NCBI RefSeq assembly: GCF_016937515.1
Contig: NZ_JAFHKM010000002.1
Coordinates: forward strand, 3,095,001 to 3,159,000
Direction of reading: 5' to 3'
DNA: 64,000 nucleotides
DNA from: Cohnella algarum
GTDB taxonomy: Bacteria > Bacillota > Bacilli > Paenibacillales > Paenibacillaceae
Part shown: in pieces, positions 1-64,000 of the stretch
Layout: every line of letters begins with the position of its first letter
Position numbering within the stretch: position 1 is the stretch's first letter
Notes under the pieces: generated by a model
What the model was told of the DNA's origin: nothing
Databases searched by the model: none
The model's input: the letters and a program-made list of their open reading frames with translations, nothing else
Made by a program: the position numbers and the translations under genes

Positions 1-2484
1 TCCAAAGAACATGCCGGCGAGATGAAGAAGCTCTTTCCCGATTGGCAGATGAGCGTCCTTTTTCCATTTCTTCAGGAATGGCGAGAATATATGTATCCGA
101 AGCTGATCCGCTTCGTGCGGCCTGTACTTGATTATTACAAGACACGCCGGTATGCCGCGGGAAAACTGAATTTCCAGGACTTGCTCATGGAAGCTGCCAG
201 GCTTGTACGTGAAAATAGTGAAGTAAGAGCGTATTTCGCCGAACGATACCAGAGGCTGCTTGTCGATGAATTTCAGGATACGGATCCGATTCAAGCGGAG
301 CTGGTGTTTCTGCTCACAGGGAACGCTGAGGGTGGGGGGTTCGAGAAAAACTGGCGGCGGCTTACACCACGGCCGGGTTCCTTGTTCGTGGTCGGGGATC
401 CGAAACAGTCCATCTATCGTTTCCGCAGGGCAGATATTTCAATCTATAACGAGGTCAAGGCGCGCATTCAGGAGTGCGGTGCGGTTTGTTGTCTAACAGC
501 TAATTTCCGTTCTGTATATTCCATCGGCGATTACATAAATGGTCAGTTTGTCGGCAAATTTCCGTCTTCGGAAACGGAGGTCCAGGCTGCGTTCGTGAAG
601 ATGGAGACCCGAGCAGACGATCCCAAAGGCGCTCGTAAACCGCCACATGGGATATACGTGCTTAATTATCCCAAAGTGCCGGGAGGCAAAGCTGCCGTTG
701 CGCAAACAGATGCCGAGCAGATTGCAAGATATATATCGTGGGCATGTCATAATGGCAATTTGCAGATTGTAGATCGTGATGGAGGAAACCGAAATGCGGT
801 TCCGAGTGATTTTCTAATTCTGACGAAAACGAGGGAGTTCATCCACCTGTATGCGGAACAACTCGACTTGTTCGGAGTTCCGGCTGATACTTCAGGCAGT
901 ACGACGGTCTATGAGGAACTGCTGGCCTTATACCAACTGGCTCGTTATTTAGAGGATTCCGCTGATAAACCGGCTTTGCTCGCGGTTATGCGCGGCATGT
1001 TGTTTGGCCTGAGCGATCGGCAGCTGTGGGCTTATAAGCAGGAAGGTTTATCGTTCTCGTTATTTGACTTGCCGTCGTTGGAGGCTTGTTCTGATGAAGT
1101 CAAGGCAGTTGTTACGGTGCTGGGAAAGCTTCAGCAATATAAGGGGTGGGTTCGCACGTTAAGCGCGGCGACCGCGTTCAGCCGAATCGTGGATGATCTC
1201 GGTATTCTGCCCTACGTGTCGACGCTGCCGGCCGGCTCTGTTCGCGCGGGGACGCTGGTGAGAATGCTGCAGCTGTTGCATGGAGATCCTGCGGCGAGTT
1301 CAAGCTGGTCGGAATTGTGCCGATTGATCGAGCACATGCTCGCGGATCGAGGGATGGAGACATCGAGCCTGTACGCCGGCGGCAACCAAGCTGTCCGGAT
1401 TATGAATCTGCATAAAGCCAAGGGACTTGAAGCACCCGTCGTGTTCTTGGCCTGTCCCTGCGGGGAGTCGGATCATGATGCGACGCAGTATATCGATCGT
1501 TCCGCAGATCCGGCTGCAGGTTACTTTACGATAAGTAAATCAATCGGAGAGTTCAAAACGGAAGTGATCGCTCAACCCTTAGGATGGGGTGAGATGAACG
1601 AACGAGAGCGTGCTTTCTCAAATGCAGAGAAAGATCGGTTACTTTATGTCGCGGCTACACGCCCGAAGCAAATGCTCGTTATAAGCTTGTATCCCGATCA
1701 ACCGGCGAAGTGCCCTTGGACACCGCTCGTAGATGGGATGGATCTCGCACGCGAACTTGATGTGCCGGCGATGAAGCCAGAGAAGAAGACGGAGTTGACC
1801 GAGGGGCCGGATTTGCAAAAGGTCGCGGAAGCTCGAAGGATGAGGCTGAATGCGATTCGTGAGCCTACTTACGCCGTCTTGTCCGTTACCGGCCGGACGA
1901 AAGCAGCCGGCGATAGGCCGGAGTGGTCCGCGGAGGGCAAAGGTATGGCATTCGGGAGCGTCGTTCACCGTACCCTAGAGCTGCTTGGTAAGGGGTTACC
2001 GGAGTTGGAGATTGAGGATACGATACGCTTCTTAGCGGATGAGGAAGGCATGGCTGAGGATTTCATAAGCGAAGCCGCTCGAGTTGTACGAAGTGTAATC
2101 GCCAGCGAACTCTGGCAGCGCAGCCTGCGCGCTCGCCGCCGCTTATTCGAGGTGCCGCTGATGTTTCGAAAGAATGCCGATGAATTCAGCGTACCTAGCG
2201 ATGTTGGGAGTACAGCCTCAGAGGTTGCGGCCACATCGGAAGGCACAGGTTCAATTCAGTATGCCTATGTTCGTGGAGTCATTGATTTCCTCTTCGAGGA
2301 AGAGGATGGCTGGGTGATTGTTGATTTCAAGACAGACAGCGCAACAGAAGAGAAGTTACAGTCATTCCTTGATTTCTACCGGCCGCAGGTTCAGGCTTAT
2401 GCGTCGGAGTGGGGAGCGACTTTTGGTTATAAGGTGAAAGAAGCGGGGTTGTATTTTGTTCAGTTGGGAAAATGGCTTTCGTGA
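1..2484 (+). CDS. AddA/RecB-like UvrD helicase-nuclease, C-terminal part (5' cut by window)
   Basis: The reading frame is open to the first base, so the N-terminus including helicase motif I lies upstream. Visible are the Walker B motif LLVDEFQDTDP (near residue 82 counted from the Met at position 22), motif III VVGDPKQSIYRFR, and a late motif with LHKAKGLEAPVVFLA and LLYVAATRPK. A C-terminal PD-(D/E)XK nuclease carries GVIDFLF, VIVDFKTD and YRPQVQAYA. This order is that of AddA/RecB-type superfamily 1 helicase-nucleases, which unwind and degrade double-stranded DNA ends. It is followed after about 100 bp by the SNF2 helicase on the same strand. An AddB-like partner might lie upstream, outside the window. 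Family assignment is confident; whether it is housekeeping AddA or an accessory defence paralogue is inferred from context. Confidence 0.85.
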   Translation, partial: SKEHAGEMKKLFPDWQMSVLFPFLQEWREYMYPKLIRFVRPVLDYYKTRRYAAGKLNFQDLLMEAARLVRENSEVRAYFAERYQRLLVDEFQDTDPIQAELVFLLTGNAEGGGFEKNWRRLTPRPGSLFVVGDPKQSIYRFRRADISIYNEVKARIQECGAVCCLTANFRSVYSIGDYINGQFVGKFPSSETEVQAAFVKMETRADDPKGARKPPHGIYVLNYPKVPGGKAAVAQTDAEQIARYISWACHNGNLQIVDRDGGNRNAVPSDFLILTKTREFIHLYAEQLDLFGVPADTSGSTTVYEELLALYQLARYLEDSADKPALLAVMRGMLFGLSDRQLWAYKQEGLSFSLFDLPSLEACSDEVKAVVTVLGKLQQYKGWVRTLSAATAFSRIVDDLGILPYVSTLPAGSVRAGTLVRMLQLLHGDPAASSSWSELCRLIEHMLADRGMETSSLYAGGNQAVRIMNLHKAKGLEAPVVFLACPCGESDHDATQYIDRSADPAAGYFTISKSIGEFKTEVIAQPLGWGEMNERERAFSNAEKDRLLYVAATRPKQMLVISLYPDQPAKCPWTPLVDGMDLARELDVPAMKPEKKTELTEGPDLQKVAEARRMRLNAIREPTYAVLSVTGRTKAAGDRPEWSAEGKGMAFGSVVHRTLELLGKGLPELEIEDTIRFLADEEGMAEDFISEAARVVRSVIASELWQRSLRARRRLFEVPLMFRKNADEFSVPSDVGSTASEVAATSEGTGSIQYAYVRGVIDFLFEEEDGWVIVDFKTDSATEEKLQSFLDFYRPQVQAYASEWGATFGYKVKEAGLYFVQLGKWLS

Positions 2485-2589
2485 TGAAGTAACGTAGTAT
2501 TTGGGTATTTAGAACTAGTTTAACAGGAATCTTAGGAAGTGGTGTCGAATATGAATATTACTTAGTCTCGGTAAAACTAGAGGTGGAGA

Positions 2590-5500
2590 ATGGAAATTCT
2601 GAATAACATCGACCGTCTACTCGGCGATGACCTTAAAAAATCGATCCGAAAAGGTTCGCGGCTGTCGATCGCAGCATCCTGCTTTTCGATCTACGCCTAT
2701 GAAGCATTAATGAAAGAGCTGAATCAGGTGGAAGAAGTGCGGTTTATCTTCACTTCGCCTACCTTTATTGCGGATAGCATCAAGAAAGAGAAGCGGGAGT
2801 TCTACATCCCGAAGTTGACCCGTGAGAAAAGCCTGTACGGTTCCGAGTTTGAAATCCGGCTCAAAAATGAAATGAACCTCAAAGCGATTGCGAAAGAATG
2901 CAGCGACTGGATTCGGAAGAAAGTCACCTTCAAGTCGAATCGGACTTCAGGTGCAATGCAAGGGATGTTGAATTTGCAGACATCCGATGAAGCCATCACA
3001 TACATGCCAGTCGATGGCTTTACGACGGTCGATCTTGGATACGAGAAAGGCAACGCTTTATCCAAGATGGTGAACAAATTCAATGAGGTTCCTTTTACCA
3101 AAATGTATTTTGATTTGTTCAATCAAGTCTGGAACGACAAGAACAAACTCGAAGATGTGACCAATCAGGTGGCCGAGCACATTTCATCCGTTTATAAAGA
3201 GAACTCGCCGGAGTTCATCTACTACGTTATTCTCTACAATATCTTCAACGAGTTCTTGTCAGATATTACGGAAGACATACTGCCGAACGAAGCAACTGGC
3301 TTCAAAGAAACGGAAATCTGGAAGCGGCTCTATCACTTTCAGAAAGATGCGGTGCTCGGTGCGATTAACAAGCTTGAGAAATACAATGGCTGCATCCTTG
3401 CAGACAGCGTCGGCCTTGGGAAAACATTCACCGCTCTTGGCATTATCAAGTATTACGAGCTTCGCAACAAGTCTGTCTTGTTGCTATGTCCGAAAAAGCT
3501 TGGTGATAACTGGCTCACATACAAACAGAACGTGACCAACAACATCTTGTACGCCGACCGTCTGCGATACGATGTACTCTACCATACGGACATTTCTCGT
3601 GAGAGAGGAAAGTCCAATGACATTCCACTCGACAGATTGAACTGGGGCAACTATGATTTGCTCGTCATCGACGAATCGCATAACTTCCGCAATAACGAAG
3701 CGAAGAAAGATAAAGAGACACGATATCAGAAGCTGATGCGGAAAGTGCTAAAGAGCGGCGTCAAGACGAAGGTACTGATGCTGTCGGCAACTCCGGTGAA
3801 TAACAAGTTCATGGATCTCCGTAATCAGCTTGCTCTTGCGTATGAGGGAAATCCTGAAGAGATCAACAACAAGTTGGGCACGGAACGGGGCATCAACGAC
3901 ATCTTCAAACGGGCTCAGTCTGCCTTCAATCAGTGGTCAAAGCTAGATGCCGCTGAACGGACAACAGAGACGCTGCTAGGTATGCTTGACTTTGATTTCT
4001 TTGAGCTGTTGGATAGTTTGACCATCGCTCGCTCCCGCAAGCACATTCAGAAGTATTACAAAGCTGAGGAGATCGGCGAATTTCCTAAGCGATTGCCGCC
4101 ATTATCCAAGTTCTGCAATCTGACAGACAGGACGGATGTCATCGGCTATAATGATATTTTTATGGAGTTGTCCAGAATCAACCTCGGCATTTATGCTCCG
4201 TTCAAGTACATTCAACCGAGTCGCTTGCGACTGTATGAAGAAATGTATGATACGAGTGTAAAAGGCGGAAGCGGGAGCTTCAAACAATTGGACCGGGAAG
4301 GCAGCTTGCAGCTCCTGATGCGGATCAATTTGCTTAAACGGTTGGAGAGCTCCGTAGAATCCTTCCGGTTGACGCTGTCCAAGATTATTTCCAAGCTCGG
4401 TCAGACATTGGAGAGAATTGAGGCTTATCAGCGAAGCGGAAAATCAGATGCGGTTGGATACACGGAGATTGAAGATGCCAGTCTCGATGATGACGATTGG
4501 TTAGATGATGACTTTACCATCGGGGATACCATCAAGATCAATCTATCCGATATGGACGTGCTTCGATGGAAAGAAGACTTGATGAGTGATCACCAAATTC
4601 TATCTGCTCTTCACGAAGAGATGCAGAAAGTAACGCCCGAGCGAGACGAAAAGCTGAATGCCTTGAAACAAGTCATCGATGATAAAATCAGACAGCCAAT
4701 CAATCCGGGCAATCGTAAAGTGATCATCTTTAGTGCATTCACGGATACCGCGGCGTATTTGTACAACCATCTATCTGCATACATGAAGTCGAAATACAAC
4801 ATCGATACTGCCAAAATTGTTGGCAGCGATGAGAACAAAAACACCGCCGGACTTCGGAACGACATCAGTACATTGCTCACCTGCTTCTCGCCGCGATCTA
4901 AGGAGAAGAAGTTGACGATGCCGGATGTGGATGGCGAGATCGATCTGCTCATTGCGTCCGATTGCATCTCCGAGGGGCAAAACTTGCAGGATTGCGATTT
5001 TCTCATCAATTATGATATTCACTGGAATCCGGTACGAATCATCCAGCGGTTTGGACGAGTTGATCGGATCGGCTCCCAAAACAAATCCATTCAGCTCGTG
5101 AACTTCTGGCCCAACATGACGCTGGACGAATACATTCAATTGAAAGAACGGGTCGAGAATCGCATGGTTATCATGGATATGACGGCAACTGGCGACGACA
5201 ATGTTCTGTTTAATCAGTCCAGCGATTTAGAATACCGGAAGCAGCAGCTTAATCGCTTGCAGAAAGAAGTCGTCGATCTGGACGAAATGAACACCGGAGT
5301 ATCCATAACGGATTTAGGTCTTAATGATTTCCGCATGGATTTGGTGAACTACGTCAAAGAGAATGGCGAACTGGATACCGTTCCTAGCGGACTGCATGCT
5401 GTTGTTTCTGCTGATGAAGATAATGGAGTACAGCCAGGCGTCATATTCGTTCTTCGCAATGTAAATGAAGAACTGAACCCGGACAAGCAGAATCGCTTGC

Positions 5501-5844
5501 ATCCTTTCTACCTGGTCTACCTGAGTGACGATGGTGAAGTCATCACCAATCATATGGATGTCAAGAAGACACTCGATGTTTTGCGTGCCCTGTGCAGAGG
5601 ACAATCTGAACCTGTCCTGGAGGCATGTCGCAGCTTCAATCAAGCGACGAAAGACGGCAGGAAGATGGATGCTTACTCCATGCTGTTGGAGGAAGCGATC
5701 CGCTCTATTGTACAGGTGAAGGAAGAAGGCGATCTGGATAGCTTGTTCAGTTCGGGAGGCACAACGGCTTTAATCGATTCCGTCAAAGGTCTTGAGGATT
5801 TTGAACTCATTACCTTTGTTGTCATCCGGCAGGTGAGTGCATGA
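2590..5844 (+). CDS. SNF2-type helicase with N-terminal PLD-like region
   Basis: A 1084-residue protein behind a good ribosome-binding site (GAGGTGGAG). Superfamily 2 motifs are plain: motif I DSVGLGKTFTALG (about residue 270), motif II VIDESHNFRN (about 360), motif III MLSATPVNN (about 398), and motifs V/VI ASDCISEGQNLQ and RIIQRFGRVDRIGS (about 790-825). The first 250 residues resemble the phospholipase-D-like region seen in helicases of this kind next to restriction systems, but I see no clear HxK catalytic pair, so it may be inactive or a different fold. The stop overlaps the next gene by 4 bp, implying translational coupling. The likely role is DNA translocation or recognition in a defence complex with the following DUF4391, Mod and Res proteins; that role is inferred. 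Confidence 0.88.
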   Translation: MEILNNIDRLLGDDLKKSIRKGSRLSIAASCFSIYAYEALMKELNQVEEVRFIFTSPTFIADSIKKEKREFYIPKLTREKSLYGSEFEIRLKNEMNLKAIAKECSDWIRKKVTFKSNRTSGAMQGMLNLQTSDEAITYMPVDGFTTVDLGYEKGNALSKMVNKFNEVPFTKMYFDLFNQVWNDKNKLEDVTNQVAEHISSVYKENSPEFIYYVILYNIFNEFLSDITEDILPNEATGFKETEIWKRLYHFQKDAVLGAINKLEKYNGCILADSVGLGKTFTALGIIKYYELRNKSVLLLCPKKLGDNWLTYKQNVTNNILYADRLRYDVLYHTDISRERGKSNDIPLDRLNWGNYDLLVIDESHNFRNNEAKKDKETRYQKLMRKVLKSGVKTKVLMLSATPVNNKFMDLRNQLALAYEGNPEEINNKLGTERGINDIFKRAQSAFNQWSKLDAAERTTETLLGMLDFDFFELLDSLTIARSRKHIQKYYKAEEIGEFPKRLPPLSKFCNLTDRTDVIGYNDIFMELSRINLGIYAPFKYIQPSRLRLYEEMYDTSVKGGSGSFKQLDREGSLQLLMRINLLKRLESSVESFRLTLSKIISKLGQTLERIEAYQRSGKSDAVGYTEIEDASLDDDDWLDDDFTIGDTIKINLSDMDVLRWKEDLMSDHQILSALHEEMQKVTPERDEKLNALKQVIDDKIRQPINPGNRKVIIFSAFTDTAAYLYNHLSAYMKSKYNIDTAKIVGSDENKNTAGLRNDISTLLTCFSPRSKEKKLTMPDVDGEIDLLIASDCISEGQNLQDCDFLINYDIHWNPVRIIQRFGRVDRIGSQNKSIQLVNFWPNMTLDEYIQLKERVENRMVIMDMTATGDDNVLFNQSSDLEYRKQQLNRLQKEVVDLDEMNTGVSITDLGLNDFRMDLVNYVKENGELDTVPSGLHAVVSADEDNGVQPGVIFVLRNVNEELNPDKQNRLHPFYLVYLSDDGEVITNHMDVKKTLDVLRALCRGQSEPVLEACRSFNQATKDGRKMDAYSMLLEEAIRSIVQVKEEGDLDSLFSSGGTTALIDSVKGLEDFELITFVVIRQVSA

Positions 5845-6497
5845 TGTTCAAGCTACCATCAAGCACACTTGTAAATCGCAAAATACCGAAAAATAAGTTT
5901 TATGAGAAGCTTCACGCCAATCAACATCTAAAGGAACTGTTTACCGAGCAAGTCGAGTCGATTATTTGGAAGCACAAACTATCCAAAGAGACGATTCGCC
6001 TCGAACCGAAAGATGACATTGAGGAAGTTCAGGTGTTTGAGGTTCACTTGAAAGAGCGAACCTATTCACTTGATCTGCTACGTAGCATCGACAAGGCGAT
6101 TCCTTACCCCATACTGCACGTCATTATATACGAAGATCAGGCAAAGCTCGCAATCGCCTACAAGGAGCGGAATCAGACCGATGATAACCGCTCCGTTGTA
6201 CGTTCTTATCACGAATCGGAATGGCAGCCTGTAGAAGAATTGAAGCTGGACATCATTCAAGGACTTGATTTAAAGGCCGTATACGAGAACATCATCCGTC
6301 AACTGTTGTCGATTAACTCGAAGCCGGAAATGGAGCTTACAGCCGTACTGGAGCGGCAAGCAAGCATAGACAAGCTGACGCAAGAATGCCAGCGGCTGGA
6401 GTCGAAGATTCGCGGAGAAAAGCAGTTCAATCGCAAGGTCGAATTGAACATGGAATTGCAACGTAAACGTAAACAATTGAATCAACTACTTGACTAA
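5841..6497 (+). CDS. DUF4391-like protein, partner of the SNF2 helicase
   Basis: A 218-residue protein whose start overlaps the helicase stop (ATGA). The first 150 residues contain the pattern I associate with DUF4391: VNRKIPKNKFYEK near the start and HVIIYEDQAKLAIAYK in the middle. The last 45 residues (after QASIDKLTQE) are charged and heptad-like, probably a coiled coil. Proteins of this type sit between SNF2-PLD helicases and type III methyltransferases in many bacteria; their biochemical function is not known to me. Mod begins 23 bp downstream with its own ribosome-binding site (CTGGAGG), so the genes form one operon. Confidence 0.7.
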   Translation: MMFKLPSSTLVNRKIPKNKFYEKLHANQHLKELFTEQVESIIWKHKLSKETIRLEPKDDIEEVQVFEVHLKERTYSLDLLRSIDKAIPYPILHVIIYEDQAKLAIAYKERNQTDDNRSVVRSYHESEWQPVEELKLDIIQGLDLKAVYENIIRQLLSINSKPEMELTAVLERQASIDKLTQECQRLESKIRGEKQFNRKVELNMELQRKRKQLNQLLD

Positions 6498-6520
6498 GTA
6501 ACTGGAGGTCTAACCAAAAC

Positions 6521-8404
6521 ATGAACCATCTGACGATGAAATCAACTGATCTGACTCAGGTCAATATCGACAAGATAGCGGAATTGTTTCCTAACGTAAT
6601 TACAGAAGCAAGAGATGAACAAGGAAAGATTAAACGTGCGATTGATTTTGATTTGTTGAAGCAAGAGCTTTCCGATTACCTTGTTGAAGGGGAAAAAGAG
6701 CGGTATCAATTGACTTGGCCCGGGAAAAAAGAAGCTATCCTTCAAGCCAATGCTACAATTGATAAAACACTACGACCAGTCAAAGAAAACAGCGTAAACT
6801 GGGAGTATACGCAGAATCTTTACATTGAGGGTGACAACCTTGAAGTTCTGAAATTACTTCAAGAATCTTACTTGAATAAAATCAAATTGATTTATATTGA
6901 TCCACCATATAATACAGGAAAAGATTTTATTTATAGGGATGACTTTAAATCATCATTAGATGAATATGCAGAAGAATCTGGCCAGGTAGATGATCATGGA
7001 AATCGTCTTTATCAAAATACAGAAGCTAATGGTCGATTTCACAGCGACTGGCTAACTATGATGTATTCTCGATTGAGAACTGCAAAGAATTTATTAAGAG
7101 AAGATGGATTGATCTTTATTAGCATTGATGATAATGAGGTAGATAACCTTAAGAAAATATGTGACGATTGTTTTAGTCGCACTAACTTTATTGGAACATT
7201 TGCTTGGAGACGAAGTATTTCGTCCAATGATGCACAAAAACATTTTAGTAATGACCACGAGTATATATTGGTTTATGGCAAATCTTCAAGTTCACAACTA
7301 CTTGGATTAGCAAAAAGTGATGCAGATTATACAAACCCAGATAATGATCATAGAGGTCCTTGGAAAAAAAGTGTCTTAGTTTGTAGTAAAACAAAAGACG
7401 AAAGGCCGAATCTTTATTATCCAATAACTGATCCAGCTACCGGAATTACTTACGAATGTAATCCCAATCTTGTATGGGCTTATGAAAAGAATACAATGAA
7501 AAGACTAATTGAAGAAGGGAGAATTATCTTCCCTAAGAACGGACAAGGGAAACCTGCTCTAAAATTATTTTGGAATGATCTGAGATCACATCGAAAGCCG
7601 GTTTCATCATTTATTGATAAGCAAGAGGGATTCGAGTTCCAATTAAATTCAGCGGGAACAAAAGAAATAAATAATATATTTGAAGGCAAAGTGTTCACGT
7701 ATCCAAAGCCTTCAGAAAACATCAAACAATTAATAAACGTGGCCACAGAAAACGATGATATTATCCTAGACTTTTTCTCCGGCTCTGCCTCAACAGCACA
7801 CGCTGTTATGCAATTGAATGCTGAAGACGGGGGTAAGAGAAGGTTTGTTATGGTGCAAGTACCGGAAGCTACAGAGGAAAGTTCAGAAGCCTATAGAGCA
7901 GGATTCACAACGATTTGTGAAATTGGCAAAGAACGCATCCGCCGTGCTGCCAAAAAGATCAAAGAAGAAACAGGAGCAGACATCGATTACGGCTTCCGTG
8001 TGTACCGAGTAGACTCAAGCAACATGAAAGATGTCTATTACACGCCGGACAAGCTAGGCCAGATGAATCTGGATGATGTGGCGTCGAACATCAAAGAAGA
8101 CCGTACTGGCGAGGACTTACTCATCCAAGTGATGCTGGAGTGCGGACTGGAGCTCTCATTGCCAATGGAATCCAGAGTAATTGATGGGAAAACCGTACAT
8201 TACGTTGCTGGCAACTCTTTGATTGCTTGCTTTGATGATGAGGTAACAGAGTCGGTTATCAAGAAGATCGCAGAGGATCAACCACTTCGCGTTGTATTCC
8301 GTGACAGCTCTTTCCGGGATGATTCCGGTATTTGTCAAGATAGTTGTCGCGATTTCTTAGGGAAAGTAAACGTTAAGATAGCGATTTTTTTGCAGCTTGA
8401 ATAA
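6521..8404 (+). CDS. mod: Type III DNA methyltransferase (Mod), 3' end replaced by IS sequence
   Basis: An N6-adenine (beta-class) methyltransferase: the catalytic motif DPPYNTG lies near residue 127 and the SAM motif FFSGSASTAHAVMQL near residue 420, the order typical of type III Mod. The protein should methylate one strand of an asymmetric site and supply specificity to Res (10090-13143). It reads normally up to FRDDS at about 8325, where an IS3-like element starts. The last 25 or so residues, ending FLQLE, are encoded by the IS. The lost native tail is still readable at 10003-10074 (DSARINVEELFK...). The middle of the gene (about 6800-7900) is much richer in A/T than both ends. Activity of this copy is doubtful. 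Confidence 0.9.
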   Translation: MNHLTMKSTDLTQVNIDKIAELFPNVITEARDEQGKIKRAIDFDLLKQELSDYLVEGEKERYQLTWPGKKEAILQANATIDKTLRPVKENSVNWEYTQNLYIEGDNLEVLKLLQESYLNKIKLIYIDPPYNTGKDFIYRDDFKSSLDEYAEESGQVDDHGNRLYQNTEANGRFHSDWLTMMYSRLRTAKNLLREDGLIFISIDDNEVDNLKKICDDCFSRTNFIGTFAWRRSISSNDAQKHFSNDHEYILVYGKSSSSQLLGLAKSDADYTNPDNDHRGPWKKSVLVCSKTKDERPNLYYPITDPATGITYECNPNLVWAYEKNTMKRLIEEGRIIFPKNGQGKPALKLFWNDLRSHRKPVSSFIDKQEGFEFQLNSAGTKEINNIFEGKVFTYPKPSENIKQLINVATENDDIILDFFSGSASTAHAVMQLNAEDGGKRRFVMVQVPEATEESSEAYRAGFTTICEIGKERIRRAAKKIKEETGADIDYGFRVYRVDSSNMKDVYYTPDKLGQMNLDDVASNIKEDRTGEDLLIQVMLECGLELSLPMESRVIDGKTVHYVAGNSLIACFDDEVTESVIKKIAEDQPLRVVFRDSSFRDDSGICQDSCRDFLGKVNVKIAIFLQLE

Positions 8405-9437
8405 GCGTCACTTTTTCAGGATTCAGCCAGACTTCATCTTTCAGGCTCCAGTCGCGAATGGTGCCAGACCAGCGATTAGGGTTTCTGGCTTTTGCGGCCA
8501 AATAAATCTCCTTGCGTTTCTCAAACACTTGGTGTGCTAATCCTTCATGCCGCTGGTTAGGTGTAATAAAATTCAGTCCGCTGTGTCGATGTTGTTCGTT
8601 GTACCAGCGAACAAATCGCATGACCCATTCACGCGCCTCTGACAAGGCCTTAAAGCCTTCCGTTGGATAGCCAGGACGGTACTTGCATGTGCGGAAAATC
8701 GATTCTGCGTAAGGGTTGTCGTTGCTGACGCGTGGTCGGCTTCGAGAGGGGGTAATGCCCAAACTGTACAGGGTCTCCAGCAACGTGGCCCCCTTCATCG
8801 GGCTTCCGTTATCCGAGTGAAGCACAAGCGGCTGCCGACGAATCACGCATTGCTCTCGCACGACCGTACGACGGATCAATTGACTGGCATGCTCGGCAGA
8901 CTCTTCTTCCCAAATCTCCCAGCCTACAATTTTACGGCTGTACAAATCCAGGATGAGATACAGGTAGAAGAACAACCCCTTCACGGGCCCTGGCAACCAA
9001 GTGATATCCCACATCCATACTTCATTCGGGCCGCTCGCAGCGTGGCTGGTGATGGGTTTAGGCGTGCGTTTCTTGCTGCGCCCGCGATGGTGCTGCTGAT
9101 TGTATTTATGCATCACCCGGTAAAAGCTGGACTCGGAGGCGATGTAGGTTCCTTCATCGGCCAGCGCCGGCACAATCTGGCTTGGCGGCAGGCTCCTGTA
9201 TGGCGGCTGCTGAAGAACCTCCAGCACCTGCTGCTCTTCTGCATCGCTTAGCTTGTTAGCGGGTGTCGGCCGTTTGGCGTGAGGGCGTCCGTCTACGGTG
9301 CCGCCTTGCTTGCGCCAGCGCTGGAGCGTCCGCTGAGTCAGTCCGAGCTCTCGGCAAGCAGCCGCTTCTCTTGCACCGGCGGCAACGGCTTCTTGAATCA
9401 GTGTAAGGGCATGCTCGCGATCTGAGGCACTGATCAT
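8373..9437 (-). CDS. IS3-like transposase, DDE catalytic subunit (OrfB)
   Basis: A 354-residue protein with an N-terminal helix-turn-helix (EAAACRELGLTQRTLQRWRKQGG), a second HTH-like region, and an rve integrase core. The catalytic triad is visible as D in WMWDITWLPG, D in LHSDNGSP and E in NPYAESIFR. The last two are separated by 35 residues, the DD(35)E spacing of the IS3/retroviral-integrase group. The C-terminus (WYNEQHRHSGLNFITP) is typical. The start overlaps the OrfA stop by 4 bp (ATGA). The gene is intact, so the element may still be active. Confidence 0.9.
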   Translation of the reverse strand: MISASDREHALTLIQEAVAAGAREAAACRELGLTQRTLQRWRKQGGTVDGRPHAKRPTPANKLSDAEEQQVLEVLQQPPYRSLPPSQIVPALADEGTYIASESSFYRVMHKYNQQHHRGRSKKRTPKPITSHAASGPNEVWMWDITWLPGPVKGLFFYLYLILDLYSRKIVGWEIWEEESAEHASQLIRRTVVREQCVIRRQPLVLHSDNGSPMKGATLLETLYSLGITPSRSRPRVSNDNPYAESIFRTCKYRPGYPTEGFKALSEAREWVMRFVRWYNEQHRHSGLNFITPNQRHEGLAHQVFEKRKEIYLAAKARNPNRWSGTIRDWSLKDEVWLNPEKVTLIQAAKKSLS

Positions 9438-9985
9438 TCGTCCTCTTGGTCCCCCCAGATCGCTTGGGCCTTTTTTCGCAACACCAACAAGGCGGCGGCT
9501 TCGGCGAGCGCTGCTTCTTTGCGCTTTAGCTCTCGATTTAATGCCTTGTTCTCTTGCTCTTTCTCGCGGAGTTCCTTCTGAAGCCTGTTCGCTTGCGAGG
9601 CCATTCCGCCATTAGCTTGCATACACGCATCGCGCCATGCTTCCACCTGCTCAACAAACAGCCCTTTTGTCCGACAATACTCCGCCAGCTCGATTTCGCT
9701 CAAACTTGCGGTTTCGACAACGACAGCGAACTTCTCCTGCGTACTCCAACGTTCGGGCTGTACGTCATCGGCAGGCGTCATACCTTGTGCTTTTGCCGCC
9801 TTCTTCCACTTAAATAAAGTCGTCTCCGATAGACCGATTTCCTTAGCAAGCCGACTGACCGGCTCGTTGTACGGGGGCATCATACGTTGTACAATGCTTT
9901 GCTTGAATTCTTTGGTTACGGGATTCACGTTCTCCACCTCGTCCTCGTTTCTCCTCACTATATATTCAATTTGGGGGTACGACAA
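9434..9985 (-). CDS. IS3-like transposase, HTH/leucine-zipper subunit (OrfA)
   Basis: A 183-residue protein with a helix-turn-helix at about residues 40-65 (SRLAKEIGLSETTLFKWKK) that should bind the element ends, and a C-terminal coiled coil rich in E, K and L (LQKELREKEQENKALNRELK). This matches the usual first gene of two-gene IS3-family elements. It starts within about 20 bp of the right inverted repeat and is followed, with a 4-bp overlap, by the DDE subunit. Confidence 0.88.
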   Translation of the reverse strand: MSYPQIEYIVRRNEDEVENVNPVTKEFKQSIVQRMMPPYNEPVSRLAKEIGLSETTLFKWKKAAKAQGMTPADDVQPERWSTQEKFAVVVETASLSEIELAEYCRTKGLFVEQVEAWRDACMQANGGMASQANRLQKELREKEQENKALNRELKRKEAALAEAAALLVLRKKAQAIWGDQEDE

Positions 9986-10002
9986 CTATTCTGACAGAGG
10001 GG

Positions 10003-10074
10003 GATTCTGCCCGCATCAATGTTGAAGAACTGTTCAAGCTACTCTCCCCAAGCACTGAAATTCAAGTGCTGTAA
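10003..10074 (+). pseudogene. mod: Detached 3' end of mod
   Basis: Directly right of the IS the sequence reads, in the frame continuing from position 8325 without the element, D-S-A-R-I-N-V-E-E-L-F-K followed by about a dozen more codons and a stop at 10072-10074. This is the native Mod C-terminus. It ends 15 bp before the res start, so mod and res were originally adjacent genes of one operon. The IS now separates the promoter side of the operon from res. Confidence 0.88.
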
Positions 10075-10089
10075 GGAAGGTGAGCAGCG

Positions 10090-13000
10090 ATGAAGATTAA
10101 ATTCAAACACCAGCAGTTCCAATTGGATGCAGTAAAGAGCATTGTTGACGTATTTCAAGGACAACCCAACGAATCCTCACGTTTTACGCTTGATAAAGGT
10201 CGGAGACAAAAGAGTGTGGAAATCGGCGACCTTTTTCAACAAACAAGCGGCATTGATTCGGAATATGGGTTCAAGAACAATCCCATCAAGCTAGTCGATC
10301 AGGAAGTTCTGAGCAATATTCAAGCGATGCAACGTCAGAATGGATTGAAACTATCGGAGCGGCTTGAGGGCAAATACAATTTGACGGTTGAAATGGAAAC
10401 TGGTACGGGTAAAACCTATACCTATATTCGGACGATGTTCGAGTTGTACAAAAAGTACGGTTGGAGCAAATTCATTATCGTTGTTCCTTCGATCGCGATT
10501 CGTGAAGGTGTACTGAAGACATTTCAGATTACCGAAGACCACTTCATGGCGGAGTATGGATCGAAGGCACGTTACTTCGTTTATAATTCCAAGCAGCTGC
10601 ATCATATCGAGAAGTTCGCCAGTGACGCTGGCATTAACGTGATGATTATTAACGCTCAGGCGTTTAATGCCAAGGGAAAGGATGCAAGAAGAATAACGAT
10701 GGAGCTGGATGACTTTCAATCTCGACGACCGATTGATGTAATCGCTAGCACCAATCCTATACTCATCATCGACGAGCCGCAATCGGTTGAAGGTCAGAAG
10801 ACGAAAGAGGCATTGAAGGATTTTAAGGCGTTATTCACGCTGCGATATTCGGCAACTCACCGAGAAGACTACAACAAGGTCTATCGCCTCGATGCTTTGG
10901 ATGCCTACAACATGAAACTGGTCAAGAAGATTAGCGTCAAAGGCATCTCAGTCAAAGGATCAAGCGGAACGAACAGTTATGTGTACCTCGAAGGAATCGA
11001 TGTCAGCAATAAGCATGCCCCAATAGCCCGGCTTGAGTATGAAAAGCGAACCAAAACCGGATTAACCAAAGTATCCAAGAAGATTGTCGCTGGCGATGAC
11101 CTCTATCAATTGTCTGAGAACTTGGAGCAGTATAAAGGTTACAAGGTATCCGAAATCAACGGTCAGAATAACAGTATCAGCTTTATAAATGGTGTTACGC
11201 TGTTCGCCGGAGACGTGCAAGGAGATGTGAGCGAGCTTCATTTCCGGCGAATCCAGATTCGAGAGACGCTGAAATCTCACTTTGAAAAGGAGCGGGTGCT
11301 GTTTCATAAAGGGATCAAAGTGCTCTCGCTCTTCTTTATCGACGAAGTTTCCAAATATCGACAATACGATAAGGAAGGCAACGAACGGAACGGCGATTAT
11401 GCGGATATCTTTGAGGAAGAGTACATGGAACTCCTGAACGAACAACTGTCATTGTTCGCGGATGACCCGTATGTTCAATATTTGAATATGATTCGCGTAA
11501 AGGATACGCATAAAGGTTATTTCTCCATCGACAAAAAGAGCAATCGGTTCGTTGATTCCAAAGTGTCTGCCAGAGAAACCGACTCCGATGATGCGGATGC
11601 ATACGACCTGATTATGCGACAGAAGGAGCAACTTCTCAGCTTTGAGGAACCAACGCGTTTTATTTTCTCCCACTCGGCGTTGAAGGAAGGCTGGGACAAC
11701 CCGAACGTATTCCAGATTTGCACGCTCAAGCACAGTGATTCCACGATCAAGAAGCGGCAGGAAGTTGGGCGTGGATTGCGGCTCTGCGTGAACAAATATG
11801 GCGAACGGATCGACTCCAGTATTCCGGGTATTGACGTTCACGAGATCAATGCACTAACCGTTGTCGCAAGTGAATCCTATGAGCAATTTGCCAAGCAACT
11901 TCAGGGCGAGATTGCCGCGACATTGTCGGATCGCCCACGCAAGGCAGATAATAGCTTCTTCTTGGAAAAAGTCCTTGTGAATGCCCGCGGCGAACAATTG
12001 AAGATCGATGAGAGACTCGCAAACAAGCTGCAAAACGCGTTCATTCGTAACGGCTATACCGACGATGACTATAATCTGACGGATGTTTATTTTGCAGCGG
12101 TTGAAGAACAAACCATTAAACTGCCCGACGAGTTGAATGCATATCAAGAGCAGCTCATTGAACTGGTTAAAACGATCTACGTTGAAGGCAAGTCGGACAT
12201 GACGAATGATGACAGGAAGAATACAGTTCCGAATATCACGGTGAACAGCAACTTCCATAAAAAAGAATTCAAGGAGTTGTGGAGCCGGATCAATAAAAGA
12301 TCGGTTTACACAGTTCAGTTCGACTCGGAAGAATTAGTGCGGAAGAGCATCATGGTGATTGATATGAGCTTGGACGTGCCTTCCATTCGGTATTCCATCA
12401 AGCATGGAGAAATGAATGAGATCGAATCCCGTGAACAACTGAAGCAGGGAGAAGCATTCGTTATTCGAGAGACGGACGCGGATTACATTCACCAAGCTGC
12501 GGCATCGAAGATCAAATACGACTTGATCGGCAAACTGATGGATGAAACGAAGCTCACCAGAAAAACGATTGTGGCCATCATGAAAGGCATCAAGCAAGCG
12601 AAGTTCATGCTGTTCCAGAAGAATCCCGAGGAGTTTATACTTCGGGCGTCCAGACTGATCAATGAGCAGAAGGCGACGACGATCATTGAATCCATTACGT
12701 ATGATGTGATCAATGATACGTTCGATACCGATGTGTTTACGAAGAACACGCTGAAAGGCCAGCTGGGACAAAACGCGATAGCGGTTGAGAAGCACATCTA
12801 TGACTATGTCGTGACGGATTCCAAGATCGAGCGGGCTTTCGCAAAAGAGCTGGATACGAGCAACGAAGTACACATTTATGCCAAGCTGCCGCGAGGCTTC
12901 TACATCCCGACGCCTGTCGGCGATTACAACCCGGACTGGGCGATTGTATTCAAAGAAGGCGACGTGAAGCACATATACTTTATTGCTGAAACTAAAGGTT

Positions 13001-13143
13001 CTCTGGACTCCATGGAGCTGCGTGAAGTTGAGAAGGCTAAGATTGAATGTGCACGAAGGCATTTTGCTAAGCTGAATTCGGATCAACTGAAGTACGATGT
13101 GGTTAACAGCTATGAGAAGTTGATGGAGATAGTGCGAGGATAA
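10090..13143 (+). CDS. res: Type III restriction endonuclease subunit (Res)
   Basis: A 1017-residue DEAD/DEAH-type translocase-nuclease. Motif I is VEMETGTGKTYTYIRT (about residue 98), motif II IIDEPQSVEG (about 227), motif III YSATHRED (about 254), the late region ALKEGWDNPNVFQI, and motif VI KKRQEVGRGLRL (about 554). The C-terminal PD-(D/E)XK nuclease is visible as VGDYNPDWAIVF and YFIAETKGS (about residues 943-968). With Mod it forms the complex that cleaves DNA carrying two inversely oriented unmethylated sites. The start follows GGAAGGTGAG. The gene appears full length, but its partner Mod is truncated by the upstream IS, and transcription from the operon start may also be reduced. Confidence 0.92.
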   Translation: MKIKFKHQQFQLDAVKSIVDVFQGQPNESSRFTLDKGRRQKSVEIGDLFQQTSGIDSEYGFKNNPIKLVDQEVLSNIQAMQRQNGLKLSERLEGKYNLTVEMETGTGKTYTYIRTMFELYKKYGWSKFIIVVPSIAIREGVLKTFQITEDHFMAEYGSKARYFVYNSKQLHHIEKFASDAGINVMIINAQAFNAKGKDARRITMELDDFQSRRPIDVIASTNPILIIDEPQSVEGQKTKEALKDFKALFTLRYSATHREDYNKVYRLDALDAYNMKLVKKISVKGISVKGSSGTNSYVYLEGIDVSNKHAPIARLEYEKRTKTGLTKVSKKIVAGDDLYQLSENLEQYKGYKVSEINGQNNSISFINGVTLFAGDVQGDVSELHFRRIQIRETLKSHFEKERVLFHKGIKVLSLFFIDEVSKYRQYDKEGNERNGDYADIFEEEYMELLNEQLSLFADDPYVQYLNMIRVKDTHKGYFSIDKKSNRFVDSKVSARETDSDDADAYDLIMRQKEQLLSFEEPTRFIFSHSALKEGWDNPNVFQICTLKHSDSTIKKRQEVGRGLRLCVNKYGERIDSSIPGIDVHEINALTVVASESYEQFAKQLQGEIAATLSDRPRKADNSFFLEKVLVNARGEQLKIDERLANKLQNAFIRNGYTDDDYNLTDVYFAAVEEQTIKLPDELNAYQEQLIELVKTIYVEGKSDMTNDDRKNTVPNITVNSNFHKKEFKELWSRINKRSVYTVQFDSEELVRKSIMVIDMSLDVPSIRYSIKHGEMNEIESREQLKQGEAFVIRETDADYIHQAAASKIKYDLIGKLMDETKLTRKTIVAIMKGIKQAKFMLFQKNPEEFILRASRLINEQKATTIIESITYDVINDTFDTDVFTKNTLKGQLGQNAIAVEKHIYDYVVTDSKIERAFAKELDTSNEVHIYAKLPRGFYIPTPVGDYNPDWAIVFKEGDVKHIYFIAETKGSLDSMELREVEKAKIECARRHFAKLNSDQLKYDVVNSYEKLMEIVRG

Positions 13144-13676
13144 CACAAGTGGACAGCAGTTAAAGGGAGATGTTTTCATTGCAAACAGTAGAGCTGACTG
13201 AGGGAATTCAAAGGTTGGGCATAGACTTCCAAATGCGATTACCGCAGGGGCTATCCGGACAAGAAGGCAGAACGGGTATGTAACCATAAATGAACATGGA
13301 CGACTGGCCGGACAACTCATCCCAGCCAACCGGCGGCGTTGCCTACCAGTTGTCCGATTCCATGGTGTGTAGAGTGCGAATGAACGGACGATCTCTCCGC
13401 AGGCTCTAAGGAAAGCGACGATGAATGGAGCGAAATGCACTGAGCAAGTAGACACTTTGTTTACGGAACCAATGCCGCCATCGTCAGTTTCGAGTCGTCC
13501 ACGGCAACGGTAAATCACCGGGAGACTTGGAGAATGCTTCCGGTATGTCTGTTCCCGCAGACGAACGGACAAGGGGGGCATCCTTTTCCTTTTCTGAGAT
13601 ACGGTCATTAGACAGCAACTTCCGGACAGGCAATCCCGTCAGCAATTGGACCTTATCTTTAATTAGTAACACTTAC
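13144..13676 (+). other. Non-coding stretch of about 530 bp, possible RNA gene or decayed gene
   Basis: No convincing gene fills this interval. A short TTG-started frame of 33 codons begins near 13180 behind AAAGGGAGA and could be a relic. Sequence features are repeated GGACAA-type words (near 13257, 13308, 13567 and 13621) and an inverted pair GGACAACT (about 13309) / AGTTGTCC (about 13347) able to form a hairpin. A strong intrinsic terminator follows. A structured RNA is possible; I did not recognise a known family. Confidence 0.4.
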
Positions 13677-13717
13677 CCAAACAAAGCGGTTATTTATGGC
13701 TTTGTTTGGTTTTTTTA
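13677..13717 (+). terminator. Intrinsic terminator after the res block
   Basis: A perfect 11-bp stem CCAAACAAAGC / GCTTTGTTTGG (13677-13687 and 13699-13709) with an 11-nt loop is followed by a run of T. It separates the Mod-Res operon from the next helicase gene, which therefore probably has its own promoter in the AT-rich stretch 13720-13850. Confidence 0.9.
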
Positions 13718-13860
13718 TTTATACAGGACTTAATGCCTATATTGTCGAATAAACAATACAGGGATTTTATTCCATAAGAACGTATATTCGATGACAACCT
13801 ATTGTCTAATCATTATGTTTTAATTTAATCAGCAGATATTAACGATGGAGGGGATCAGGT

Positions 13861-16545
13861 ATGGCATTTCTGAAATGCTCGGAATGCGCCAATATGCTAA
13901 AGGCAATTCAAATTTCCAATAAAATCAGCCAAGTTGGGGAGCAACGATTACTTGAATATTCGCCAACCGGGATTAAATGCTCAGACTGGACTCCCGTAAT
14001 TGAAAACCTCCGAGGATTCGCAGAAGGAATTTACTGTCCGTCTTGTTTTGCTATCGTTCCTCTAGAGAAGGAAGAATTTGTACTATGTGAGGATAACCGA
14101 ATTCCCGGCGTCGTAAGTCATGAATTTTCATCAGAAGATGTACTGGATAAGCTGAAGAAGTTGGCCGAGGAAGAGGCCGCTGAGATTTATGTACATACAC
14201 TTCCTGCCAAAGAAGCAACTTTTGCAGATATTCCTGAATCTACACCGGAGCCCATTAAGGACGCCTTGCATCGAATGGGAATTAAGCAGTTATATTCACA
14301 CCAAGCAGAAACGGCCGATGCAGTCCATTCTGGTTCTAATGTTGTCTTGGTCACTTCAACATCATCCGGAAAGACGTTGTCCTATAACCTGCCGATTCTT
14401 AGTCGTTTATATAATCATCCCGAAGAACGTGCGTTATACATATTTCCAACAAAAGCGTTAGCAAATGATCAATTGGATCAAATTAGGCGTTTTGGCTTGC
14501 AACTGACGGAGAATCCTTCTTCCCTGGATGAGTGGTTTGAGACCCAGTTGCATTTGGGAGATCGTCTGATTCATATTGGCCGGCTGGATGGAGATACCGA
14601 GAATGGGCCGCGGCAGCGTATCATAGAAAAAGCACAGGTATGGATGACGAATCCGGATATGATTCATTACTCCATTCTCGGGCAAGTTCAGAAGGTGAAG
14701 TACGCAACCGCACACCACATTCGGAATTATTTGCGGAACCTCAAATTTATCGTGCTTGATGAGATGCATATGTACCGCGGCACATTCGGAAGTCACGTCG
14801 CATTGGTACTCAGACGCTTGCTGAAGGTTTGCCGAGAACTTGGCAATAATCACAAGATCCAGATTATAACGAGTTCAGCTACGATTGAAAATCCTACCAG
14901 ATTAGCGGAGGATCTTACGGGTTTGACCGGTTTTACACTCATTAATTCAGATGGTTCCGCTCATCAGAAAAAGGGGATCGTCCTCTGGAATCCAGGGATG
15001 TCAGCCGATGAACAAGTCCGCCGCGCGCCTTCTACCGATGCCATTACGATGGCAAAACAGATCATGACTGTGGATCAGAAAGTGATTAAAAGTATCATTT
15101 TTCAGCCTTCTCGAAGCCAGACGATGGTATTTACTCGTTATATCAAAGATGTATTGCGTCAGCCTCTTCGACTATCTAAAGAGAAAGTGGAAGGAGAAAA
15201 ACTTGCGGCATTTTATACCGGAATTCTACCGAACGATACCCGAAAAAGGATTATTGAGCGGCTCAAGTCCCACGATATTCATGTCATCATTACGACCAAT
15301 GCCCTTGAAGTAGGGATTGATATCGGGGATTTGAGTCTCGCGGTTTTAGTTGGTTATCCCGGTTCGAAAGCGGCTTTCTCCCAACAGATTGGACGCGTTG
15401 GCCGCAAAGGCGAGGGTGTTGCTGTACTGATCTGGCAGGACGAACCGCTTCAGCAGTATTACATGCGTAACCCACTGGAGTTTATTCACAAGGCTCCGGA
15501 AGTCGTTCGAATTAATCCAACAAATTACAAGTTGTTGGCTTTGCATATTCCTCTACTGAGAGAAGAGCTCGGGAGAGAAGTCACGAAGGAAGACTTGCAG
15601 AACATGTTCCCCGGGTTAGTTGAAGACTATATCGAGACTGTTCTCCAGGTTGCCGCATCAGCGAATCAAGAGGAAGTCGTTGATAAAAAGTTTAGCCTTC
15701 GATCCATCTCCGGGCAAAACTACAGCGTCACCATTCGGGGGCAGGATCAAACGATAGTTGACGGTCTGGATGAATGGAGTGCTCTTCGTGACTTTCATGA
15801 AGGAGCGATCTATTGGACTCCTGGAGAAAAAGGCTATCGAGTAGACTCTATCAATCGCAGAAAAGGCGAAATCATTCTATTGCCCATTCAAGAACTAACT
15901 TATTACACCCAATCTACTTATCGTGATGCCATCGATATTGTGCAGACTTATCAGAAGCAAAATATCGAAGGAATCGATATGGCTTATGGTGAACTGGAGA
16001 TCAAGCGGAGCGTCTTCGGTTATAAAAAAGTTTACTTCGGACAGAAGCATGAATCGGAGCAGGTTCAATTGGATCATCCGTCCGTCACCCGATTTACTCC
16101 CGAAGGAATGTGGGTTACATTAACGGATTCCCAATGGGGTCACTTGAGGAATAACATCCAGGAATGGGCAGATGAAGGCAGACCCGTTGATCTGTTGGCT
16201 GAAGGCTCTCTTCACGCTGCAGGTCACGCCATGACTTCCGTTATTCCGGACCTCATTATTTGTGACGCGAATGACTTTACAGGTTTTTCGGCGAGTACAA
16301 TGACGGCTTTTGCCAGTAGACCTGTTATCGGCTTCTATGGCGAGAACGGGTCCGGCCTTGGAACCATCGAGGCGATTTACGAGAAATTCCCTCATGTACT
16401 TCGAAAAGCGCTTGAGCTTATTGAGAGCTGCCCTTGTTCCGAAGGTTGTCCTAGTTGCGTGCAGCTCCCTGGTAAAGGAAATATTGAATTGTTCAAACCT
16501 GGAGCCAAAATGCTGCTGAAGATTTTGATTGAAGGGAACGATTAA
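13861..16545 (+). CDS. MrfA/YprA-like DEAD-box helicase with DUF1998-type C-terminus, copy 1
   Basis: An 894-residue superfamily 2 helicase. N-terminal cysteine pairs (CSECAN, CPSCF) look like a zinc site. Motif I is TSTSSGKTLSYN (about residue 162), motif II VLDEMHMYRG (about 298), motif III SSATIENP (about 337), then TNALEVGIDIGD (about 480) and motif VI QQIGRVGRKGEG (about 507). The end carries CPCSEGCPSCVQ (about 855), the four-cysteine cluster of DUF1998/MrfA-type helicases. B. subtilis MrfA works in mitomycin C repair; DUF1998 helicases also occur in DISARM and Druantia defence loci. The ribosome-binding site is GGAGGGG. The next gene starts 2 bp after the stop and is a paralogue. Confidence 0.88.
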   Translation: MAFLKCSECANMLKAIQISNKISQVGEQRLLEYSPTGIKCSDWTPVIENLRGFAEGIYCPSCFAIVPLEKEEFVLCEDNRIPGVVSHEFSSEDVLDKLKKLAEEEAAEIYVHTLPAKEATFADIPESTPEPIKDALHRMGIKQLYSHQAETADAVHSGSNVVLVTSTSSGKTLSYNLPILSRLYNHPEERALYIFPTKALANDQLDQIRRFGLQLTENPSSLDEWFETQLHLGDRLIHIGRLDGDTENGPRQRIIEKAQVWMTNPDMIHYSILGQVQKVKYATAHHIRNYLRNLKFIVLDEMHMYRGTFGSHVALVLRRLLKVCRELGNNHKIQIITSSATIENPTRLAEDLTGLTGFTLINSDGSAHQKKGIVLWNPGMSADEQVRRAPSTDAITMAKQIMTVDQKVIKSIIFQPSRSQTMVFTRYIKDVLRQPLRLSKEKVEGEKLAAFYTGILPNDTRKRIIERLKSHDIHVIITTNALEVGIDIGDLSLAVLVGYPGSKAAFSQQIGRVGRKGEGVAVLIWQDEPLQQYYMRNPLEFIHKAPEVVRINPTNYKLLALHIPLLREELGREVTKEDLQNMFPGLVEDYIETVLQVAASANQEEVVDKKFSLRSISGQNYSVTIRGQDQTIVDGLDEWSALRDFHEGAIYWTPGEKGYRVDSINRRKGEIILLPIQELTYYTQSTYRDAIDIVQTYQKQNIEGIDMAYGELEIKRSVFGYKKVYFGQKHESEQVQLDHPSVTRFTPEGMWVTLTDSQWGHLRNNIQEWADEGRPVDLLAEGSLHAAGHAMTSVIPDLIICDANDFTGFSASTMTAFASRPVIGFYGENGSGLGTIEAIYEKFPHVLRKALELIESCPCSEGCPSCVQLPGKGNIELFKPGAKMLLKILIEGND

Positions 16546-16547
16546 GA

Positions 16548-19295
16548 ATGCCTGTAATCTGCTCTTCTTGTGGGGGCCAACGGCCATATGGAGACTTTGC
16601 CCAAATTGGTTATAAAGCTGATTCGAAAGGATATTACCGTTATATCCATCAACGTGCAAACGGGATTCGAATTTCGAATTGGCGCTCCCTTGAACCCGAT
16701 ATGGAGTCCTATATAAACAAACAAGCAGGCGTTTATTGTACGCATGATGGATGCTTGATCTTGGACGGGATGTTGACACCGGAAGAAATGGAAATGATCT
16801 CGGACCGAAGACTTCCCGTGCAACAAGCATTCGATAGTGATATGCTCGTCCAAAACTTGCTTGAAGTCGGAACTCGTGTCCGAAGCGAAGTGCATGTGCA
16901 TCAAATTGACGCCAATCAAGGCGCTTATGCTGACCAAATCCTTATGCCCAGTTGGCTGGAACGGAAGCTGCAATCTCTGGGGATCAATAAGCTATATGAG
17001 CATCAAGGAGAAGCTATACAGAACATCCGGGAAGGACGCAATGTCGTTCTCTGTACGAAAACCGCCTCGGGAAAATCATTGGCTTACAATGCTCCCATCA
17101 TGGAGAAATTGGTATCTGATCCGGATGCGTGTGCGCTATATTTGGCTCCGTTCAAAGCATTGGTCGAAGATCAGTTTACCCACTTGAAAGAATGGGCCGA
17201 TGATATAGAAGAGCAGGGAAATAAAATTTCGATTAATGGATTTTCGCGATTCACTGTGAACGGACAAAAAATATCTGCTGGACTTCTTCATGGGCAACGG
17301 AATGTTCCAGAGCATATGAGAAAAGATCAGGCGTCTAGCTTCGTGTTCTCTGAGGGACGTTATTGGCTAACCAATGTTCACTACCTGCACTTAATTCTTC
17401 AGGGTGCAGGTTCACCTAAGGGGAAAGGCCCTGGGCTGTTGCGCTTTCTGCAAAATCTTCGATTTGTCGTTATTGATGAGCTTCATCAATACTCAGGCTT
17501 GTTAGGTTCAAAGGTTTCTTTGGTCCTACGCAGATTAAGAATGTTATGTGACAGGTTGGGGAATAAAAACGTCCAGTTTATTGCCTGCTCGGCTACCATT
17601 GCTAATCCAAAGTATCTGGCTGAAGAATTGACAGGAATGCGTGGAATGAAAGGATTTCATGAAATATCGGGTGTACAAGCGCCAGTAAAGAAGAAAGCGA
17701 TTTTGATGTGGAATCCTGGCATATCAGACGATGAGCAAAAGAAAAGGGCTGTTGTTTCCGATTTCTATGAGATTCTGCGTACGATCTACAAGGATGGAAG
17801 ATGGCCAAGAAGTATCATTTTCACAAGCAACCGCCAACAGGCTCAGCTTTTAAGTCGTGAATTAAACATGATATTGCGCAGCCACCTTCATGATCATGGC
17901 GGGCTTTCGCCAGACGAACCGAATGAGTTTTTTCTGCCGTACCATGCATACCTCACGCAAGAAGTTAAAGATCGAACCGTACAAAAACTTGAGCAAGGCG
18001 AGATCCTTGGAGTAGTCACAACCAGCGCGCTAGAGGTTGGAATTGATGTGAAGTGTCTGGATGTATGCATTCTGCTAGGATATCCAGGTTCTCAGGCATC
18101 CTTCTGGCAGCAGGCTGGCCGTGTGGGGCGCACTAGAGAAGGTGTGGTCATCATGATGGTTCAGGAAGAGCCATTGCAGCAATATTTCGCCCGCAACCCT
18201 GAAGAATTCTTTAAGCTCCCGCCCGAATCAGCAACGATTAATACAACGAATCCAAAGTTGTTGAAGGAACATCTTGCATATGCGGCTCATGAGCAGGGTG
18301 GAATGGTCATCAATGCTATGAATTATGTTCGCTCTTCGGCGCTTCGCAAGGTAGTCGCAGAAGCAAGCGAACAGTGGCAGCAACTCGAAGGGAAACTCCT
18401 TTATCGTGGTGAAACGCCAAGATATCAAACTTTATTTACAATGGGAGCTACTTATACGGTTGTAACCAAGAACGGCTGGAATGAGGACATCTTGTTTCAA
18501 AGTGTCGAAGAGCGTTCCTTAATAAGAGATTATCACGTAGACGCCGTATTTCTGGGGCCTGACAATCGTACCTTCTATAAGGTCAAGTGGGTCAATAACA
18601 GGCAACGCAAAGTGGTTGTAGAGCCGGTAAGAACGGATTATCATACTCGCGGAATTGTTCGCGATAGCATTGAAATCCATGACATAACCAATCCACTGAG
18701 AAGTGACGCGGCGATCAGATCCAATCTTGGAAACATCATCGTAAAACGAAGCACATTTGGATACAAAAAAATTTATAATCACGGTGCAACGCTTCCCGAA
18801 ACCATACAATTAACCAACACATATCCTGTCAGCTTCCAAACAGAGGCGTTCTGGCTGATGTGGGATCACCAAGGAAGGGATGAACTTAGAGGTCTGCTCA
18901 AGGATGTGGATAATCACGAATCTGCTGACTTGGAGACCTTGGTTGAGGGAAGCCTTCATGCAGCTGAACATGCAATAGCTTCGGCGATCCCGGCCGTTGT
19001 AAGGTGCAGTATGGCTGATTTTCAGCACACCTCTTTTTATTCTGGCTCTGCTTTGTTCGGAATGCCCGGGATGTTCTTTTACGACAGTCAAGCAGGAGGC
19101 GGTTCGGGTATTGTCGAGGTCGTCGCTGAAAAATTCGGAGTTCTCTTGGAGAAAGCGCAACAGATCATTAGCAGCTGTGGATGTTCAGACGGCTGTCCAT
19201 CATGCATTCAGTTATTTCATTGCGAAAAACAGAACGAGCCGCTGCATAAGGCTGGGTCTTTGCTGGTAATCAACCATTTACGAAAATCCCGATAG
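16548..19295 (+). CDS. MrfA/YprA-like DEAD-box helicase with DUF1998-type C-terminus, copy 2
   Basis: A 915-residue paralogue of the preceding gene with the same plan. It has an N-terminal cysteine pair (CSSCGGQ), motif I TKTASGKSLAYN (about residue 170), motif II VIDELHQYSG (about 308), motif III CSATIANP, then TTSALEVGIDVKC, motif VI QQAGRVGRTREG (about 521) and the C-terminal cysteine cluster CGCSDGCPSCIQ (about 877). Tandem placement with a 2-bp gap suggests equal-ratio expression and perhaps a hetero-oligomer. The sequences have diverged well beyond a recent duplication, so the two copies probably have distinct roles. Confidence 0.88.
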   Translation: MPVICSSCGGQRPYGDFAQIGYKADSKGYYRYIHQRANGIRISNWRSLEPDMESYINKQAGVYCTHDGCLILDGMLTPEEMEMISDRRLPVQQAFDSDMLVQNLLEVGTRVRSEVHVHQIDANQGAYADQILMPSWLERKLQSLGINKLYEHQGEAIQNIREGRNVVLCTKTASGKSLAYNAPIMEKLVSDPDACALYLAPFKALVEDQFTHLKEWADDIEEQGNKISINGFSRFTVNGQKISAGLLHGQRNVPEHMRKDQASSFVFSEGRYWLTNVHYLHLILQGAGSPKGKGPGLLRFLQNLRFVVIDELHQYSGLLGSKVSLVLRRLRMLCDRLGNKNVQFIACSATIANPKYLAEELTGMRGMKGFHEISGVQAPVKKKAILMWNPGISDDEQKKRAVVSDFYEILRTIYKDGRWPRSIIFTSNRQQAQLLSRELNMILRSHLHDHGGLSPDEPNEFFLPYHAYLTQEVKDRTVQKLEQGEILGVVTTSALEVGIDVKCLDVCILLGYPGSQASFWQQAGRVGRTREGVVIMMVQEEPLQQYFARNPEEFFKLPPESATINTTNPKLLKEHLAYAAHEQGGMVINAMNYVRSSALRKVVAEASEQWQQLEGKLLYRGETPRYQTLFTMGATYTVVTKNGWNEDILFQSVEERSLIRDYHVDAVFLGPDNRTFYKVKWVNNRQRKVVVEPVRTDYHTRGIVRDSIEIHDITNPLRSDAAIRSNLGNIIVKRSTFGYKKIYNHGATLPETIQLTNTYPVSFQTEAFWLMWDHQGRDELRGLLKDVDNHESADLETLVEGSLHAAEHAIASAIPAVVRCSMADFQHTSFYSGSALFGMPGMFFYDSQAGGGSGIVEVVAEKFGVLLEKAQQIISSCGCSDGCPSCIQLFHCEKQNEPLHKAGSLLVINHLRKSR

Positions 19296-19297
19296 TA

Positions 19298-19459
19298 GAA
19301 GGTGCCGTTCCCCTTTGTGTTTTGGATGATGGCCAGGCAAATCCTATTGAATTGGATGCAGCGTTGCTGTCCAGGTTGAATGACACGTTTGAAGAACATC
19401 CATATATGCTTTCGCTGATCAATCCGGGAATGACGTTAAGATCTAATCCTTACGAATGA
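19298..19459 (+). pseudogene. Possible detached C-terminal coding fragment
   Basis: After the second helicase stop, another frame stays open from before 19262 to a TGA at 19457-19459. It reads with a protein-like composition: VPLCVLDDGQANPIELDAAL, then LSRLNDTFEEHPYMLSLI and PGMTLRSNPYE. I find no ATG with a ribosome-binding site, so this may be the tail of a gene whose front was deleted, or part of a third product reached by frameshift from the helicase. I do not recognise the family. Confidence 0.4.
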
Positions 19460-19483
19460 TCAATATTTAGGGAGAGAACGTAA

Positions 19484-20404
19484 ATGGCCGAAATTACAAA
19501 TGAGGACTTAAGATTATGGAATATCCCTTCAACTCGGACCAAGGAAGTATGGAAAAGATGGGCAGAATTTGCTCTCACATTTGATGGTTACGACTACTTC
19601 AAAGGTGACGCTGACGAATTAGTCAACCTGCATGCTATGGTGGCCGAATACTGTAATACCAATAAGCGCCTTCCTAGCGAACTCAATCTTTCAGAGTTGC
19701 GAGCATGTTTGTTTGCTATGCAAAGAATGTGGCGGCATTCCGGAGAATGGGGTCTGGCCCCTAAGGACAAGGCATTCATAAAAAAGTTAATCGATGCTAT
19801 CAGAGATCATGTAAAGGAAAATGAAGCACAGTTACCGTCCCTTGTCGACCAAGCGATCGAGTATGCCGCCTACGCGCACCAAGGTCAGAGGCGTAAAGGC
19901 ACCAATATCCCTTATATTAGTCACCCTTATGCTGTAGGAATGATTTTGCAGAAGGCAGGGTGTGCAGAGGAGGTCGTCGCTGCCGGGATTTTACACGACA
20001 CACTTGAAGATACCGAAACTACGGAAAAAGACTTGCTTGAGCGGTTCGGGCCGGTTGTGCTTGAAATGGTCAAGGGCTGCTCGGAACCGGACAAGGGGGC
20101 GTCTTGGGAAGAGAGAAAGCAGCATACGCTCGATGAACTTAAACACGCTTCATTACCGATTCGGCAGGTGTCTTGCGCAGATAAGCTGCATAATATACGT
20201 TCAATCCAGAGGGATTTGAAGGTACACGGGGAGGACGCTTGGAATAGGTTTAAACGCGGACGGGAGAGTCAGGAGTGGTATTACCGAGGTTTGGTAGAAA
20301 GCCTAGGCTATGCTTCTCGCTTTAAATTATTAGACGACCTTCAAGACGCAGTCGAAGAAGTATTCGGTCCGATATTGTTAAACGCAGAATGGAAGAAGCT
20401 GTGA
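19484..20404 (+). CDS. SpoT/MESH1-like HD phosphohydrolase with unknown N-terminal domain
   Basis: A 306-residue protein. Residues about 118-270 are an HD domain of the RelA/SpoT hydrolase type: RRKGTNIPYISHPYAVG, the HD motif ILHDTLEDTETT (about 169), and SCADKLHNIRS. Such domains hydrolyse (p)ppGpp or related nucleotides with a metal ion. No synthetase domain is present. The first 110 residues (tryptophan-rich, RLWNIPSTRTKEVWKRWAEF) are unfamiliar to me. The start follows GGGAGAG. As last gene of the helicase block on the same strand it may act as a nucleotide-signalling or nucleotide-clearing effector; that is inferred. Confidence 0.82.
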   Translation: MAEITNEDLRLWNIPSTRTKEVWKRWAEFALTFDGYDYFKGDADELVNLHAMVAEYCNTNKRLPSELNLSELRACLFAMQRMWRHSGEWGLAPKDKAFIKKLIDAIRDHVKENEAQLPSLVDQAIEYAAYAHQGQRRKGTNIPYISHPYAVGMILQKAGCAEEVVAAGILHDTLEDTETTEKDLLERFGPVVLEMVKGCSEPDKGASWEERKQHTLDELKHASLPIRQVSCADKLHNIRSIQRDLKVHGEDAWNRFKRGRESQEWYYRGLVESLGYASRFKLLDDLQDAVEEVFGPILLNAEWKKL

Positions 20405-20589
20405 AGGAATCGTAAATTCATAGACCTCGCGTTCGAAGAGTCGTAGGCGCAAAGGTCAGTTGGTCTCCTTGAACCACTTTGTCCATGGACTACAGACTGA
20501 AATTGGACGTTGTCCGAAAATGGACAGGTCGGATTCAAAACTGGGGACAAATCTCCTCCAGCTTTCCGTCTTCTTCCCCGATCGCATCG

Positions 20590-20715
20590 GACAGCATTTA
20601 CGCTGAGGTTTCACTGTTGGTGGGTTTATACCAACTTCTTGACAGACTCCAGTTGGAGCGAGACATCGAGGACTACATTCACTTTTACAATTATGAGCGA
20701 TTACAGTCCAAATAA
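20590..20715 (+). pseudogene. Relic of an IS3-type transposase C-terminus
   Basis: One frame ends with LERDIEDYIHFYNYERLQSK, the typical tail of IS150/IS3-group transposases, preceded by about 20 less recognisable residues. No catalytic core or inverted repeats remain, and adjacent frames are broken. It marks an old insertion at the edge of the helicase block. The remainder of 20405-20590 holds nothing I can identify. Confidence 0.65.
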
Positions 20716-20758
20716 AACGGCCTCAGTCTCATAGAATGCAGGACTAAGGCCGCTTTTC
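20714..20758. terminator. Bidirectional terminator
   Basis: Inverted arms CGGCCTCAGTC (20718-20728) and GACTAAGGCCG (20742-20752) form a stem with one mismatch. It is flanked by A-rich sequence on the left and TTTT on the right. It should mainly serve the minus-strand MFS gene ending at 20785. Confidence 0.75.
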
Positions 20759-20784
20759 CGTTATCAACTATTCGATGGTTAGCA

Positions 20785-21966
20785 TTAATTCGCTGACTGC
20801 ATCGCCGAATAACGTGACGACATGCTGGACAATGCAAACGCGGCAATGATGGCGATGAGTACGCCGAGTATCCCGAACCAAGTAATGGATGCAAGAGAAA
20901 CATGGTTAACGATCAGCCCGCCGATTCCTGCGCCGAATGCCATGGCAAGCTGCATCATGGAACTGTTCAAGCTCAGCATGACGCCCGAGGAGTCAGGAAC
21001 GAGCGTAGCCAGGTTGAATTGCTGTGCCGGAGCGGATGACCAGGCGGCAAAAGACCAGAGGATCAAAATGGCGAATACGGCAATGGCCGACTGTCCGACG
21101 AAGGAAAGCAAAATCAACGAAATGACGTGAAGCGCCATCCCTGAAACGAGCGTGAATAGAATGCCACTTTTATCCGCGCTGTAGCCGCCGACTTTCGACC
21201 CTATCAAGCTAGCAATGCCGAACACGAGCAGGGCTGCGCTAATCAATGATTTATTTAAATGAGTCACCTCTAGCAGAAATGGGGAGATGTAGGTATAAAC
21301 GAGAGAATATCCTCCTAACCAGAAAAAAGTAATCGCCAATGCAACCAAAACCTGAGGTTTTTTTAATAAAGCTAATTGCTTGATCAAACGAACAGGCTTG
21401 TCGCCCTGAATGCGTGGAAATACTGCAGCAATGACAAACATGGCCATAACCCCGATAATTGCGATGGCCAGAAATACAGCATTCCAGTCAAAAGCCGAGG
21501 CTACCATTCTGCCGAGCGGAACTCCGATGATGAGCGATGCGGTTAAGCCCATAGTGACGTTTGCGATGGCGCTGGCCTGCTTGCCTGGCGGAGCGATTTT
21601 GGCGGCGATGCTGAGTGCGTTAACAGTAACCACCCCGGCGCCTAACGCCGTAATGATTCTCCCCGCAATGAAGAAACCAAAGCCGGTCCATATAAATGTG
21701 AGCAGATTTGCACCAATAAAGAAGCCCAGCGAATAAAGGAGGAGCTTACGCCGTTCCATTTTAGCCGTTAGCGCCATTAGAATAGGCGTGCCGATCGCAT
21801 AGGCAAGAGAATAGACCGTAATGAGCTGGCCCGCTGCCGCAACGCTTGTTCCTAATGCCTCGGCGATCCGGTCCAAAATCCCGGAAATGACATAATTAGA
21901 TGTTCCTACTAAAAAACTGATCAAGACTAGAACGTAAACTTTCCATGTGCTTTTCATATTTCCCAC
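20785..21966 (-). CDS. MFS efflux transporter
   Basis: A 393-residue major facilitator superfamily protein with about 12 hydrophobic segments. It opens with TM1 (VYVLVLISFLVGTSNYVISG) and has the cytoplasmic loop GTPILMALTAKMERRK (motif-A-like) and the proline/glycine-rich segment LIIGVPLGRMVASAFDW of drug:H+ antiporters. It resembles AraJ/YdhL-type exporters; the substrate cannot be told. It is divergent from a TetR gene with palindromic operators between them, so it is probably induced by its own substrate. Confidence 0.85.
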   Translation of the reverse strand: MGNMKSTWKVYVLVLISFLVGTSNYVISGILDRIAEALGTSVAAAGQLITVYSLAYAIGTPILMALTAKMERRKLLLYSLGFFIGANLLTFIWTGFGFFIAGRIITALGAGVVTVNALSIAAKIAPPGKQASAIANVTMGLTASLIIGVPLGRMVASAFDWNAVFLAIAIIGVMAMFVIAAVFPRIQGDKPVRLIKQLALLKKPQVLVALAITFFWLGGYSLVYTYISPFLLEVTHLNKSLISAALLVFGIASLIGSKVGGYSADKSGILFTLVSGMALHVISLILLSFVGQSAIAVFAILILWSFAAWSSAPAQQFNLATLVPDSSGVMLSLNSSMMQLAMAFGAGIGGLIVNHVSLASITWFGILGVLIAIIAAFALSSMSSRYSAMQSAN

Positions 21967-22058
21967 TCCTGACGTGTTTTAAAAATATAAAAAAAGTTGG
22001 TGTTCCCTCGATTGCGACGGTTGTGAAACCGAAAGCATTTTGCTTCTATACGTCACTA

Positions 22059-22080
22059 GTTGTTTGAACAACATGTGTTG
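22059..22080. promoter_or_regulatory. Operator 1 of the MFS/TetR divergent pair
   Basis: The palindrome GTTGTTTGAACAAC (22059-22072) has the form GTTGT-N4-ACAAC. It overlaps a second palindrome CAACATGTGTTG (22069-22080). It lies between the divergent MFS and TetR genes and close to a minus-strand -35-like TTGTTC. A TATAAT at 22092-22097 is a candidate -10 for the TetR gene. Confidence 0.65.
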
Positions 22081-22136
22081 TATTTGTATGCTATAATAAC
22101 AACCGAATGGTTCGCAATCATCAATAACCATAAACC

Positions 22137-22150
22137 GTTGTATAGACAAC
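22137..22150. promoter_or_regulatory. Operator 2 of the MFS/TetR divergent pair
   Basis: GTTGTATAGACAAC has the same GTTGT-N4-ACAAC form as operator 1. It lies about 40 bp before the TetR start, downstream of the TATAAT at 22092. Binding here would block transcription of the regulator itself. The shared half-site supports TetR autoregulation. Confidence 0.65.
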
Positions 22151-22190
22151 ACCGTTTCTATAATGTCGTTTTACTGGGGGGATCTTAACC

Positions 22191-22781
22191 ATGACAATTA
22201 AAAAGAATCAAGCCGATCCTCGTGTGATACGTACACGGCGGCTCCTTCAAGACGCTTTTGATTCCTTAATTCAAGAAAAAGATTTTGAATCGATAACCGT
22301 TAGGGATATTGCGGAGCGGGCTACTGTTAACAGAGCGACTTTTTATGCTCACTTTATAGATAAATTTGAAATTCTTGAGGCCAGACTAATGGAATCATTT
22401 ATGACGATCATAAATCGTAGAATAAACGGGCATGAAGTTTTAAATAAAGAAACGATCCAGAGTATTTTCCTGGGGTTATGCGAATTTCATAAGGATCTGG
22501 GTACTATATGCAAAAAAAGAAATACATCGCTTGTTCCTGCATTCGAAATTCAAATAAAGAAAAAAATCCAAACGATACTTCTTTCCTTTATAGACAAAGA
22601 CAAGATGCTATCGACTCCCAACACGCAATTCTTAATAAATACTGCTTCTATCATGTTAAGTTGGGGGATGTACGGTGCGGCTTACGTTTGGAATCATGAG
22701 GGGCGACTACTAAGTGCGGAAGCATTCGTTGAGCAGACTATGCCCTTAGTGATGAACGGAGCCAAAGAACTGCTGGGATAA
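22191..22781 (+). CDS. TetR/AcrR-family repressor
   Basis: A 196-residue protein with the TetR N-terminal HTH: TRRLLQDAFDSLIQEKDF, then VRDIAERATVNRATFYAHF. The C-terminal half is the variable ligand-binding and dimerisation region, similar in style to TetR_C_7 regulators (SWGMYGAAYVW). The start follows GGGGGGATC. It is divergent from the MFS transporter at 20785-21966, which it most likely represses through the GTTGT-N4-ACAAC sites. Confidence 0.88.
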   Translation: MTIKKNQADPRVIRTRRLLQDAFDSLIQEKDFESITVRDIAERATVNRATFYAHFIDKFEILEARLMESFMTIINRRINGHEVLNKETIQSIFLGLCEFHKDLGTICKKRNTSLVPAFEIQIKKKIQTILLSFIDKDKMLSTPNTQFLINTASIMLSWGMYGAAYVWNHEGRLLSAEAFVEQTMPLVMNGAKELLG

Positions 22782-22900
22782 GTCCTGTTGCTTTTTCTCT
22801 GCCCCTCGTGTTATATAAAAATGTTCGCCGCCTGACTTTATGGCGGGAAAAAGGCATGAATTCGCCATTCGGTGTGGCGGAGCCAAACCGAATAAACAGC

Positions 22901-22952
22901 CGACAATAGCCTAATCCCTTCTGTACAATGACGGTGGATTAGGCTATTGTCG
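22901..22952. repeat. Perfect 17-bp inverted repeat before the transposon genes
   Basis: CGACAATAGCCTAATCC (22901-22917) and GGATTAGGCTATTGTCG (22936-22952) are perfect reverse complements around an 18-nt loop. No T tract follows, so it is not a classical terminator. It may shield the transposon genes from incoming transcription or mark the element's left end. No matching copy was seen near the right end (26200-27300). Confidence 0.7.
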
Positions 22953-22964
22953 ATTAAAAAGGAA

Positions 22965-23003
22965 AATGCTCCCGAACCTTTGGCGAGGATCCCCGGGAGC
23001 ATT
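22965..23003 (+). promoter_or_regulatory. Hairpin that buries the ribosome-binding site of the DUF6431 gene
   Basis: Arms AATGCTCCCG (22965-22974) and CGGGAGCATT (22994-23003) pair perfectly. The only Shine-Dalgarno-like sequence ahead of the ATG at 23013 is GGGAG within the right arm, so the folded leader would hide it. This suggests low or conditional translation. Confidence 0.55.
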
Positions 23004-23012
23004 CACTTCATC

Positions 23013-23615
23013 ATGTCAAAAATACTTTATTTCGGCCTTTCTTGCAAGGCTTATTTACGCACATTCGGAAATCAATCTCCTGACGTCCAGCTCTGCTGTG
23101 AAAACTGCGGTCGGCTTCTCCATAAACACGGTCGTTATTGGCGAGGAATTGTGACGAAGCATGAGGTCATCCAGATCCCGATCTACCGTCGATATTGTCC
23201 TACCTGTAGAATAACAATCTCCCTCCTGCCGGAGTTCCTGATTCCATGGGCCCGGTATGCGACTTGGGTGCGAGAAGCGGCATTAAAGCGCAAGCACAAG
23301 GGATTCTCTTGGCGGCAGACGACAGAAAGCACAACAACTCCTGCCGTGCGTTATAGCCGCCGTACGTTGAAACGCTGGTGGGCAAGACATCTGCGCCGCG
23401 CAGCGGATGCAGCACTATGGGTTGCTGGGAAACTCGTAGCCCAGGGGGACGACACGGATATGCTCCACCTTTACCCCACCATGATGAACCCAACGCCAAT
23501 GGATACATTGGATTGGCTGGACAAACTGTTACCCCGATTCATCCCCGCTGGCGCATCCAGACGGGGCTATTGGACGTTTCTAAATGCGAGGTTACCTGTA
23601 GCATCACGCTTATAA
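23013..23615 (+). CDS. DUF6431-type cysteine-rich protein of the transposon
   Basis: About 200 residues from the ATG at 23013; a TTG further upstream at 22947 would lie inside the hairpins and is less likely. N-terminal cysteines CCENCGR and the later YCPTCR suggest a zinc ribbon that binds nucleic acid. A basic segment and RRTLKRWWARHLRR follow, HTH-like. Proteins of this type accompany DDE/AAA+ transposons; their function is not known to me. The reading frame is intact. Confidence 0.7.
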   Translation: MSKILYFGLSCKAYLRTFGNQSPDVQLCCENCGRLLHKHGRYWRGIVTKHEVIQIPIYRRYCPTCRITISLLPEFLIPWARYATWVREAALKRKHKGFSWRQTTESTTTPAVRYSRRTLKRWWARHLRRAADAALWVAGKLVAQGDDTDMLHLYPTMMNPTPMDTLDWLDKLLPRFIPAGASRRGYWTFLNARLPVASRL

Positions 23616-23727
23616 ATCCCTTCAGCATCCACCGCCAAGGAGCAAGGCAAACGAAAATCGCCTCCAAAATTGCTTTAAAAATCGCCTGGACGGCAAGTTG
23701 CCCTCCTGATCCCACAAAATATGCGCC

Positions 23728-23775
23728 CTCCCTGGCTTCTAGCGTCTATGCGATACTCTCATAGACCACAGGGAG
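23728..23775 (+). promoter_or_regulatory. Stem-loop in the leader of the DDE transposase
   Basis: Nested inverted pairs CTCCCTG (23728-23734) / CAGGGAG (23769-23775) and GTCTATG / CATAGAC form an extended hairpin. It ends immediately before the ribosome-binding sequence GAGGAG (23775-23780). It is a second leader structure next to a start in the same element, consistent with translational damping. Confidence 0.45.
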
Positions 23776-23787
23776 AGGAGATTTAGC

Positions 23788-25169
23788 ATGGATGAGCAAG
23801 CAAGGCAGCAAGAAGCCAACTTCCGTTATGGCTTAATTGCATCACTGGTTAGCCGCAAATTGGATCCCGGAGAACAGATGGCGTTGATGCGCGAAATTGT
23901 AAGCCATGAGTATGAAACGTCGTCGGGACAGCGAAGGAGAATTAGTCTACGAACGCTTGAGCGATATTTAAAAGCGTATCGCGAAGGCGGATGGGAGGCG
24001 CTGTTGCCCTCCGTCCGAGCAGACAAACTCACGACCAGGGAAATCCCCGAGGATGTGCTTGCCAAAGCGATTGCCTTAAAGCAGGAGCAACCCGGCCGAA
24101 GCGTCAGGCAGATTATTGCGATTCTGGAACTGGCGGCATTCGTGGCCCCCGGCACCCTGAAAGAAAGCACGCTTAGCAAGCAGCTTCGCCGCCGCGGCGT
24201 CACGCGCAAAGCGTTACTGAATACGGGGTGGAGCCACTTTCGCCGGTTTGAAGCCACGCACCGAAATAGCATGTGGCAAGGCGATGTGCAGCATACCCTT
24301 TACCTTCCGCATCCGGACAAGCCCGGCAAGAAGGTCATGGCCTATCTGGTTATTTTCATTGACGATTACTCTCGCTTCGTGTGCATGGCCAGTTCTATTT
24401 CGAGGAACGTGTGGCCCGGCTGGAGGATTGCCTGAAGAAGGCGATTTTAAAGAACGGAGTGCCGGAAATGATCTATGTCGATAACGGCGCCATCTATTCT
24501 TCACACCATTTTGAGCGGATTTGCGGGCGACTGGGGGCAGAGCTTAAGCATACTCGCCCCGGACGTCCTATGGGACGCGGGAAGCAAGAAAAGTTCTTCC
24601 GATTTGTCGACCAGAGCTTTGTGCCGGAGGCATACGACCTGATTGAACAAGGGAAGATCCAGACGCTTAACGATTTGAATCGATTCTTCTCGGCGTGGCT
24701 TGAGATTGCTTACCACCAGAAAGTCCACAACAGCTTTAAGCAGCGCCCAGTCGACCGATACCAAAAAGACGACCACCCGATTCGCATGTTGCCGCCGCAT
24801 GAACTCATAGAAGTATTCTTGCTGGAGGAATCCCGCAAAGTGGACAAAACGGGATGCATCTCGCTGCTGGGCACGATATTCGAGGTCCAGACAGAGCTTG
24901 CCGGCTCGAAGATTCAGGTGCGATTCGATCCGCACGACCTGTCCGTCATCCAGGTGTGGAAGGACGGCCAGCGCTATGAAGACGCGAAGCCAATGAAGCT
25001 CCGCGATCCGAAAAACCGGCCGAAGCAGGATGAACCGAAGGCCGTCATGCAACCGCCGAAGACGGGCCTCAACTATGTGGAATTATTGGTGGAAGAACAG
25101 AAACGGCAGACCCGCGAAGCGCAAGGCGCTGCGCTTTCGCGAGCGATGAAAGAGGTGAATCGCTCATGA
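23788..25169 (+). pseudogene. DDE integrase-type transposase, broken by a one-base deletion
   Basis: The first part (23788 to about 24380) has HTH regions and the first catalytic aspartate (MWQGDVQHTLYLP). The second part continues in another frame with YVDNGAIYSS and GRGKQEKFFRF, giving D and E 35 residues apart (DD35E). The junction reads TTCGTGTGCATGG near 24380; one extra G would restore RFV-VHGQFYFEERV. Full length would be about 460 residues. The final codons overlap the AAA+ ATPase start by 4 bp. It is a real frameshift or a sequencing error; everything else in the gene looks sound. Confidence 0.88.
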
Positions 25170-25969
25170 TTCGTGGTTTCTTCGGGTGGGAGCGCGTTCC
25201 GTTCACCCGGGAGATTGAAACACGGCATCTGCACCGCTCCAAGCGATTCGAAGAATGTGTAGCACGGATGCAGTATATGGTGATGACTCGCTCGATTGGC
25301 TGCGTCACCGGTGAAATTGGCTGCGGCAAGTCGACAGCCGTTCGCTACTTGAAAGACCAACTGGATCCGAACAAGTACCGGTTTATCTATCTGTCGGATG
25401 CGAATCTGAAACCAAGGGACTTTTACCGTGAACTCCTCCACCACTTCGGCTTGCCGCCCAAGTTTCTGCGCAGCGAAGCCAAACGGCAATTCCAGCACCT
25501 CGTATGGGATTTGTACGAGAACCAGCAGAAGGTCGCCGTTATTGTCGTGGATGAAGCGCACCTGCTTTCAGGAGACATGCTGCAAGAAATACGCTTTTTG
25601 ACGAATTTTCGTATGGACTCGATTTCGCCGCTTGCCCTGCTGCTCATTGGACAGCCGGAACTACAGGCCACGTTGCAACTGAGAATCTTCAAGCCGATTA
25701 CACAGCGGATGAACGTGCGTTTTCATTTGGAAGGCTTGTCGCTCGAGGAGTGCCGCGATTACATCTCCCACCAATTGGAGGTTGCCGGAAGTACAGGGCC
25801 GGTGTTTACGACAGAAGCGATGGACGCCATATACGCGCATGCTCGGGGGATATGCCGAGAGATAAATAACGTCTGCACCGCTGCGCTTCTGGATGCAGTG
25901 CTGCGAAAAGACAAAATGATTGATACCGTCCATGTGACGAGGATCCTAGCTGAATTTAAGGAACAGTGA
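25166..25969 (+). CDS. AAA+ ATPase of the transposon (ExeA/TniB-like)
   Basis: A 267-residue protein. Walker A is GEIGCGKSTAVRYL (about residue 52), Walker B VIVVDEAHLLSG (about 128), and the sensor region ALLLIGQPELQATL is typical of ExeA/TniB-type transposition ATPases. These bind target DNA and activate the DDE transposase. The start overlaps the transposase stop by 4 bp. Intact. Confidence 0.85.
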   Translation: MIRGFFGWERVPFTREIETRHLHRSKRFEECVARMQYMVMTRSIGCVTGEIGCGKSTAVRYLKDQLDPNKYRFIYLSDANLKPRDFYRELLHHFGLPPKFLRSEAKRQFQHLVWDLYENQQKVAVIVVDEAHLLSGDMLQEIRFLTNFRMDSISPLALLLIGQPELQATLQLRIFKPITQRMNVRFHLEGLSLEECRDYISHQLEVAGSTGPVFTTEAMDAIYAHARGICREINNVCTAALLDAVLRKDKMIDTVHVTRILAEFKEQ

Positions 25970-25981
25970 GGGATGACAAAT

Positions 25982-26203
25982 ATGAATGAGATACGATTTC
26001 ATGGAGATACCGAGCGTTGGAACGTGTACGATGGAGAAGAGTTGCTTTGCTCGCTACGTTGTGGTGATGCCGTGATGATTCAAGTAGGAAAGCACTTCTT
26101 GCCATCCAACCTTGAGCTCGATACGGACTGGTACGTGAAGTTTGGAAATTCGAAGTTCTGGCTCCACCGACATGCCAAGTACCGCGTCCGACCGCTGTTC
26201 TAA
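25982..26203 (+). CDS. Small DUF5348-like protein of the transposon
   Basis: About 73 residues beginning MNEIRFHGDTERWNVYDGEE. An in-frame ATG at 25973 sits too close to GAGGG to be used, so 25982 is preferred. Tryptophans and the ending DTDWYVKFGNSKFWLHRH suggest a small beta-rich fold, as in DUF5348 proteins often found at the end of this transposon type. Function unknown. Confidence 0.65.
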   Translation: MNEIRFHGDTERWNVYDGEELLCSLRCGDAVMIQVGKHFLPSNLELDTDWYVKFGNSKFWLHRHAKYRVRPLF

Positions 26204-26227
26204 CTGCTCTTCGGAGCAGTTTTTTTA
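26203..26227 (+). terminator. Terminator of the transposon operon
   Basis: ACTGCTC-TTCG-GAGCAGT with a UUCG tetraloop is followed by seven T. It begins at the DUF5348 stop codon. Confidence 0.9.
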
Positions 26228-26289
26228 CGCCGACAAACAAAGGCGAAATATAATTGTCTCCGAAACGGCGGTGAGGAAAGCAAAAAGCC

Positions 26290-27062
26290 ACCGTCATTGG
26301 CGGTTCCGAATCTACCGTCAATTAAAGTGGCTGATGACACTAAAGACCTTGCATGGGCTTGGCTGGACCGCTAGAGCGATTGGTCAGGAGCTTGGTCGTC
26401 ATCATTCCACCATAGCCCGAGAACTCAAGAGAGGACAGACGGCTGAACGGTCCGACGCAGGAGCCGCTCATAACGCCTATCACGAGCGAAGAGCCTCAAG
26501 TGTCCCAGCGGCAAGTTCTCTGCTAGGCTTGCCGCAGAGTTGCAAGAGAAGCTTGAGCAGACATGGTCGCCCGAGCAGATCGCAGAGAAGCGGCGTAGCG
26601 AGGGGGCAGCCTAGCGTTTGCTTTAAGACAATCTATCGCTGGCTTTATGATGGCAAGCTCGTCGGTACTCCGATCCGTCAGCGCCCTAAGGAAGTGCGTA
26701 AACGTACGACCTTTGGTCATTGGGAGCTCGATACAGTCGTGTCCAGCAGAGGGAAAAGCAAAGCCTGTGCAGCCACTTTTATCGAGCGTAAGACAAGATT
26801 ATACTTCGCTGTTAAGATGCCTGACCGCACCTCACATTCGATGGAGATTGCCTTTGGTATAGCCGCTAGTCAGTACCCACAAGGTGTCTTTAAAACCGCT
26901 ACTACAGACCGCGGCAAAGAGTTTGCCTGCTATACCGAGCTAGAGCACTTTCACAACGTCAACGTCTACTTAGATGTCGGATCTTGTGCTGGGTCTGAAT
27001 CTCGTCTATATAATTCAAGGAGAAGGATGAATGTGTTCACCAGCCAGTATAAATTGATCTAA
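26290..27062 (+). pseudogene. Broken IS30-family transposase
   Basis: Recognisable IS30 blocks are spread over two frames: the HTH (GQELGRHHSTIARELKRG), WSPEQIAEKRRSEG in a shifted frame, FKTIYRWLYDG, then the catalytic stretch FGHWELDTVV and TDRGKEFACY. At about 26970 (NVNVYLDV) the sequence departs from the family, so the third catalytic residue region is missing. At least two lesions are present. No inverted repeats were identified. Confidence 0.8.
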
Positions 27063-27413
27063 CGAACGAGAGAATCTTTATTTAGCTTTTGTGAAACTTT
27101 GTCCCCCTCTGATTATAGAGTCAATTCGCGGCCTGCATGTTCACGTAGCCGATGGATATCGGGTATGGTTGGGGAATCGCGCCCTAGGTAAATCACTTCC
27201 TAAAGTAACACCATTACGCACGAATTTCATCATAGGGGCTAAATGGTGAAAATGGGAAGGAATCTCGGGTATATCCCACCGAAAATGAATCTCGCTAAAC
27301 TTTAGATTATGGATTTTGTTGCGGGATGGAGGAATCAGTTTGTTGTATGACTACACGACGAGCGGCGAGGCCATTTTCAACTGCTCTAGTAGCAGCAGCT
27401 ACCCCATTAAACG
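27063..27413. other. Gap without recognisable genes
   Basis: About 350 bp between the IS30 relic and the terminator of the surface-protein gene. I see no frame with protein-like content, no hairpin of note and no recognisable RNA. It is probably remains of mobile DNA. Confidence 0.4.
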
Positions 27414-27459
27414 AGAAAACCCTCTTACTGGGCTTGAAGCCCATAAGAGGGTTTTTTCT
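27414..27459 (-). terminator. Terminator of the first SLH protein gene
   Basis: AAAACCCTCTTA and TAAGAGGGTTTT, with inner GGGCTT / AAGCCC, form a long stem (27416-27457). It is flanked by A-rich sequence on one side and T-rich on the other, 6 bp beyond the minus-strand stop at 27465. Confidence 0.88.
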
Positions 27460-27464
27460 TGCGA

Positions 27465-30400
27465 CTAGATCAATTCGGACTTCTGGAGCAGGCGCTGCAT
27501 GAGAGTTGCTACTTCCGCACGGGTGATGAACGCTTTGGGAGCCAACTCCGAAGCGCTTCGACCCGTTGACACCCCTGCCTGCAAGCTGTCCGCAATGCCC
27601 GATTTTGCCCAGTCGCCGATTTCGTCTGCGTCGGCGTACGCGCCGAGCGCAATCTCGGAAGCTGGAGACGAGAGCTTGTCTTGTAGCCCCGTCAACTGCA
27701 TGGCCTTCGCGATCATCGTCAGCGCTTGCTCGCGAGTGATCTTGTCCGCCGGTCGGAACGTTCCGTCCTCGAATCCGGTAATCAGATGATACTCGTAAGC
27801 CGTCGCGACCGCGCTCGCATACCAATCCGCCGCCTTTACGTCCGAGAACGCCGAGGTTTCATTATCCAGCTTAAGTCCTAATCCGCGTACCAAGATCGCT
27901 GCAAACTCGGCTCTTGTGATGTCCCGGTTCGGGCTGAACAGCCCGCTTCCCGTGCCGTCGACGACCATGCGGGACCCCATGTCGTTTGCCGCGACTTTCG
28001 CCCAGTGGTTTTCGACGTCGCTGAATTCGACCGGATTCCAGATAACGGAATACAAGCTGTTAGTCAGACTGTTGATGACCGCGTAATACTTCCCGTCGAT
28101 CATCTCGATCTTGGTCGGAACGTGGCGAACGGTTCCGTCCGGATCGGTTACGACTCCTGTGGTGATGCGGTTAGAATCGACGCCGTCGGGAATGTTGATG
28201 GTTCGCTCCACGTAAGCGTCAAACCGGCTGATCTCGACCGTCTGGCCGCCATAGGTACCTTGCACGATAAACTCGACCGGCGGGACGACGAGACTAAAGC
28301 CGCCCTGCGAAGCCGTATCCTCCACAAGCTTGACGGCGTCAGCTGTCGGGGTCGCGATTTGAATATGAATCTTGATGTCTTGCAGATTTACTGTTTGCCC
28401 TAATTGGCTTGAGATGGAATCAATGTTAATCTGCCGGGCTGGCAGCGTATAGGTCCCTTGTTGCGTCCTGATCTCAACGACCGCTTGCTTCTGCTCCATA
28501 TTTTTGACCATCTGACCGTTCAGTTCAACGACAACCGCATCCGTTCCGGTATTAACCGGAATGATGACCACGGCGTTCTCTCCCTCTGCCGCGAGCATCT
28601 TATCCAGCTTGTCCGGGTCCGCTGCTACGGTGGTGACCGATTGATCGTTGAGGGTCGAGGTTGTCACGGTTCCCGCATTCCCTACTTTGCCGTTGACGAG
28701 AACTTCAATTTCGTTTGTTGCCGGTTCGGGCGAGGTTACCGGTGTCGGCGTCGTGATAACCGGAGAAGGATTGGATACCGTCACCTCGCTAAATGCGGTA
28801 AACCCGCCGTCAGCTGTCATCGCCGTAATCGTCGCCGTTCCGGCGGCTACCGGCGTCACTACGCCGTATGCTACCGTCGCAACGCTTGGATTGCTCGAAC
28901 TCCACGTGACGTTTTTGTTCGTCGCGTTCGATGGTGCAACTGTTGCCTTCAGCGCTGCCGTTGCGCCTCCCGCCGTCAAGGTTAATGTCGGCTTATCCAA
29001 CGTTAGGCCTGTTACGGGTATCGTTGTCGGCGGAGCCGTCTCAATTGCCACCACCGTGACGGTGAACGTTTTGGTCTCGGTTTCGCTGCCTTTCGTAATC
29101 GTGGCCGTGAGCGTGACGGTTTGGTCTCCTGTCGTGAAGGAAGGAGGGGTAACGTTTCCGTCTTCTCCGATAACGGCCGGATCGCTGGATGCCCAGGTGA
29201 TCGTCGTGTCGCTTGCTCCCGCAGTCGGAAGCGTCAAATCCTGGGTGACGCTCGTTTCGCTGTCGCCGCTGCCATAGCCGATTTCCAATGCGGCTTTGGC
29301 ATTCGCTACGGCTTCGGCATCGGATTCAGGCAGTGCTTTCACCGTGACGGTGAACGTTTTGGTGTCGGTTTCGCTGCCTTTCGTAATCGTGGCCGTGAGC
29401 GTGACGGTTTGGTCTCCTGTCGTGAAGGAAGGAGGGGTAACGTTTCCGTCTTCTCCGATAACGGCCAGATCGCTGGATGCCCAGGTGATCGTCGTGTCGC
29501 TTGCTCCCGCAGTCGGAAGCGTCAAATCCTGGGTGACGCTCGTTTCGCTGTCGCCGCTGCCATAGCCGATTTCCAATGCGGCTTTGGCATTCGCTACGGC
29601 TTCGGCATCGGATTCAGGCAGGGCTTTCACCGTGACGGTGAACGTTTTGGTGTCGGTTGCCGTCCCTTTCGTAATCGTGGCCGTGAGTGTGACGGTTTGG
29701 TCTCCTGCCGTGAAGGAAGGAGGGGTAACGTTTCCGTCTTCTCCGATGACGGCCAGATCGCTGGATGCCCAGGTGATCGTCGTGTCGCTTGCTCCCGCAG
29801 TCGGGAGCGTCAAATCCTGGGTGACGCTCGTTTCGCTGTCGCCGCTGCCATAGCCGATTTCCAATGCGGCTTTGGCATTCGCTACGGCTTCGGCATCGGA
29901 TTCAGGCAGGGCTTTCACCGTGACGGTGAACGTTTTGGTGTCGGTTGCCGTCCCTTTCGTAATCGTGGCCGTGAGCGTGACGGTTTGGTCTCCTGCCGTG
30001 AAGGAAGGAGGGGTAACGTTTCCGTCTTCTCCGATAACGGCCGGATCGCTGGATGCCCAGGTGATCGTCGTGTCGCTTGCTCCCGCAGTCGGAAGCGTCA
30101 AATCCTGGGTGACGCTCGTTTCGCTGTCGCCGCTGCCATAGCCGATTTCCAATGCGGCTTTGGCATTCGCTACGGCTTCGGCATCGGATTCAGGCAGTGC
30201 TTTCACCGTGACGGTGAACGTTTTGGTGTCGGTTTCGCTGCCTTTCGTAATCGTGGCCGTGAGCGTGACGGTTTGGTCTCCTGTCGTGAAGGAAGGAGGG
30301 GTAACGTTTCCGTCTTCTCCGATAACGGCCAGATCGCTGGATGCCCAGGTGATCGTCGTGTCGCTTGCTCCCGCAGTCGGAAGCGTCAAATCCTGGGTGA

Positions 30401-32297
30401 CGCTCGTTTCGCTGTCGCCGCTGCCATAGCCGATTTCCAATGCGGCTTTGGCATTCGCTACGGCTTCGGCATCGGATTCAGGCAGGGCTTTCACCGTGAC
30501 GGTGAACGTTTTGGTCTCGGTTTCACTGCCCTTCTTGATCGTAGCCGTGAGCGTGACGGTTTGGTCTCCTGCCGTGAAGGAAGGAGGGGTAACGTTTCCG
30601 TCTTCTCCGATGACGGCCAGATCGCTGGATGCCCAGGTGATCGTCGTGTCGCTTGCTCCCGCAGTCGGAAGCGTCAAATCCTGGGTGACGCTCGTTTCGC
30701 TGTCGCCGCTGCCATAGCCGATTTCCAATGCGGCTTTGGCATTCGCTACGGCTTCGGCATCGGATTCAGGCAGGGCTTTCACCGTGACGGTGAACGTTTT
30801 GGTGTCGGTTTCGCTGCCTTTCGTAATCGTGGCCGTGAGCGTGACGGTTTGGTCTCCTGTCGTTGACGATGGAAGGGTGACCTTTCCGTCTTCTCCGATA
30901 ACGGCCAGATCGCTGGATGCCCAGGTGATCGTCGTGCCGCTTGCTCCCGAAATCGGGAGCGTCAGGTCTTGCGTGACGCTCGTTTCGCTGTCGCCGCTGC
31001 CATAGCCGATTTCCAATGCGGCTTTGGCATTCGCTACGGCTTCGGCATCGGATTCAGGCAGGGCTTTCACCGTGACGGTGAACGTTTTGGTGTCGGTTGC
31101 CGTCCCTTTCGTAATCGTGGCCGTGAGTGTGACGGTTTGGTCTCCTGCCGTGAAGGAAGGAGGGGTAACGTTTCCGTCTACTCCGATGACGGCCAGATCG
31201 CTGGAAGACCAGGTAATCGTCGTGCCGCTTGCTCCCGAAATCGGGAGCGTCAGGTCTTGCGTGACGCTCGTTTCACTGTCGCCGCTGCCATAGCCGATTT
31301 CCAATGCGGCTTTGGCATCCGCTACGGCATCGGCATCGGTCACAAGAGGCTGAAGTGCCGGATACTGCCCGCCACTTATCTCCCATACGGTCTCGAAGTC
31401 CCAACCCGCGCCGGTGAACGTAGATTTCGTCTGCATTTCAGCGGTCGATTTCGGATCGCCTTTCCCTGTATCCGTTTGTTGAGTGGTTGTAGTGTCATAA
31501 AAACTGGAAGTTATCGTTCCGGAATCATTATTTCCAATCAGACCTCCGACTGGGGCGGTGCCGCTCACCTTACCGGCGGCATAACTGTTGATGATTTGTC
31601 CCCTGTAATTTCTTCCTATGAGCCCGCCAACGTTTCCGGCACCCTTCACCTCTCCGGTAGCGTAACTATTATCGATGACGGAAGCCGCATTAGCGTATCC
31701 GCTCAATCCGCCGACATAATTGTAGCCGTTGCCCGTTACTGTGGCGCTTGAGGAACTTTTGCTGATTTTCCCATAATTATCTCCAACTAATCCGCCAACA
31801 TAATTACCGGCACTTGACACATTCCCGTTGACAGAGCTATAGCTGATGTTTCCGCCATGATTTCTGCCAACTAAGCCGCCAACTGTCAACCTTCCTGTTA
31901 CATTTACATTTACCAGTTTGACATTTTCGATTTTTCCGTAACTGCCCACCCAACCGAATAACCCAACATTGTCGATATCCGTTCGATTAATCGTCAAGTT
32001 AGTGATTGTATGACCGGCTCCGTCAAAACGACCTAAAAAATTTGCCGAGGCATTTCCTATCGGCTCCCAATTCGAATAACTGCTCAAGTCGATATCATTG
32101 CCGAGCTTATAGGAAGAACCAAGTTTATCCCTGACGCTATTGAGTTGATCGGCGTCCGTGATGATATACGGATCAGTTGCAGTTCCCGAACCTGTCATGG
32201 GCGTCCCCGCCGCATCGGCCGGGTGACTGTACAAGAACGGTTGGATGATAGAAAGCAGCATTAACAAAAACAATCCAAGTGAAATTCTGCGTTTCAT
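27465..32297 (-). CDS. SLH-anchored surface protein with GLUG region and eight Ig-like repeats
   Basis: A 1610-residue protein, taking ATG at 32297 behind AAGGGAG rather than the longer frame from 32369. The signal peptide MKRRISLGLFLLMLLSIIQP ends near a PADAA cleavage site (about 30). Residues about 110-300 are GLUG repeats (VGGLVGRNHGG, VGGLSGYAN, VGGLIGRNYRG). Residues about 320-1085 are eight 96-residue Ig-like repeats (each with AKAALEIGYGSGDSETSVTQ and a TITWASSDLAVIG core). A Big_2 domain (VTGLTLDKPTLTLTAGG) follows, then a 230-residue region shared with the protein at 47888. Three SLH domains (about 1424-1610) bind cell-wall polysaccharide. Likely role: adhesion or surface-layer function. 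Confidence 0.92.
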   Translation of the reverse strand: MKRRISLGLFLLMLLSIIQPFLYSHPADAAGTPMTGSGTATDPYIITDADQLNSVRDKLGSSYKLGNDIDLSSYSNWEPIGNASANFLGRFDGAGHTITNLTINRTDIDNVGLFGWVGSYGKIENVKLVNVNVTGRLTVGGLVGRNHGGNISYSSVNGNVSSAGNYVGGLVGDNYGKISKSSSSATVTGNGYNYVGGLSGYANAASVIDNSYATGEVKGAGNVGGLIGRNYRGQIINSYAAGKVSGTAPVGGLIGNNDSGTITSSFYDTTTTQQTDTGKGDPKSTAEMQTKSTFTGAGWDFETVWEISGGQYPALQPLVTDADAVADAKAALEIGYGSGDSETSVTQDLTLPISGASGTTITWSSSDLAVIGVDGNVTPPSFTAGDQTVTLTATITKGTATDTKTFTVTVKALPESDAEAVANAKAALEIGYGSGDSETSVTQDLTLPISGASGTTITWASSDLAVIGEDGKVTLPSSTTGDQTVTLTATITKGSETDTKTFTVTVKALPESDAEAVANAKAALEIGYGSGDSETSVTQDLTLPTAGASDTTITWASSDLAVIGEDGNVTPPSFTAGDQTVTLTATIKKGSETETKTFTVTVKALPESDAEAVANAKAALEIGYGSGDSETSVTQDLTLPTAGASDTTITWASSDLAVIGEDGNVTPPSFTTGDQTVTLTATITKGSETDTKTFTVTVKALPESDAEAVANAKAALEIGYGSGDSETSVTQDLTLPTAGASDTTITWASSDPAVIGEDGNVTPPSFTAGDQTVTLTATITKGTATDTKTFTVTVKALPESDAEAVANAKAALEIGYGSGDSETSVTQDLTLPTAGASDTTITWASSDLAVIGEDGNVTPPSFTAGDQTVTLTATITKGTATDTKTFTVTVKALPESDAEAVANAKAALEIGYGSGDSETSVTQDLTLPTAGASDTTITWASSDLAVIGEDGNVTPPSFTTGDQTVTLTATITKGSETDTKTFTVTVKALPESDAEAVANAKAALEIGYGSGDSETSVTQDLTLPTAGASDTTITWASSDPAVIGEDGNVTPPSFTTGDQTVTLTATITKGSETETKTFTVTVVAIETAPPTTIPVTGLTLDKPTLTLTAGGATAALKATVAPSNATNKNVTWSSSNPSVATVAYGVVTPVAAGTATITAMTADGGFTAFSEVTVSNPSPVITTPTPVTSPEPATNEIEVLVNGKVGNAGTVTTSTLNDQSVTTVAADPDKLDKMLAAEGENAVVIIPVNTGTDAVVVELNGQMVKNMEQKQAVVEIRTQQGTYTLPARQINIDSISSQLGQTVNLQDIKIHIQIATPTADAVKLVEDTASQGGFSLVVPPVEFIVQGTYGGQTVEISRFDAYVERTINIPDGVDSNRITTGVVTDPDGTVRHVPTKIEMIDGKYYAVINSLTNSLYSVIWNPVEFSDVENHWAKVAANDMGSRMVVDGTGSGLFSPNRDITRAEFAAILVRGLGLKLDNETSAFSDVKAADWYASAVATAYEYHLITGFEDGTFRPADKITREQALTMIAKAMQLTGLQDKLSSPASEIALGAYADADEIGDWAKSGIADSLQAGVSTGRSASELAPKAFITRAEVATLMQRLLQKSELI
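29040..31340 (-). repeat. Tandem array of eight 288-bp repeats inside the SLH protein gene
   Basis: The period is exactly 288 bp (96 codons) over about 2.3 kb, eight units. Inner units are nearly identical at nucleotide level, differing at a few positions (DLAV/DPAV, TAGDQ/TTGDQ, KGSETD/KGTATD variants). The two units encoding the start of the array (plus-strand 30740-31340) are more divergent. The pattern points to recent unequal recombination within the array. Confidence 0.93.
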
Positions 32298-32359
32298 GTT
32301 TTTCTCCCTTCGAATGATGTCAAAAAATGACGAAAGTCTAAGGACAGGATACCGATCAT

Positions 32360-32377
32360 CGCTTAACAAACGCTTAA
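32360..32377 (-). promoter_or_regulatory. Direct repeat upstream of the SLH gene, Pho-box-like
   Basis: On the minus strand TTAAGCG occurs twice 11 bp apart (TTAAGCG-TTTG-TTAAGCG), about 65 bp before the start of the surface-protein gene. Two TTAA-type half-sites one helical turn apart are the usual footprint of OmpR/PhoP-family regulators. No clear -10/-35 pair was identified nearby. Confidence 0.4.
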
Positions 32378-32419
32378 AGCCCTCCTTGAACGATCACTGA
32401 AATACCGGCGAAGAAATAC

Positions 32420-32692
32420 GCGATGTGCTGGACGAAGCCATTCGTTATTCGCAAGGAATTACGCAGTCGACAGGCGCCCCTATTCGTGCATTTGAGATAT
32501 GACGTTTACCTAAATGCAGAAGAGGGCGTCAAGAGCGCGTACAATATTGAAGTAAAAGATCGGGAGACAAGGCCGAATCGTCAAAAGCAAGCGAAGCGCC
32601 TGCAAGCGAGTCTTCCGAAAAGAACGAAGCTTTAACACCTATACCGTGGCCGAGGGAGATAATCTCTTCAGAATTGCTCAGGCGGAATTGGT
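32420..32692 (+). pseudogene. Relic of a secreted LysM protein, perhaps a 5'-nucleotidase
   Basis: Protein-like pieces follow one another in different frames: TGEEIRDVLDEAIRYSQG (similar in style to the C-terminal domain of 5'-nucleotidases), DVYLNAEEGVKSAYNIEVKD, a linker rich in Ser/Ala/Glu, and finally NTYTVAEGDNLFRIAQAELV, a LysM start. A missing T in the TTT at 32631-32633 would join linker and LysM. The relic lacks its front half. The nucleotidase guess is weak; the LysM call is firmer. Confidence 0.5.
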
Positions 32693-32722
32693 AAAGAGGG
32701 GAAGAACCCCTCTTTTTTTTTC
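32693..32722 (+). terminator. Terminator after the LysM relic
   Basis: AAAGAGGGG / CCCCTCTTT stem with a short loop is followed by eight T. It supports the view that a real plus-strand gene once ended here. It may also terminate the minus-strand WYL gene ending at 32750. Confidence 0.85.
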
Positions 32723-32749
32723 ATCCTTAATGTCGGTTTGAATCCATAT

Positions 32750-33661
32750 TTAAGCATAGTTCTCCATCATGCTGGTTAAATAATTACAAAAGTCCGCTAC
32801 GTAAGATTTGGGCTCTATGATTTTCAGATGGGTGCCGAAACCGGCTAAAAATTGAAATCCTACACTGTTTTGAGGAATATGAACGGTGGCTAATAAAAAT
32901 TCGGAACTATAATTCTCAATGCTTTTTCGACCGTACCTTTCCATGAATTGATCTTTTATGCTGGGCGATATCAATGCCTTAACCGCGACGAGCTGCGGTT
33001 GAAAGCTTGCTTCGCGTTCTTGTTCCGACCAATCGCTTCTAGGGTGAAACGTTCTTTCATCCATCGCAAGGTGATCGATCCGGGATAATTTAAACGTGCG
33101 ATATCCCTGACGATGCAAGCAGAATCCTTTCAGATACCAGCTCGATTCGCTAAAATGTAGCTCGTATGGCTCGACCGTGCGATTCGTTACAGCGCCATTT
33201 TTATCGATATAATCAAATGAAACCAACCTTCTCTTCGAGATGGATTCTTGGCATATTTTCAAGGTTTGAACCATTTCGGACCGGCCCTCCCAATCATAGA
33301 ACGACAGTTGAATGGAACGATTCCGAGACAAGGGGCTAACCATGGCTTCTATTTTTTTTATCGTCAATTCAACTTCTTCGCTAAGGAGAATTTGCTCCAA
33401 TCCGCCAAGCGCAGTCAATATATTCTCGATGTCGGTATTGCTTAGTAGACGTTTATCCACCTTATATTCATCCATAATGCCGTAGCCGCCATTCACCCCG
33501 TTGATCGAATAGATCGGAATGTTGGACAAGCTCAGGGTTTCCATATCGCGAAGGATCGTTCGTTTGGAAACGTTAAATAATTGCGCGAATTCGCTTGTTG
33601 GAACGACCTCTTTTTTCAGCAGGATCATGATGATCGAAATGAGTCTCTCGACCTTGTCCAT
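32750..33661 (-). CDS. WYL-domain transcriptional regulator (YafY type), copy 1
   Basis: A 303-residue protein. The N-terminal HTH_11 domain reads MDKVERLISIIMILLKKEVV, then TSEFAQLFNVSKRTILRDMETL. The WYL ligand-binding domain follows at about residues 135-210 (KRRLVSFDYIDKNG, ESSWYLKGFCLHRQGYRTFKLSRI), and a C-terminal WCX-like extension ends the protein. It is divergent from the VOC gene at 33762; a perfect inverted repeat lies between them and is the likely operator. Confidence 0.88.
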   Translation of the reverse strand: MDKVERLISIIMILLKKEVVPTSEFAQLFNVSKRTILRDMETLSLSNIPIYSINGVNGGYGIMDEYKVDKRLLSNTDIENILTALGGLEQILLSEEVELTIKKIEAMVSPLSRNRSIQLSFYDWEGRSEMVQTLKICQESISKRRLVSFDYIDKNGAVTNRTVEPYELHFSESSWYLKGFCLHRQGYRTFKLSRIDHLAMDERTFHPRSDWSEQEREASFQPQLVAVKALISPSIKDQFMERYGRKSIENYSSEFLLATVHIPQNSVGFQFLAGFGTHLKIIEPKSYVADFCNYLTSMMENYA

Positions 33662-33695
33662 ATTCGCCCTCTTTTTCTTTGTTTTATCTCACAAC

Positions 33696-33715
33696 GGTGA
33701 CAATAAGCTGTCACC
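33696..33715. promoter_or_regulatory. Operator between WYL regulator 1 and the VOC gene
   Basis: GGTGACA (33696-33702) and TGTCACC (33709-33715) are perfect inverted arms with a 6-bp spacer. A TATACT at 33726-33731 could be the -10 of the VOC gene. A similar TGACA...TGTCA pair is found in front of WYL regulator 3 (59312-59328). Confidence 0.65.
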
Positions 33716-33761
33716 TTTTATCCATTATACTACATGTATCTTAAGAAGGAGGTATTGCTTT

Positions 33762-34226
33762 ATGCCAGCTATTGCCTATTTGAATTTTGATGGAATTGCC
33801 GAACAAGCGATTGAATTTTATTCGGGGGCGTTAAAGGCGACTGAAGTGAAGAAAGTGAAATTCAAGGACTTCCCGCAAGATCCAAACTATCCGATGCCGG
33901 AAAATGAGTTAAATATGATCATGGAGTCATCGATCGAATTCGGCGGCGGGAAAATCATGATGTCGGATCTTTTGCCTTCCATGAAGACGGTAACGGGCGA
34001 GTTGACGAAAGGGAGCAACGTATGGATCAGTCTGGTCAACGAGGATAAGCAAGAACTGGAGGAATACTTCAATCGTTTGTCTGTCGGCGGCCATGTGATC
34101 ATGCCGTTATCCGATACGCCTTGGTCTTCGTGCTTCGGCATGCTGGTGGATCAGTTCGGGGTCTGCTGGAAATTTAATCGCGACGCGGATAAGTTTCTGG
34201 ATAACGTCATAGCCAAGCAAAAGTAA
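33762..34226 (+). CDS. VOC-superfamily (PhnB-like) protein
   Basis: 154 residues from the ATG behind AAGGAGG. It has the glyoxalase/bleomycin-resistance fold pattern: MPAIAYLNFDGIAEQAIEFY at the start, IMMSDLLPS in the middle, and MLVDQFGVCWKFN at the end. PhnB-like members are usually metal-binding dimers of unknown substrate. It is likely controlled by the divergent WYL regulator. A terminator follows. Confidence 0.85.
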   Translation: MPAIAYLNFDGIAEQAIEFYSGALKATEVKKVKFKDFPQDPNYPMPENELNMIMESSIEFGGGKIMMSDLLPSMKTVTGELTKGSNVWISLVNEDKQELEEYFNRLSVGGHVIMPLSDTPWSSCFGMLVDQFGVCWKFNRDADKFLDNVIAKQK

Positions 34227-34236
34227 CCCGCTCCCC

Positions 34237-34267
34237 AAAAAATGGTCTTTCATGAGGCCATTTTTTT
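34237..34267 (+). terminator. Terminator after the VOC gene
   Basis: AAAAAATGG and CCATTTTTT pair around an imperfect inner stem and are followed by T. It begins about 10 bp after the stop. Confidence 0.7.
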
Positions 34268-34325
34268 AATTCGATCTTTGTATATGTGCAGCGACCTTGC
34301 TGATTGGAAAAGGGGGATTTGATTG

Positions 34326-34895
34326 ATGGAAATTGAAAATCGGGTTCCGGCAACATCGAGAAAGGATCTAAGGAACTGGCTGCAGGAGAACGGCAAGACG
34401 GAAAAGTTTTGCTGGGTCCCGGTTAGCATGACGCCTACCCCTGATCGATTGTTATATTTGGACGCAGTCGAGGAAGCGTTGTGCTTTGGATGGATCGACG
34501 GAGTCAAAAAGAAAATTTCCGAAACGGAGCTGGCTCAAAGACTGTCTCCCCGAAGCAAAAAAAGTTCATGGACAGAATTGAATAAAGAACGTGTCCGCCG
34601 CCTTGAAAAGTTGGGGTTCATGACAGACGAAGGGAGAAGGGTTCTTCCCGATCTGGATCCCCGTTCTTTTCGAATAGATGAGGTTATCGAGCAAAGGCTG
34701 AAAGAGGATAAGCAAGTCTACGATCATTTCATGGCATTTCCGGATCTCTACAAAAGAGTTCGGATCGACACGATCCAAAGCATCAAGAATCAGCCGGAAT
34801 TGTTCAGGAGCAGATTGGACAAATTCATAGCAAACACAAGAGAAAACAAAATGTACGGCCAATGGAACGATCATGGGCGTCTGCTGAATTATTAA
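34326..34895 (+). CDS. YdeI/OmpD-associated family protein
   Basis: 189 residues with the family hallmarks: TSRKDLRNWLQENGKTE, YLDAVEEALCFGWIDG, RLSPRSKKSSWTELNKERVRRLEKLG and a C-terminal RIDTIQSIKNQPELF segment. Members are small cytoplasmic proteins, sometimes linked to bacteriocin or peptide tolerance. ATG at 34326 is chosen over the adjacent upstream TTG. It stands alone. Confidence 0.82.
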   Translation: MEIENRVPATSRKDLRNWLQENGKTEKFCWVPVSMTPTPDRLLYLDAVEEALCFGWIDGVKKKISETELAQRLSPRSKKSSWTELNKERVRRLEKLGFMTDEGRRVLPDLDPRSFRIDEVIEQRLKEDKQVYDHFMAFPDLYKRVRIDTIQSIKNQPELFRSRLDKFIANTRENKMYGQWNDHGRLLNY

Positions 34896-34960
34896 GATTT
34901 GGATGCTCAGGGGCTTTTCAAGCCTTCAGGTCAGGAAAGAACGGTCCGCCCAATCAATAC

Positions 34961-34990
34961 TTTCACTCTACTCAGTAGTACCTTTATAAT
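34961..34990 (+). promoter_or_regulatory. Probable promoter of the metallophosphatase gene
   Basis: TTTCAC (34961-34966), 18-bp spacer, TATAAT (34985-34990), 30 bp before the TTG start. A TACTCAGTA palindrome lies inside the spacer. Confidence 0.5.
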
Positions 34991-35019
34991 GAAGATGTAT
35001 TCGATAGGAGGTGGAATGA

Positions 35020-35715
35020 TTGAAATATTTTATTACGGATCTACACGGTGAGTACAACGGACTGGAAATCCTGTTGAAGCATGCAGAGATCGATTTTGCC
35101 AAGGACCAGGTTGTGTTCGGCGGCGACTATATCAATCGAGGGAAGCAAAGCGGTAACGTCATCAAGCGGATAAAAATGTTGTCCCAGGCTTATCCCCAAA
35201 ATGTAGTTGCCCTGATCGGCAATCACGAGGAGATGGCGAGGGATTATTATCTGAGCGGAGACAAGCTGTGGCTAAGCCACGGAGGGCGGGAAACGTTAAG
35301 GGACTTCGAGAAGACATTTTCCGGAGCCGAATTGAAAGAACATGTTGAATGGGTATGCAATCTTCCGATGGTTTACGAAGATGAAGAGTTCATCTATACG
35401 CATGCCGGTTTGAATCCATACGAGCCGCTGGATAAACAAAGCAGAGAAATCCTTTGGATGCCGGAGTCCGACTTTTACAGTATCTCAAAGGAGCACTTGT
35501 TCAGCTTAACGCGAAATAAACCGGTGATTCACGGCCATACGCCTGTCGAGCGAATTTATTTTGATGGGGGGAGGCTTAATTGCGATCTGGGAAGTCATAC
35601 CTATTTCATTGAAGAGGAAAGAGGGCTTGCGCTGGTCGATTTGAGCCGAATGACTTACTTTGTTTATAAACAGTTTACAGGCAAGGTTGAAAAGCGGAAA
35701 ATATCAAGATTTTAA
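35020..35715 (+). CDS. Metallophosphoesterase, PrpA-like protein phosphatase
   Basis: 231 residues. Metal-binding motifs of the calcineurin-like family are clear: ITDLHGEYNGL (DxH), VFGGDYINRGKQS (GDxxxRG), LIGNHEEM (GNHE), YTHAGLNP and VIHGHTPV. This order is that of PrpA/PrpB and bis(5'-nucleosyl)-tetraphosphatase-type enzymes. Start TTG at 35020 follows AGGAGGTGG. The substrate (phosphoprotein or dinucleotide) is not determined. Confidence 0.85.
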   Translation: MKYFITDLHGEYNGLEILLKHAEIDFAKDQVVFGGDYINRGKQSGNVIKRIKMLSQAYPQNVVALIGNHEEMARDYYLSGDKLWLSHGGRETLRDFEKTFSGAELKEHVEWVCNLPMVYEDEEFIYTHAGLNPYEPLDKQSREILWMPESDFYSISKEHLFSLTRNKPVIHGHTPVERIYFDGGRLNCDLGSHTYFIEEERGLALVDLSRMTYFVYKQFTGKVEKRKISRF

Positions 35716-35929
35716 TACCGCATTCCTAAGGGGAACGAGTTTATTTTAGTATGCAGGAAAGCTTAATTCTATAGACGGTTTGGCGAATGCAAGCCGGATT
35801 CTACCCTCCACTTTTGCCCTGTTCGGGCCCTGAATGACGCCCCTCCAATCGGTCGAGCCAGGCCGAAACTACAGCGAAGAAACTTCTTGACCATCTAGTT
35901 TTAATTCGGCATTATATTCCAGCTTTTTA
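35716..35929. other. Intergenic gap upstream of the iron-uptake promoter
   Basis: About 215 bp without a coding frame or recognisable RNA. The regulatory elements of the downstream operon begin at 35930. Confidence 0.4.
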
Positions 35930-35958
35930 TTGACAGATAGGCGAAAACACGGTATATT
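35930..35958 (+). promoter_or_regulatory. Sigma-A type promoter of the siderophore operon
   Basis: TTGACA (35930-35935), 17-bp spacer, TATATT (35953-35958): a near-consensus promoter, followed at once by the Fur box. Confidence 0.85.
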
Positions 35959-35972
35959 TATTTACTGTGCAA

Positions 35973-35989
35973 TTGATAATCATTATCAA
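35973..35989 (+). promoter_or_regulatory. Fur box
   Basis: TTGATAATCATTATCAA is an 8-1-8 perfect inverted repeat matching the classical Fur site. It starts 14 bp downstream of the -10, so iron-loaded Fur would block transcription of the ABC operon. Confidence 0.9.
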
Positions 35990-36050
35990 GGAACTTCGAC
36001 ATGGATGCAAGCAAGAACAAATATATTTTTGAGAAGGATGGATACGCGGA

Positions 36051-37148
36051 ATGAATGCAACGAAAAGGAAATCCTTAATGACCTTATGGGTCTCGGCCAT
36101 GATTCTGGTCCTGCTGGCCGCTTGCTCGGCCAATTCCTCCAATGGCGAGTCTTCGCCATCTCCGTCCGGTAGCGCGGCGGCAGCTACGGAAACGCCATCT
36201 TCGGAAGCTCCGGCATCTTCGGAAGCCGCGGTTGAATATCCGATCGTCATCCAGCATGCGCTTGGCGAAACGATCATTGAAAGCAAACCCGAACGCGTGG
36301 TGACCATTCAATGGGCCAACCACGATGTCGCTCTGGCGCTGGGCGTTGTTCCCGTCGGCTTCTCCGCGGCGAACTTCGGCGTTCAGGACGGCAGCGGACT
36401 GCTGCCCTGGACCAAGGAAAAGCTGGACGAGCTTAACGTAACCGAACCAAACGTGTTCCAGGATACGGACGGCCTTGACTTCGAAGCGATCTCCGACGCC
36501 AACCCGGACGTGATCCTTGCGGCCTATTCCGGCATTACGCAGGAAGATTACGATTTGTTGACGCAAATCGCTCCCGTTGTCGCATATCCGACGGCTCCGT
36601 GGGCGACAACATGGCGAGAGCAGGTGACGTTGAATGCGACCGGCATGGGCATGGCCGCCGAAGGCGAGCAGCTCATTAAGGATACGGAGGCTTTGGTGAG
36701 CGAAAAACTGAGCCAGTACCCTCAATTGAAAGACAAAAAAATCGTTTGGGTCAATTTCAACGCGCAGGATTTGTCCAAACTGCATATTTATACGCCCATC
36801 GATTCGCGCGTTTCCTTCCTGCATGAAATGGGACTCGTCTATCCGGAAAGCGTCACGAGCCTGATTACGGACCCTAACAGCTATTCCTTGTCGTTGAGCG
36901 CGGAAAATGCCGAGGCTCTAAACGACGCGGACATTCTGGTCGGTTATGGCAACGACGAGTTGTATCAAGCCGTTAAAGCGGACTCCCTGTTGGGCAAAAT
37001 CCCTGCAATCGAAAGAGGATCGGTCGCGTTTATCGACAGCGACACGCCTCTCGTAGCCGCAGGCACGCCAAATCCGCTGTCGATCGCCTACACGATCGAT
37101 GAATATTTGAGCCTGCTTGGAGCCGCCGCCGACAAAGTAAATGAATAA
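36051..37148 (+). CDS. Iron-siderophore ABC transporter, substrate-binding lipoprotein
   Basis: 365 residues with a lipoprotein signal peptide ending LVLLAACSANSS (lipid-modified Cys at about 25) and a Ser/Ala/Glu-rich linker. A periplasmic-binding-protein type III fold follows (VIQHALGETIIESKPERVVTIQW, then LGVVPVGFSAANFG). It captures ferric siderophore outside the membrane. The gene is first in a four-gene operon under a Fur box and overlaps the permease gene by 8 bp. The siderophore identity cannot be told. Confidence 0.92.
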   Translation: MNATKRKSLMTLWVSAMILVLLAACSANSSNGESSPSPSGSAAAATETPSSEAPASSEAAVEYPIVIQHALGETIIESKPERVVTIQWANHDVALALGVVPVGFSAANFGVQDGSGLLPWTKEKLDELNVTEPNVFQDTDGLDFEAISDANPDVILAAYSGITQEDYDLLTQIAPVVAYPTAPWATTWREQVTLNATGMGMAAEGEQLIKDTEALVSEKLSQYPQLKDKKIVWVNFNAQDLSKLHIYTPIDSRVSFLHEMGLVYPESVTSLITDPNSYSLSLSAENAEALNDADILVGYGNDELYQAVKADSLLGKIPAIERGSVAFIDSDTPLVAAGTPNPLSIAYTIDEYLSLLGAAADKVNE

Positions 37149-38181
37149 TTCATCGATTTCGAACACCGCTCGGCTAAACGCGCATATCCCGAGGAGATTC
37201 CCCCTGGTTCTGACCCTAGGCCTCCTCCTCCTCGGGGTGAGCGTATTCGCTTCTTTGGTCTTCGGCTCCCGGCCGGTCCGCATTCACGAGCTGATCGACG
37301 GTTTGTTCCGCCCGGAAGCCGATTCCTACGGGGCAAACATCGTACGGAAGAGAATATCCCGGACCGTCTTCAGTTTATTGAGCGGCGCGGCGCTTGGGGT
37401 TTCCGGATCGCTCATGCAATCGGTCACGCGCAACCCGCTTGCCGATCCCAGCATTCTGGGCGTCAATACGGGAGCCTCGCTATTCGTGGTGATCGGCATG
37501 GCTTTTTTGGGCATAACCACCGCGAATCAATATATATGGCTAGCTTTAGCCGGGGCTGCGATTACGGCAGTCTTCGTGTTCGGAATCGGCTCGATGGGGC
37601 GTGGCGGCGCTACGCCCATTAAGCTTGTTCTGGCCGGAGCCGCCGTAAGCGCCGCCCTTGCTTCGCTTGTTTCCGCGATTCTGATCCCGCGTTCCTATGT
37701 CATGGATCAATTCCGATTCTGGCAGGTGGGAAGCGTGGGGGCGGGCACCTGGGACAGCATCGGAACGTTCGTCCCGTTTCTAATCGCAGGCTTGCTCATC
37801 GGATTTATTGCGGCGCCGGCGCTCAACGCCCTCGCGCTTGGCGACGACGTCGCGACGGGACTTGGCGTGCGGACGGGAACGCTTCGGCTGATCGCGGCGA
37901 TGGGGGGCGTCTTGTTATGCGGGGCGACCACCGCGCTCGCCGGCCCTATCGGGTTTATCGGTCTTTTAGCCACGCACGCCATTCGCCTGATCCTTGGACC
38001 GGATTTGCGCTTCGTCATTCCGATGTCGGCCCTCGCGGGAGCGATTATTTTGACCCTGTCGGATGTCGCCGGAAGGCTTCTCGGAAGTCCCGGCGAGCTT
38101 GAAGTCGGCGTCGTTACGGCGTTTATAGGCGCCCCTATCCTTATCATTCTAGCGATGAGATCGAAAGTGCGGTCATTATGA
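37141..38181 (+). CDS. FecCD-family siderophore permease 1
   Basis: 346 residues, about 9-10 transmembrane segments. Family motifs: RISRTVFSLLSGAALGVSGS, LMQSVTRNPLADPSILGVNTG, and GPIGFIGLLATHAIRLILGPD near the end (the loop contacting the ATPase). It starts inside the binding-protein gene and overlaps the second permease by 4 bp, so the subunits are translationally coupled. Confidence 0.93.
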   Translation: MNNSSISNTARLNAHIPRRFPLVLTLGLLLLGVSVFASLVFGSRPVRIHELIDGLFRPEADSYGANIVRKRISRTVFSLLSGAALGVSGSLMQSVTRNPLADPSILGVNTGASLFVVIGMAFLGITTANQYIWLALAGAAITAVFVFGIGSMGRGGATPIKLVLAGAAVSAALASLVSAILIPRSYVMDQFRFWQVGSVGAGTWDSIGTFVPFLIAGLLIGFIAAPALNALALGDDVATGLGVRTGTLRLIAAMGGVLLCGATTALAGPIGFIGLLATHAIRLILGPDLRFVIPMSALAGAIILTLSDVAGRLLGSPGELEVGVVTAFIGAPILIILAMRSKVRSL

Positions 38182-39209
38182 CAAATCCATCTATTGCAAT
38201 AATTGCGGCGGGCAGGCGCCAAAGGCGCCGCCGTTTTATTCTCGTCACAGGCCTCCTGTTCCTTCTGGCGTGCGTGCTTTGCTGCGCCATGCTTTTACTC
38301 GGGAACACGATTTATCCGGTCCAGGAGGTCGTTCGCGCGCTGACGGGAGATTCCGTCAAAGGCGTGTCGTTCGCAGTGAACACGATCCGCCTTCCGCGAA
38401 TGCTGGCGGGCCTGTTCGCAGGCTTTGCCTTCGGCATTGCAGGCTATACCTTTCAAACCATGCTGCGCAATCCGTTGGCGAATCCCAACGTCATCGGCAT
38501 TACGTCCGGCTCCAGCGCGGCCGCCGTTTTCTGCATTACCGTCCTCAACGCGAACGGTTCGGTCATTTCCGCGGCCTCGGTCATTGCCGGGCTGGCTACG
38601 GTGCTGTTCATTTATGCATTGTCGAGAGGAAAGGCCTTTTCCATCGGGCGGCTCATTCTGATCGGGATTGGCATACAAGCGATGCTGGATGCCCTGATTT
38701 CCTATCTGCTGCTGGTCAGCGACGAGCAAAACGTTCCCGCGGCGGCAAGATGGCTCGCGGGCAGCCTTAACGGCTCCCAAATGAGCGAGCTGGCGCCTCT
38801 CGTCATTGCCGTCGTCGTCTGTACGCCGATCATTATGGCGCTCGGCAAGCATCTCAGCCTATTGGAGCTTGGAGAGCAGTCGGCTTTTTCGCTCGGCGTC
38901 AGCACGGACAAAACAAGGATCGGGCTTATCGTCGCCTCCGTCTGCATGATCGCGATCGCTACGGCCACCACGGGACCGATCGCCTTTGTTTCCTTTCTTT
39001 CGGGGCCGATCGCAAAAAGATTGGTCGGCGCAGGCTTCTCCGGCGCCCTTCCGGCGGGCCTTGTCGGCGTCAATCTCGTTCTGGCGTCCGATCTGGTGGG
39101 GCAATTCGCCTTCGAGTACAGGTTCCCCGTCGGCATCATTACGGGAATACTCGGCGCGCCGTATCTGATCTTTTTGCTCATCCGCATGAATCGAAAGGGA
39201 GAATTGTGA
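38178..39209 (+). CDS. FecCD-family siderophore permease 2
   Basis: 343 residues with the same family motifs: NTIRLPRMLAGLFAGFAFG, FQTMLRNPLANPNVIGITSG, and TGPIAFVSFLSGPIAKRLVG. It pairs with the previous permease to form the membrane channel. A basic N-terminus (RRQRRRRF) precedes the first transmembrane helix. It overlaps its neighbours by 4 bp on each side. Confidence 0.93.
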   Translation: MTNPSIAIIAAGRRQRRRRFILVTGLLFLLACVLCCAMLLLGNTIYPVQEVVRALTGDSVKGVSFAVNTIRLPRMLAGLFAGFAFGIAGYTFQTMLRNPLANPNVIGITSGSSAAAVFCITVLNANGSVISAASVIAGLATVLFIYALSRGKAFSIGRLILIGIGIQAMLDALISYLLLVSDEQNVPAAARWLAGSLNGSQMSELAPLVIAVVVCTPIIMALGKHLSLLELGEQSAFSLGVSTDKTRIGLIVASVCMIAIATATTGPIAFVSFLSGPIAKRLVGAGFSGALPAGLVGVNLVLASDLVGQFAFEYRFPVGIITGILGAPYLIFLLIRMNRKGEL

Positions 39210-40027
39210 TGAAACCGACGCATACGTTTCAGGTCGAAAATCTCGTCGCCGGCTATGAAAATAAAACGGTCATCCACGATGTGGGCCTGGTCGTACCCGG
39301 CAACAAAATAAGCGTCATGATCGGGTCGAACGGGTGCGGGAAGTCTACGCTCCTGAAAGCGATGGCGCGGCTGATCAAGCCCGAGTCCGGGTCCATTACC
39401 CTTGACGGCAAGCCGATCGGCAAATTTCCGCCCAAGGAATTGGCTCGTGTCGTCGGTCTGCTGCCGCAATCTCCGATCGTGCCGGAGGGCATTTCGGTGG
39501 CGGATCTGGTCGGACGAGGCCGGTTCCCTCACCAGTCTCTGCTTGGCGGCTGGTCGAAAAAGGATTACGCGGCCGTTGCCGAAGCCATGGAAATCATGAA
39601 TATTACCGAATTCGCCAACCATCCTATCGACGAGCTGTCGGGCGGCCAGCGGCAGCGGGTCTGGATTGCGATGGCTCTGGCGCAGCAAACCGATATACTG
39701 TTTCTCGACGAGCCGACCACCTTCCTGGATATTACGTACCAGATCGAGATTCTGGACCTGCTCACCGACATTAACCGAAAGCACGGAACAACCATCGTCA
39801 TGGTGCTGCACGACATCAACCTGTCCGCGCGGTACGCCGACCATATCTTTGCCCTGCAAGGCGGCAGGCTCGTCGCCGAGGGCGCGCCGTCAACGGTCAT
39901 TACAAGCGAGTTGATCAAGGACGTGTTCGGGCTGGACTGCACGGTGATCGAGGACCCCGTCTCGGGCTCCCCGTACGTCATTCCCATCGGGCGCCATCAT
40001 GTCAAAGACGCCGTAAGGACGACATAA
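39206..40027 (+). CDS. Siderophore ABC transporter ATPase (FecE/FhuC type)
   Basis: 273 residues. Walker A GSNGCGKSTLLKAMA (about residue 39), Q-loop VVGLLPQSP, signature LSGGQRQRVWIAMALAQ (about 139), Walker B ILFLDEPTTFLD (about 159) and H-loop MVLHDINLSAR. It powers ferric-siderophore import with the two FecCD permeases. Last gene of the operon; a terminator follows. Confidence 0.94.
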   Translation: MMKPTHTFQVENLVAGYENKTVIHDVGLVVPGNKISVMIGSNGCGKSTLLKAMARLIKPESGSITLDGKPIGKFPPKELARVVGLLPQSPIVPEGISVADLVGRGRFPHQSLLGGWSKKDYAAVAEAMEIMNITEFANHPIDELSGGQRQRVWIAMALAQQTDILFLDEPTTFLDITYQIEILDLLTDINRKHGTTIVMVLHDINLSARYADHIFALQGGRLVAEGAPSTVITSELIKDVFGLDCTVIEDPVSGSPYVIPIGRHHVKDAVRTT

Positions 40028-40043
40028 AGGGTGACAATGCAAT

Positions 40044-40095
40044 AAAATCTCCGGTAATAAGATCGCCCCGCCGCGATGCTTTGCCGGATTTTTTC
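40044..40095 (+). terminator. Terminator of the siderophore operon
   Basis: AAAATCTCCGG and CCGGATTTTTT pair with one mismatch around a GC-rich inner segment, followed by TTTTT. It lies 17 bp after the ATPase stop. Confidence 0.65.
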
Positions 40096-40128
40096 TTTTT
40101 CGCTTAAGCAGGAACGAAACGCCAAGCG

Positions 40129-40389
40129 GTGGACAGTATTGTAAGGGAAGATACCCTATGTATTGAGTTGTTAATGTTAAGGATGTCCGAAAACTCTACG
40201 AACATTGCCCTCGGTAATATTCAGGATGCGATAGAGAGAGTTGATCGTTCGATCAGATCCTTTTTTTCTGAAATGACCAATAAGCTTGATTATCTCAATA
40301 TTAACCTTACCGTGCTCAACGTTTTGATTGGCGCACTTGTCGTTATTTCGTTTTTGAGGTTGTTGAGAGAATGGAATAAAACGAAGTAG
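40129..40389 (+). CDS. Small membrane protein of unknown function
   Basis: 86 residues from a GTG start, or 68 from the ATG at 40183. The middle is a probable amphipathic coiled coil (IQDAIERVDRSIRSFFSEMTNKL) and the end a single transmembrane helix (LNVLIGALVVISFLRLL). No family recognised. No strong ribosome-binding site is seen, so confidence that it is expressed is moderate. Confidence 0.5.
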   Translation: MDSIVREDTLCIELLMLRMSENSTNIALGNIQDAIERVDRSIRSFFSEMTNKLDYLNINLTVLNVLIGALVVISFLRLLREWNKTK

Positions 40390-40511
40390 CGCCTTCAAGC
40401 AAAAGCTATCGGTGTTATATCCTGCTCGATGAATAATACGAGAGGGGGATCGGTATTCGCACCAGCCGAACGAAGAGTTCTTCTATCCGTATGTACGGTG
40501 CTCGTCCCCTC

Positions 40512-40540
40512 TTGACGCCCCCATCCCCCTATGTTACAAT
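40512..40540 (+). promoter_or_regulatory. Promoter of the broken TetR gene
   Basis: TTGACG (40512-40517), 17-bp spacer, TACAAT (40535-40540). A palindromic operator starts 3 bp downstream. Confidence 0.75.
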
Positions 40541-40542
40541 CT

Positions 40543-40561
40543 GACCGACAGACAGTCGGTC
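40543..40561. promoter_or_regulatory. TetR-type operator
   Basis: GACCGAC (40543-40549) and GTCGGTC (40555-40561) are perfect inverted arms with a 5-bp spacer, right behind the -10. Palindromes of the GACCGAC/GTCGGTC type are common for TetR-family autorepressors. Confidence 0.75.
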
Positions 40562-40579
40562 GAGGGTGGGGGTGCACGA

Positions 40580-41226
40580 ATGAGAATCGTAAAAACGGCC
40601 GGGGAACGGAAGAACGAAATTTTGGACGCGGCGGACGAGTTGTTCGGTCAGAAGGGCTTCGAAGGCACCAGCACGAACGATATTCTCGAAAAAGTCGGGA
40701 TTGCGCGGGGGACGCTGTATCATCACTTCAAGTCGAAGGAGGAGATTATGGACGCGCTGATCGAGCGATACGGCGCGCGTCTGTTAAGCGCGGCCCGGGA
40801 TGCGGCCTCGGACAAGAGCGTTCCCGTCGTCGAGCGTATCATCCGCGCCGTGATGGCGCTGAATTTAAACGGAGGAAGCAGCGAGGAAATCATGGAGCAC
40901 ATCCACAAACCGCAGAACGCGCTGATGCACCGGAAAATCCAAACGGTCGTCCTGAACGGCGTCCCCCGATTCTGACGGACATCATCCGCGAGGGCATGGA
41001 GCAGGGGCTGTTCAACACGCCGTTCCCGTACGAATGCATGGAGATGGTCGTCATTTACGCGAATGCCGTTTTCGATGACGATCTCGTCCCGCTGACGGAC
41101 GAGGAACGCTTAACGCGCATGCAGGCGTTCGTCTTCAACGCGGAAAGGCTGCTCGGGGCCGAAAGCGGAAGCCTGATGTCCGTCATGCGGATGTTCGCCG
41201 GCGGAAATCGGGACGGCCATGAGTAA
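40580..41226 (+). pseudogene. TetR-family regulator with a one-base frameshift
   Basis: The first frame gives a full TetR DNA-binding domain (ILDAADELFGQKGFEGTSTN, ARGTLYHHFKSKEEIMDALI) and runs into a stop after VLNGVPRF. One more C in the CCCCC run at 40963-40967 restores VPPILTDIIREGMEQGLF and the rest of the ligand domain (TPFPYECMEMVVIYANAVFDD) to the stop at 41226, about 215 residues. It should control the following ABC transporter genes, which are also damaged. A sequencing error in the homopolymer is possible. Confidence 0.85.
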
Positions 41227-41278
41227 CGCCACGGCGCTTCCTGAAATCGATTCGACAGCATGAAAGCAGAGGTGGCCC

Positions 41279-43144
41279 ATGTATTCCAGAATCATCCGCA
41301 ACGACATGATCAAGAGCAAAACCGTGACGCTGGCAACCGTTCTGTTCGTCGCCGCCGCCGGCATGCTCGTTTCGCTCGCGGCGATCCTGACCGTCCATCT
41401 TTCGAGCGCGCTGGATACGCTGATGAAAACGGCGAAAACGCCGCATTTCATGCAGATGCATTCGGGCGATATCGACACGGCGCGGCTTGCGGCGTTTGCG
41501 GAACGGTACGGCAACGTCGAGGAATTTCAAGTGCTTGAATTTCTCAATATCGAAGGCGCGCGGATTCGATTGGGCGACCGGTCGCTAGCGGGCAGCGTTC
41601 AGGACAACGGGTTCAGCGTGCAGAGCGAGAGTTTTGATTATTTGCTCGATCTGGACGGAAATGTCATCCGCGTATCCGACGGCGAGCTCTACGTTCCGGT
41701 TGCCTATATGAAGGACCATACGGTAAAAGCGGGCGACAGGGCCTTCATCGGCGAAAAGGAGTTCACGGTCGCGGGATTTCTGCGCGATTCGCAGATGAAC
41801 TCCGCGCTCTCTTCCTCGAAGAGATTTTTGGTCAGCGAAGGCGATTTCGCGGCCATCCGGAATGCCGGCAGCGTCGAGTATCTGATCGAGTTCCGACTGA
41901 AGGATTTGTCCAAGCTCGGCGCGTTCGAAACCGCGTATGCTTCCGCAGGGCTCGAAGCGAACGGCCCGACGGTGACCTATTCGCTTTTTCAAATGCTGAA
42001 CGCTCTTTCCGACGGATTGATGATCGGGGTCATCCTGCTCGTCAGCCTGCTGGTCGTGGCGATCGCCTTGATGTGCATCCGGTTTACGCTCCTGGCGAAA
42101 ATCGAGGACGACTACCGCGAAATCGGCGTGATGAAGGCAATCGGCATGCGCGTTTCCGACATGAAAAAAATCTATCTGGCCAAATACGCGGCGATCGCGG
42201 CGGGAGGCGGCGTTCTCGGGTATGCCCTTTCGTTCCTGTTCAAAGACATGCTTCTCGAAAATATCCGGCTGTACATGGGGAAAAGCGGGAATCCCTTCCA
42301 TGCCGCGCTGTTCGGAATCGTCGGCATCGCGCTCGTGTTCCTCGCCGTCGTGGCTTATGCCGGCCGGGTGCTGAACCGCTTCCGGAGCATTTCCGCCGCG
42401 GAAGCCATTCGTTTCGGCTCTTCGCGGGAGAAAATCGCGGGCGGAAGGCGTTTTAACCTGAGCGAAAATCGGCGGCTCGGCACGAATCTTTTTCTCGGGC
42501 TCAGGGACGTCCTCGCCAGGAAAAGACTTTACGCCACCATGCTGGCGGTGCTGGTCATTTCTTCCTTTATCCTGATCGTTCCGCAAAACCTGCATCATAC
42601 GATTTCCTCCAGCGGCTTCGTCCAATATATGGGGATCGGAAGCTACGACTTGCGCATCGACATTCAGCAGACCGACCGGATTTCCGAGAAAACCGCCGAC
42701 ATCGCCGACGCGATGCGAAACGACCGCGACATTGCCCGATACGCCGTCCTGACGACCAAGACGTTTCGGACAACGAAGGTGGACGGCTCGGAGGAGCTTA
42801 TCAAAATCGAGCTGGGCGACCATTCGGTTTTTCCGATTCGATACTCCTCCGGCAGAGCGCCCGCAGCGGACGACGAAATTGCGCTTTCGGCCTTGAACGC
42901 CGATGAGCTGGGCAAGAAGGTGGGCGACGTCCTCGCGCTGGCGATCGAGGGGAAGGAGAAATCCTTCGCGGTAAGCGGAATCTACGCCGATCTCACGAAT
43001 GGCGGCAAAACCGCAAAGGCGGCATTTGCCGACGATTCGGCAGAGACGATGTGGAGCGTGGTGTCCGCAGAGCTGGCGGACCCGGCTCTTGTCGGCAGCA
43101 AGGCTTCGGAGTACGCGGACAAGTTCGGGTATGCCAAAGTTTGA
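41279..43144 (+). pseudogene. FtsX-like ABC permease, C-terminus deleted
   Basis: 621 residues of a MacB/FtsX-type permease: TM1 at the N-terminus (TVLFVAAAGMLVSLAAI), a large extracellular domain, an FtsX core at about 240-380 (IEDDYREIGVMKAIGMRVSD), and a second TM with an extracellular domain after residue 420. The expected final FtsX core with three TM helices is missing. The frame stops at 43142-43144, where the 3' part of an ABC ATPase gene begins. A deletion has joined the two genes. Confidence 0.82.
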
Positions 43145-43350
43145 TGGACCTGTTTTCCGAAATCAACGCGGCCGGGACCGCCGTTATGCTGGTCACGCAC
43201 GACGCGAAGGTCGCGGCGCGGACGGAACGCATTCTGTTCATGCGCGACGGAAGCCTCGTGAGCGAGCTGAAGCTGCCGAAGTTTGACGGCGCGGATATGG
43301 AGGGCAGGGTCGAGCGGGTAACGGCCAAAATGCGGGAAATGGGGATTTGA
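43144..43350 (+). pseudogene. 3' remnant of an ABC transporter ATPase
   Basis: About 68 residues starting LMDLFSEINAAGTAVMLVTH (with the H-loop histidine), then ARTERILFMRDGSLVSELKL. This is the end of a MacB/LolD-type ATPase. Walker A, signature and Walker B are absent. Together with the truncated permease it shows that one deletion removed the permease end and ATPase front. Confidence 0.85.
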
Positions 43351-43428
43351 TTTTCGCGCGGAAGGGATCTTGAAAAATTTGTCGAATAATCCAACATAGC
43401 ATCTATTCGACAATATTCACGATAAGAG

Positions 43429-46400
43429 TTGGTTGAACTGTTAAAGAGATCTCTGCTCGTTTGCCTGCTCGGCCTCCTCGCGGTTTCTCTCATTCCGTTG
43501 TCGCTTCTGTCGAATGACGACCGTCAAGCCGGCGACTTGCAAGTCCGGAACGGGGTCATGGACCTCTCCTCATGGAATCGCGAGCGGGATACGCGAATCC
43601 GGCTGGACGGCGATTGGGAATTTTACTGGGGCCGGCTGCTGGCCCCCGACGATTTTCGCGGCAACGCGGCCGCAACTGCCGCCTATATGAAGGTTCCGTC
43701 CCAATGGAACGGCAAAATCGTTGACGGCCGCCCCTTGCCTGCTTACGGCTACGCGACCTACCGGATGGTCCTGAAAAACGTGCCGTTCAGCGGCGTTTTT
43801 GCGTTGAAAAAAAACAATATCCGCTTTTCGAGCGCCATTTTCGTGAACGGGCAGAAGCTGTTCCAGGATGGAACGCCGTTCGCGGAAGCGGCGGGTTATC
43901 GCCCCGGCAACACGCCCCAGTTCGGGCTCGTTTCGCTTGAGAAGGGGGATGTGGAAATCGTCGTCCAGGCCGCCAACTACGATTACATCAACGGGGGCAT
44001 TCCGATCTCCCTCTACTTCGGCGAACAGGCGGCCATGATGGAGCGCGAGGTGAAAAATTCGACGCGCGAATTCAGCATCCTGGCGATTCTCGGCACGCTG
44101 GCGCTCATTTATTTGATCTGCTTCGCGGCGACGGCCGTCTACCGCAACAAGGATGTTTCGCTGCTTCTGTTCGCGGTCGCCTGCGCGCTGTTTGCCGTTT
44201 ATCACGGCCTCGTCGGCGAACGGACGCTCTTGCTGCTTTTGCCCGACGCCGCTTTCGAAACGATGTACAAAACGAAGGATATCGCCTCGATGGCCGGCCT
44301 CATCGCGCTCTCCGCTTTTTTCTACAAGCTGCAAAAAGACATGGTTCCCCTAAGGCTGCTGCAAGCGATCTCGATCGTGCTGGGAGCGTTCCTGATTCTG
44401 GTCGCAACGGCTCCCGTCCGCGTGTATACGAACATCCAGGTCATCGTCATTTTCATGTACGAAGCCTTGCTGATCTGGATGCTTCTGAAAGCCGCCGTTC
44501 TCTTCGTCAGGAGCGCGCCTCGCGGCCGGCTTAAAGCGTTGCTGCTGTTCATGGCGGTTCTCATGATCAACCTGTACTCCCTGGACATCATTTTATTTGC
44601 CCTCTCCTGGAAAGAAAATCTTTGGCTTTCGCAGTTTTATATCGTCGTCTTCAACGTCGTCGTCCTCTTCCTGGTCGTTCTCCGGTTTTTCGAAGCCTAC
44701 CATACGGTCGACGAAATGAAGAACAGGCTGCTGCAAGCCGACAAGATCAAAGACGATTTTCTCTCGAACACTTCCCACGAATTGAAAACGCCGCTGAACG
44801 CCATCGTCGGCATCGCCGATACCCTCCTCAGAGGAATCGAGGGACCGGTTACGGAGAAACAGGCGCAAAACCTGGCCATTATTTTGGGGAGCAGCAGAAG
44901 GTTAACCCATCTTGTGAACGAGCTTCTCGATTATTCCAAAATGAAGCATGGAGACGTTGCGCTCCAGAGGAGCAGGGTCGATTTGAAGGCGACCGTCGAT
45001 TCGGTTATCCGGATTCATACGTTTCTGCTCGGCGGAAAGCCGATTTCACTGGTCAACGGCGTGCCGGCGGACTTTCCCGCCGTGCAGGCGGACGGCAACC
45101 GGCTCATTCAAATTTTGCACAATCTGATCGGCAATGCGATCAAGTTTACCGACCGTGGGGAGGTGGCCGTCCGCGCCAGGGCAATCGGCGACGCGGCGGA
45201 AGTCCGGGTAAGCGATACGGGGATCGGGATCGAGGCGTCCATGCAGCAGCGCATATTTAACGACTTCGAACAGGTAGATCCTTCCGAAACCCGGAGCTAC
45301 GAGGGAACCGGCCTCGGCTTGAGCATCACCAGAAGGCTGGTGGAGCTTCACGGAGGCGAAATCAGGCTGGAATCGAGTCCCGGACAGGGCTCGGTATTTA
45401 TATTCACGCTTCCGAGAGCGGATGCGGCTTCGGGCGCCGCTGCCGGACAGCGGGAAGAGGAGGGGCCGCCTCGCCCGGATGCCGTCGTTCCGAGATCGGA
45501 ATACCCCGTCTTCGTCGAGGGGAAGGTCGACGAGCCGATTCTCGTGGTGGACGACGATTTCGCCAGCCTGCAAGCCATGATCAACCTGCTCCGGCTGGAA
45601 GGGTATTCGATCGTGGCGGTCAATCGCGGACAAATGGCGCTGGAGCAGCTTTCCCGGACGCCGGATTTTTCCCTGGCGATTCTGGACATTATGATGCCCG
45701 ACATGTCGGGCTACGAAGTGCTCCAGAAAATCAGGGAGCGATTCTCTTCCTTCGAGCTGCCGGTTTTGATGTTGACGGCGCGAAGCAGGCCGCACGACGT
45801 GAGGTCGGCGCTCGAAATCGGGGCCAACGACTTCGTCGCAAAGCCGTTCGAAGCGGAGGAGCTGACGGCTCGCGTCCGAAGCTTGACGAGATTGAAGGCT
45901 TCGGTGCGAAATGCCGCGAACGCGGAAATCGCGTTTTTGCGTTCGCAGATCAATCCTCATTTTTTGTACAACGCCTTGAACGCGATTGCCGAATTGTGCC
46001 TTGACGACCCCCGGAAGGCGGAGGAACTGACGCTGAATCTTTCGGACTATTTAAGAAGCAGCTTCGATTTCAAGCAATTGGACTCGTTGACGACGCTGCG
46101 CAGCGAGATGGAGCTCGTGGAAGCGTACGTGCATATCGAGCGGGCGCGTTTCGGGAGCCGGCTTGAGGTCGAGTACGAGGTGGAGGCGGACCCGGATAGC
46201 CGAATCCCCCCGCTGATTCTGCAGCCGCTGGTTGAAAATGCGATCCGGCACGGCTTGCTGTCTACGTTTAACCGGGGGAAAGTGTCCGTAACCGCGAAAA
46301 GGGCGGAGGGCGGGATTCGTTTTACCGTGGCGGATAACGGGAGCGGGATGAGCGAGAGCAGAAGAAAAGCCGTGCTGAACCCGGATTCGGACTCCGATTC

Positions 46401-46557
46401 GGACAAAAAAGGCGTCGGATTGCGGAATATCGACAGAAGACTCAAGCTTTTGTACGACACGGGCATTCGGTTGGATAGCGAAGAAGGGCGGGGACATCGG
46501 TATCGTTCGTCATTCCGGCGCATCCGTCCGGAAAGCAGGGAGGGTAAACCATGTTAA
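43429..46557 (+). CDS. Hybrid sensor histidine kinase with an additional LytS-type kinase module
   Basis: 1042 residues, TTG start. A signal/TM segment is followed by an extracellular sensor of the 7TMR-DISM type (about 45-200), seven TM helices (about 205-420) and HisKA with SNTSHELKTPLNAIVG (His at about 450). HATPase (NLIGNAIKFTDRGEV, GTGLGLSITRR), a REC domain (ILVVDDDFASL, LAILDIMMPDMSGY) and a second kinase part with RSQINPHFLYNALNAIAELC plus HATPase (DNGSGMS, KKGVGLRNIDRRLKLLY) complete it. The last 20 residues are out of frame: one extra G in the run 46490-46493 would give RGTSVSFVIPA and a stop at 46545-46547, just ahead of the regulator gene. Confidence 0.9.
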   Translation: MVELLKRSLLVCLLGLLAVSLIPLSLLSNDDRQAGDLQVRNGVMDLSSWNRERDTRIRLDGDWEFYWGRLLAPDDFRGNAAATAAYMKVPSQWNGKIVDGRPLPAYGYATYRMVLKNVPFSGVFALKKNNIRFSSAIFVNGQKLFQDGTPFAEAAGYRPGNTPQFGLVSLEKGDVEIVVQAANYDYINGGIPISLYFGEQAAMMEREVKNSTREFSILAILGTLALIYLICFAATAVYRNKDVSLLLFAVACALFAVYHGLVGERTLLLLLPDAAFETMYKTKDIASMAGLIALSAFFYKLQKDMVPLRLLQAISIVLGAFLILVATAPVRVYTNIQVIVIFMYEALLIWMLLKAAVLFVRSAPRGRLKALLLFMAVLMINLYSLDIILFALSWKENLWLSQFYIVVFNVVVLFLVVLRFFEAYHTVDEMKNRLLQADKIKDDFLSNTSHELKTPLNAIVGIADTLLRGIEGPVTEKQAQNLAIILGSSRRLTHLVNELLDYSKMKHGDVALQRSRVDLKATVDSVIRIHTFLLGGKPISLVNGVPADFPAVQADGNRLIQILHNLIGNAIKFTDRGEVAVRARAIGDAAEVRVSDTGIGIEASMQQRIFNDFEQVDPSETRSYEGTGLGLSITRRLVELHGGEIRLESSPGQGSVFIFTLPRADAASGAAAGQREEEGPPRPDAVVPRSEYPVFVEGKVDEPILVVDDDFASLQAMINLLRLEGYSIVAVNRGQMALEQLSRTPDFSLAILDIMMPDMSGYEVLQKIRERFSSFELPVLMLTARSRPHDVRSALEIGANDFVAKPFEAEELTARVRSLTRLKASVRNAANAEIAFLRSQINPHFLYNALNAIAELCLDDPRKAEELTLNLSDYLRSSFDFKQLDSLTTLRSEMELVEAYVHIERARFGSRLEVEYEVEADPDSRIPPLILQPLVENAIRHGLLSTFNRGKVSVTAKRAEGGIRFTVADNGSGMSESRRKAVLNPDSDSDSDKKGVGLRNIDRRLKLLYDTGIRLDSEEGRGHRYRSSFRRIRPESREGKPC

Positions 46558-47645
46558 CGGCAATGATTGTAGACGATGAGGAATTGTCGGTAAAACGGCT
46601 GAAGAGGCTTTTGCACGAGAGCGGCGAGTTCGGCGCATGCCACGCTTTTCTGAACCCGGCGGAGGCTTATGAATTCGCGAAAACGAATCCGATCGATATC
46701 GCCTTCCTGGATATCGCCATGCCGAAGCTGGACGGCATGACGTTGTCCGGCAAGCTGCGGGAGCTTGACGATTCCATCAAGCTGGTGTTCGCGACCGGAT
46801 ACGGCGACTACGCCGTCAAAGCGTTCGATATCAACGCCCTGGATTATCTGATGAAACCGGTCACGGCGGAGCGGTTGGACCTGACCTTGGGCAAGATCGG
46901 CAAGGGGCGTCAAAGCGCTCCTTCCCTGCGCATTCGGCTGTTTAACGGATTGAACCTTGTCAACCGGGGCCGTCCGGATGTTCCGCTCAAGCTGCGAAGC
47001 CCGAAAACCGAAGAATTGTTTGCCTTTCTTCTGAGCAAGCGCACGGTAAGCCGCGAGGAAATCGTCGAAACGCTGTGGGGCGGCCTGGAGACGGACAAGG
47101 CGTTAAAAAACCTGAACTCGACTCTTTACTATTTGCGCCAAGCGGTCGACGCGGACAAGACCGGGAGCGTCATCCACGCGGGCCGAACGGAGATTCGAAT
47201 CGAAGAGAACGGCATCGATTGCGATTTGTACGAATTCGAACGGCTGCTGAAGGAAATTCGATCGGCTCCGGAACGGGCCTCCAGACTGCTCAAGAAAGCG
47301 GAAGCGCTGTATGCCGGAGAACTTCTGAAAGGAAAAGCGTTCGAATGGGCCGTCCCGATCCGGCGGCGGCTGGAGCAAGAGTACATTCGGGAGCTGGAAG
47401 CGGCCGGCAGGCACAACCGGAAAAACGGTCTGCTCCCTGATTCCCTGCACGATTTCGGCGTCATTCTGAAGCTCGATCCCTTGCGGGAAGACATCCATCA
47501 CGAAGTGATCCGATTGCATATCGAATTGGGGAACAAGAACGAGGCGCTTCGCCAATATCGCCTGATGGAGAAGCTGCTGGAACAGGAACTGGGCATGAGG
47601 CCCGATTCCCGAATCGAGGAGGATATCCGAAATTTGACGCGCTAG
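46551..47645 (+). CDS. Response regulator with SARP-type output (REC + winged helix + BTAD)
   Basis: 364 residues. Residues 1-120 are a receiver domain (MIVDDEELSVKRLKRLL, phospho-acceptor in AFLDIAMPKLDG, then TGYGDYAVKAFDINALDYLMKP). A winged-helix DNA-binding region follows (LRSPKTEELFAFLLSKRTVS, EEIVETLWG, NSTLYYLRQAV). A BTAD/TPR-like domain ends the protein (FGVILKLDPLREDIHHEVIR). It overlaps the 3' end of the kinase gene and is its likely partner. The SLH protein gene lies directly downstream and is a plausible target. Confidence 0.9.
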   Translation: MLTAMIVDDEELSVKRLKRLLHESGEFGACHAFLNPAEAYEFAKTNPIDIAFLDIAMPKLDGMTLSGKLRELDDSIKLVFATGYGDYAVKAFDINALDYLMKPVTAERLDLTLGKIGKGRQSAPSLRIRLFNGLNLVNRGRPDVPLKLRSPKTEELFAFLLSKRTVSREEIVETLWGGLETDKALKNLNSTLYYLRQAVDADKTGSVIHAGRTEIRIEENGIDCDLYEFERLLKEIRSAPERASRLLKKAEALYAGELLKGKAFEWAVPIRRRLEQEYIRELEAAGRHNRKNGLLPDSLHDFGVILKLDPLREDIHHEVIRLHIELGNKNEALRQYRLMEKLLEQELGMRPDSRIEEDIRNLTR

Positions 47646-47670
47646 CCGCCGGCGACCGCCGCGAGCCATT

Positions 47671-47739
47671 TGAGTAAAAATGAGTCATCTCGCCCTCTTT
47701 GCGCGCACGCTGGCCGCTCAATTGAGTCGTGTTTACTCA
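47671..47739 (+). promoter_or_regulatory. Cluster of four TGAGT boxes upstream of the second SLH gene
   Basis: TGAGT occurs at 47671, 47681 and 47723, and its inverse ACTCA at 47735. The first pair is spaced 10 bp, one helical turn. SARP-type regulators bind short direct repeats with about one-turn spacing, so these may be sites for the neighbouring regulator. Confidence 0.45.
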
Positions 47740-47834
47740 TCTCCTCCTGCCCAACGCCTATCGCTCCGGGGAGTTCTGTCTTTCTGGGATGTCTCCGGCG
47801 TTTTCTTGTTTATTCTGCGTTTATCGCCATTCTT

Positions 47835-47840
47835 TATAAT
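47835..47840 (+). promoter_or_regulatory. Candidate -10 box of the second SLH gene
   Basis: TATAAT at 47835-47840, 47 bp before the GTG start. No good -35 at 16-18 bp is present, which would fit activation by an upstream-bound regulator. Confidence 0.45.
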
Positions 47841-47887
47841 GAGACGGAAAGCACTAGGCGATCATATTTGACAAAGGTGGGTTATGC

Positions 47888-50800
47888 GTGAACAATCAGA
47901 ACGGCGCGCGAAGGATCGGGGCTTTTTCCGGCAGAAGGCTGCTCCTGTTGCTCTCCAGCCTATTGCTGATCTTGTCCTTGTTCCCTTCGGCGGGCCTTAG
48001 GGCCTATGCCGAACCTTCTGCAATGGACGGAGACGGCTCGTTCGAAAATCCTTGGCAAGTTAAGGATGCGTACGATCTGGCTTCGATCGGAACGACAGGG
48101 TACCCTTTAAGCGACAGCTACATTTTGATGAACGATGTCGAGCTTACAGGCGAATGGGGTCCGATCGGCCTGAACGACGGCGTCGGCTTCTCCGGAATAT
48201 TTGACGGCAACGGCAAAACGATCAGCAATTTGTATATCGACCGGCCTACGGAGGACAATATCGGCTTTTTCTCCAAAATAAGCAACGGACATGTGTTCGA
48301 TTTGACGATCGAGACGGCGGCGCCGGGCGTTGTCGGTCGGGTCAATGTCGGCATTCTGGCAGGAACGATCGAACAAACGAACATGTTCGAGAGATCATGG
48401 ATTACTCTTATTACCGTCAGCGGAGACGTGACGGGAGATACCTATGTGGGCGGTTTGGCAGGCCTGACGGATGCAGACGAGGATTCAAGGGTCGAGTTCG
48501 CTCACAATCGGATGGTTTCGGGTAAAGTGACAGGCAAAAACAACGTCGGAGGGTTGGTCGGCAAGTTTGTAAACGGGTCGATATACAACTCCTATTCTGA
48601 AGCGGAAATCGTTAGCACCCAGGTGACGGGAGGGCTGCTCGGATTTGCTACTCAATCGGATATAAGCAGAAGCTATTCGACGGGAACCGTACAGGCGACC
48701 GGGAGCTCCATCGGCGGGCTTGTGGGCGTGTCGCTTGAAAACGACATCGAGACTTCGTATGCTACCGGAGATGTAGCGGGCGACAATCAAATCGCCGGAT
48801 TGATCGGCTATTCCTCTCTCGACAGCATCGAGCACAGCTATGCGGCGGGTCATGTCGATGCGACGGGCACGATCCATGGCGGGTTGATCGCCAATAACTC
48901 GGATTCGAGCTCGGAGGTAACCGCGTCCTATTGGGATACGACCGTATCCGGCAAGGAGGATGAGGACGAATCCGACGCTTCTCTGTACGGCATAGGGCGG
49001 AGCTCATCTGCCATGATGGACGAGGCTACGTTCACGTCGGCATCGGAAGAATCCGACAAGTGGGATTTCGAAGAAGTTTGGTTCATGGAGACCGACCGTT
49101 ATCCGCAGCTATACGGCATCTCGGGCATCAATTTCGATGTAGAACCGGATTACGTATCGGGTCAGCAAACGCACGCGCATGAAATTACGATCGAACCCGA
49201 TACGAATATGTTATTTCCGGGTCAGTCGATCGATGTTTATCAGGTTACGGAGAACGGCGATGAGAAGGTCGGCACGATTACCGAGAACTCGAATGCAACC
49301 GTCCCGTTCGCGTTGGACACGACCGGATTGGACGATGGAACGTTGAAATTGGCCGGCTTTTATTTAATAGACCAAAATGGCAACAAGTCGCGTATCGCTT
49401 ATTCCGAAATCGAGATCGACAGCACATCTCCCGTTTGGGAAGACGGCGCCTCCATCACCCAAAACGAGAGCGGCGGCAATGTCGAGTTATCCTGGGACAG
49501 CGCTACCGACGGCACGGGCAGCGGAGTGGAATATTATAATGTGTATGTCAACAGCGAGGTTAGCCAGATTTGGGGTACGACGCATACCATACCCGCCCCT
49601 TCGACGCCTGCCTATTACGCGGTCGAGGCCGTGGATCAGGCCGGCAATAAGAGCACCCGGCTTTCCATCGGCGGAACGGCTTCGGCGATCATGATTAGCG
49701 GCTCAAGGAATGTCGTCATCGGACAAGCGATCATGCCTTTCTATATCGCCTCCGTAACGGGCGCTCCGTCCTATATGCAAGGTTTAGGTACGTATGTATT
49801 TGGGGGAACGTTGGCCTTTTACGTTGACGGCGTTTTGCAGATCGAGAATGTGCCGATCACGTCGACAATCGCGGGGATTGCACCGGCCGGCATGTTTAAC
49901 TTTAATTACAGCCAACTCCCGGAAGGCGTTCATACCCTTAAAGCCGTTTATTCCGGTTATATCGGCGAATTCCACGGTACCCCTTATTATGTCAATCCGA
50001 GCGAGGCATCCCTCGAGGTCGCGGTAAGCGCACTAAACGTAACGTCAAGCGATCCGAGCGGCACGGAGAATGACGGCAAGACGAAGCTGGCGGTGACGCC
50101 GGACGTTTCGGCGGGCAACAAATGGGTGTACCGCAACTTCGGCAGCGGGGACGTGATCGTGCCGAATAAAGGCGATGTGCTGGACCCGACCGGCTACTCG
50201 GATCTGCCGGCCGACGGCCTGATTCCGGCGGCAAACTTCGATAAGATCGGAGTCGTCGAGATCGACGCGGCGACGGGAACGGTCGTGCACATCGGGCAAA
50301 CGACGGCCGTGGCGGCGGACGAACCTCCGGCCCCGGTTCCGGCGACGGGGCTGACGGTAACGTCGAACGACCCGAGCGGCGCGGAGAATGACGGCAAGAC
50401 GAAGCTGACGGTGACGCCGGACATTTCGGCGGGCAACAAACTCGTGTACCGCAACTTCGGCAGCGGCAGCGTGACGGTGCCGAACGTGGACGATGTGCTG
50501 ACCGATTACGCGGATCTGCCGGCCGACGGCCTGATCCCGGCGGCGAATGGCGATCGGATCGGGGTAGCGGAAATCGACGCGGAGACAGGAAAAGTCGTGC
50601 GTTTCGGGCAAGCGTCGGCCGTGGCGTCGGATGAACCTCCGGCCCCGGTTCCGGCGACGGGGCTGACGGTGACGTCAAGCGACCCGAGCGGGGCCGAGAA
50701 CGACGGCAAGACGAAGCTGGCGGTGACCCCGGACGTTTCGGCGGGCCATAAGCTCGCGTACCGCAACTTCGGCAGCGGCAGCGTGACGGTGCCGAACGTA

Positions 50801-53287
50801 GGCGATGTGTTAAACGATTACGCGGATTTGCCGGCCGACGGCCTGATCCCGGCGGCGAATGGCGATGCAATCGGGGTAGCGGAAATTGACGCGGAGACAG
50901 GAAAAGTCGTGCGCTTCGGCCAAGCGTCGGCCGTGGCGGCAAACGAGCCTACGGAACCCGGAACGGGCCCCGATCCGGAGCCGGTTCCGGCGACGGGGCT
51001 GACGGTGACGTCGAGCGACCCGACTGGCGCGGAGAATGATGGCAAGACGAAGCTGACGGTGGCGCCGGACATTTCGGCGGGCAACAAACTCGTTTACCGC
51101 AACTTCGGAAGCGGCAGCGTGAGCGTGCCGAACGTAGACGATGTGCTGACGGGTTACGCGGATCTGCCTGCCGACGGCCTGATCCCGGCGGCGAATGGCG
51201 ATGCAATCGGGGTAGCGGAAATTGACGTGGGGACAGGAAAAGTCGTGCGCTTCGGCCAAGCGTCGGCCGTGGCGGCAAACGAGCCGACGGAACCCGGACC
51301 GGGCCCCGATCCGGAGCCGGTTCCGGCGACGGGGCTGACGGTGACGTCGAGCGACCCGAGCGGGGCCGAGAACGACGGCAAGACGAAGCTGACGGTGGCG
51401 CCGGACGTAACCTCGGTCAACAAGCTTGTGTACCGTAATTTCGGCAGCGGCAGCGTGACGGTGCCGAACGTAGGCGATGTGTTGAACGATTACGCGGATC
51501 TGCCGGCCGACGGCCTGATCCCGGCGGCGAATGGCGATCGGATCGGGGTAGCGGAAATTGACGCGGAGACAGGAAAAGTCGTGCGCTTCGGTCAAACGTC
51601 CGCTACGGTGGCAGACGAGCCCGGGGAACCGGGTCCTGGACCGGGTCCAGATCCAGAGCCAGAGCCGGAACCGGTTCCGGCGGCTGGACTGACGGTGACG
51701 TCGAGCGACCCGAGCGGAGCGGAGAATGACGGCAAGACGAAGCTCACGGTAACGCCGGACGTGTCGGCGGGCTGTAAGCTCGCGTACCGCAACTTCGGCA
51801 GCGGCAGCGTGGCGGTGCCGAACGTAGGCGATGTACTGACGGGTTACGCGGATCTGCCGGCCGACGGCCTGATCCCGGCGGCGAATGGCGATGCAATCGG
51901 GGTAGCGGAAATCGACGCAACCGGCGGCAAAGTCGCGCGCTTCGGCCAAACGACGGCTGTGGCAGCAGCGGAGCCTGCGGTAATTACGCCAGTTCCCGTA
52001 CCTCCAGCATCCGCGCCTGGCGCAACTGATGACACGGATGATGCGGAAGTTCTCGTAAACGGCAAGGCCGAAAAGCTGGGCAAGGCAACGACGACCGAAG
52101 TCGGCGGCGTGAAGACGACAATCGTCACCGTCGATCCGGCCAGGCTGCAAGCGAAGCTGGAGGCGGAAGGCAGCCGTACGGTTGTGACCATACCGGTCGC
52201 AACGGGATCGGATACGATCATCGGCGAGCTGAACGGACAGATTGTCAAGAACATGGAGAATGCTTCGGCTACGCTTGTTCTCCAAACGGAAAAGGGGACC
52301 TACACGCTGCCGGCGCTGCAAATCAACATCGACGCGATTTCCGAACGGGCGGGCGAGTCGGTGGCGCTGGAAGAGATCAGGGTGCAGATCGAAATTTCCG
52401 CTCCGAACGCGGAAAAAGTCACATGGGTAGAGAATGCAGCTGCAAACGGCACATTCACGCTTGTTGCGCCCCCGGTCGAATTTACGGTGCGCGCGATTTT
52501 TGGAGATCAGACGGTAGAAGTCGCTCGATTCAATGCTTACGTAGAGCGTACGATCGCGATTCCGGAAGGCGTCGACCCGAACAGGATGACGACGGGCGTG
52601 GTCGTGGATCCGGACGGAACGGTACGCCACGTGCCGACGAAGATCGTCGTCATCGACGGCAAGTATTACGCGAAGATCAACAGCTTGACCAACAGCATGT
52701 ACTCCGTCGTCTGGCATCCGCTCGAGTTTGCCGACATGGCGAATCACTGGGCGAAGGATGCGGCAAACGACATGGGATCGCGGATGGTTATCGAGGGGAC
52801 GGGAAATGGCCTGTTCAGCTCCGATCGCGAAATCACGCGCGCCGAGTTTGCGGCCATGGTCGTTCGCGGTCTCGGCCTCAAGGTCGAGGGCGGAGCGGCA
52901 TCCTTCACGGATGTCGAGGCATCGGACTGGTACGGCGGCGCGGTCGGCACGGCGGCCGAGTACGGTCTGATCAGCGGCCTGGATGACGGCACGTTCCGAC
53001 CGAACGAGCGCATTACGCGCGAGCAGGCGATGACGATGATTGCCAACGCAATGAAGGTTACCGGCTTGAAAGACAAGCTGCCGGAGGCATCGGCAGACGC
53101 GGCGCTTGGCTCGTTCGCGGACGCGGCAGCGGTATCCGGATGGGCGAAGAGAGGCATTGCCGACTCCGTTCAAGCCGGCATCGTATCGGGCAGAGGGGAA
53201 GCCGGACTGGCACCGAAAGCCTACGTGACGAGAGCCGAAGCTGCAACGATGATACGGCTGCTGTTGCAGAAGTCCGATTTGATTTAA
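47888..53287 (+). CDS. SLH-anchored surface protein with GLUG region and six long repeats
   Basis: 1799 residues from GTG behind AAAGGTGGG. The signal peptide ends near AYA (about 41). Residues about 100-370 hold GLUG modules (YVGGLAGLTD, NVGGLVGKFV, SIGGLVGVSL), a fibronectin-like part follows (YYNVYVNSEVSQIWG), then an Ig-like stretch to about 710. Six repeats of about 100-115 residues (717-1367) carry SSDPSGAENDGKTKLTVTPD and VYRNFGSGSV, separated by Pro/Glu linkers. The C-terminal 430 residues (DDAEVLVNGKAEKLGK onward) are homologous to the other SLH protein and end in three SLH domains (about 1612-1799). Probable adhesin or surface-layer component. Confidence 0.92.
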   Translation: MNNQNGARRIGAFSGRRLLLLLSSLLLILSLFPSAGLRAYAEPSAMDGDGSFENPWQVKDAYDLASIGTTGYPLSDSYILMNDVELTGEWGPIGLNDGVGFSGIFDGNGKTISNLYIDRPTEDNIGFFSKISNGHVFDLTIETAAPGVVGRVNVGILAGTIEQTNMFERSWITLITVSGDVTGDTYVGGLAGLTDADEDSRVEFAHNRMVSGKVTGKNNVGGLVGKFVNGSIYNSYSEAEIVSTQVTGGLLGFATQSDISRSYSTGTVQATGSSIGGLVGVSLENDIETSYATGDVAGDNQIAGLIGYSSLDSIEHSYAAGHVDATGTIHGGLIANNSDSSSEVTASYWDTTVSGKEDEDESDASLYGIGRSSSAMMDEATFTSASEESDKWDFEEVWFMETDRYPQLYGISGINFDVEPDYVSGQQTHAHEITIEPDTNMLFPGQSIDVYQVTENGDEKVGTITENSNATVPFALDTTGLDDGTLKLAGFYLIDQNGNKSRIAYSEIEIDSTSPVWEDGASITQNESGGNVELSWDSATDGTGSGVEYYNVYVNSEVSQIWGTTHTIPAPSTPAYYAVEAVDQAGNKSTRLSIGGTASAIMISGSRNVVIGQAIMPFYIASVTGAPSYMQGLGTYVFGGTLAFYVDGVLQIENVPITSTIAGIAPAGMFNFNYSQLPEGVHTLKAVYSGYIGEFHGTPYYVNPSEASLEVAVSALNVTSSDPSGTENDGKTKLAVTPDVSAGNKWVYRNFGSGDVIVPNKGDVLDPTGYSDLPADGLIPAANFDKIGVVEIDAATGTVVHIGQTTAVAADEPPAPVPATGLTVTSNDPSGAENDGKTKLTVTPDISAGNKLVYRNFGSGSVTVPNVDDVLTDYADLPADGLIPAANGDRIGVAEIDAETGKVVRFGQASAVASDEPPAPVPATGLTVTSSDPSGAENDGKTKLAVTPDVSAGHKLAYRNFGSGSVTVPNVGDVLNDYADLPADGLIPAANGDAIGVAEIDAETGKVVRFGQASAVAANEPTEPGTGPDPEPVPATGLTVTSSDPTGAENDGKTKLTVAPDISAGNKLVYRNFGSGSVSVPNVDDVLTGYADLPADGLIPAANGDAIGVAEIDVGTGKVVRFGQASAVAANEPTEPGPGPDPEPVPATGLTVTSSDPSGAENDGKTKLTVAPDVTSVNKLVYRNFGSGSVTVPNVGDVLNDYADLPADGLIPAANGDRIGVAEIDAETGKVVRFGQTSATVADEPGEPGPGPGPDPEPEPEPVPAAGLTVTSSDPSGAENDGKTKLTVTPDVSAGCKLAYRNFGSGSVAVPNVGDVLTGYADLPADGLIPAANGDAIGVAEIDATGGKVARFGQTTAVAAAEPAVITPVPVPPASAPGATDDTDDAEVLVNGKAEKLGKATTTEVGGVKTTIVTVDPARLQAKLEAEGSRTVVTIPVATGSDTIIGELNGQIVKNMENASATLVLQTEKGTYTLPALQINIDAISERAGESVALEEIRVQIEISAPNAEKVTWVENAAANGTFTLVAPPVEFTVRAIFGDQTVEVARFNAYVERTIAIPEGVDPNRMTTGVVVDPDGTVRHVPTKIVVIDGKYYAKINSLTNSMYSVVWHPLEFADMANHWAKDAANDMGSRMVIEGTGNGLFSSDREITRAEFAAMVVRGLGLKVEGGAASFTDVEASDWYGGAVGTAAEYGLISGLDDGTFRPNERITREQAMTMIANAMKVTGLKDKLPEASADAALGSFADAAAVSGWAKRGIADSVQAGIVSGRGEAGLAPKAYVTRAEAATMIRLLLQKSDLI
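50040..51990 (+). repeat. Six imperfect repeats inside the second SLH protein gene
   Basis: Units of about 300-340 bp start near 50040, 50350, 50665, 50995, 51335 and 51690. Each core encodes an ENDGKTKL...YADLPADGLIPAANGD module; linkers of variable length (PGPGPDPEPEPEPVPA type) make the period uneven. Stretches of long nucleotide identity between units 2-6 suggest internal recombination. Confidence 0.88.
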
Positions 53288-53601
53288 TCGCTTAACAACA
53301 AGAGCCTTCGAACCGACCGGTTCCGAGGGCTCTTGTTTATTCGACATTCTCTCTCCTTTAGACGGCGGAGTCGATTTGCTTGGCAAACCGAAATATTCAA
53401 GTTCTTACTCCCGGCAAGAAGTCTGTTGGTGATCACCCGGCTCAGCCAGGCTTTCCGATGTTCGGCATTCTTGAAATCGGGCGCTTTTTCCATTAGTTTG
53501 ATAAAGGGATCCTGAATCGCTTCTTTGGCGTCCTCGCAGCTGCCGAGACGAACCGTGGCAATCCGGAACAGCGTGCTGGCGTACGTTTCATAGCTCATCA
53601 T
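53284..53601 (-). pseudogene. Relic of an ECF sigma factor (region 2 only)
   Basis: From the ATG at 53601 the minus strand encodes SYETYASTLFRIATVRLGSC, EDAKEAIQDPFIKLMEKAPD and HRKAWLSRVITNRL, the region 2 of an ECF/sigma-70 factor. Region 4 is absent: the frame continues through the terminator of the SLH gene with unrelated residues. Clearly truncated. Confidence 0.8.
53296..53340 (+). terminator. Terminator of the second SLH gene
   Basis: ACAAGAGCC and GGCTCTTGT pair around a GC-rich inner stem (TCGAACCG / CGGTTCCGA), followed by TTTATT. Starts about 10 bp after the stop. Confidence 0.8.
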
Positions 53602-53656
53602 CGTTTTCCGGCCGGGCAATCGGTCACATTGTACGGCAAGAAGGAGGGATAAAATC

Positions 53657-54072
53657 ATGAGCAAGCCGGAAATGAACGTAGCCGTCGTATGCGGACCGAA
53701 TTGCGAGTTGGAGATGAAGGAAGATTCGTCATGCCCGAATTGGCCGAAGAGGTTTATGAAGCCGGGGAACCGGCCGGGGACTTCGGACCGGATGAAATCA
53801 AGCGTTTCGCCAGGTTGAAGGAGAAAATCGTGATTGCAAACGGATGTACGCTCGGAGAGCCGGGGATGGCCAAAGCGTTAGCGGATGCGGGGTGCAAGGC
53901 GTACATCGGACCTGACGATTATCCGGATGGAAACGCGGCGCTTATGTTTGCTATCCGACTATTTTACGAGATGATTCAAAATCGAAAGAGCGTGAAAGAA
54001 GCTTTCGATCTGGCGCGAGCCACGGACAAGGAAATGTCGATGTACCGGTTTTATGGGCAGGAGGACCGTTAA
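53657..54072 (+). pseudogene. CHAT (caspase-like) protein C-terminal part, frameshifted
   Basis: An ATG at 53657 behind a strong AGGAGGG starts MSKPEMNVAVVCGPNCELEM, then loses frame near 53735. The following frame reads to 54072: KIVIANGCTLGEPGMAKALA, DAGCKAYIGPDDYPDGNAALM, FYEMIQNRKSVKEAFDLAR. The cysteine block, the GxKAYIG element and the FYxxxxxxKSVxEAFxxAR tail match the pattern of CHAT peptidase domains, though the catalytic His-Gly was not found. One-base loss near 53735 accounts for the break. Could alternatively be an uncharacterised small family. Confidence 0.5.
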
Positions 54073-54148
54073 GGCAATCATCCGTCTCCTCGATCGTCGG
54101 GGTCGCAACGGGGACGCGAGCAAATCGCGTCCTCGTTTTAATCCTGAT

Positions 54149-54991
54149 TCAGGGCATTCTCCTCAGCAGATCGTCCATATCGTCGACAGGCACGGCCAAC
54201 CCGGCTTTCATGCGCCCGCCCTCGCGATCCAATTCCGTCGTCGCGTAGACGACGGCTACGACGTTGCCGCGTTCGTTGATGACCGGACTGCCGCTGTGGC
54301 CTTTGAAAATTTGCGCGTCGATCGCGAGCGCCGGCTTCGGCCGGTTTCGAATCGGCACCAGGCCGATCAGCTTGCCTTCTCCGGCGATTTGCGAAAAATA
54401 AAGCGGATTGCCGATCACGAAGACGGAGTCGCCCGCCTCCCACGGCCGTTCGCGTTCGATTTCGATATAAGGCAGTTCTTCGCCGCCCAAATCCACCTTT
54501 AAAATCGCGATATCCAGCTCGGGATCGGCGGCTTCAAGCTCGGCTTCATATCCGGGCGAGCGATCCGGAAATTGTACCACCGTAAACGCATTGTCCACGA
54601 TGACATGGTAATTGGTGACGATATAGCCGTTCGAGATATGGAAGCCCGTTCCCTTGCCCTTGTCCGAGCCGATCTGGACGATCGCTTCCTTGTAGCCTTG
54701 AATGTCTTCCCGGCTGGAAATCTCCCCGGATTTGAAAAGAAAGGGCAGCGTTTCCCGATTGTAGATTCGCGGCCAAAACGCCAAGATGTTGCCGACGAGC
54801 GCGGCCGCGAGGAAAACGAGCACCGCGTTCCGGATCCATTTGCGTCGGGGAGGCGGGGCGTCTTCGTCATCCTCCTCTTCCATCCAAATGTCATCTTCCA
54901 AAGGGGCAGCGCCCTCGTGCATCTGCTTGTCTGTCTCCGCGACGGAGACTCGCTTGTCTTCGGCTTCCGTTCCTTCCTTCTCTCGATCCAC
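54149..54991 (-). CDS. Membrane-anchored trypsin-like serine protease (S1C/HtrA type)
   Basis: 280 residues. A cytoplasmic acidic N-terminus (EEEDDEDAPPPRRK) precedes one TM helix (NAVLVFLAAALVGNILAFW, about 52-70), so the protease domain lies outside. Catalytic triad: His in VTNYHVIVDN (about 129), Asp in PELDIAILK (about 160), Ser in FKGHSGSPVIN (about 230). No PDZ domain is present, unlike full HtrA. Role: envelope protein quality control or processing, inferred. Confidence 0.88.
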   Translation of the reverse strand: MDREKEGTEAEDKRVSVAETDKQMHEGAAPLEDDIWMEEEDDEDAPPPRRKWIRNAVLVFLAAALVGNILAFWPRIYNRETLPFLFKSGEISSREDIQGYKEAIVQIGSDKGKGTGFHISNGYIVTNYHVIVDNAFTVVQFPDRSPGYEAELEAADPELDIAILKVDLGGEELPYIEIERERPWEAGDSVFVIGNPLYFSQIAGEGKLIGLVPIRNRPKPALAIDAQIFKGHSGSPVINERGNVVAVVYATTELDREGGRMKAGLAVPVDDMDDLLRRMP

Positions 54992-55018
54992 GAGGCTCCC
55001 CCTCTTTTCAATCGTTAA

Positions 55019-55639
55019 TCAAATCTTTCGGGCAACGATGAAATATTCCCGAGAACGTTTCTTCAAGCTATCCGATTCGACAACGGAAAAATTCCCTCGC
55101 TCGATGGCATGGATGAAATGGCGTATTTTAAACGATCTTATTTTCGGCACTAAACCAATTTGACCTGCAAGAAATAACAAGCTTCTCAGAAAAATTTTAT
55201 CGCCCACGCATGGCGTTGCGGAAATCCATAATCCTCCCGGTTTCAACAGTTCATGCATTCTTTGCAAAACGATATGTTCATCTTCCGATAAATGCAGAAC
55301 ATGAAAGGCCAGGATGACATCAAACGAGCCTTTCTTATACCTTTCATCGAAAATGGTCGTATGAGCGTAGGTTATATTGGCAATGTTTCGTTCCTTTGCC
55401 TTGTTCTCCGCAATTGTAATCATATTCGACGAGATATCGATCGCCTGAATCCCTTTCACGTATCCGGCAATTTCATTGGAGATCCGCCCGGTCCCGCAGC
55501 CGCAATCCAAAACGATGTCGCTTGCTCGGAGATGCGTTTTCGTTTTATTTATCATCTTGGCGTAAGTCGGCTCATCCTTCTTTTCCAATTGATCGTAACG
55601 GCTTGCTGTTTGGTCCCAAAAACGTTCCGATTTATTCAT
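55019..55639 (-). CDS. SAM-dependent methyltransferase (class I)
   Basis: 206 residues, ATG at 55639 (MNKSERFWDQTASRYDQLE). The SAM motif is VLDCGCGTGRISNEIA, with IQAIDISSNMI as motif II and SFDVILAFHVLHLSED later; it resembles UbiE/Methyltransf_11 proteins of unknown substrate. The same frame continues upstream into a DUF4386 relic, but start-codon context and family length favour 55639. Confidence 0.82.
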   Translation of the reverse strand: MNKSERFWDQTASRYDQLEKKDEPTYAKMINKTKTHLRASDIVLDCGCGTGRISNEIAGYVKGIQAIDISSNMITIAENKAKERNIANITYAHTTIFDERYKKGSFDVILAFHVLHLSEDEHIVLQRMHELLKPGGLWISATPCVGDKIFLRSLLFLAGQIGLVPKIRSFKIRHFIHAIERGNFSVVESDSLKKRSREYFIVARKI

Positions 55640-55906
55640 TGCAGGCACACCAGCCTTCCAGAGCATATCTCTTAATCGGGTACAGCGTTTCGGTCCGCCA
55701 GGTTGAGCCAGGCCTTTGTTCGGCTTGCTTAAAATCGGGTACATCAAAACCGGAACGCCGACATACGCAGCGACCATGAGCAACTGGAAAAACGCCCCTG
55801 CAAGCACCTGGTTTTCATTTGCGGAAGCCTTCGCCAGGTAGTCTGCTCCATCGATAACGGGAACGACGCTAAATAGGCCTGCAACCAAACCGGCGATCAT
55901 TAACAA
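55640..55906 (-). pseudogene. Relic of a DUF4386 membrane protein
   Basis: About 75 residues of a membrane protein (VPVIDGADYLAKASANENQV, then AFFQLLMVAAYVGVPVLMYP) match the N-terminal third of DUF4386 proteins. It lacks its start and C-terminus and now runs in frame into the methyltransferase gene. It directly abuts the broken XRE gene. Confidence 0.6.
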
Positions 55907-55911
55907 TCCGG

Positions 55912-56058
55912 TTATGACGGCGGACCTTTTGCCTGATGTCGTGCTCTTCCCCGATCCGGACAGGTGACCCCGGCTTTATCGGCCAATTGCTGCTGGGTCA
56001 TCCCGTTATGATGAAATCGGAGATTTCGTATTTGATTGCTGATCGCATCCTTTCCCAT
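55912..56058 (-). pseudogene. Truncated XRE-family regulator
   Basis: From ATG at 56058, behind AAGGAG, the sequence reads ISNQIRNLRFHHNGMTQQQL and ADKAGVT, the start of a small XRE repressor of about 70 residues. After GVT it departs into unrelated residues, so helix 3 and the C-terminus are lost. A deletion to the DUF4386 relic explains both. Confidence 0.75.
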
Positions 56059-56391
56059 GTCAAACTCCTTTTTTGTAAAAGTATAATTGAGCGATACGTC
56101 CCAGCAGGTCGGATAAAAAACCGAAGGAGATCGCACAAGAAACGTCCAGTAAGTCGGAAGATCCGTAACGAGCGGAACCATGGATAAAATAAACCCGAAG
56201 AAAATCACATAAAGCGAAATCCGGTCTGCCTGCTCATCTTCATTCGTGGCGATTTTGTTGAAGATGACAAACGCGATATGAATGATCATCTTCGCTGCGA
56301 TCGACACCGGGAGCAGCACCAAAATGAAGGAACCCCAAAAATGGAAATCGCTGTCCGAAGTGATGCTGCCTTCCTCCCATATTGCCGGCAT
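56059..56391 (-). pseudogene. Membrane-protein fragment upstream of the XRE relic
   Basis: About 110 residues with three hydrophobic segments (FILVLLPVSIAAKMIIHIAF, DRISLYVIFFGFILSMVPL, a third shorter). Small XRE genes are often followed or preceded by such membrane proteins. It reads in frame into the XRE gene without its own stop, so it is either a partial gene or part of a remodelled operon. Confidence 0.5.
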
Positions 56392-56399
56392 GGTTGCTT

Positions 56400-57374
56400 T
56401 TAATTGCTCAACCTTTCTTGAAGACGGCCCAATCTCGCCCGCAATCCTTTCAGGACTTCTTCCGGAGCCTTCCTGACTTTAAGGTCCTCGCCCAAGAAAA
56501 GAAGCCAATTCGTGATTTCGGCCAATTCTTCGGGCTTATTCACTTGGACAAAAGTTTTGAGAATGGCCGTGGCCTGATACGGATTTGTATAAGAAAGGGA
56601 AGCTTTTAACGGATGGTATTTTTTGTACTGCGCGATTGCGTTTGGCCCCAGTTCGAGGACAAGGTTGATTTCTTCTTCCTGCTTGCCGAGCTTTTCCAAA
56701 ATCTTTTTCGGGTTTAATCTCTTTTTCGCCGGGTAGGGTTTGACATCGGCGAGCCGGTCGACGGGAAAAATCTTCTTCTTCTCTTCCTCCAAATCAAACC
56801 CTTCCATCCACCAATAGCTTTTTTCATGATAAAGATGCAAGAGATAGACGGGATAAGACCGGATTCCTTCCTCTTCATCGACGGCAATCCATAAGCACCG
56901 ATCCGCCAGCAGGTTTTGGATGAGTTTCTCCAACATCGGATGGGGAAGGTCCGAAAGCTCGAGCAGGTCGGGATTATGCGGGTTGGTTCCTTCGAAAAGC
57001 AGGATTTGATTTAGAAGAACGAGGTCGTCCTGCTGGTTATTCGAGATGAGGCCCAGCAATTTTTCGGCTAAAGACTGACGGCTCGTTAGATAGGGGAGCT
57101 GCGCGTTTCTCGTGGCCATAAAGGCAATAAAAAGAGCTTTGACCTCATTGTCGGTAAAACGCACGCCGGGCAGGAGAGAGTTGTGCATGACAAAATACCC
57201 CCCGTCCCTTCCGACTTCGGCGACAAGCGGCATCCCCAAGGCCTCGATTTCCCGGATATCCCGAATCGCCGTCGAACGGGAGATCCGAAATTCCCGCATG
57301 ATTTCCGATATCGTAAATTGGGACCGGTTGTTGATATACCGCATGATCGTATTAATCCGTTCGACTTTTTTCAT
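56400..57374 (-). CDS. WYL-domain transcriptional regulator, copy 2
   Basis: 324 residues from ATG at 57374 (MKKVERINTIMRYINN, behind AGGAG); an upstream in-frame ATG at 57422 lacks a site. HTH: FTISEIMREFRISRSTAIRDIREIEALG. WYL part at about 165-240 (CLWIAVDEEEGIRSYPVYLL, HEKSYWWMEGFDLEEEK). It is divergent from the GyrI-like gene at 57485. A short inverted repeat AGGTT-N6-AACCT (57413-57428) lies between them. Confidence 0.85.
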   Translation of the reverse strand: MKKVERINTIMRYINNRSQFTISEIMREFRISRSTAIRDIREIEALGMPLVAEVGRDGGYFVMHNSLLPGVRFTDNEVKALFIAFMATRNAQLPYLTSRQSLAEKLLGLISNNQQDDLVLLNQILLFEGTNPHNPDLLELSDLPHPMLEKLIQNLLADRCLWIAVDEEEGIRSYPVYLLHLYHEKSYWWMEGFDLEEEKKKIFPVDRLADVKPYPAKKRLNPKKILEKLGKQEEEINLVLELGPNAIAQYKKYHPLKASLSYTNPYQATAILKTFVQVNKPEELAEITNWLLFLGEDLKVRKAPEEVLKGLRARLGRLQERLSN

Positions 57375-57484
57375 GAAGACTCCTAAACCGTATCGTTTTT
57401 TGACATGATTAAAGGTTATCATAAACCTGTCGAAGCAAGAAGACCTAACTCGAACTTAAATCCAAAGAAGGAAGGTTATGAACG

Positions 57485-57976
57485 ATGGCGAATTACGCAT
57501 TGGAAGAAAAAGAGGGCTTTACCGTTTTCGGTCTCGGAACCGAGCTGAAGAGCGATTACACGGACTATGCCGGCATAAACAAGGAAAAGTCGGACTTCTG
57601 GCAAGCCGTTTGCCAAGATGGAAGGCTTGACAAATTAAAAGCCATGGCCGCAAACGACTACGTTTTTGCCGTGAACGAAGCGGTAAATAACAAGATGATG
57701 TTTTATGCCGGCGTCATGATCGAGGCATCGGCCCCGGCATCGGAAGAATCCAGCAGGAATATCCAGTTTCCCAAGGGGGAATACCTGGTTGTGAAAGGGG
57801 AAGGGAAGACGGACGATGAATTGAATCAAAAGCTGGCCGGCATTGCCTTCGGCCAAGTCTTGCCGGAAGCCAAAAATTTTGCCTATGTCGGCGGGCCGAA
57901 TGCAACGGTCGTGAAGGATCGGCGTGACGGGTTCGTTTATGGCGAAATGTGGGTTCCCGTCGTCAGGAAATATTAA
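57485..57976 (+). CDS. GyrI-like / AraC effector-binding domain protein
   Basis: 163 residues without a DNA-binding domain. The fold pattern is KEGFTVFGLGTELKSDYTDY near the start, NKMMFYAGVMIEASAP in the middle, FPKGEYLVVKGEGKTDDELN, and FVYGEMWVPV at the end. Such stand-alone proteins bind hydrophobic ligands or gyrase. Start behind GAAGGAAGG. Likely regulated by the divergent WYL protein and co-transcribed with the next gene. Confidence 0.82.
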   Translation: MANYALEEKEGFTVFGLGTELKSDYTDYAGINKEKSDFWQAVCQDGRLDKLKAMAANDYVFAVNEAVNNKMMFYAGVMIEASAPASEESSRNIQFPKGEYLVVKGEGKTDDELNQKLAGIAFGQVLPEAKNFAYVGGPNATVVKDRRDGFVYGEMWVPVVRKY

Positions 57977-57995
57977 GAGAAAAGGAGAAATGGAA

Positions 57996-58463
57996 ATGTC
58001 CCGCCTCGTTGATTTTAAAAACGTGTCCACGGCCGGTTTGGAGTCTTCGCCGGTAGCGGAAGCGCTTGCCGGTTTGCGCGCCAACGAAGCCCGTTACTTT
58101 ATGAACAAATACAAGCATGAGTTTACGGTCGTACCCGCCGGCGAAAGCCGGGAGACCCTTGAATATGTCAACCGGATTTTGAAAGAAGAGCGCGGTCTTG
58201 AGTTTGCGGCCAAACCTTTGGAAACGTCGCGGTTTCAGGTGGAAAATATAAGATGGGCCTTCGTCTTCTACGAGGACGGACTAGCGGTCAACGTCATGTA
58301 TACGGTGGATGACCCGAAGAAGCGGGCCGTTGGATTTAAGCTTTCCGAGGGGATGGAGGTCCCCAGGGAATTGGAAGAGAAGAAGTTCAAGTTTGCCAGG
58401 CAGAAGTCTAAACTGGCCGGAACGGTTCGGGGCTCGTTTTTTGTAATCAAAGGAGAATGGTAA
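57996..58463 (+). CDS. Conserved small protein of unknown function
   Basis: 155 residues from ATG at 57996 (AAGGAG 8 bp upstream; the ATG at 57990 is too close). The sequence is charged and soluble: MSRLVDFKNVSTAGLESSPV, then LRANEARYFMNKYKHEFTVV and VNVMYTVDDPKKRAVGF. No motif recognised. It follows the GyrI-like gene by about 20 bp, so one operon. Confidence 0.7.
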   Translation: MSRLVDFKNVSTAGLESSPVAEALAGLRANEARYFMNKYKHEFTVVPAGESRETLEYVNRILKEERGLEFAAKPLETSRFQVENIRWAFVFYEDGLAVNVMYTVDDPKKRAVGFKLSEGMEVPRELEEKKFKFARQKSKLAGTVRGSFFVIKGEW

Positions 58464-58532
58464 ATTCTAGTCGGCAATCGCTAGTATATGGTAAACTATA
58501 GGCAGAGAACGTCAAGCCGAAGGGAGGATTGA

Positions 58533-59243
58533 ATGATGGATATGGAAACGGTCATGCAGGAGCTGGAGGCTCTCGGCAAGGAAAGACTGAGGAAAATTTA
58601 CTTATGCAATGGCGCGCGCGAACCGCTTTTCGGCGTGGCGACGGGCGCAATGAAGCCGATTGTCAAAAAAATAAAAATCAATCAGGCGTTGGCCGAGCAG
58701 CTTTACGCTACGGGGAACTATGACGCCATGTACTTTGCCGGAATTATCGCGGATCCGAAGGCGATGACCGAAGCGGATTTCGAGCGCTGGATCGATGAGG
58801 CTTATTTTTACATGATCTCCGACTACGTGGTGGCGGTCACGTTGGCCGAGACGGATATCGCGCAAGAAGTGGCGGACAAATGGATCGCCAGCGGCGAAGA
58901 ACTGAAAATGTCGGCAGGCTGGAGCTGCTACTGCTGGCTTTTGGGGAGCCGCCCGGACGCCGAGTTTTCCGAAAGCAAGCTTGCCGGCATGCTTGAACGG
59001 GCGAAAGCTACGATTCACGAGGCCCCCGAGCGAACGAAATACGCGATGAATAACTTCATCTACACGGCAGCAATATCCTTTAAGCCGCTTCACGATAAGG
59101 CGGTGGAGACCGCGAAGGCGGTAGGCCCGGTAGAAGTCAAAAAGGACAAGAAAAAGAGCGGTTTCCTGAACGCTGCCGAAAATATCCAAAAGGCGGTCGA
59201 TAGAGGCCAGCTCGGTTTCAAGCGGAAATACGTCAGATGTTAA
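58533..59243 (+). CDS. DNA alkylation repair protein (AlkD-like HEAT repeats)
   Basis: 236 residues, all-helical. Family features: MQELEALGKERLRKIYLCNG (close to the usual xxxxxxG), PLFGVATGAMKPIVKKIK, ADFERWIDEAYFYMISDYVV and a late WSCYCWLLGSRPD. AlkD-type proteins remove bulky alkylated bases without flipping. Members of this subgroup in Firmicutes are often annotated as AlkD homologues without proof of activity. Terminator follows. Confidence 0.8.
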   Translation: MMDMETVMQELEALGKERLRKIYLCNGAREPLFGVATGAMKPIVKKIKINQALAEQLYATGNYDAMYFAGIIADPKAMTEADFERWIDEAYFYMISDYVVAVTLAETDIAQEVADKWIASGEELKMSAGWSCYCWLLGSRPDAEFSESKLAGMLERAKATIHEAPERTKYAMNNFIYTAAISFKPLHDKAVETAKAVGPVEVKKDKKKSGFLNAAENIQKAVDRGQLGFKRKYVRC

Positions 59244-59263
59244 AATAAGCCTTGAATTAACGG

Positions 59264-59294
59264 AAAGCGCCTGTTCGAACGGGCGCTTTTTTCT
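59264..59294 (+). terminator. Terminator after the AlkD-like gene
   Basis: AAAGCGCC and GGCGCTTT pair around a 10-nt loop, followed by TTTC. Confidence 0.85.
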
Positions 59295-59311
59295 TTGCGT
59301 CTTATTAATCC

Positions 59312-59332
59312 TGACAACTATTATGTCATAAT
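59312..59332. promoter_or_regulatory. Operator upstream of WYL regulator 3
   Basis: TGACA (59312-59316) and TGTCA (59324-59328) are inverted with a 7-bp spacer; the overlapping ATTATG-T-CATAAT (59320-59332) is a second perfect palindrome. The half-sites match those of the operator at 33696-33715. Confidence 0.6.
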
Positions 59333-59385
59333 TAGGGGAGTAGGATAAACCCGGATGAGCCGACAGGTTCGTCGACCGAGGAGAG

Positions 59386-60245
59386 ATGCGCATGAGACTG
59401 GACCGTCTGCTGGGCATAACGCTGGAACTGATGGCCAAAAAAAGGGTGACCGCCGCGGAATTGGCCGCCAAGTTCGAGGTGTCGGCACGCACCGTCTACC
59501 GTGACGCGGAGCTGATCAATCGGGCCGGCATTCCGGTCGCGTCCTTCAGCGGCGCCGACGGCGGCTTCGAGCTGATGGGCGGATTTTTCCTGACGAGGCA
59601 GCATTTCTCGGTCGACGACTTTTCGGTGATCTACACGCTTTTGAAGGCGATGGAAGGGGCGATGGGAAGCGCCGTCGCGTCCCCGATGCGGAAGCTGGCG
59701 AGCCTGCATCCCGCTCTGGCGAACGACCGGGAAGCTCTCATTCTCGGCATGAGCGCGCCGGAGCCCGAGCGGGGGAACGTTCGGGAGCTTTTTCGGGCGA
59801 TCCGGCAATCGCGCGTCGTGCGCATGGCCTATGCGAGCGCATCCGGCACGCCCTCCGAACGCAGCGTAGAGCCGATGAATCTGCTGTGGGAGAAGGGCGT
59901 CTGGTACCTGGAAGGATACTGCCGGTCGCGCCGGGCAAAACGGTATTTCCGCGTTTCGCGCATCGCCCGGCTCGACGTGTCGGAGGAGACGTTCTCCCCG
60001 CGCCGCGTGCCGGACGAGCCGGAAGCCGAAGAAGAAGGGCAAGGGATTCGGGCCCATCTTCGCTTCGACCTGTCGGCGCGCATGCGCGTGCTCGAGCAGT
60101 TCCCGGGCGAATGCGAATATTTGGGCGATCGCATCGAAGTGCGCACGACCTTTTACAAAAAGGAGTATGCGCTGTCGGTCATCGCCTGCTACGGAACGAC
60201 GGTCGACATCCTGGCGCCGGACGGGCTGCGGGACGACAGCCGCGA
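59386..60245 (+). pseudogene. WYL-domain transcriptional regulator, copy 3, C-terminus replaced
   Basis: About 286 residues are normal: HTH (MRLDRLLGITLELMAKKRVT, AELAAKFEVSARTVYRDAEL), WYL part (SRVVRMAYASASGTPSERSV, VWYLEGYCRSRRAKRYFRVS) and most of the C-terminal domain to TVDILAPDGLRDD. After about 60245 the frame enters permease DNA out of frame and runs on as unrelated arginine-rich residues to 61095. Only the last 15-30 residues appear lost, so DNA binding may persist. Confidence 0.82.
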
Positions 60246-60988
60246 CGGCGCTGTTCGCGCAAAGAACGCTGTATCATATGCGCAACAACGGGTTCGGCCT
60301 TGCGATCGAAGCGGCGTTGTCGCCGATCGTCATGCTGCTTATCTTTGCCTTCCTGTTCGGCGGGCGGTCCGGCTCCGCGAGCGGGTACGTTTAGTATTTG
60401 CTGCCCGGCATCCTCGTGCTGACGGTCGTGCCGATGACGGTGTACAGCGGCACGACGCTGTGCACGGATATCGCCAAAGGCGTCTACGACCGGTTCCGCA
60501 CGATGCCGTTCTGGCAGCCCGCCGCCGTCTTCGGCTCGATTGCCGCCGACGGCTTGCGCTACGCCGCGGCGCTGCTCGTCGTTTTGGCCGCGGGACTTGC
60601 GCTCGGCTTCCGGCCGGACGGCGGCGTCGCCGGCGCCGCGCTGGCAGCGCTGTACGTCCTGTTTTTCGCTTACAGCGCCAGCTGGGTGTTCGCGCTCATC
60701 GGCAATGCGGCCAAGCGGCCGGAGACGGTGTCGGGCACGAGCATGATGATCGTCTATCCGCTGCTGTTCGCCAGCAACGTGCTCGTCGACACGTCGACGA
60801 TGCCCCGGTGGCTGCGGGCGGCGATCGAGTTGAATCCGATCAGCGCCGCCGTCAACTTGACCAGGGGGCTGCTGTACGGCACGGCGGATGCCGCCGACGT
60901 TGCGGCGGGCATCGGCGTCGGCCTGCTGCTGATCGCCGTATTCGCGCCGTGGACGGTGTACGTTTACCTGAAAAGACAATTGCGGTAG
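60245..60988 (+). pseudogene. ABC-2 type permease (DrrB-like), front deleted and internal stop
   Basis: A frame starting at the junction reads LFAQRTLYHMRNNGFGLAIE, then SPIVMLLIFAFLFGGRSGSA and reaches TAG at 60392-60394 (GYV-stop-YLLPGIL; family members have an acidic residue there). The same frame continues with YLLPGILVLTVVPMTVYSGT, GVYDRFRTMPFWQPAAVFGS and four further TM helices to 60988. The N-terminal tail and the partner ATPase gene are missing. It is the other half of a deletion fusion with the WYL gene. Confidence 0.82.
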
Positions 60989-61127
60989 GGGTGCGAGATT
61001 TCTTTATTTTTGCAGCTTGTAAAATTCAAGGAAAACGCATGGCGTGCCGATATAAAAAGATAGATGGTTTTCAAGGCTCGTCAAAGGCAGCTTGAACGCT
61101 GTCTACAAACCGCAAGGAGGCAGTGGA

Positions 61128-61499
61128 ATGAAAGTAACGGGCAACCCCTACGCAACTTATCCGAAATTATCCGGCGAACGCCAGCCGACGGTTTGGCAAA
61201 CGGGATCGAAGCTTCCGGTTCCGGAAGTCCCCCGCGACCTGCTGGAAATTAGCGACGAGGGGCGACGCAAGCTTGACTTGATCGAAAAGGAAGCGACGAA
61301 AATCTCGATCCCGGAAAGCCCGAAGGATGACGTAAACGAAATCATGAAAATGTTCCGGCCGGAAACCTATGAAAAAATGAAAGAGCACCTCGACCGGGGG
61401 GATGTCAAGGAAGGCTTGAGCGTGCTGCTTTCCTTCGCCAAGGAGCTCGCGAAGCACTCCGATTGGATTCGAGAGTACCGGGAGGCGGCGCAGAAATAA
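61128..61499 (+). CDS. Small hypothetical protein
   Basis: 123 residues from ATG at 61128 behind AAGGAGG. N-terminal 45 residues are proline/basic (NPYATYPKLSGERQPTVWQT), the rest acidic helical (ISIPESPKDDVNEIMKMFRP, LSVLLSFAKELAKHSDWIRE). I do not recognise a family. A terminator follows at 61509. Confidence 0.7.
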   Translation: MKVTGNPYATYPKLSGERQPTVWQTGSKLPVPEVPRDLLEISDEGRRKLDLIEKEATKISIPESPKDDVNEIMKMFRPETYEKMKEHLDRGDVKEGLSVLLSFAKELAKHSDWIREYREAAQK

Positions 61500-61508
61500 A
61501 ACGCGGCC

Positions 61509-61553
61509 AGAACCGTCCGAAACGTCGGGAATCCGATGTTCGGGCGGTTTTTT
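61509..61553 (+). terminator. Terminator after the small hypothetical gene
   Basis: AACCGTCCGAA and TTCGGGCGGTT pair with one mismatch, followed by TTTTT. Confidence 0.75.
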
Positions 61554-61672
61554 CGCGGTTCCGGGCTCCTGTCTTTATCGAAAAACTTTAAATCCGCGTG
61601 ACGGATTCGGCGACTTCCTTCTTTGACCGGCGGCAATCCTCGAGTTCGGGCACGGACGCCTGAAGCCGAATG

Positions 61673-62506
61673 TCATTGTCCGGGATTTTCCCGGCACGAA
61701 TCTTTCCTGTAGGCGGCCGGCGATTGGCCGATGACCGACTTGAAATCTTTAATAAAATGCGCCTGATCGAAATAGCCGAGCTGCGCCGCGAGTTCCGCCC
61801 ACTGCGCCGATTCTTCCCGCTCTAGCCGCTCCGCCGCTTCCTGCAGCCGGAACCGCTTGATCACCCATTTCGGCGTCACGCCGACATATTTGCGGAACAG
61901 GCGCTGCAGCTGCCGGATCGACAGCCCGGTTCGCTCGCTCATTTGCTCGACTTTGACGATCGTTCGGTCGTTCATCGTTTCCCGCACGATGCGATCCGCC
62001 AGCTCCGCCTGCGGTTCGCGCTCCGGTAGCCGCGCCGACAGGAGGAGCTCCGTCCGCTTCGCCATCTCCGCATCGTCGCCGGCATCGAGCACCGCGTTCA
62101 GCCACTCGTCGGCGCGGGGACCGAACGCTTCGGACGCCGGGACCGTCTCTCCGGTTAACGTCGAGACGTCCCGCCGCCAAAACGGGAAAAACCCGCCCGC
62201 GCGAAACTTGACGCCGAGCACCCGGCCCGCTCCGCGCAATTCGCGCACGAACGGCCGCTTCGGGATGCCGTACAGCAGCGCCCGGCGTCCCTCGTCGTCC
62301 GACTCGAAAGCCAGGTGCACGTTCGGGAACGACAACACCGTCTGGGTGTGGCGCTGCCCTTCGCCCAGATCATAGCTTACGGTCCAGTAATGCTCGACGA
62401 ACGGTTCGAGCGGCGGTCCCGGCGAGAAGCGGGACAACGCAAACTTGCCTTGTCCGGCGGCCGCTTGCAGAATGCCGCGCGTCGACGAGCCGTCCCCATG
62501 TTTCAT
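61673..62506 (-). CDS. AraC-family regulator with DUF6597-like N-terminus
   Basis: 277 residues from ATG at 62506 behind AGGAGG; longer in-frame versions lack a site. The N-terminal half (FSPGPPLEPFVEHYWTVSYD, then GVKFRAGGFFPFWRRDVSTL) is the sensor domain common in GNAT/AraC 'helix-turn-helix' regulators. The C-terminal HTH_18 region (about 180-270) has LSIRQLQRLFRKYVGVTPKW and AAQLGYFDQAHFIKDFKSVI, GQSPAAYRK. The divergent VOC gene at 62680 is a possible target. Confidence 0.88.
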   Translation of the reverse strand: MKHGDGSSTRGILQAAAGQGKFALSRFSPGPPLEPFVEHYWTVSYDLGEGQRHTQTVLSFPNVHLAFESDDEGRRALLYGIPKRPFVRELRGAGRVLGVKFRAGGFFPFWRRDVSTLTGETVPASEAFGPRADEWLNAVLDAGDDAEMAKRTELLLSARLPEREPQAELADRIVRETMNDRTIVKVEQMSERTGLSIRQLQRLFRKYVGVTPKWVIKRFRLQEAAERLEREESAQWAELAAQLGYFDQAHFIKDFKSVIGQSPAAYRKDSCRENPGQ

Positions 62507-62679
62507 GCGCACCAGCCTCCTGACATGTCCGCGTCGCCTTTTTACAATACAGACGAACGGCCAAGCTTCTATAATGGAGCCTAGCAAAAGAAAACCGATT
62601 TCGCAACGGCGCCGCAACGGCAAGCCCGGACGAAATCGGCGATGCGAGGCTCAAGATATTGCGAATCGGAGGAATGGAA

Positions 62680-63192
62680 ATGGCCAATCCAAGCAACAGC
62701 GCGGGTATGACGGGAAAGCATGTCCGAAATGGGACCCCTAACGGGTACACCGCCATAACGCCGTTTGTCGTCGTGAACGATCCGGCAGAAGCGATCGCCT
62801 TTTACGAAACCGTTTTTGGGGCAAAGGCGAAAAGCGTGACGGAATTCGGCGACGACGGCAACAAAATTATCGTTCATGCGGACATCGATTTTGGCAACGG
62901 CTATTTGCAGCTCGGCGCCGCCAACCCGGCCTATCGGCTCGTTCCGCCGCCGGGGGACGGCAATGCGTGCTATTCGCTCGGCATTTACGTGCCCGACGTC
63001 GACCGAGCTTTAGACCTGGCCGTAGCCAACGGAGCGACCGTGAGAGAGCCGGCGGCGAACTTTGTTTCCGGAGACCGGTACTGCAGCATTCTGGACCCGT
63101 TCGGCATCCGCTGGTCGATCATGACCCGGGTCGAGGATATTTCGGAGGAAGAAAGCTATCGCAGGGTGGCCGAGTGGAGCAAGAGCCAGTAA
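62680..63192 (+). CDS. VOC-superfamily (PhnB-like) protein 2
   Basis: 170 residues from ATG at 62680 (GGAGG 7 bp upstream; the ATG at 62674 is too close). Glyoxalase pattern: AITPFVVVNDPAEAIAFYET, VFGAKAKS, SLGIYVPDVDRALDLAVANG and the C-terminal RYCSILDPFGIRWSI. Substrate unknown. Divergent from the AraC-type gene. Confidence 0.88.
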   Translation: MANPSNSAGMTGKHVRNGTPNGYTAITPFVVVNDPAEAIAFYETVFGAKAKSVTEFGDDGNKIIVHADIDFGNGYLQLGAANPAYRLVPPPGDGNACYSLGIYVPDVDRALDLAVANGATVREPAANFVSGDRYCSILDPFGIRWSIMTRVEDISEEESYRRVAEWSKSQ

Positions 63193-63193
63193 C

Positions 63194-63237
63194 GCGAAAG
63201 GCACCGCGCGCAGCTCCCAGCGCGCGGTGCCTTTCGC
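63194..63237. terminator. Perfect 17-bp hairpin between the VOC and MATE genes
   Basis: GCGAAAGGCACCGCGCG (63194-63210) and CGCGCGGTGCCTTTCGC (63221-63237) are exact reverse complements with a 10-nt loop. It lies between convergent genes. There is no T tract, so it may be a bidirectional attenuator or mRNA-stabilising hairpin. Confidence 0.6.
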
Positions 63238-63303
63238 TGCAAATGACGCCGGTCGGTCGACCCTATGGCCGAACCGGCAGGTCGTCTTGGGCCGGAATTC
63301 GCC

Positions 63304-64000
63304 TTACACCAGCTTATGCCGGTACCACTTGTCGCCCTTGAAGCGCCAGGCGAAGATCAGGCCGCGAACGCCCCACTCCGCCACCATCGCCAGCCAAATG
63401 CCGGCAATCCCCATGCCGAACGGAATCCCCAACAGGTAGCCCAATCCGATCCGGAACAGCCACATCGTGGCCAGGGAAGCCGCGGACGTGAATTTCGAGT
63501 CTCCGGCCGCGCGCAAGGCTGCGGGCAGCACGAAGCTCGGCGCCCACAGGAAGGGCTGGGCGACGGAGATCAGCAGCACGAGTAGGAAGATCGTATCCGC
63601 AATTTCGTCCGGCGAAGCGTACAAGGCCATCAGCAGCGGAAATAACGGCAAAATGACGGCGGCAAGCAGCACGAACAGCAGGACCGAAAAGCCGAGAAAC
63701 GACCGGATAAACTTTCGCGCGTCCTGAATGTCGCGGCTTCCGACGCACATTCCGACGACAGTGACGATCGCGACGCTGAGCGTGTTGCCGCCGATCTGAA
63801 GGAGCATGGAGATCGAGCCGGCGATCGCGTTGGCGGTCACGGCGAGCGTGCCGAGCTGGACGATGAACGTTTGCGTCAGCAATTTGCCGCCGTTGAAGAA
63901 CATCTGCTCGGCCGCGAACGGGAGGCCGATGAACAGAATCTTTTTCAAAAGGCCGAAATCCGCTTTGAGCAGCCGCTTTGCCGCGAAATCCAGCGTCTGG
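63304..64000 (-). CDS. MATE-family efflux transporter, C-terminal part (N-terminus beyond window)
   Basis: About 232 residues, open to the window end. The second MATE repeat is visible: KKILFIGLPFAAEQMFFNGG, ANAIAGSISMLLQIGGNTLS, VVGMCVGSRDIQDARKFIRS, and the late PSFVLPAALRAAGDSKFTSA, with about six TM helices. Members export drugs or metabolites by Na+ or H+ antiport. The substrate cannot be told. Confidence 0.9.
   Translation of the reverse strand, partial: QTLDFAAKRLLKADFGLLKKILFIGLPFAAEQMFFNGGKLLTQTFIVQLGTLAVTANAIAGSISMLLQIGGNTLSVAIVTVVGMCVGSRDIQDARKFIRSFLGFSVLLFVLLAAVILPLFPLLMALYASPDEIADTIFLLVLLISVAQPFLWAPSFVLPAALRAAGDSKFTSAASLATMWLFRIGLGYLLGIPFGMGIAGIWLAMVAEWGVRGLIFAWRFKGDKWYRHKLV

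Follow-up and report, generated by a model that had tools for sequence, protein, structure and literature searches.

The window, a 64,000-nucleotide stretch of the Cohnella algarum genome (contig NZ_JAFHKM010000002.1, positions 3,095,001 to 3,159,000 of the forward strand), opens with eight genes on the + strand at positions 1-20404 and a 717-bp gap at 13144-13860, all of which lie where a preliminary description had placed them. The block is nevertheless incomplete in the window, its 5' part lying beyond the window edge: AddA is cut by that edge (the full ORF, of 1162 residues, starts upstream), and directly upstream of AddA are a WYL regulator and then AddB (965 residues), both visible in a longer stretch, L009. 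The features are listed here in window coordinates unless L009 is named.

L009 12142-13092, upstream of the window: WYL regulator
L009 13296-16193, upstream of the window: AddB, 965 aa
1-2484, + strand: AddA-like helicase-nuclease, 3' part (Pfam UvrD-helicase, UvrD_C, PDDEXK_1)
2511-13134, + strand: type III cassette, copy A (blastn homology to copies B and C in the same genome)
2590-5844, + strand: SNF2-type helicase, 1084 aa (Pfam SNF2-rel_dom, Helicase_C)
5841-6497, + strand: DUF4391 protein, 218 aa (PF14335, 204.6 bits)
6521-8404, + strand: type III Mod (PADLOC MTase_III, 772 bits; N6_N4_Mtase)
8326-10002, ends approximate, - strand: IS3-family insertion sequence (IS3 transposase, NCBIfam)
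10090-13143, + strand: type III Res, 1017 aa (PADLOC REase_III, 1080 bits; RE_endonuc, ResIII)
13222-13660, no strand assigned: remnant of a dispersed transposon-like repeat (two pieces similar to other genomic copies)
13676-13716, + strand: terminator-like hairpin with T-run (read by eye)
13725-19267, + strand: YprA-YprA cassette (blastn; boundaries recurrent among loci with different modules)
13861-16545, + strand: YprA/MrfA-type helicase 1, 894 aa (DEAD, Helicase_C, MZB)
16548-19295, + strand: YprA/MrfA-type helicase 2, 915 aa (DEAD, Helicase_C, MZB)
19484-20404, + strand: HD_4 protein, 306 aa (HD_4, 79.5 bits)

The 717-bp gap is made up of the repeat remnant, the hairpin with its T-run and a 136-bp leader of the helicase cassette. 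The two pieces of the remnant are 74% and 84% identical to five other copies in the genome; one copy of the repeat lies in L009, flanked by ORFs for a serine recombinase and an rve transposase. A large serine recombinase ORF ends ∼6 kb 5' of AddB.

SNF2-DUF4391-Mod-Res had been proposed as a unit of its own, rightly so: it is a self-contained type III cassette, present in three copies in this genome (A, in the window, B and C). SNF2 is 92% identical in the copies at C2:3933442 and C2:2159634, and the homology of copy A to B and C starts at window position 2511 and ends at the 3' end of Res (∼13133-13134; blastn). By their PADLOC scores Mod and Res qualify as type III restriction-modification genes, and the nearest solved chain to Res is EcoP15I Res (4zcf_C, E = 1.2e-72). 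The recognition regions of Mod differ among the three copies; between A and B the first 200 columns are 80-84% identical and the middle region 21-51%. Mod and Res adjoin in copies B and C, whereas the window copy has the insertion sequence between them. This element had been described as lying between genes; it is present, but it interrupts the end of Mod. Homology of Mod to the intact copies ends at ∼8325 and picks up again at ∼10003 (blastn), and ∼21 C-terminal residues are replaced by ones encoded by the element, whose minus-strand ORFs (8373-9437 and 9434-9985) have 97% identical counterparts elsewhere in the genome. The window Mod is damaged by this element.

As in EcoP15I-like type III systems, Mod carries N6_N4_Mtase and Res carries ResIII and RE_endonuc and matches EcoP15I Res; unlike in those systems, SNF2 and DUF4391 lie 5' of Mod in all uninterrupted cassettes seen. 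The same four-gene order was found at all three DUF4391 plasmid loci opened (68 records matched), one of them with two extra genes and one with an inserted IS, and it ranges from Paenibacillus relatives to proteobacterial plasmids, so this form of type III system is apparently widely distributed. The SNF2 protein had been called PLD-like. Its best PADLOC model is indeed HKD+Snf2 (C3a139, 426 bits), but the HxK(x)4D motif is absent from its 1084 residues; the resemblance is at most at the level of the fold, and we rejected an active HKD nuclease. The cassette probably has SNF2 as a translocase effector and DUF4391 as its adaptor. The AF2 model of DUF4391 (pLDDT 87.9) has a mixed alpha/beta part and a long helical hairpin, and Foldseek returned nothing from the PDB at E ≤ 0.001; the family is named in one paper of the literature searched, which reached few subscription papers.

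Downstream of the gap, DEAD, Helicase_C and the MZB zinc domain are found in both tandem helicases, bearing out their description as MrfA-like, and the nearest solved chain to helicase 1 is B. subtilis YprA (6znp_A, E = 3.9e-97). In blastn comparisons with G000A, G019b, G630, G356a and G068, the cassette starts at G291 position 25892, equivalent to window position 13725; the window cassette is 90% identical to that of G291 over 5543 bp of DNA, and the same start base is used at loci with type III, type I, BREX1 and BREX3-like modules. The hairpin at 13676-13716, which a simple consensus terminator scan did not return, also precedes the cassette in G019b, G630, G356a and G068. Helicase 1 (YprA1) occurs in 11 of 197 genomes, all 11 of which have the AddAB described below (hypergeometric p = 5e-13, kinship ignored), and helicase 2 adjoins it in every one of the 11 genomes with helicase 1 at ≥74% identity. 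Strict E-value limits were used in the YprA and HD searches; four YprA1 matches at 33-35% identity (G036, G047, G058 and G143) were left out as ordinary MrfA-like proteins, and the match in G117, at a contig end, was counted as full length at 827 of 894 residues. AddB and YprA are on different contigs in G019, G117 and G128. Among the 11 genomes, a single contig joins the YprA pair to the type III set only in that of the window; G128 has them on two contigs that could adjoin.

The pair has as neighbors each other and an HD gene, with no MrfB exonuclease gene beside it. We also considered and rejected membership in DISARM, Druantia or ARMADA: block proteins match the DruE, DrmA and DrmD models over their helicase cores only, with modest scores, no block protein matches DrmB, DruA-D or PglX (Pfam, PADLOC), and the partner genes DrmB/DrmC, DruABCD/DruH and ArmA/ArmB/ArmD were not found at the block. 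As far as the part of the text consulted goes (PMC12458937), DISARM, Druantia, ARMADA, BRIGADE and TALON likewise place YprA/MZB helicases beside methyltransferase-based systems, but here two short, MrfA-close YprA proteins form a cassette of their own with no fixed methyltransferase partner; an operon of the form WYL-AddAB-[slot]-YprA-YprA is not described in that part of the text.

The last gene of the block encodes an HD/HD_4 domain, as the label SpoT-like HD protein implied, but a RelA/SpoT synthetase domain is not among its Pfam matches. A helicase-helicase-HD unit had been suggested; the helicase pair stands, but the shared cassette ends before the HD gene in most comparisons. With relatives in 22 of 197 genomes among varied neighbors, the HD protein was rejected as a core part, and we place it with the loosely attached accessory genes found near the slot (HD, McrBC-like, pPIWI-RE, HIRAN, VWA and Fic).

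The genes at the 5' end of the block encode a second, divergent AddAB besides a presumed housekeeping one, whose AddB lies elsewhere in the same genome. The best score of AddA (window part only) against the addA/recB/rexB models is 169 bits, against an equivalog cut-off of 696, and that of AddB is 20.2 bits against 718; because these curated cut-offs are not reached, we regard the pair as a divergent relative and not the housekeeping ortholog. The Walker A motif and C-terminal PD-(D/E)XK motif (DfKtD..Qv..Y) of AddA are conserved in 52 aligned sequences, and in 18 aligned AddB sequences the nuclease motif D815..D829-Y-K-T..Q851..Y855 is invariant, as are C674, C926, C929 and C935, which we take to be Fe-S cluster ligands; no Walker A motif was seen in the AddB consensus. 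The pair thus resembles AddAB/RexAB (B. subtilis AddA, 3u44) in its helicase-nuclease AddA and in an AddB with a nuclease motif and four invariant cysteines, and differs in being a second genomic copy that scores below the NCBIfam cut-offs and goes with a WYL gene and a restriction slot. addB and addA share 8 nt in 38 of 55 loci, and the order is WYL-AddB-AddA except in four loci where WYL is 3' of AddA. At 4 of 37 module loci (G000B2, L185, L208 and G372), the AddA or AddB coding sequence is broken up into several frames, through either decay or sequencing error. BrxR-type WYL regulators of defence islands also accompany diverse restriction and BREX loci, but the WYL gene here adjoins AddAB and not the restriction genes directly; that source mentions neither AddA nor UvrD (PMC9122601).

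AddB-like proteins were found in 43 of 394 Paenibacillaceae genomes, at 47 loci: 36 WYL-linked, 10 without WYL and one (G034) that was not retrieved. Among the 36, a module is present in 31 and other content in 4, and one locus runs into a contig end. Ten more resolved loci came from named genomes or another family, while G221 and L197 (contig ends) and G034 were left out of the counts as unresolved; of one set of 80 loci, the 46 annotated ones are L182-L227, the other 34 matching AddB only in part, and the distant AddB loci L209-L213, L216-L221 and L223-L227 were also left out. In total, a self-marking restriction system lies downstream in 37 of 45 resolved WYL-linked loci, a recognized one being missing in 8. 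It follows AddA directly in 20 of the 37, in the sense that the nearest downstream gene of at least 100 aa is part of the module, and after one or more other genes in 17. The slot holds type III with SNF2 (beside AddAB in 6 of the 45), type I, BREX1, BREX3-like, DUF499/DUF1156-methyltransferase/PLD-helicase or, once, Ssp-like modules. Labels were assigned by BLAST to our own reference proteins, with PADLOC checks on selected proteins, a procedure that misses other kinds of module. The "type I other" loci G306, G332 and G385 have weak HsdM/HsdS matches (20-26% identity), and HsdR is confirmed by PADLOC in that group in G351 only; the WYL gene of G385 is visible only in L205, a longer stretch taken from a contig that matches it in length. 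The Ssp-like locus matches SspF, SspG and SspC in a search limited to these and leaving out sspABD, and the BREX3-like modules include a 626-632 aa protein, with BrxF and BrxA confirmed by PADLOC in G194 only.

At AddAB loci without WYL, modules are found in 0 of 12, or in 2 of 12 if MADS-like genes are counted, with only ∼4 kb upstream of AddB covered at some of these loci, so that a more distant WYL gene would escape. The difference from the 37 of 45 WYL-linked loci gives p = 1.8e-7 by Fisher's test, treating the loci as independent despite kinship, and 4.8e-5, kinship again ignored, with the two MADS-like neighbors taken as modules. The order recurs in 10 GTDB genera of Paenibacillaceae and one further family, and it is kept even where AddB is only ∼38% identical. 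On the AddB tree, type III occupies 6 rows with 6 changes, BREX1 7 with 7, BREX3-like 6 with 6, type I 8 with 7 and DUF1156 4 with 4; all nine labels together require 30 changes, compared with a shuffled mean of 38.1 (none of 200 shuffles as low), so module labels are not fully random on the tree, with clustering plainest in the no-WYL group.

Nearly identical AddAB genes carry different modules. G291 has BREX1, G019, G117, G356a and G068 have type I, and G630, from the other family, has a BREX3-like module, and yet the AddAB DNA of these loci is 89-97% and the YprA DNA 93-97% identical. Left homology ends sharply at G291 10137 or 10148, and right homology starts at 25892 in five comparisons; a recombination site common to the module borders was considered but not demonstrated, since by eye the right borders coincide at a single recurrent base, with the shared leader after it, whereas no repeat common to all left borders was seen. 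Type I modules have a TATAAT-like box directly 3' of AddA, and a terminator-like hairpin lies within 260 nt 3' of AddA in 8 of 31 module loci scanned. This box, together with the hairpin before the helicase cassette, makes a single transcript unlikely.

How should such a block be read? That its eight genes are one new fixed system, as their single strand and small gaps might suggest, we consider very improbable. Cassette copies B and C have no other block gene (AddAB, YprA) nearby within the flanks fetched, AddAB, YprA and HD each occur without type III genes, and all eight genes are on one contig at the window locus only, among the loci annotated; we therefore rejected a fixed gene set. The preliminary description would have settled on chance adjacency if the AddA-like and MrfA-like genes were mostly found away from this locus and rarely beside Mod-Res. 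That is literally the case, but the conclusion does not follow, since another self-marking system usually fills the slot when Mod-Res does not and YprA1 was found in no genome that lacks this AddAB. Defence islands do mix systems, and the accessory genes vary, yet with both the YprA1-AddB and the WYL-slot associations as strong as given above, and the same order in so many genera, chance in a generic island is barely conceivable. There is a real association, only its partner is a class of self-marking systems and not Mod-Res as such. The block is neither one fixed system nor a chance assembly but a conserved frame around an exchangeable slot.

The main rival concerns what the frame does. An immigration control region of E. 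coli and Salmonella was reportedly treated by Sibley and Raleigh in 2004. In such regions of E. coli/Salmonella and Listeria monocytogenes, restriction systems replace each other in one slot between conserved neighbors; in the portions of the sources consulted, these are genes that bound the slot in a single species or in the enterics (PMC12707154, PMC10059834). Here, too, different restriction systems occupy one site between the same flanks. These flanks, however, consist of a WYL regulator with a helicase-nuclease pair and, frequently, two further helicases, they recur in several genera, and BREX1, BREX3-like, DUF499/DUF1156 and Ssp-like modules are additional occupants of the slot. If the flanks were homology arms only, AddAB and YprA would be independent of slot function, a reading we regard as possible, though we rather doubt it. 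It accords with the precedents, with module boundaries at gene ends, with modules that have promoter-like and terminator-like signals of their own and also occur alone (AddAB does not adjoin the module at 8 of the first 12 SNF2 loci studied or in 8 of 14 PglZ-bearing genomes), and with the presence, in 17 of the 37 loci, of other genes separating AddA from the module; that AddAB-linked type III Res forms one clade, with only one stand-alone member, is expected if exchange takes place among loci sharing flanks. It does not by itself explain why 37 of 45 slots hold self-marking systems and not any defence system, homology arms leave the order unexplained at the lowest AddB identities, and it gives no account of the lack of modules in loci without WYL.

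We think it reasonably likely, instead, that this is a modular defence locus in which a near-constant WYL-AddB-AddA core is functionally coupled to a swappable self-marking restriction slot, a coupling that we infer from gene order and content. The slot follows the core directly or after a few accessory genes (here it is SNF2-DUF4391-Mod-Res), and the two-gene YprA cassette and loose accessory genes come after or before it. The module would provide recognition, with Mod or another mark protecting host DNA and Res, HsdR, BREX or another component attacking unmarked DNA; AddAB would load on the resulting ends or on damaged DNA and degrade them, as RecBCD/AddAB do after restriction. Its divergence may let this AddAB evade phage inhibitors that act on the housekeeping one, expression of AddAB may be under the control of the WYL protein, and homologous recombination in the flanks that loci share probably accounts for module exchange. 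We found no description of an AddAB-restriction slot in the literature searched, weak evidence of novelty given that it covered few subscription papers and some sources only in part.

If the coupled reading holds, a single downstream helicase-nuclease would serve very different restriction systems. The natural swaps, with near-identical AddAB and YprA flanks around type I, BREX1 and BREX3-like modules (G019, G291 and G630), offer a way to test a long-standing question: what destroys foreign DNA once BREX or another modification-based system has recognized it. More tentatively, WYL-AddAB could be a general "executioner" for self-marking immunity, resistant to phage inhibitors, with a freely swapped recognition half and the YprA pair as a second interchangeable part; if so, recognition and destruction of foreign DNA would be separable, mix-and-match parts.

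The preliminary description of the window (3095001-3159000 of contig 2, in a genome of 6.2 Mb) listed eight genes, from an AddA-like helicase-nuclease to an HD protein, and ORF and profile annotation of the window recovers all of them. The block itself begins outside the window, whose edge removes a WYL regulator and AddB upstream of AddA. Because a presumed housekeeping AddB (a 1252 aa open frame at 4275216) lies at a separate place in the same genome, the AddAB of the block is an extra, divergent pair. A large serine recombinase gene is located ∼6 kb upstream of AddB (5014-6873 of L009, the stretch holding the block's upstream genes), and similar recombinases (cluster c26) in five further stretches hint at mobility of these loci as elements.

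AddB-like genes (E ≤ 1e-60) are found in 43 of 394 Paenibacillaceae genomes, at 47 loci of which all but one were annotated, and a member of one WYL family adjoins AddAB in 36 loci of this set. The Walker A and PD-(D/E)XK motifs of AddA and the PD-(D/E)XK motif and four Cys of AddB are conserved through deep divergence, and in 38 of 55 loci the AddB and AddA genes share an 8-nt overlap. The window's own genome holds a second, decayed copy of the entire frame (contig C2, ∼52-74 kb, minus strand; L030-L031), made up of a WYL gene, disrupted AddB and AddA genes, a type I module (HsdM-HsdS-HsdR-PDC-S06) and helicase genes split by further insertions. Islands of three pPIWI-RE genes and McrBC-like pairs recur next to the frame, mostly on the same strand (13298-19912 of stretch L149, and other loci).

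The region following AddA, here called the slot, mostly contains systems that distinguish self from non-self through a mark on the DNA; as the loci were found through AddB alone, its contents were not selected for.

Slot contents after AddA (G000A, window locus; other G numbers, comparison genomes; PADLOC supports the labels of representatives)
Type III with SNF2 and DUF4391, 6 loci: G000A, G076, G128, G143, G286, G308
BREX1, 7 loci: G095, G004, G162, G015, G103, G044, G291
BREX3-like set, 2 loci: G194 (BrxF-BrxC-PglXI-...-BrxA-SNF2 helicase), G324
Type I, 7 loci: G068, G019, G117, G372, G356, G367, decayed second locus of the window's genome
Type I-like, weaker, 4 loci: G306, G351, G332, G385
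DUF499-DUF1156 methyltransferase-PLD helicase, 4 loci: G119, G323, G343, G289
SspF-SspG-SspC, 1 locus: G305
Other WYL-linked content, 4 loci: G225 (REase/PDC-S02-like), G362 (MzaC- and PDC-M33A-like), G365 (nothing recognised), G373 (pPIWI genes, opposite strand)

One further WYL-linked locus (G221) ends at a contig end, and the ten family loci without a WYL gene carry none of the listed modules. Once further loci are included that stem from named genomes, plus a single locus of another family (six with a module, four without, two without WYL), modules occur in 37 of 45 WYL-linked loci versus 0 of 12 without WYL (Fisher 1.8e-7), or 2 of 12 if the MADS-like proteins of two no-WYL loci (G391, G363) are counted (Fisher 4.8e-5), both tests treating loci of related genomes as independent. 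In 20 of the 37 loci the module supplies the first gene of at least 100 aa past AddA, if genes of 151-174 aa in the BREX3-like loci are taken to be BrxF; in the other 17, one or more other genes, sometimes WYL, intervene. Between the BREX1 module and the YprA helicase pair, four loci (G095, G162, G015, G291; e.g., L131:10776-12131) have a reverse-transcriptase gene (451-486 aa; RVT_1 in G095), which may be a defence RT travelling with this BREX.

Replacement of the modules is recurrent. In a phylogeny built from 55 AddB sequences (quick method, SH-aLRT support only), type III requires six changes for six loci, BREX1 seven for seven, BREX3-like six for six, DUF1156 four for four and type I seven for eight, and module types alone require 22. 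Nearly the same AddB is joined to different modules in G308 (type III) and G305 (Ssp-like), and in G019 (type I) and G291 (BREX1). Label placement is not entirely random: taken together, the nine groups require 30 changes versus a shuffled mean of 38.1 (0 of 200 shuffles as low), the no-WYL group being the most clustered (7 versus a mean of 10.3) and "type I other" somewhat so. Compared with G019, G117, G356a, G068 and G630, the WYL-AddB-AddA DNA of G291 is 89-97% identical up to 6 or 17 bp before the AddA stop; unrelated modules follow, and then a YprA-YprA cassette at 93-97%. Five comparisons (G000A, G019b, G630, G356a, G068) place the start of this cassette at G291 25892, whereas the match to G117b opens within the cassette, at a contig end, and that to G103, which has diverged to 70% identity, opens at 25945. 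On the right, six comparisons stop matching at 31433-31436, and those with G162, G117b and G630 continue beyond. In the window, the cassette likewise starts at the base corresponding to G291 25892 (window 13725) and is 90% identical over 5543 bp, even though the window AddB is only 38% identical to that of the G291 group. Differing modules between matching flanks, together with recurrent cassette boundaries, mark AddAB, module and YprA cassette as distinct blocks, each open to exchange while their order is retained.

Of 197 family genomes, 11 carry YprA1 (at least 74% identity), each of them with YprA2 directly after it and with an AddB-like gene (on a separate contig in G019, G117 and G128; hypergeometric 5e-13, treating related genomes as independent). 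A class-level sample of 398 genomes added a single genome, G630, where YprA1 again accompanies AddAB, here beside a BREX3-like module. Not every locus has the pair: among WYL-linked loci covered for 30 kb or more from AddB on, it occurs in 11 of 20, some of them sampled because it had already been seen in them. A leader of its own, and a terminator-like hairpin immediately ahead of it in the window and at four further loci, make separate transcription of the pair probable.

The type III cassette forms a unit in its own right. The window's genome holds SNF2-DUF4391-Mod-Res three times, as copies A (window), B (3933 kb) and C (2160 kb), and the examined flanks of B and C contain neither AddAB nor YprA. 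DNA homology between A and B/C runs from window 2511, 27 bp past the AddA stop, to the 3′ end of Res, with protein identities of 92% (SNF2), 84-85% (DUF4391), 78-79% (Res) and 62-63% (Mod). Between A and B, Mod is 80-84% identical over the first 200 columns and 21-51% in the middle, the usual sign of different recognition domains. An IS3-family element interrupts the 3′ end of Mod in copy A and is absent from B and C. Upstream of B and C (L010 6267-9076; L012 6459-9268) lie three further common genes that are missing from the window copy (encoding two proteins of 477 and 176 aa that match no Pfam family and a zinc-ribbon ankyrin protein of 267 aa), possibly an extended stand-alone form. Among three loci viewed of 68 matched plasmid records, helicase-DUF4391-Mod-Res has the same order on Methylotuvimicrobium and Acinetobacter plasmids (in the latter an IS1-like element separates Mod from Res), and a Citrobacter plasmid (L302 4773-18090) carries a variant in which WYL-helicase-DUF4391 is separated from Mod-Res by two extra genes, one annotated as ATP-dependent endonuclease and one as DUF2130. 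The predicted DUF4391 structure (pLDDT 87.9, good confidence) combines an alpha/beta part with a long helical hairpin and has no PDB match at E ≤ 0.001.

Immigration control regions, in which restriction systems replace one another at a single site, have been described from E. coli and Listeria (available parts of PMC12707154 and PMC10059834). Compared with these, and as far as our searches went, what is new here is the flanking WYL-AddAB pair and YprA pair, the breadth of modules (BREX and an Ssp-like set among them) and the spread over genera, as is a type III cassette of four genes that includes SNF2 and DUF4391. The comparison covered the available parts of PMC12458937, PMC12839542, PMC10853773, PMC9122601, PMC12707154 and PMC10059834; the main text of PMC12839542, as available, contains no RecB, UvrD, YprA, pPIWI or McrBC and no whole-word AddA or DUF4391.

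Such a slot could also be maintained by recombination alone, the order being kept without any functional tie of AddAB to the module, a possibility that we consider appreciable if the lesser one. Against a tie, AddA or AddB is broken across frames in 4 of 37 module loci, and adjoining AddAB is lacking from 8 of the 12 SNF2 loci first examined, which carry type III cassettes, and from BREX in 8 of 14 PglZ genomes; promoter-like boxes in some loci and terminator-like hairpins in 8 of 31 loci past AddA argue against transcription as one operon. All AddAB-linked type III Res proteins fall into a single clade, in which G068 is the sole stand-alone member; this grouping fits co-adaptation and equally an exchange limited to loci with common flanks. 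We nevertheless rather favour a modular defence locus in which frame and slot module are coupled: the module would recognise unmarked DNA and cut or stall it, and AddAB would degrade the product, a step proposed because RecBCD acts after restriction and is the target of phage inhibitors such as Gam (available part of PMC12707154). A second, divergent AddAB could resist inhibitors of this kind.
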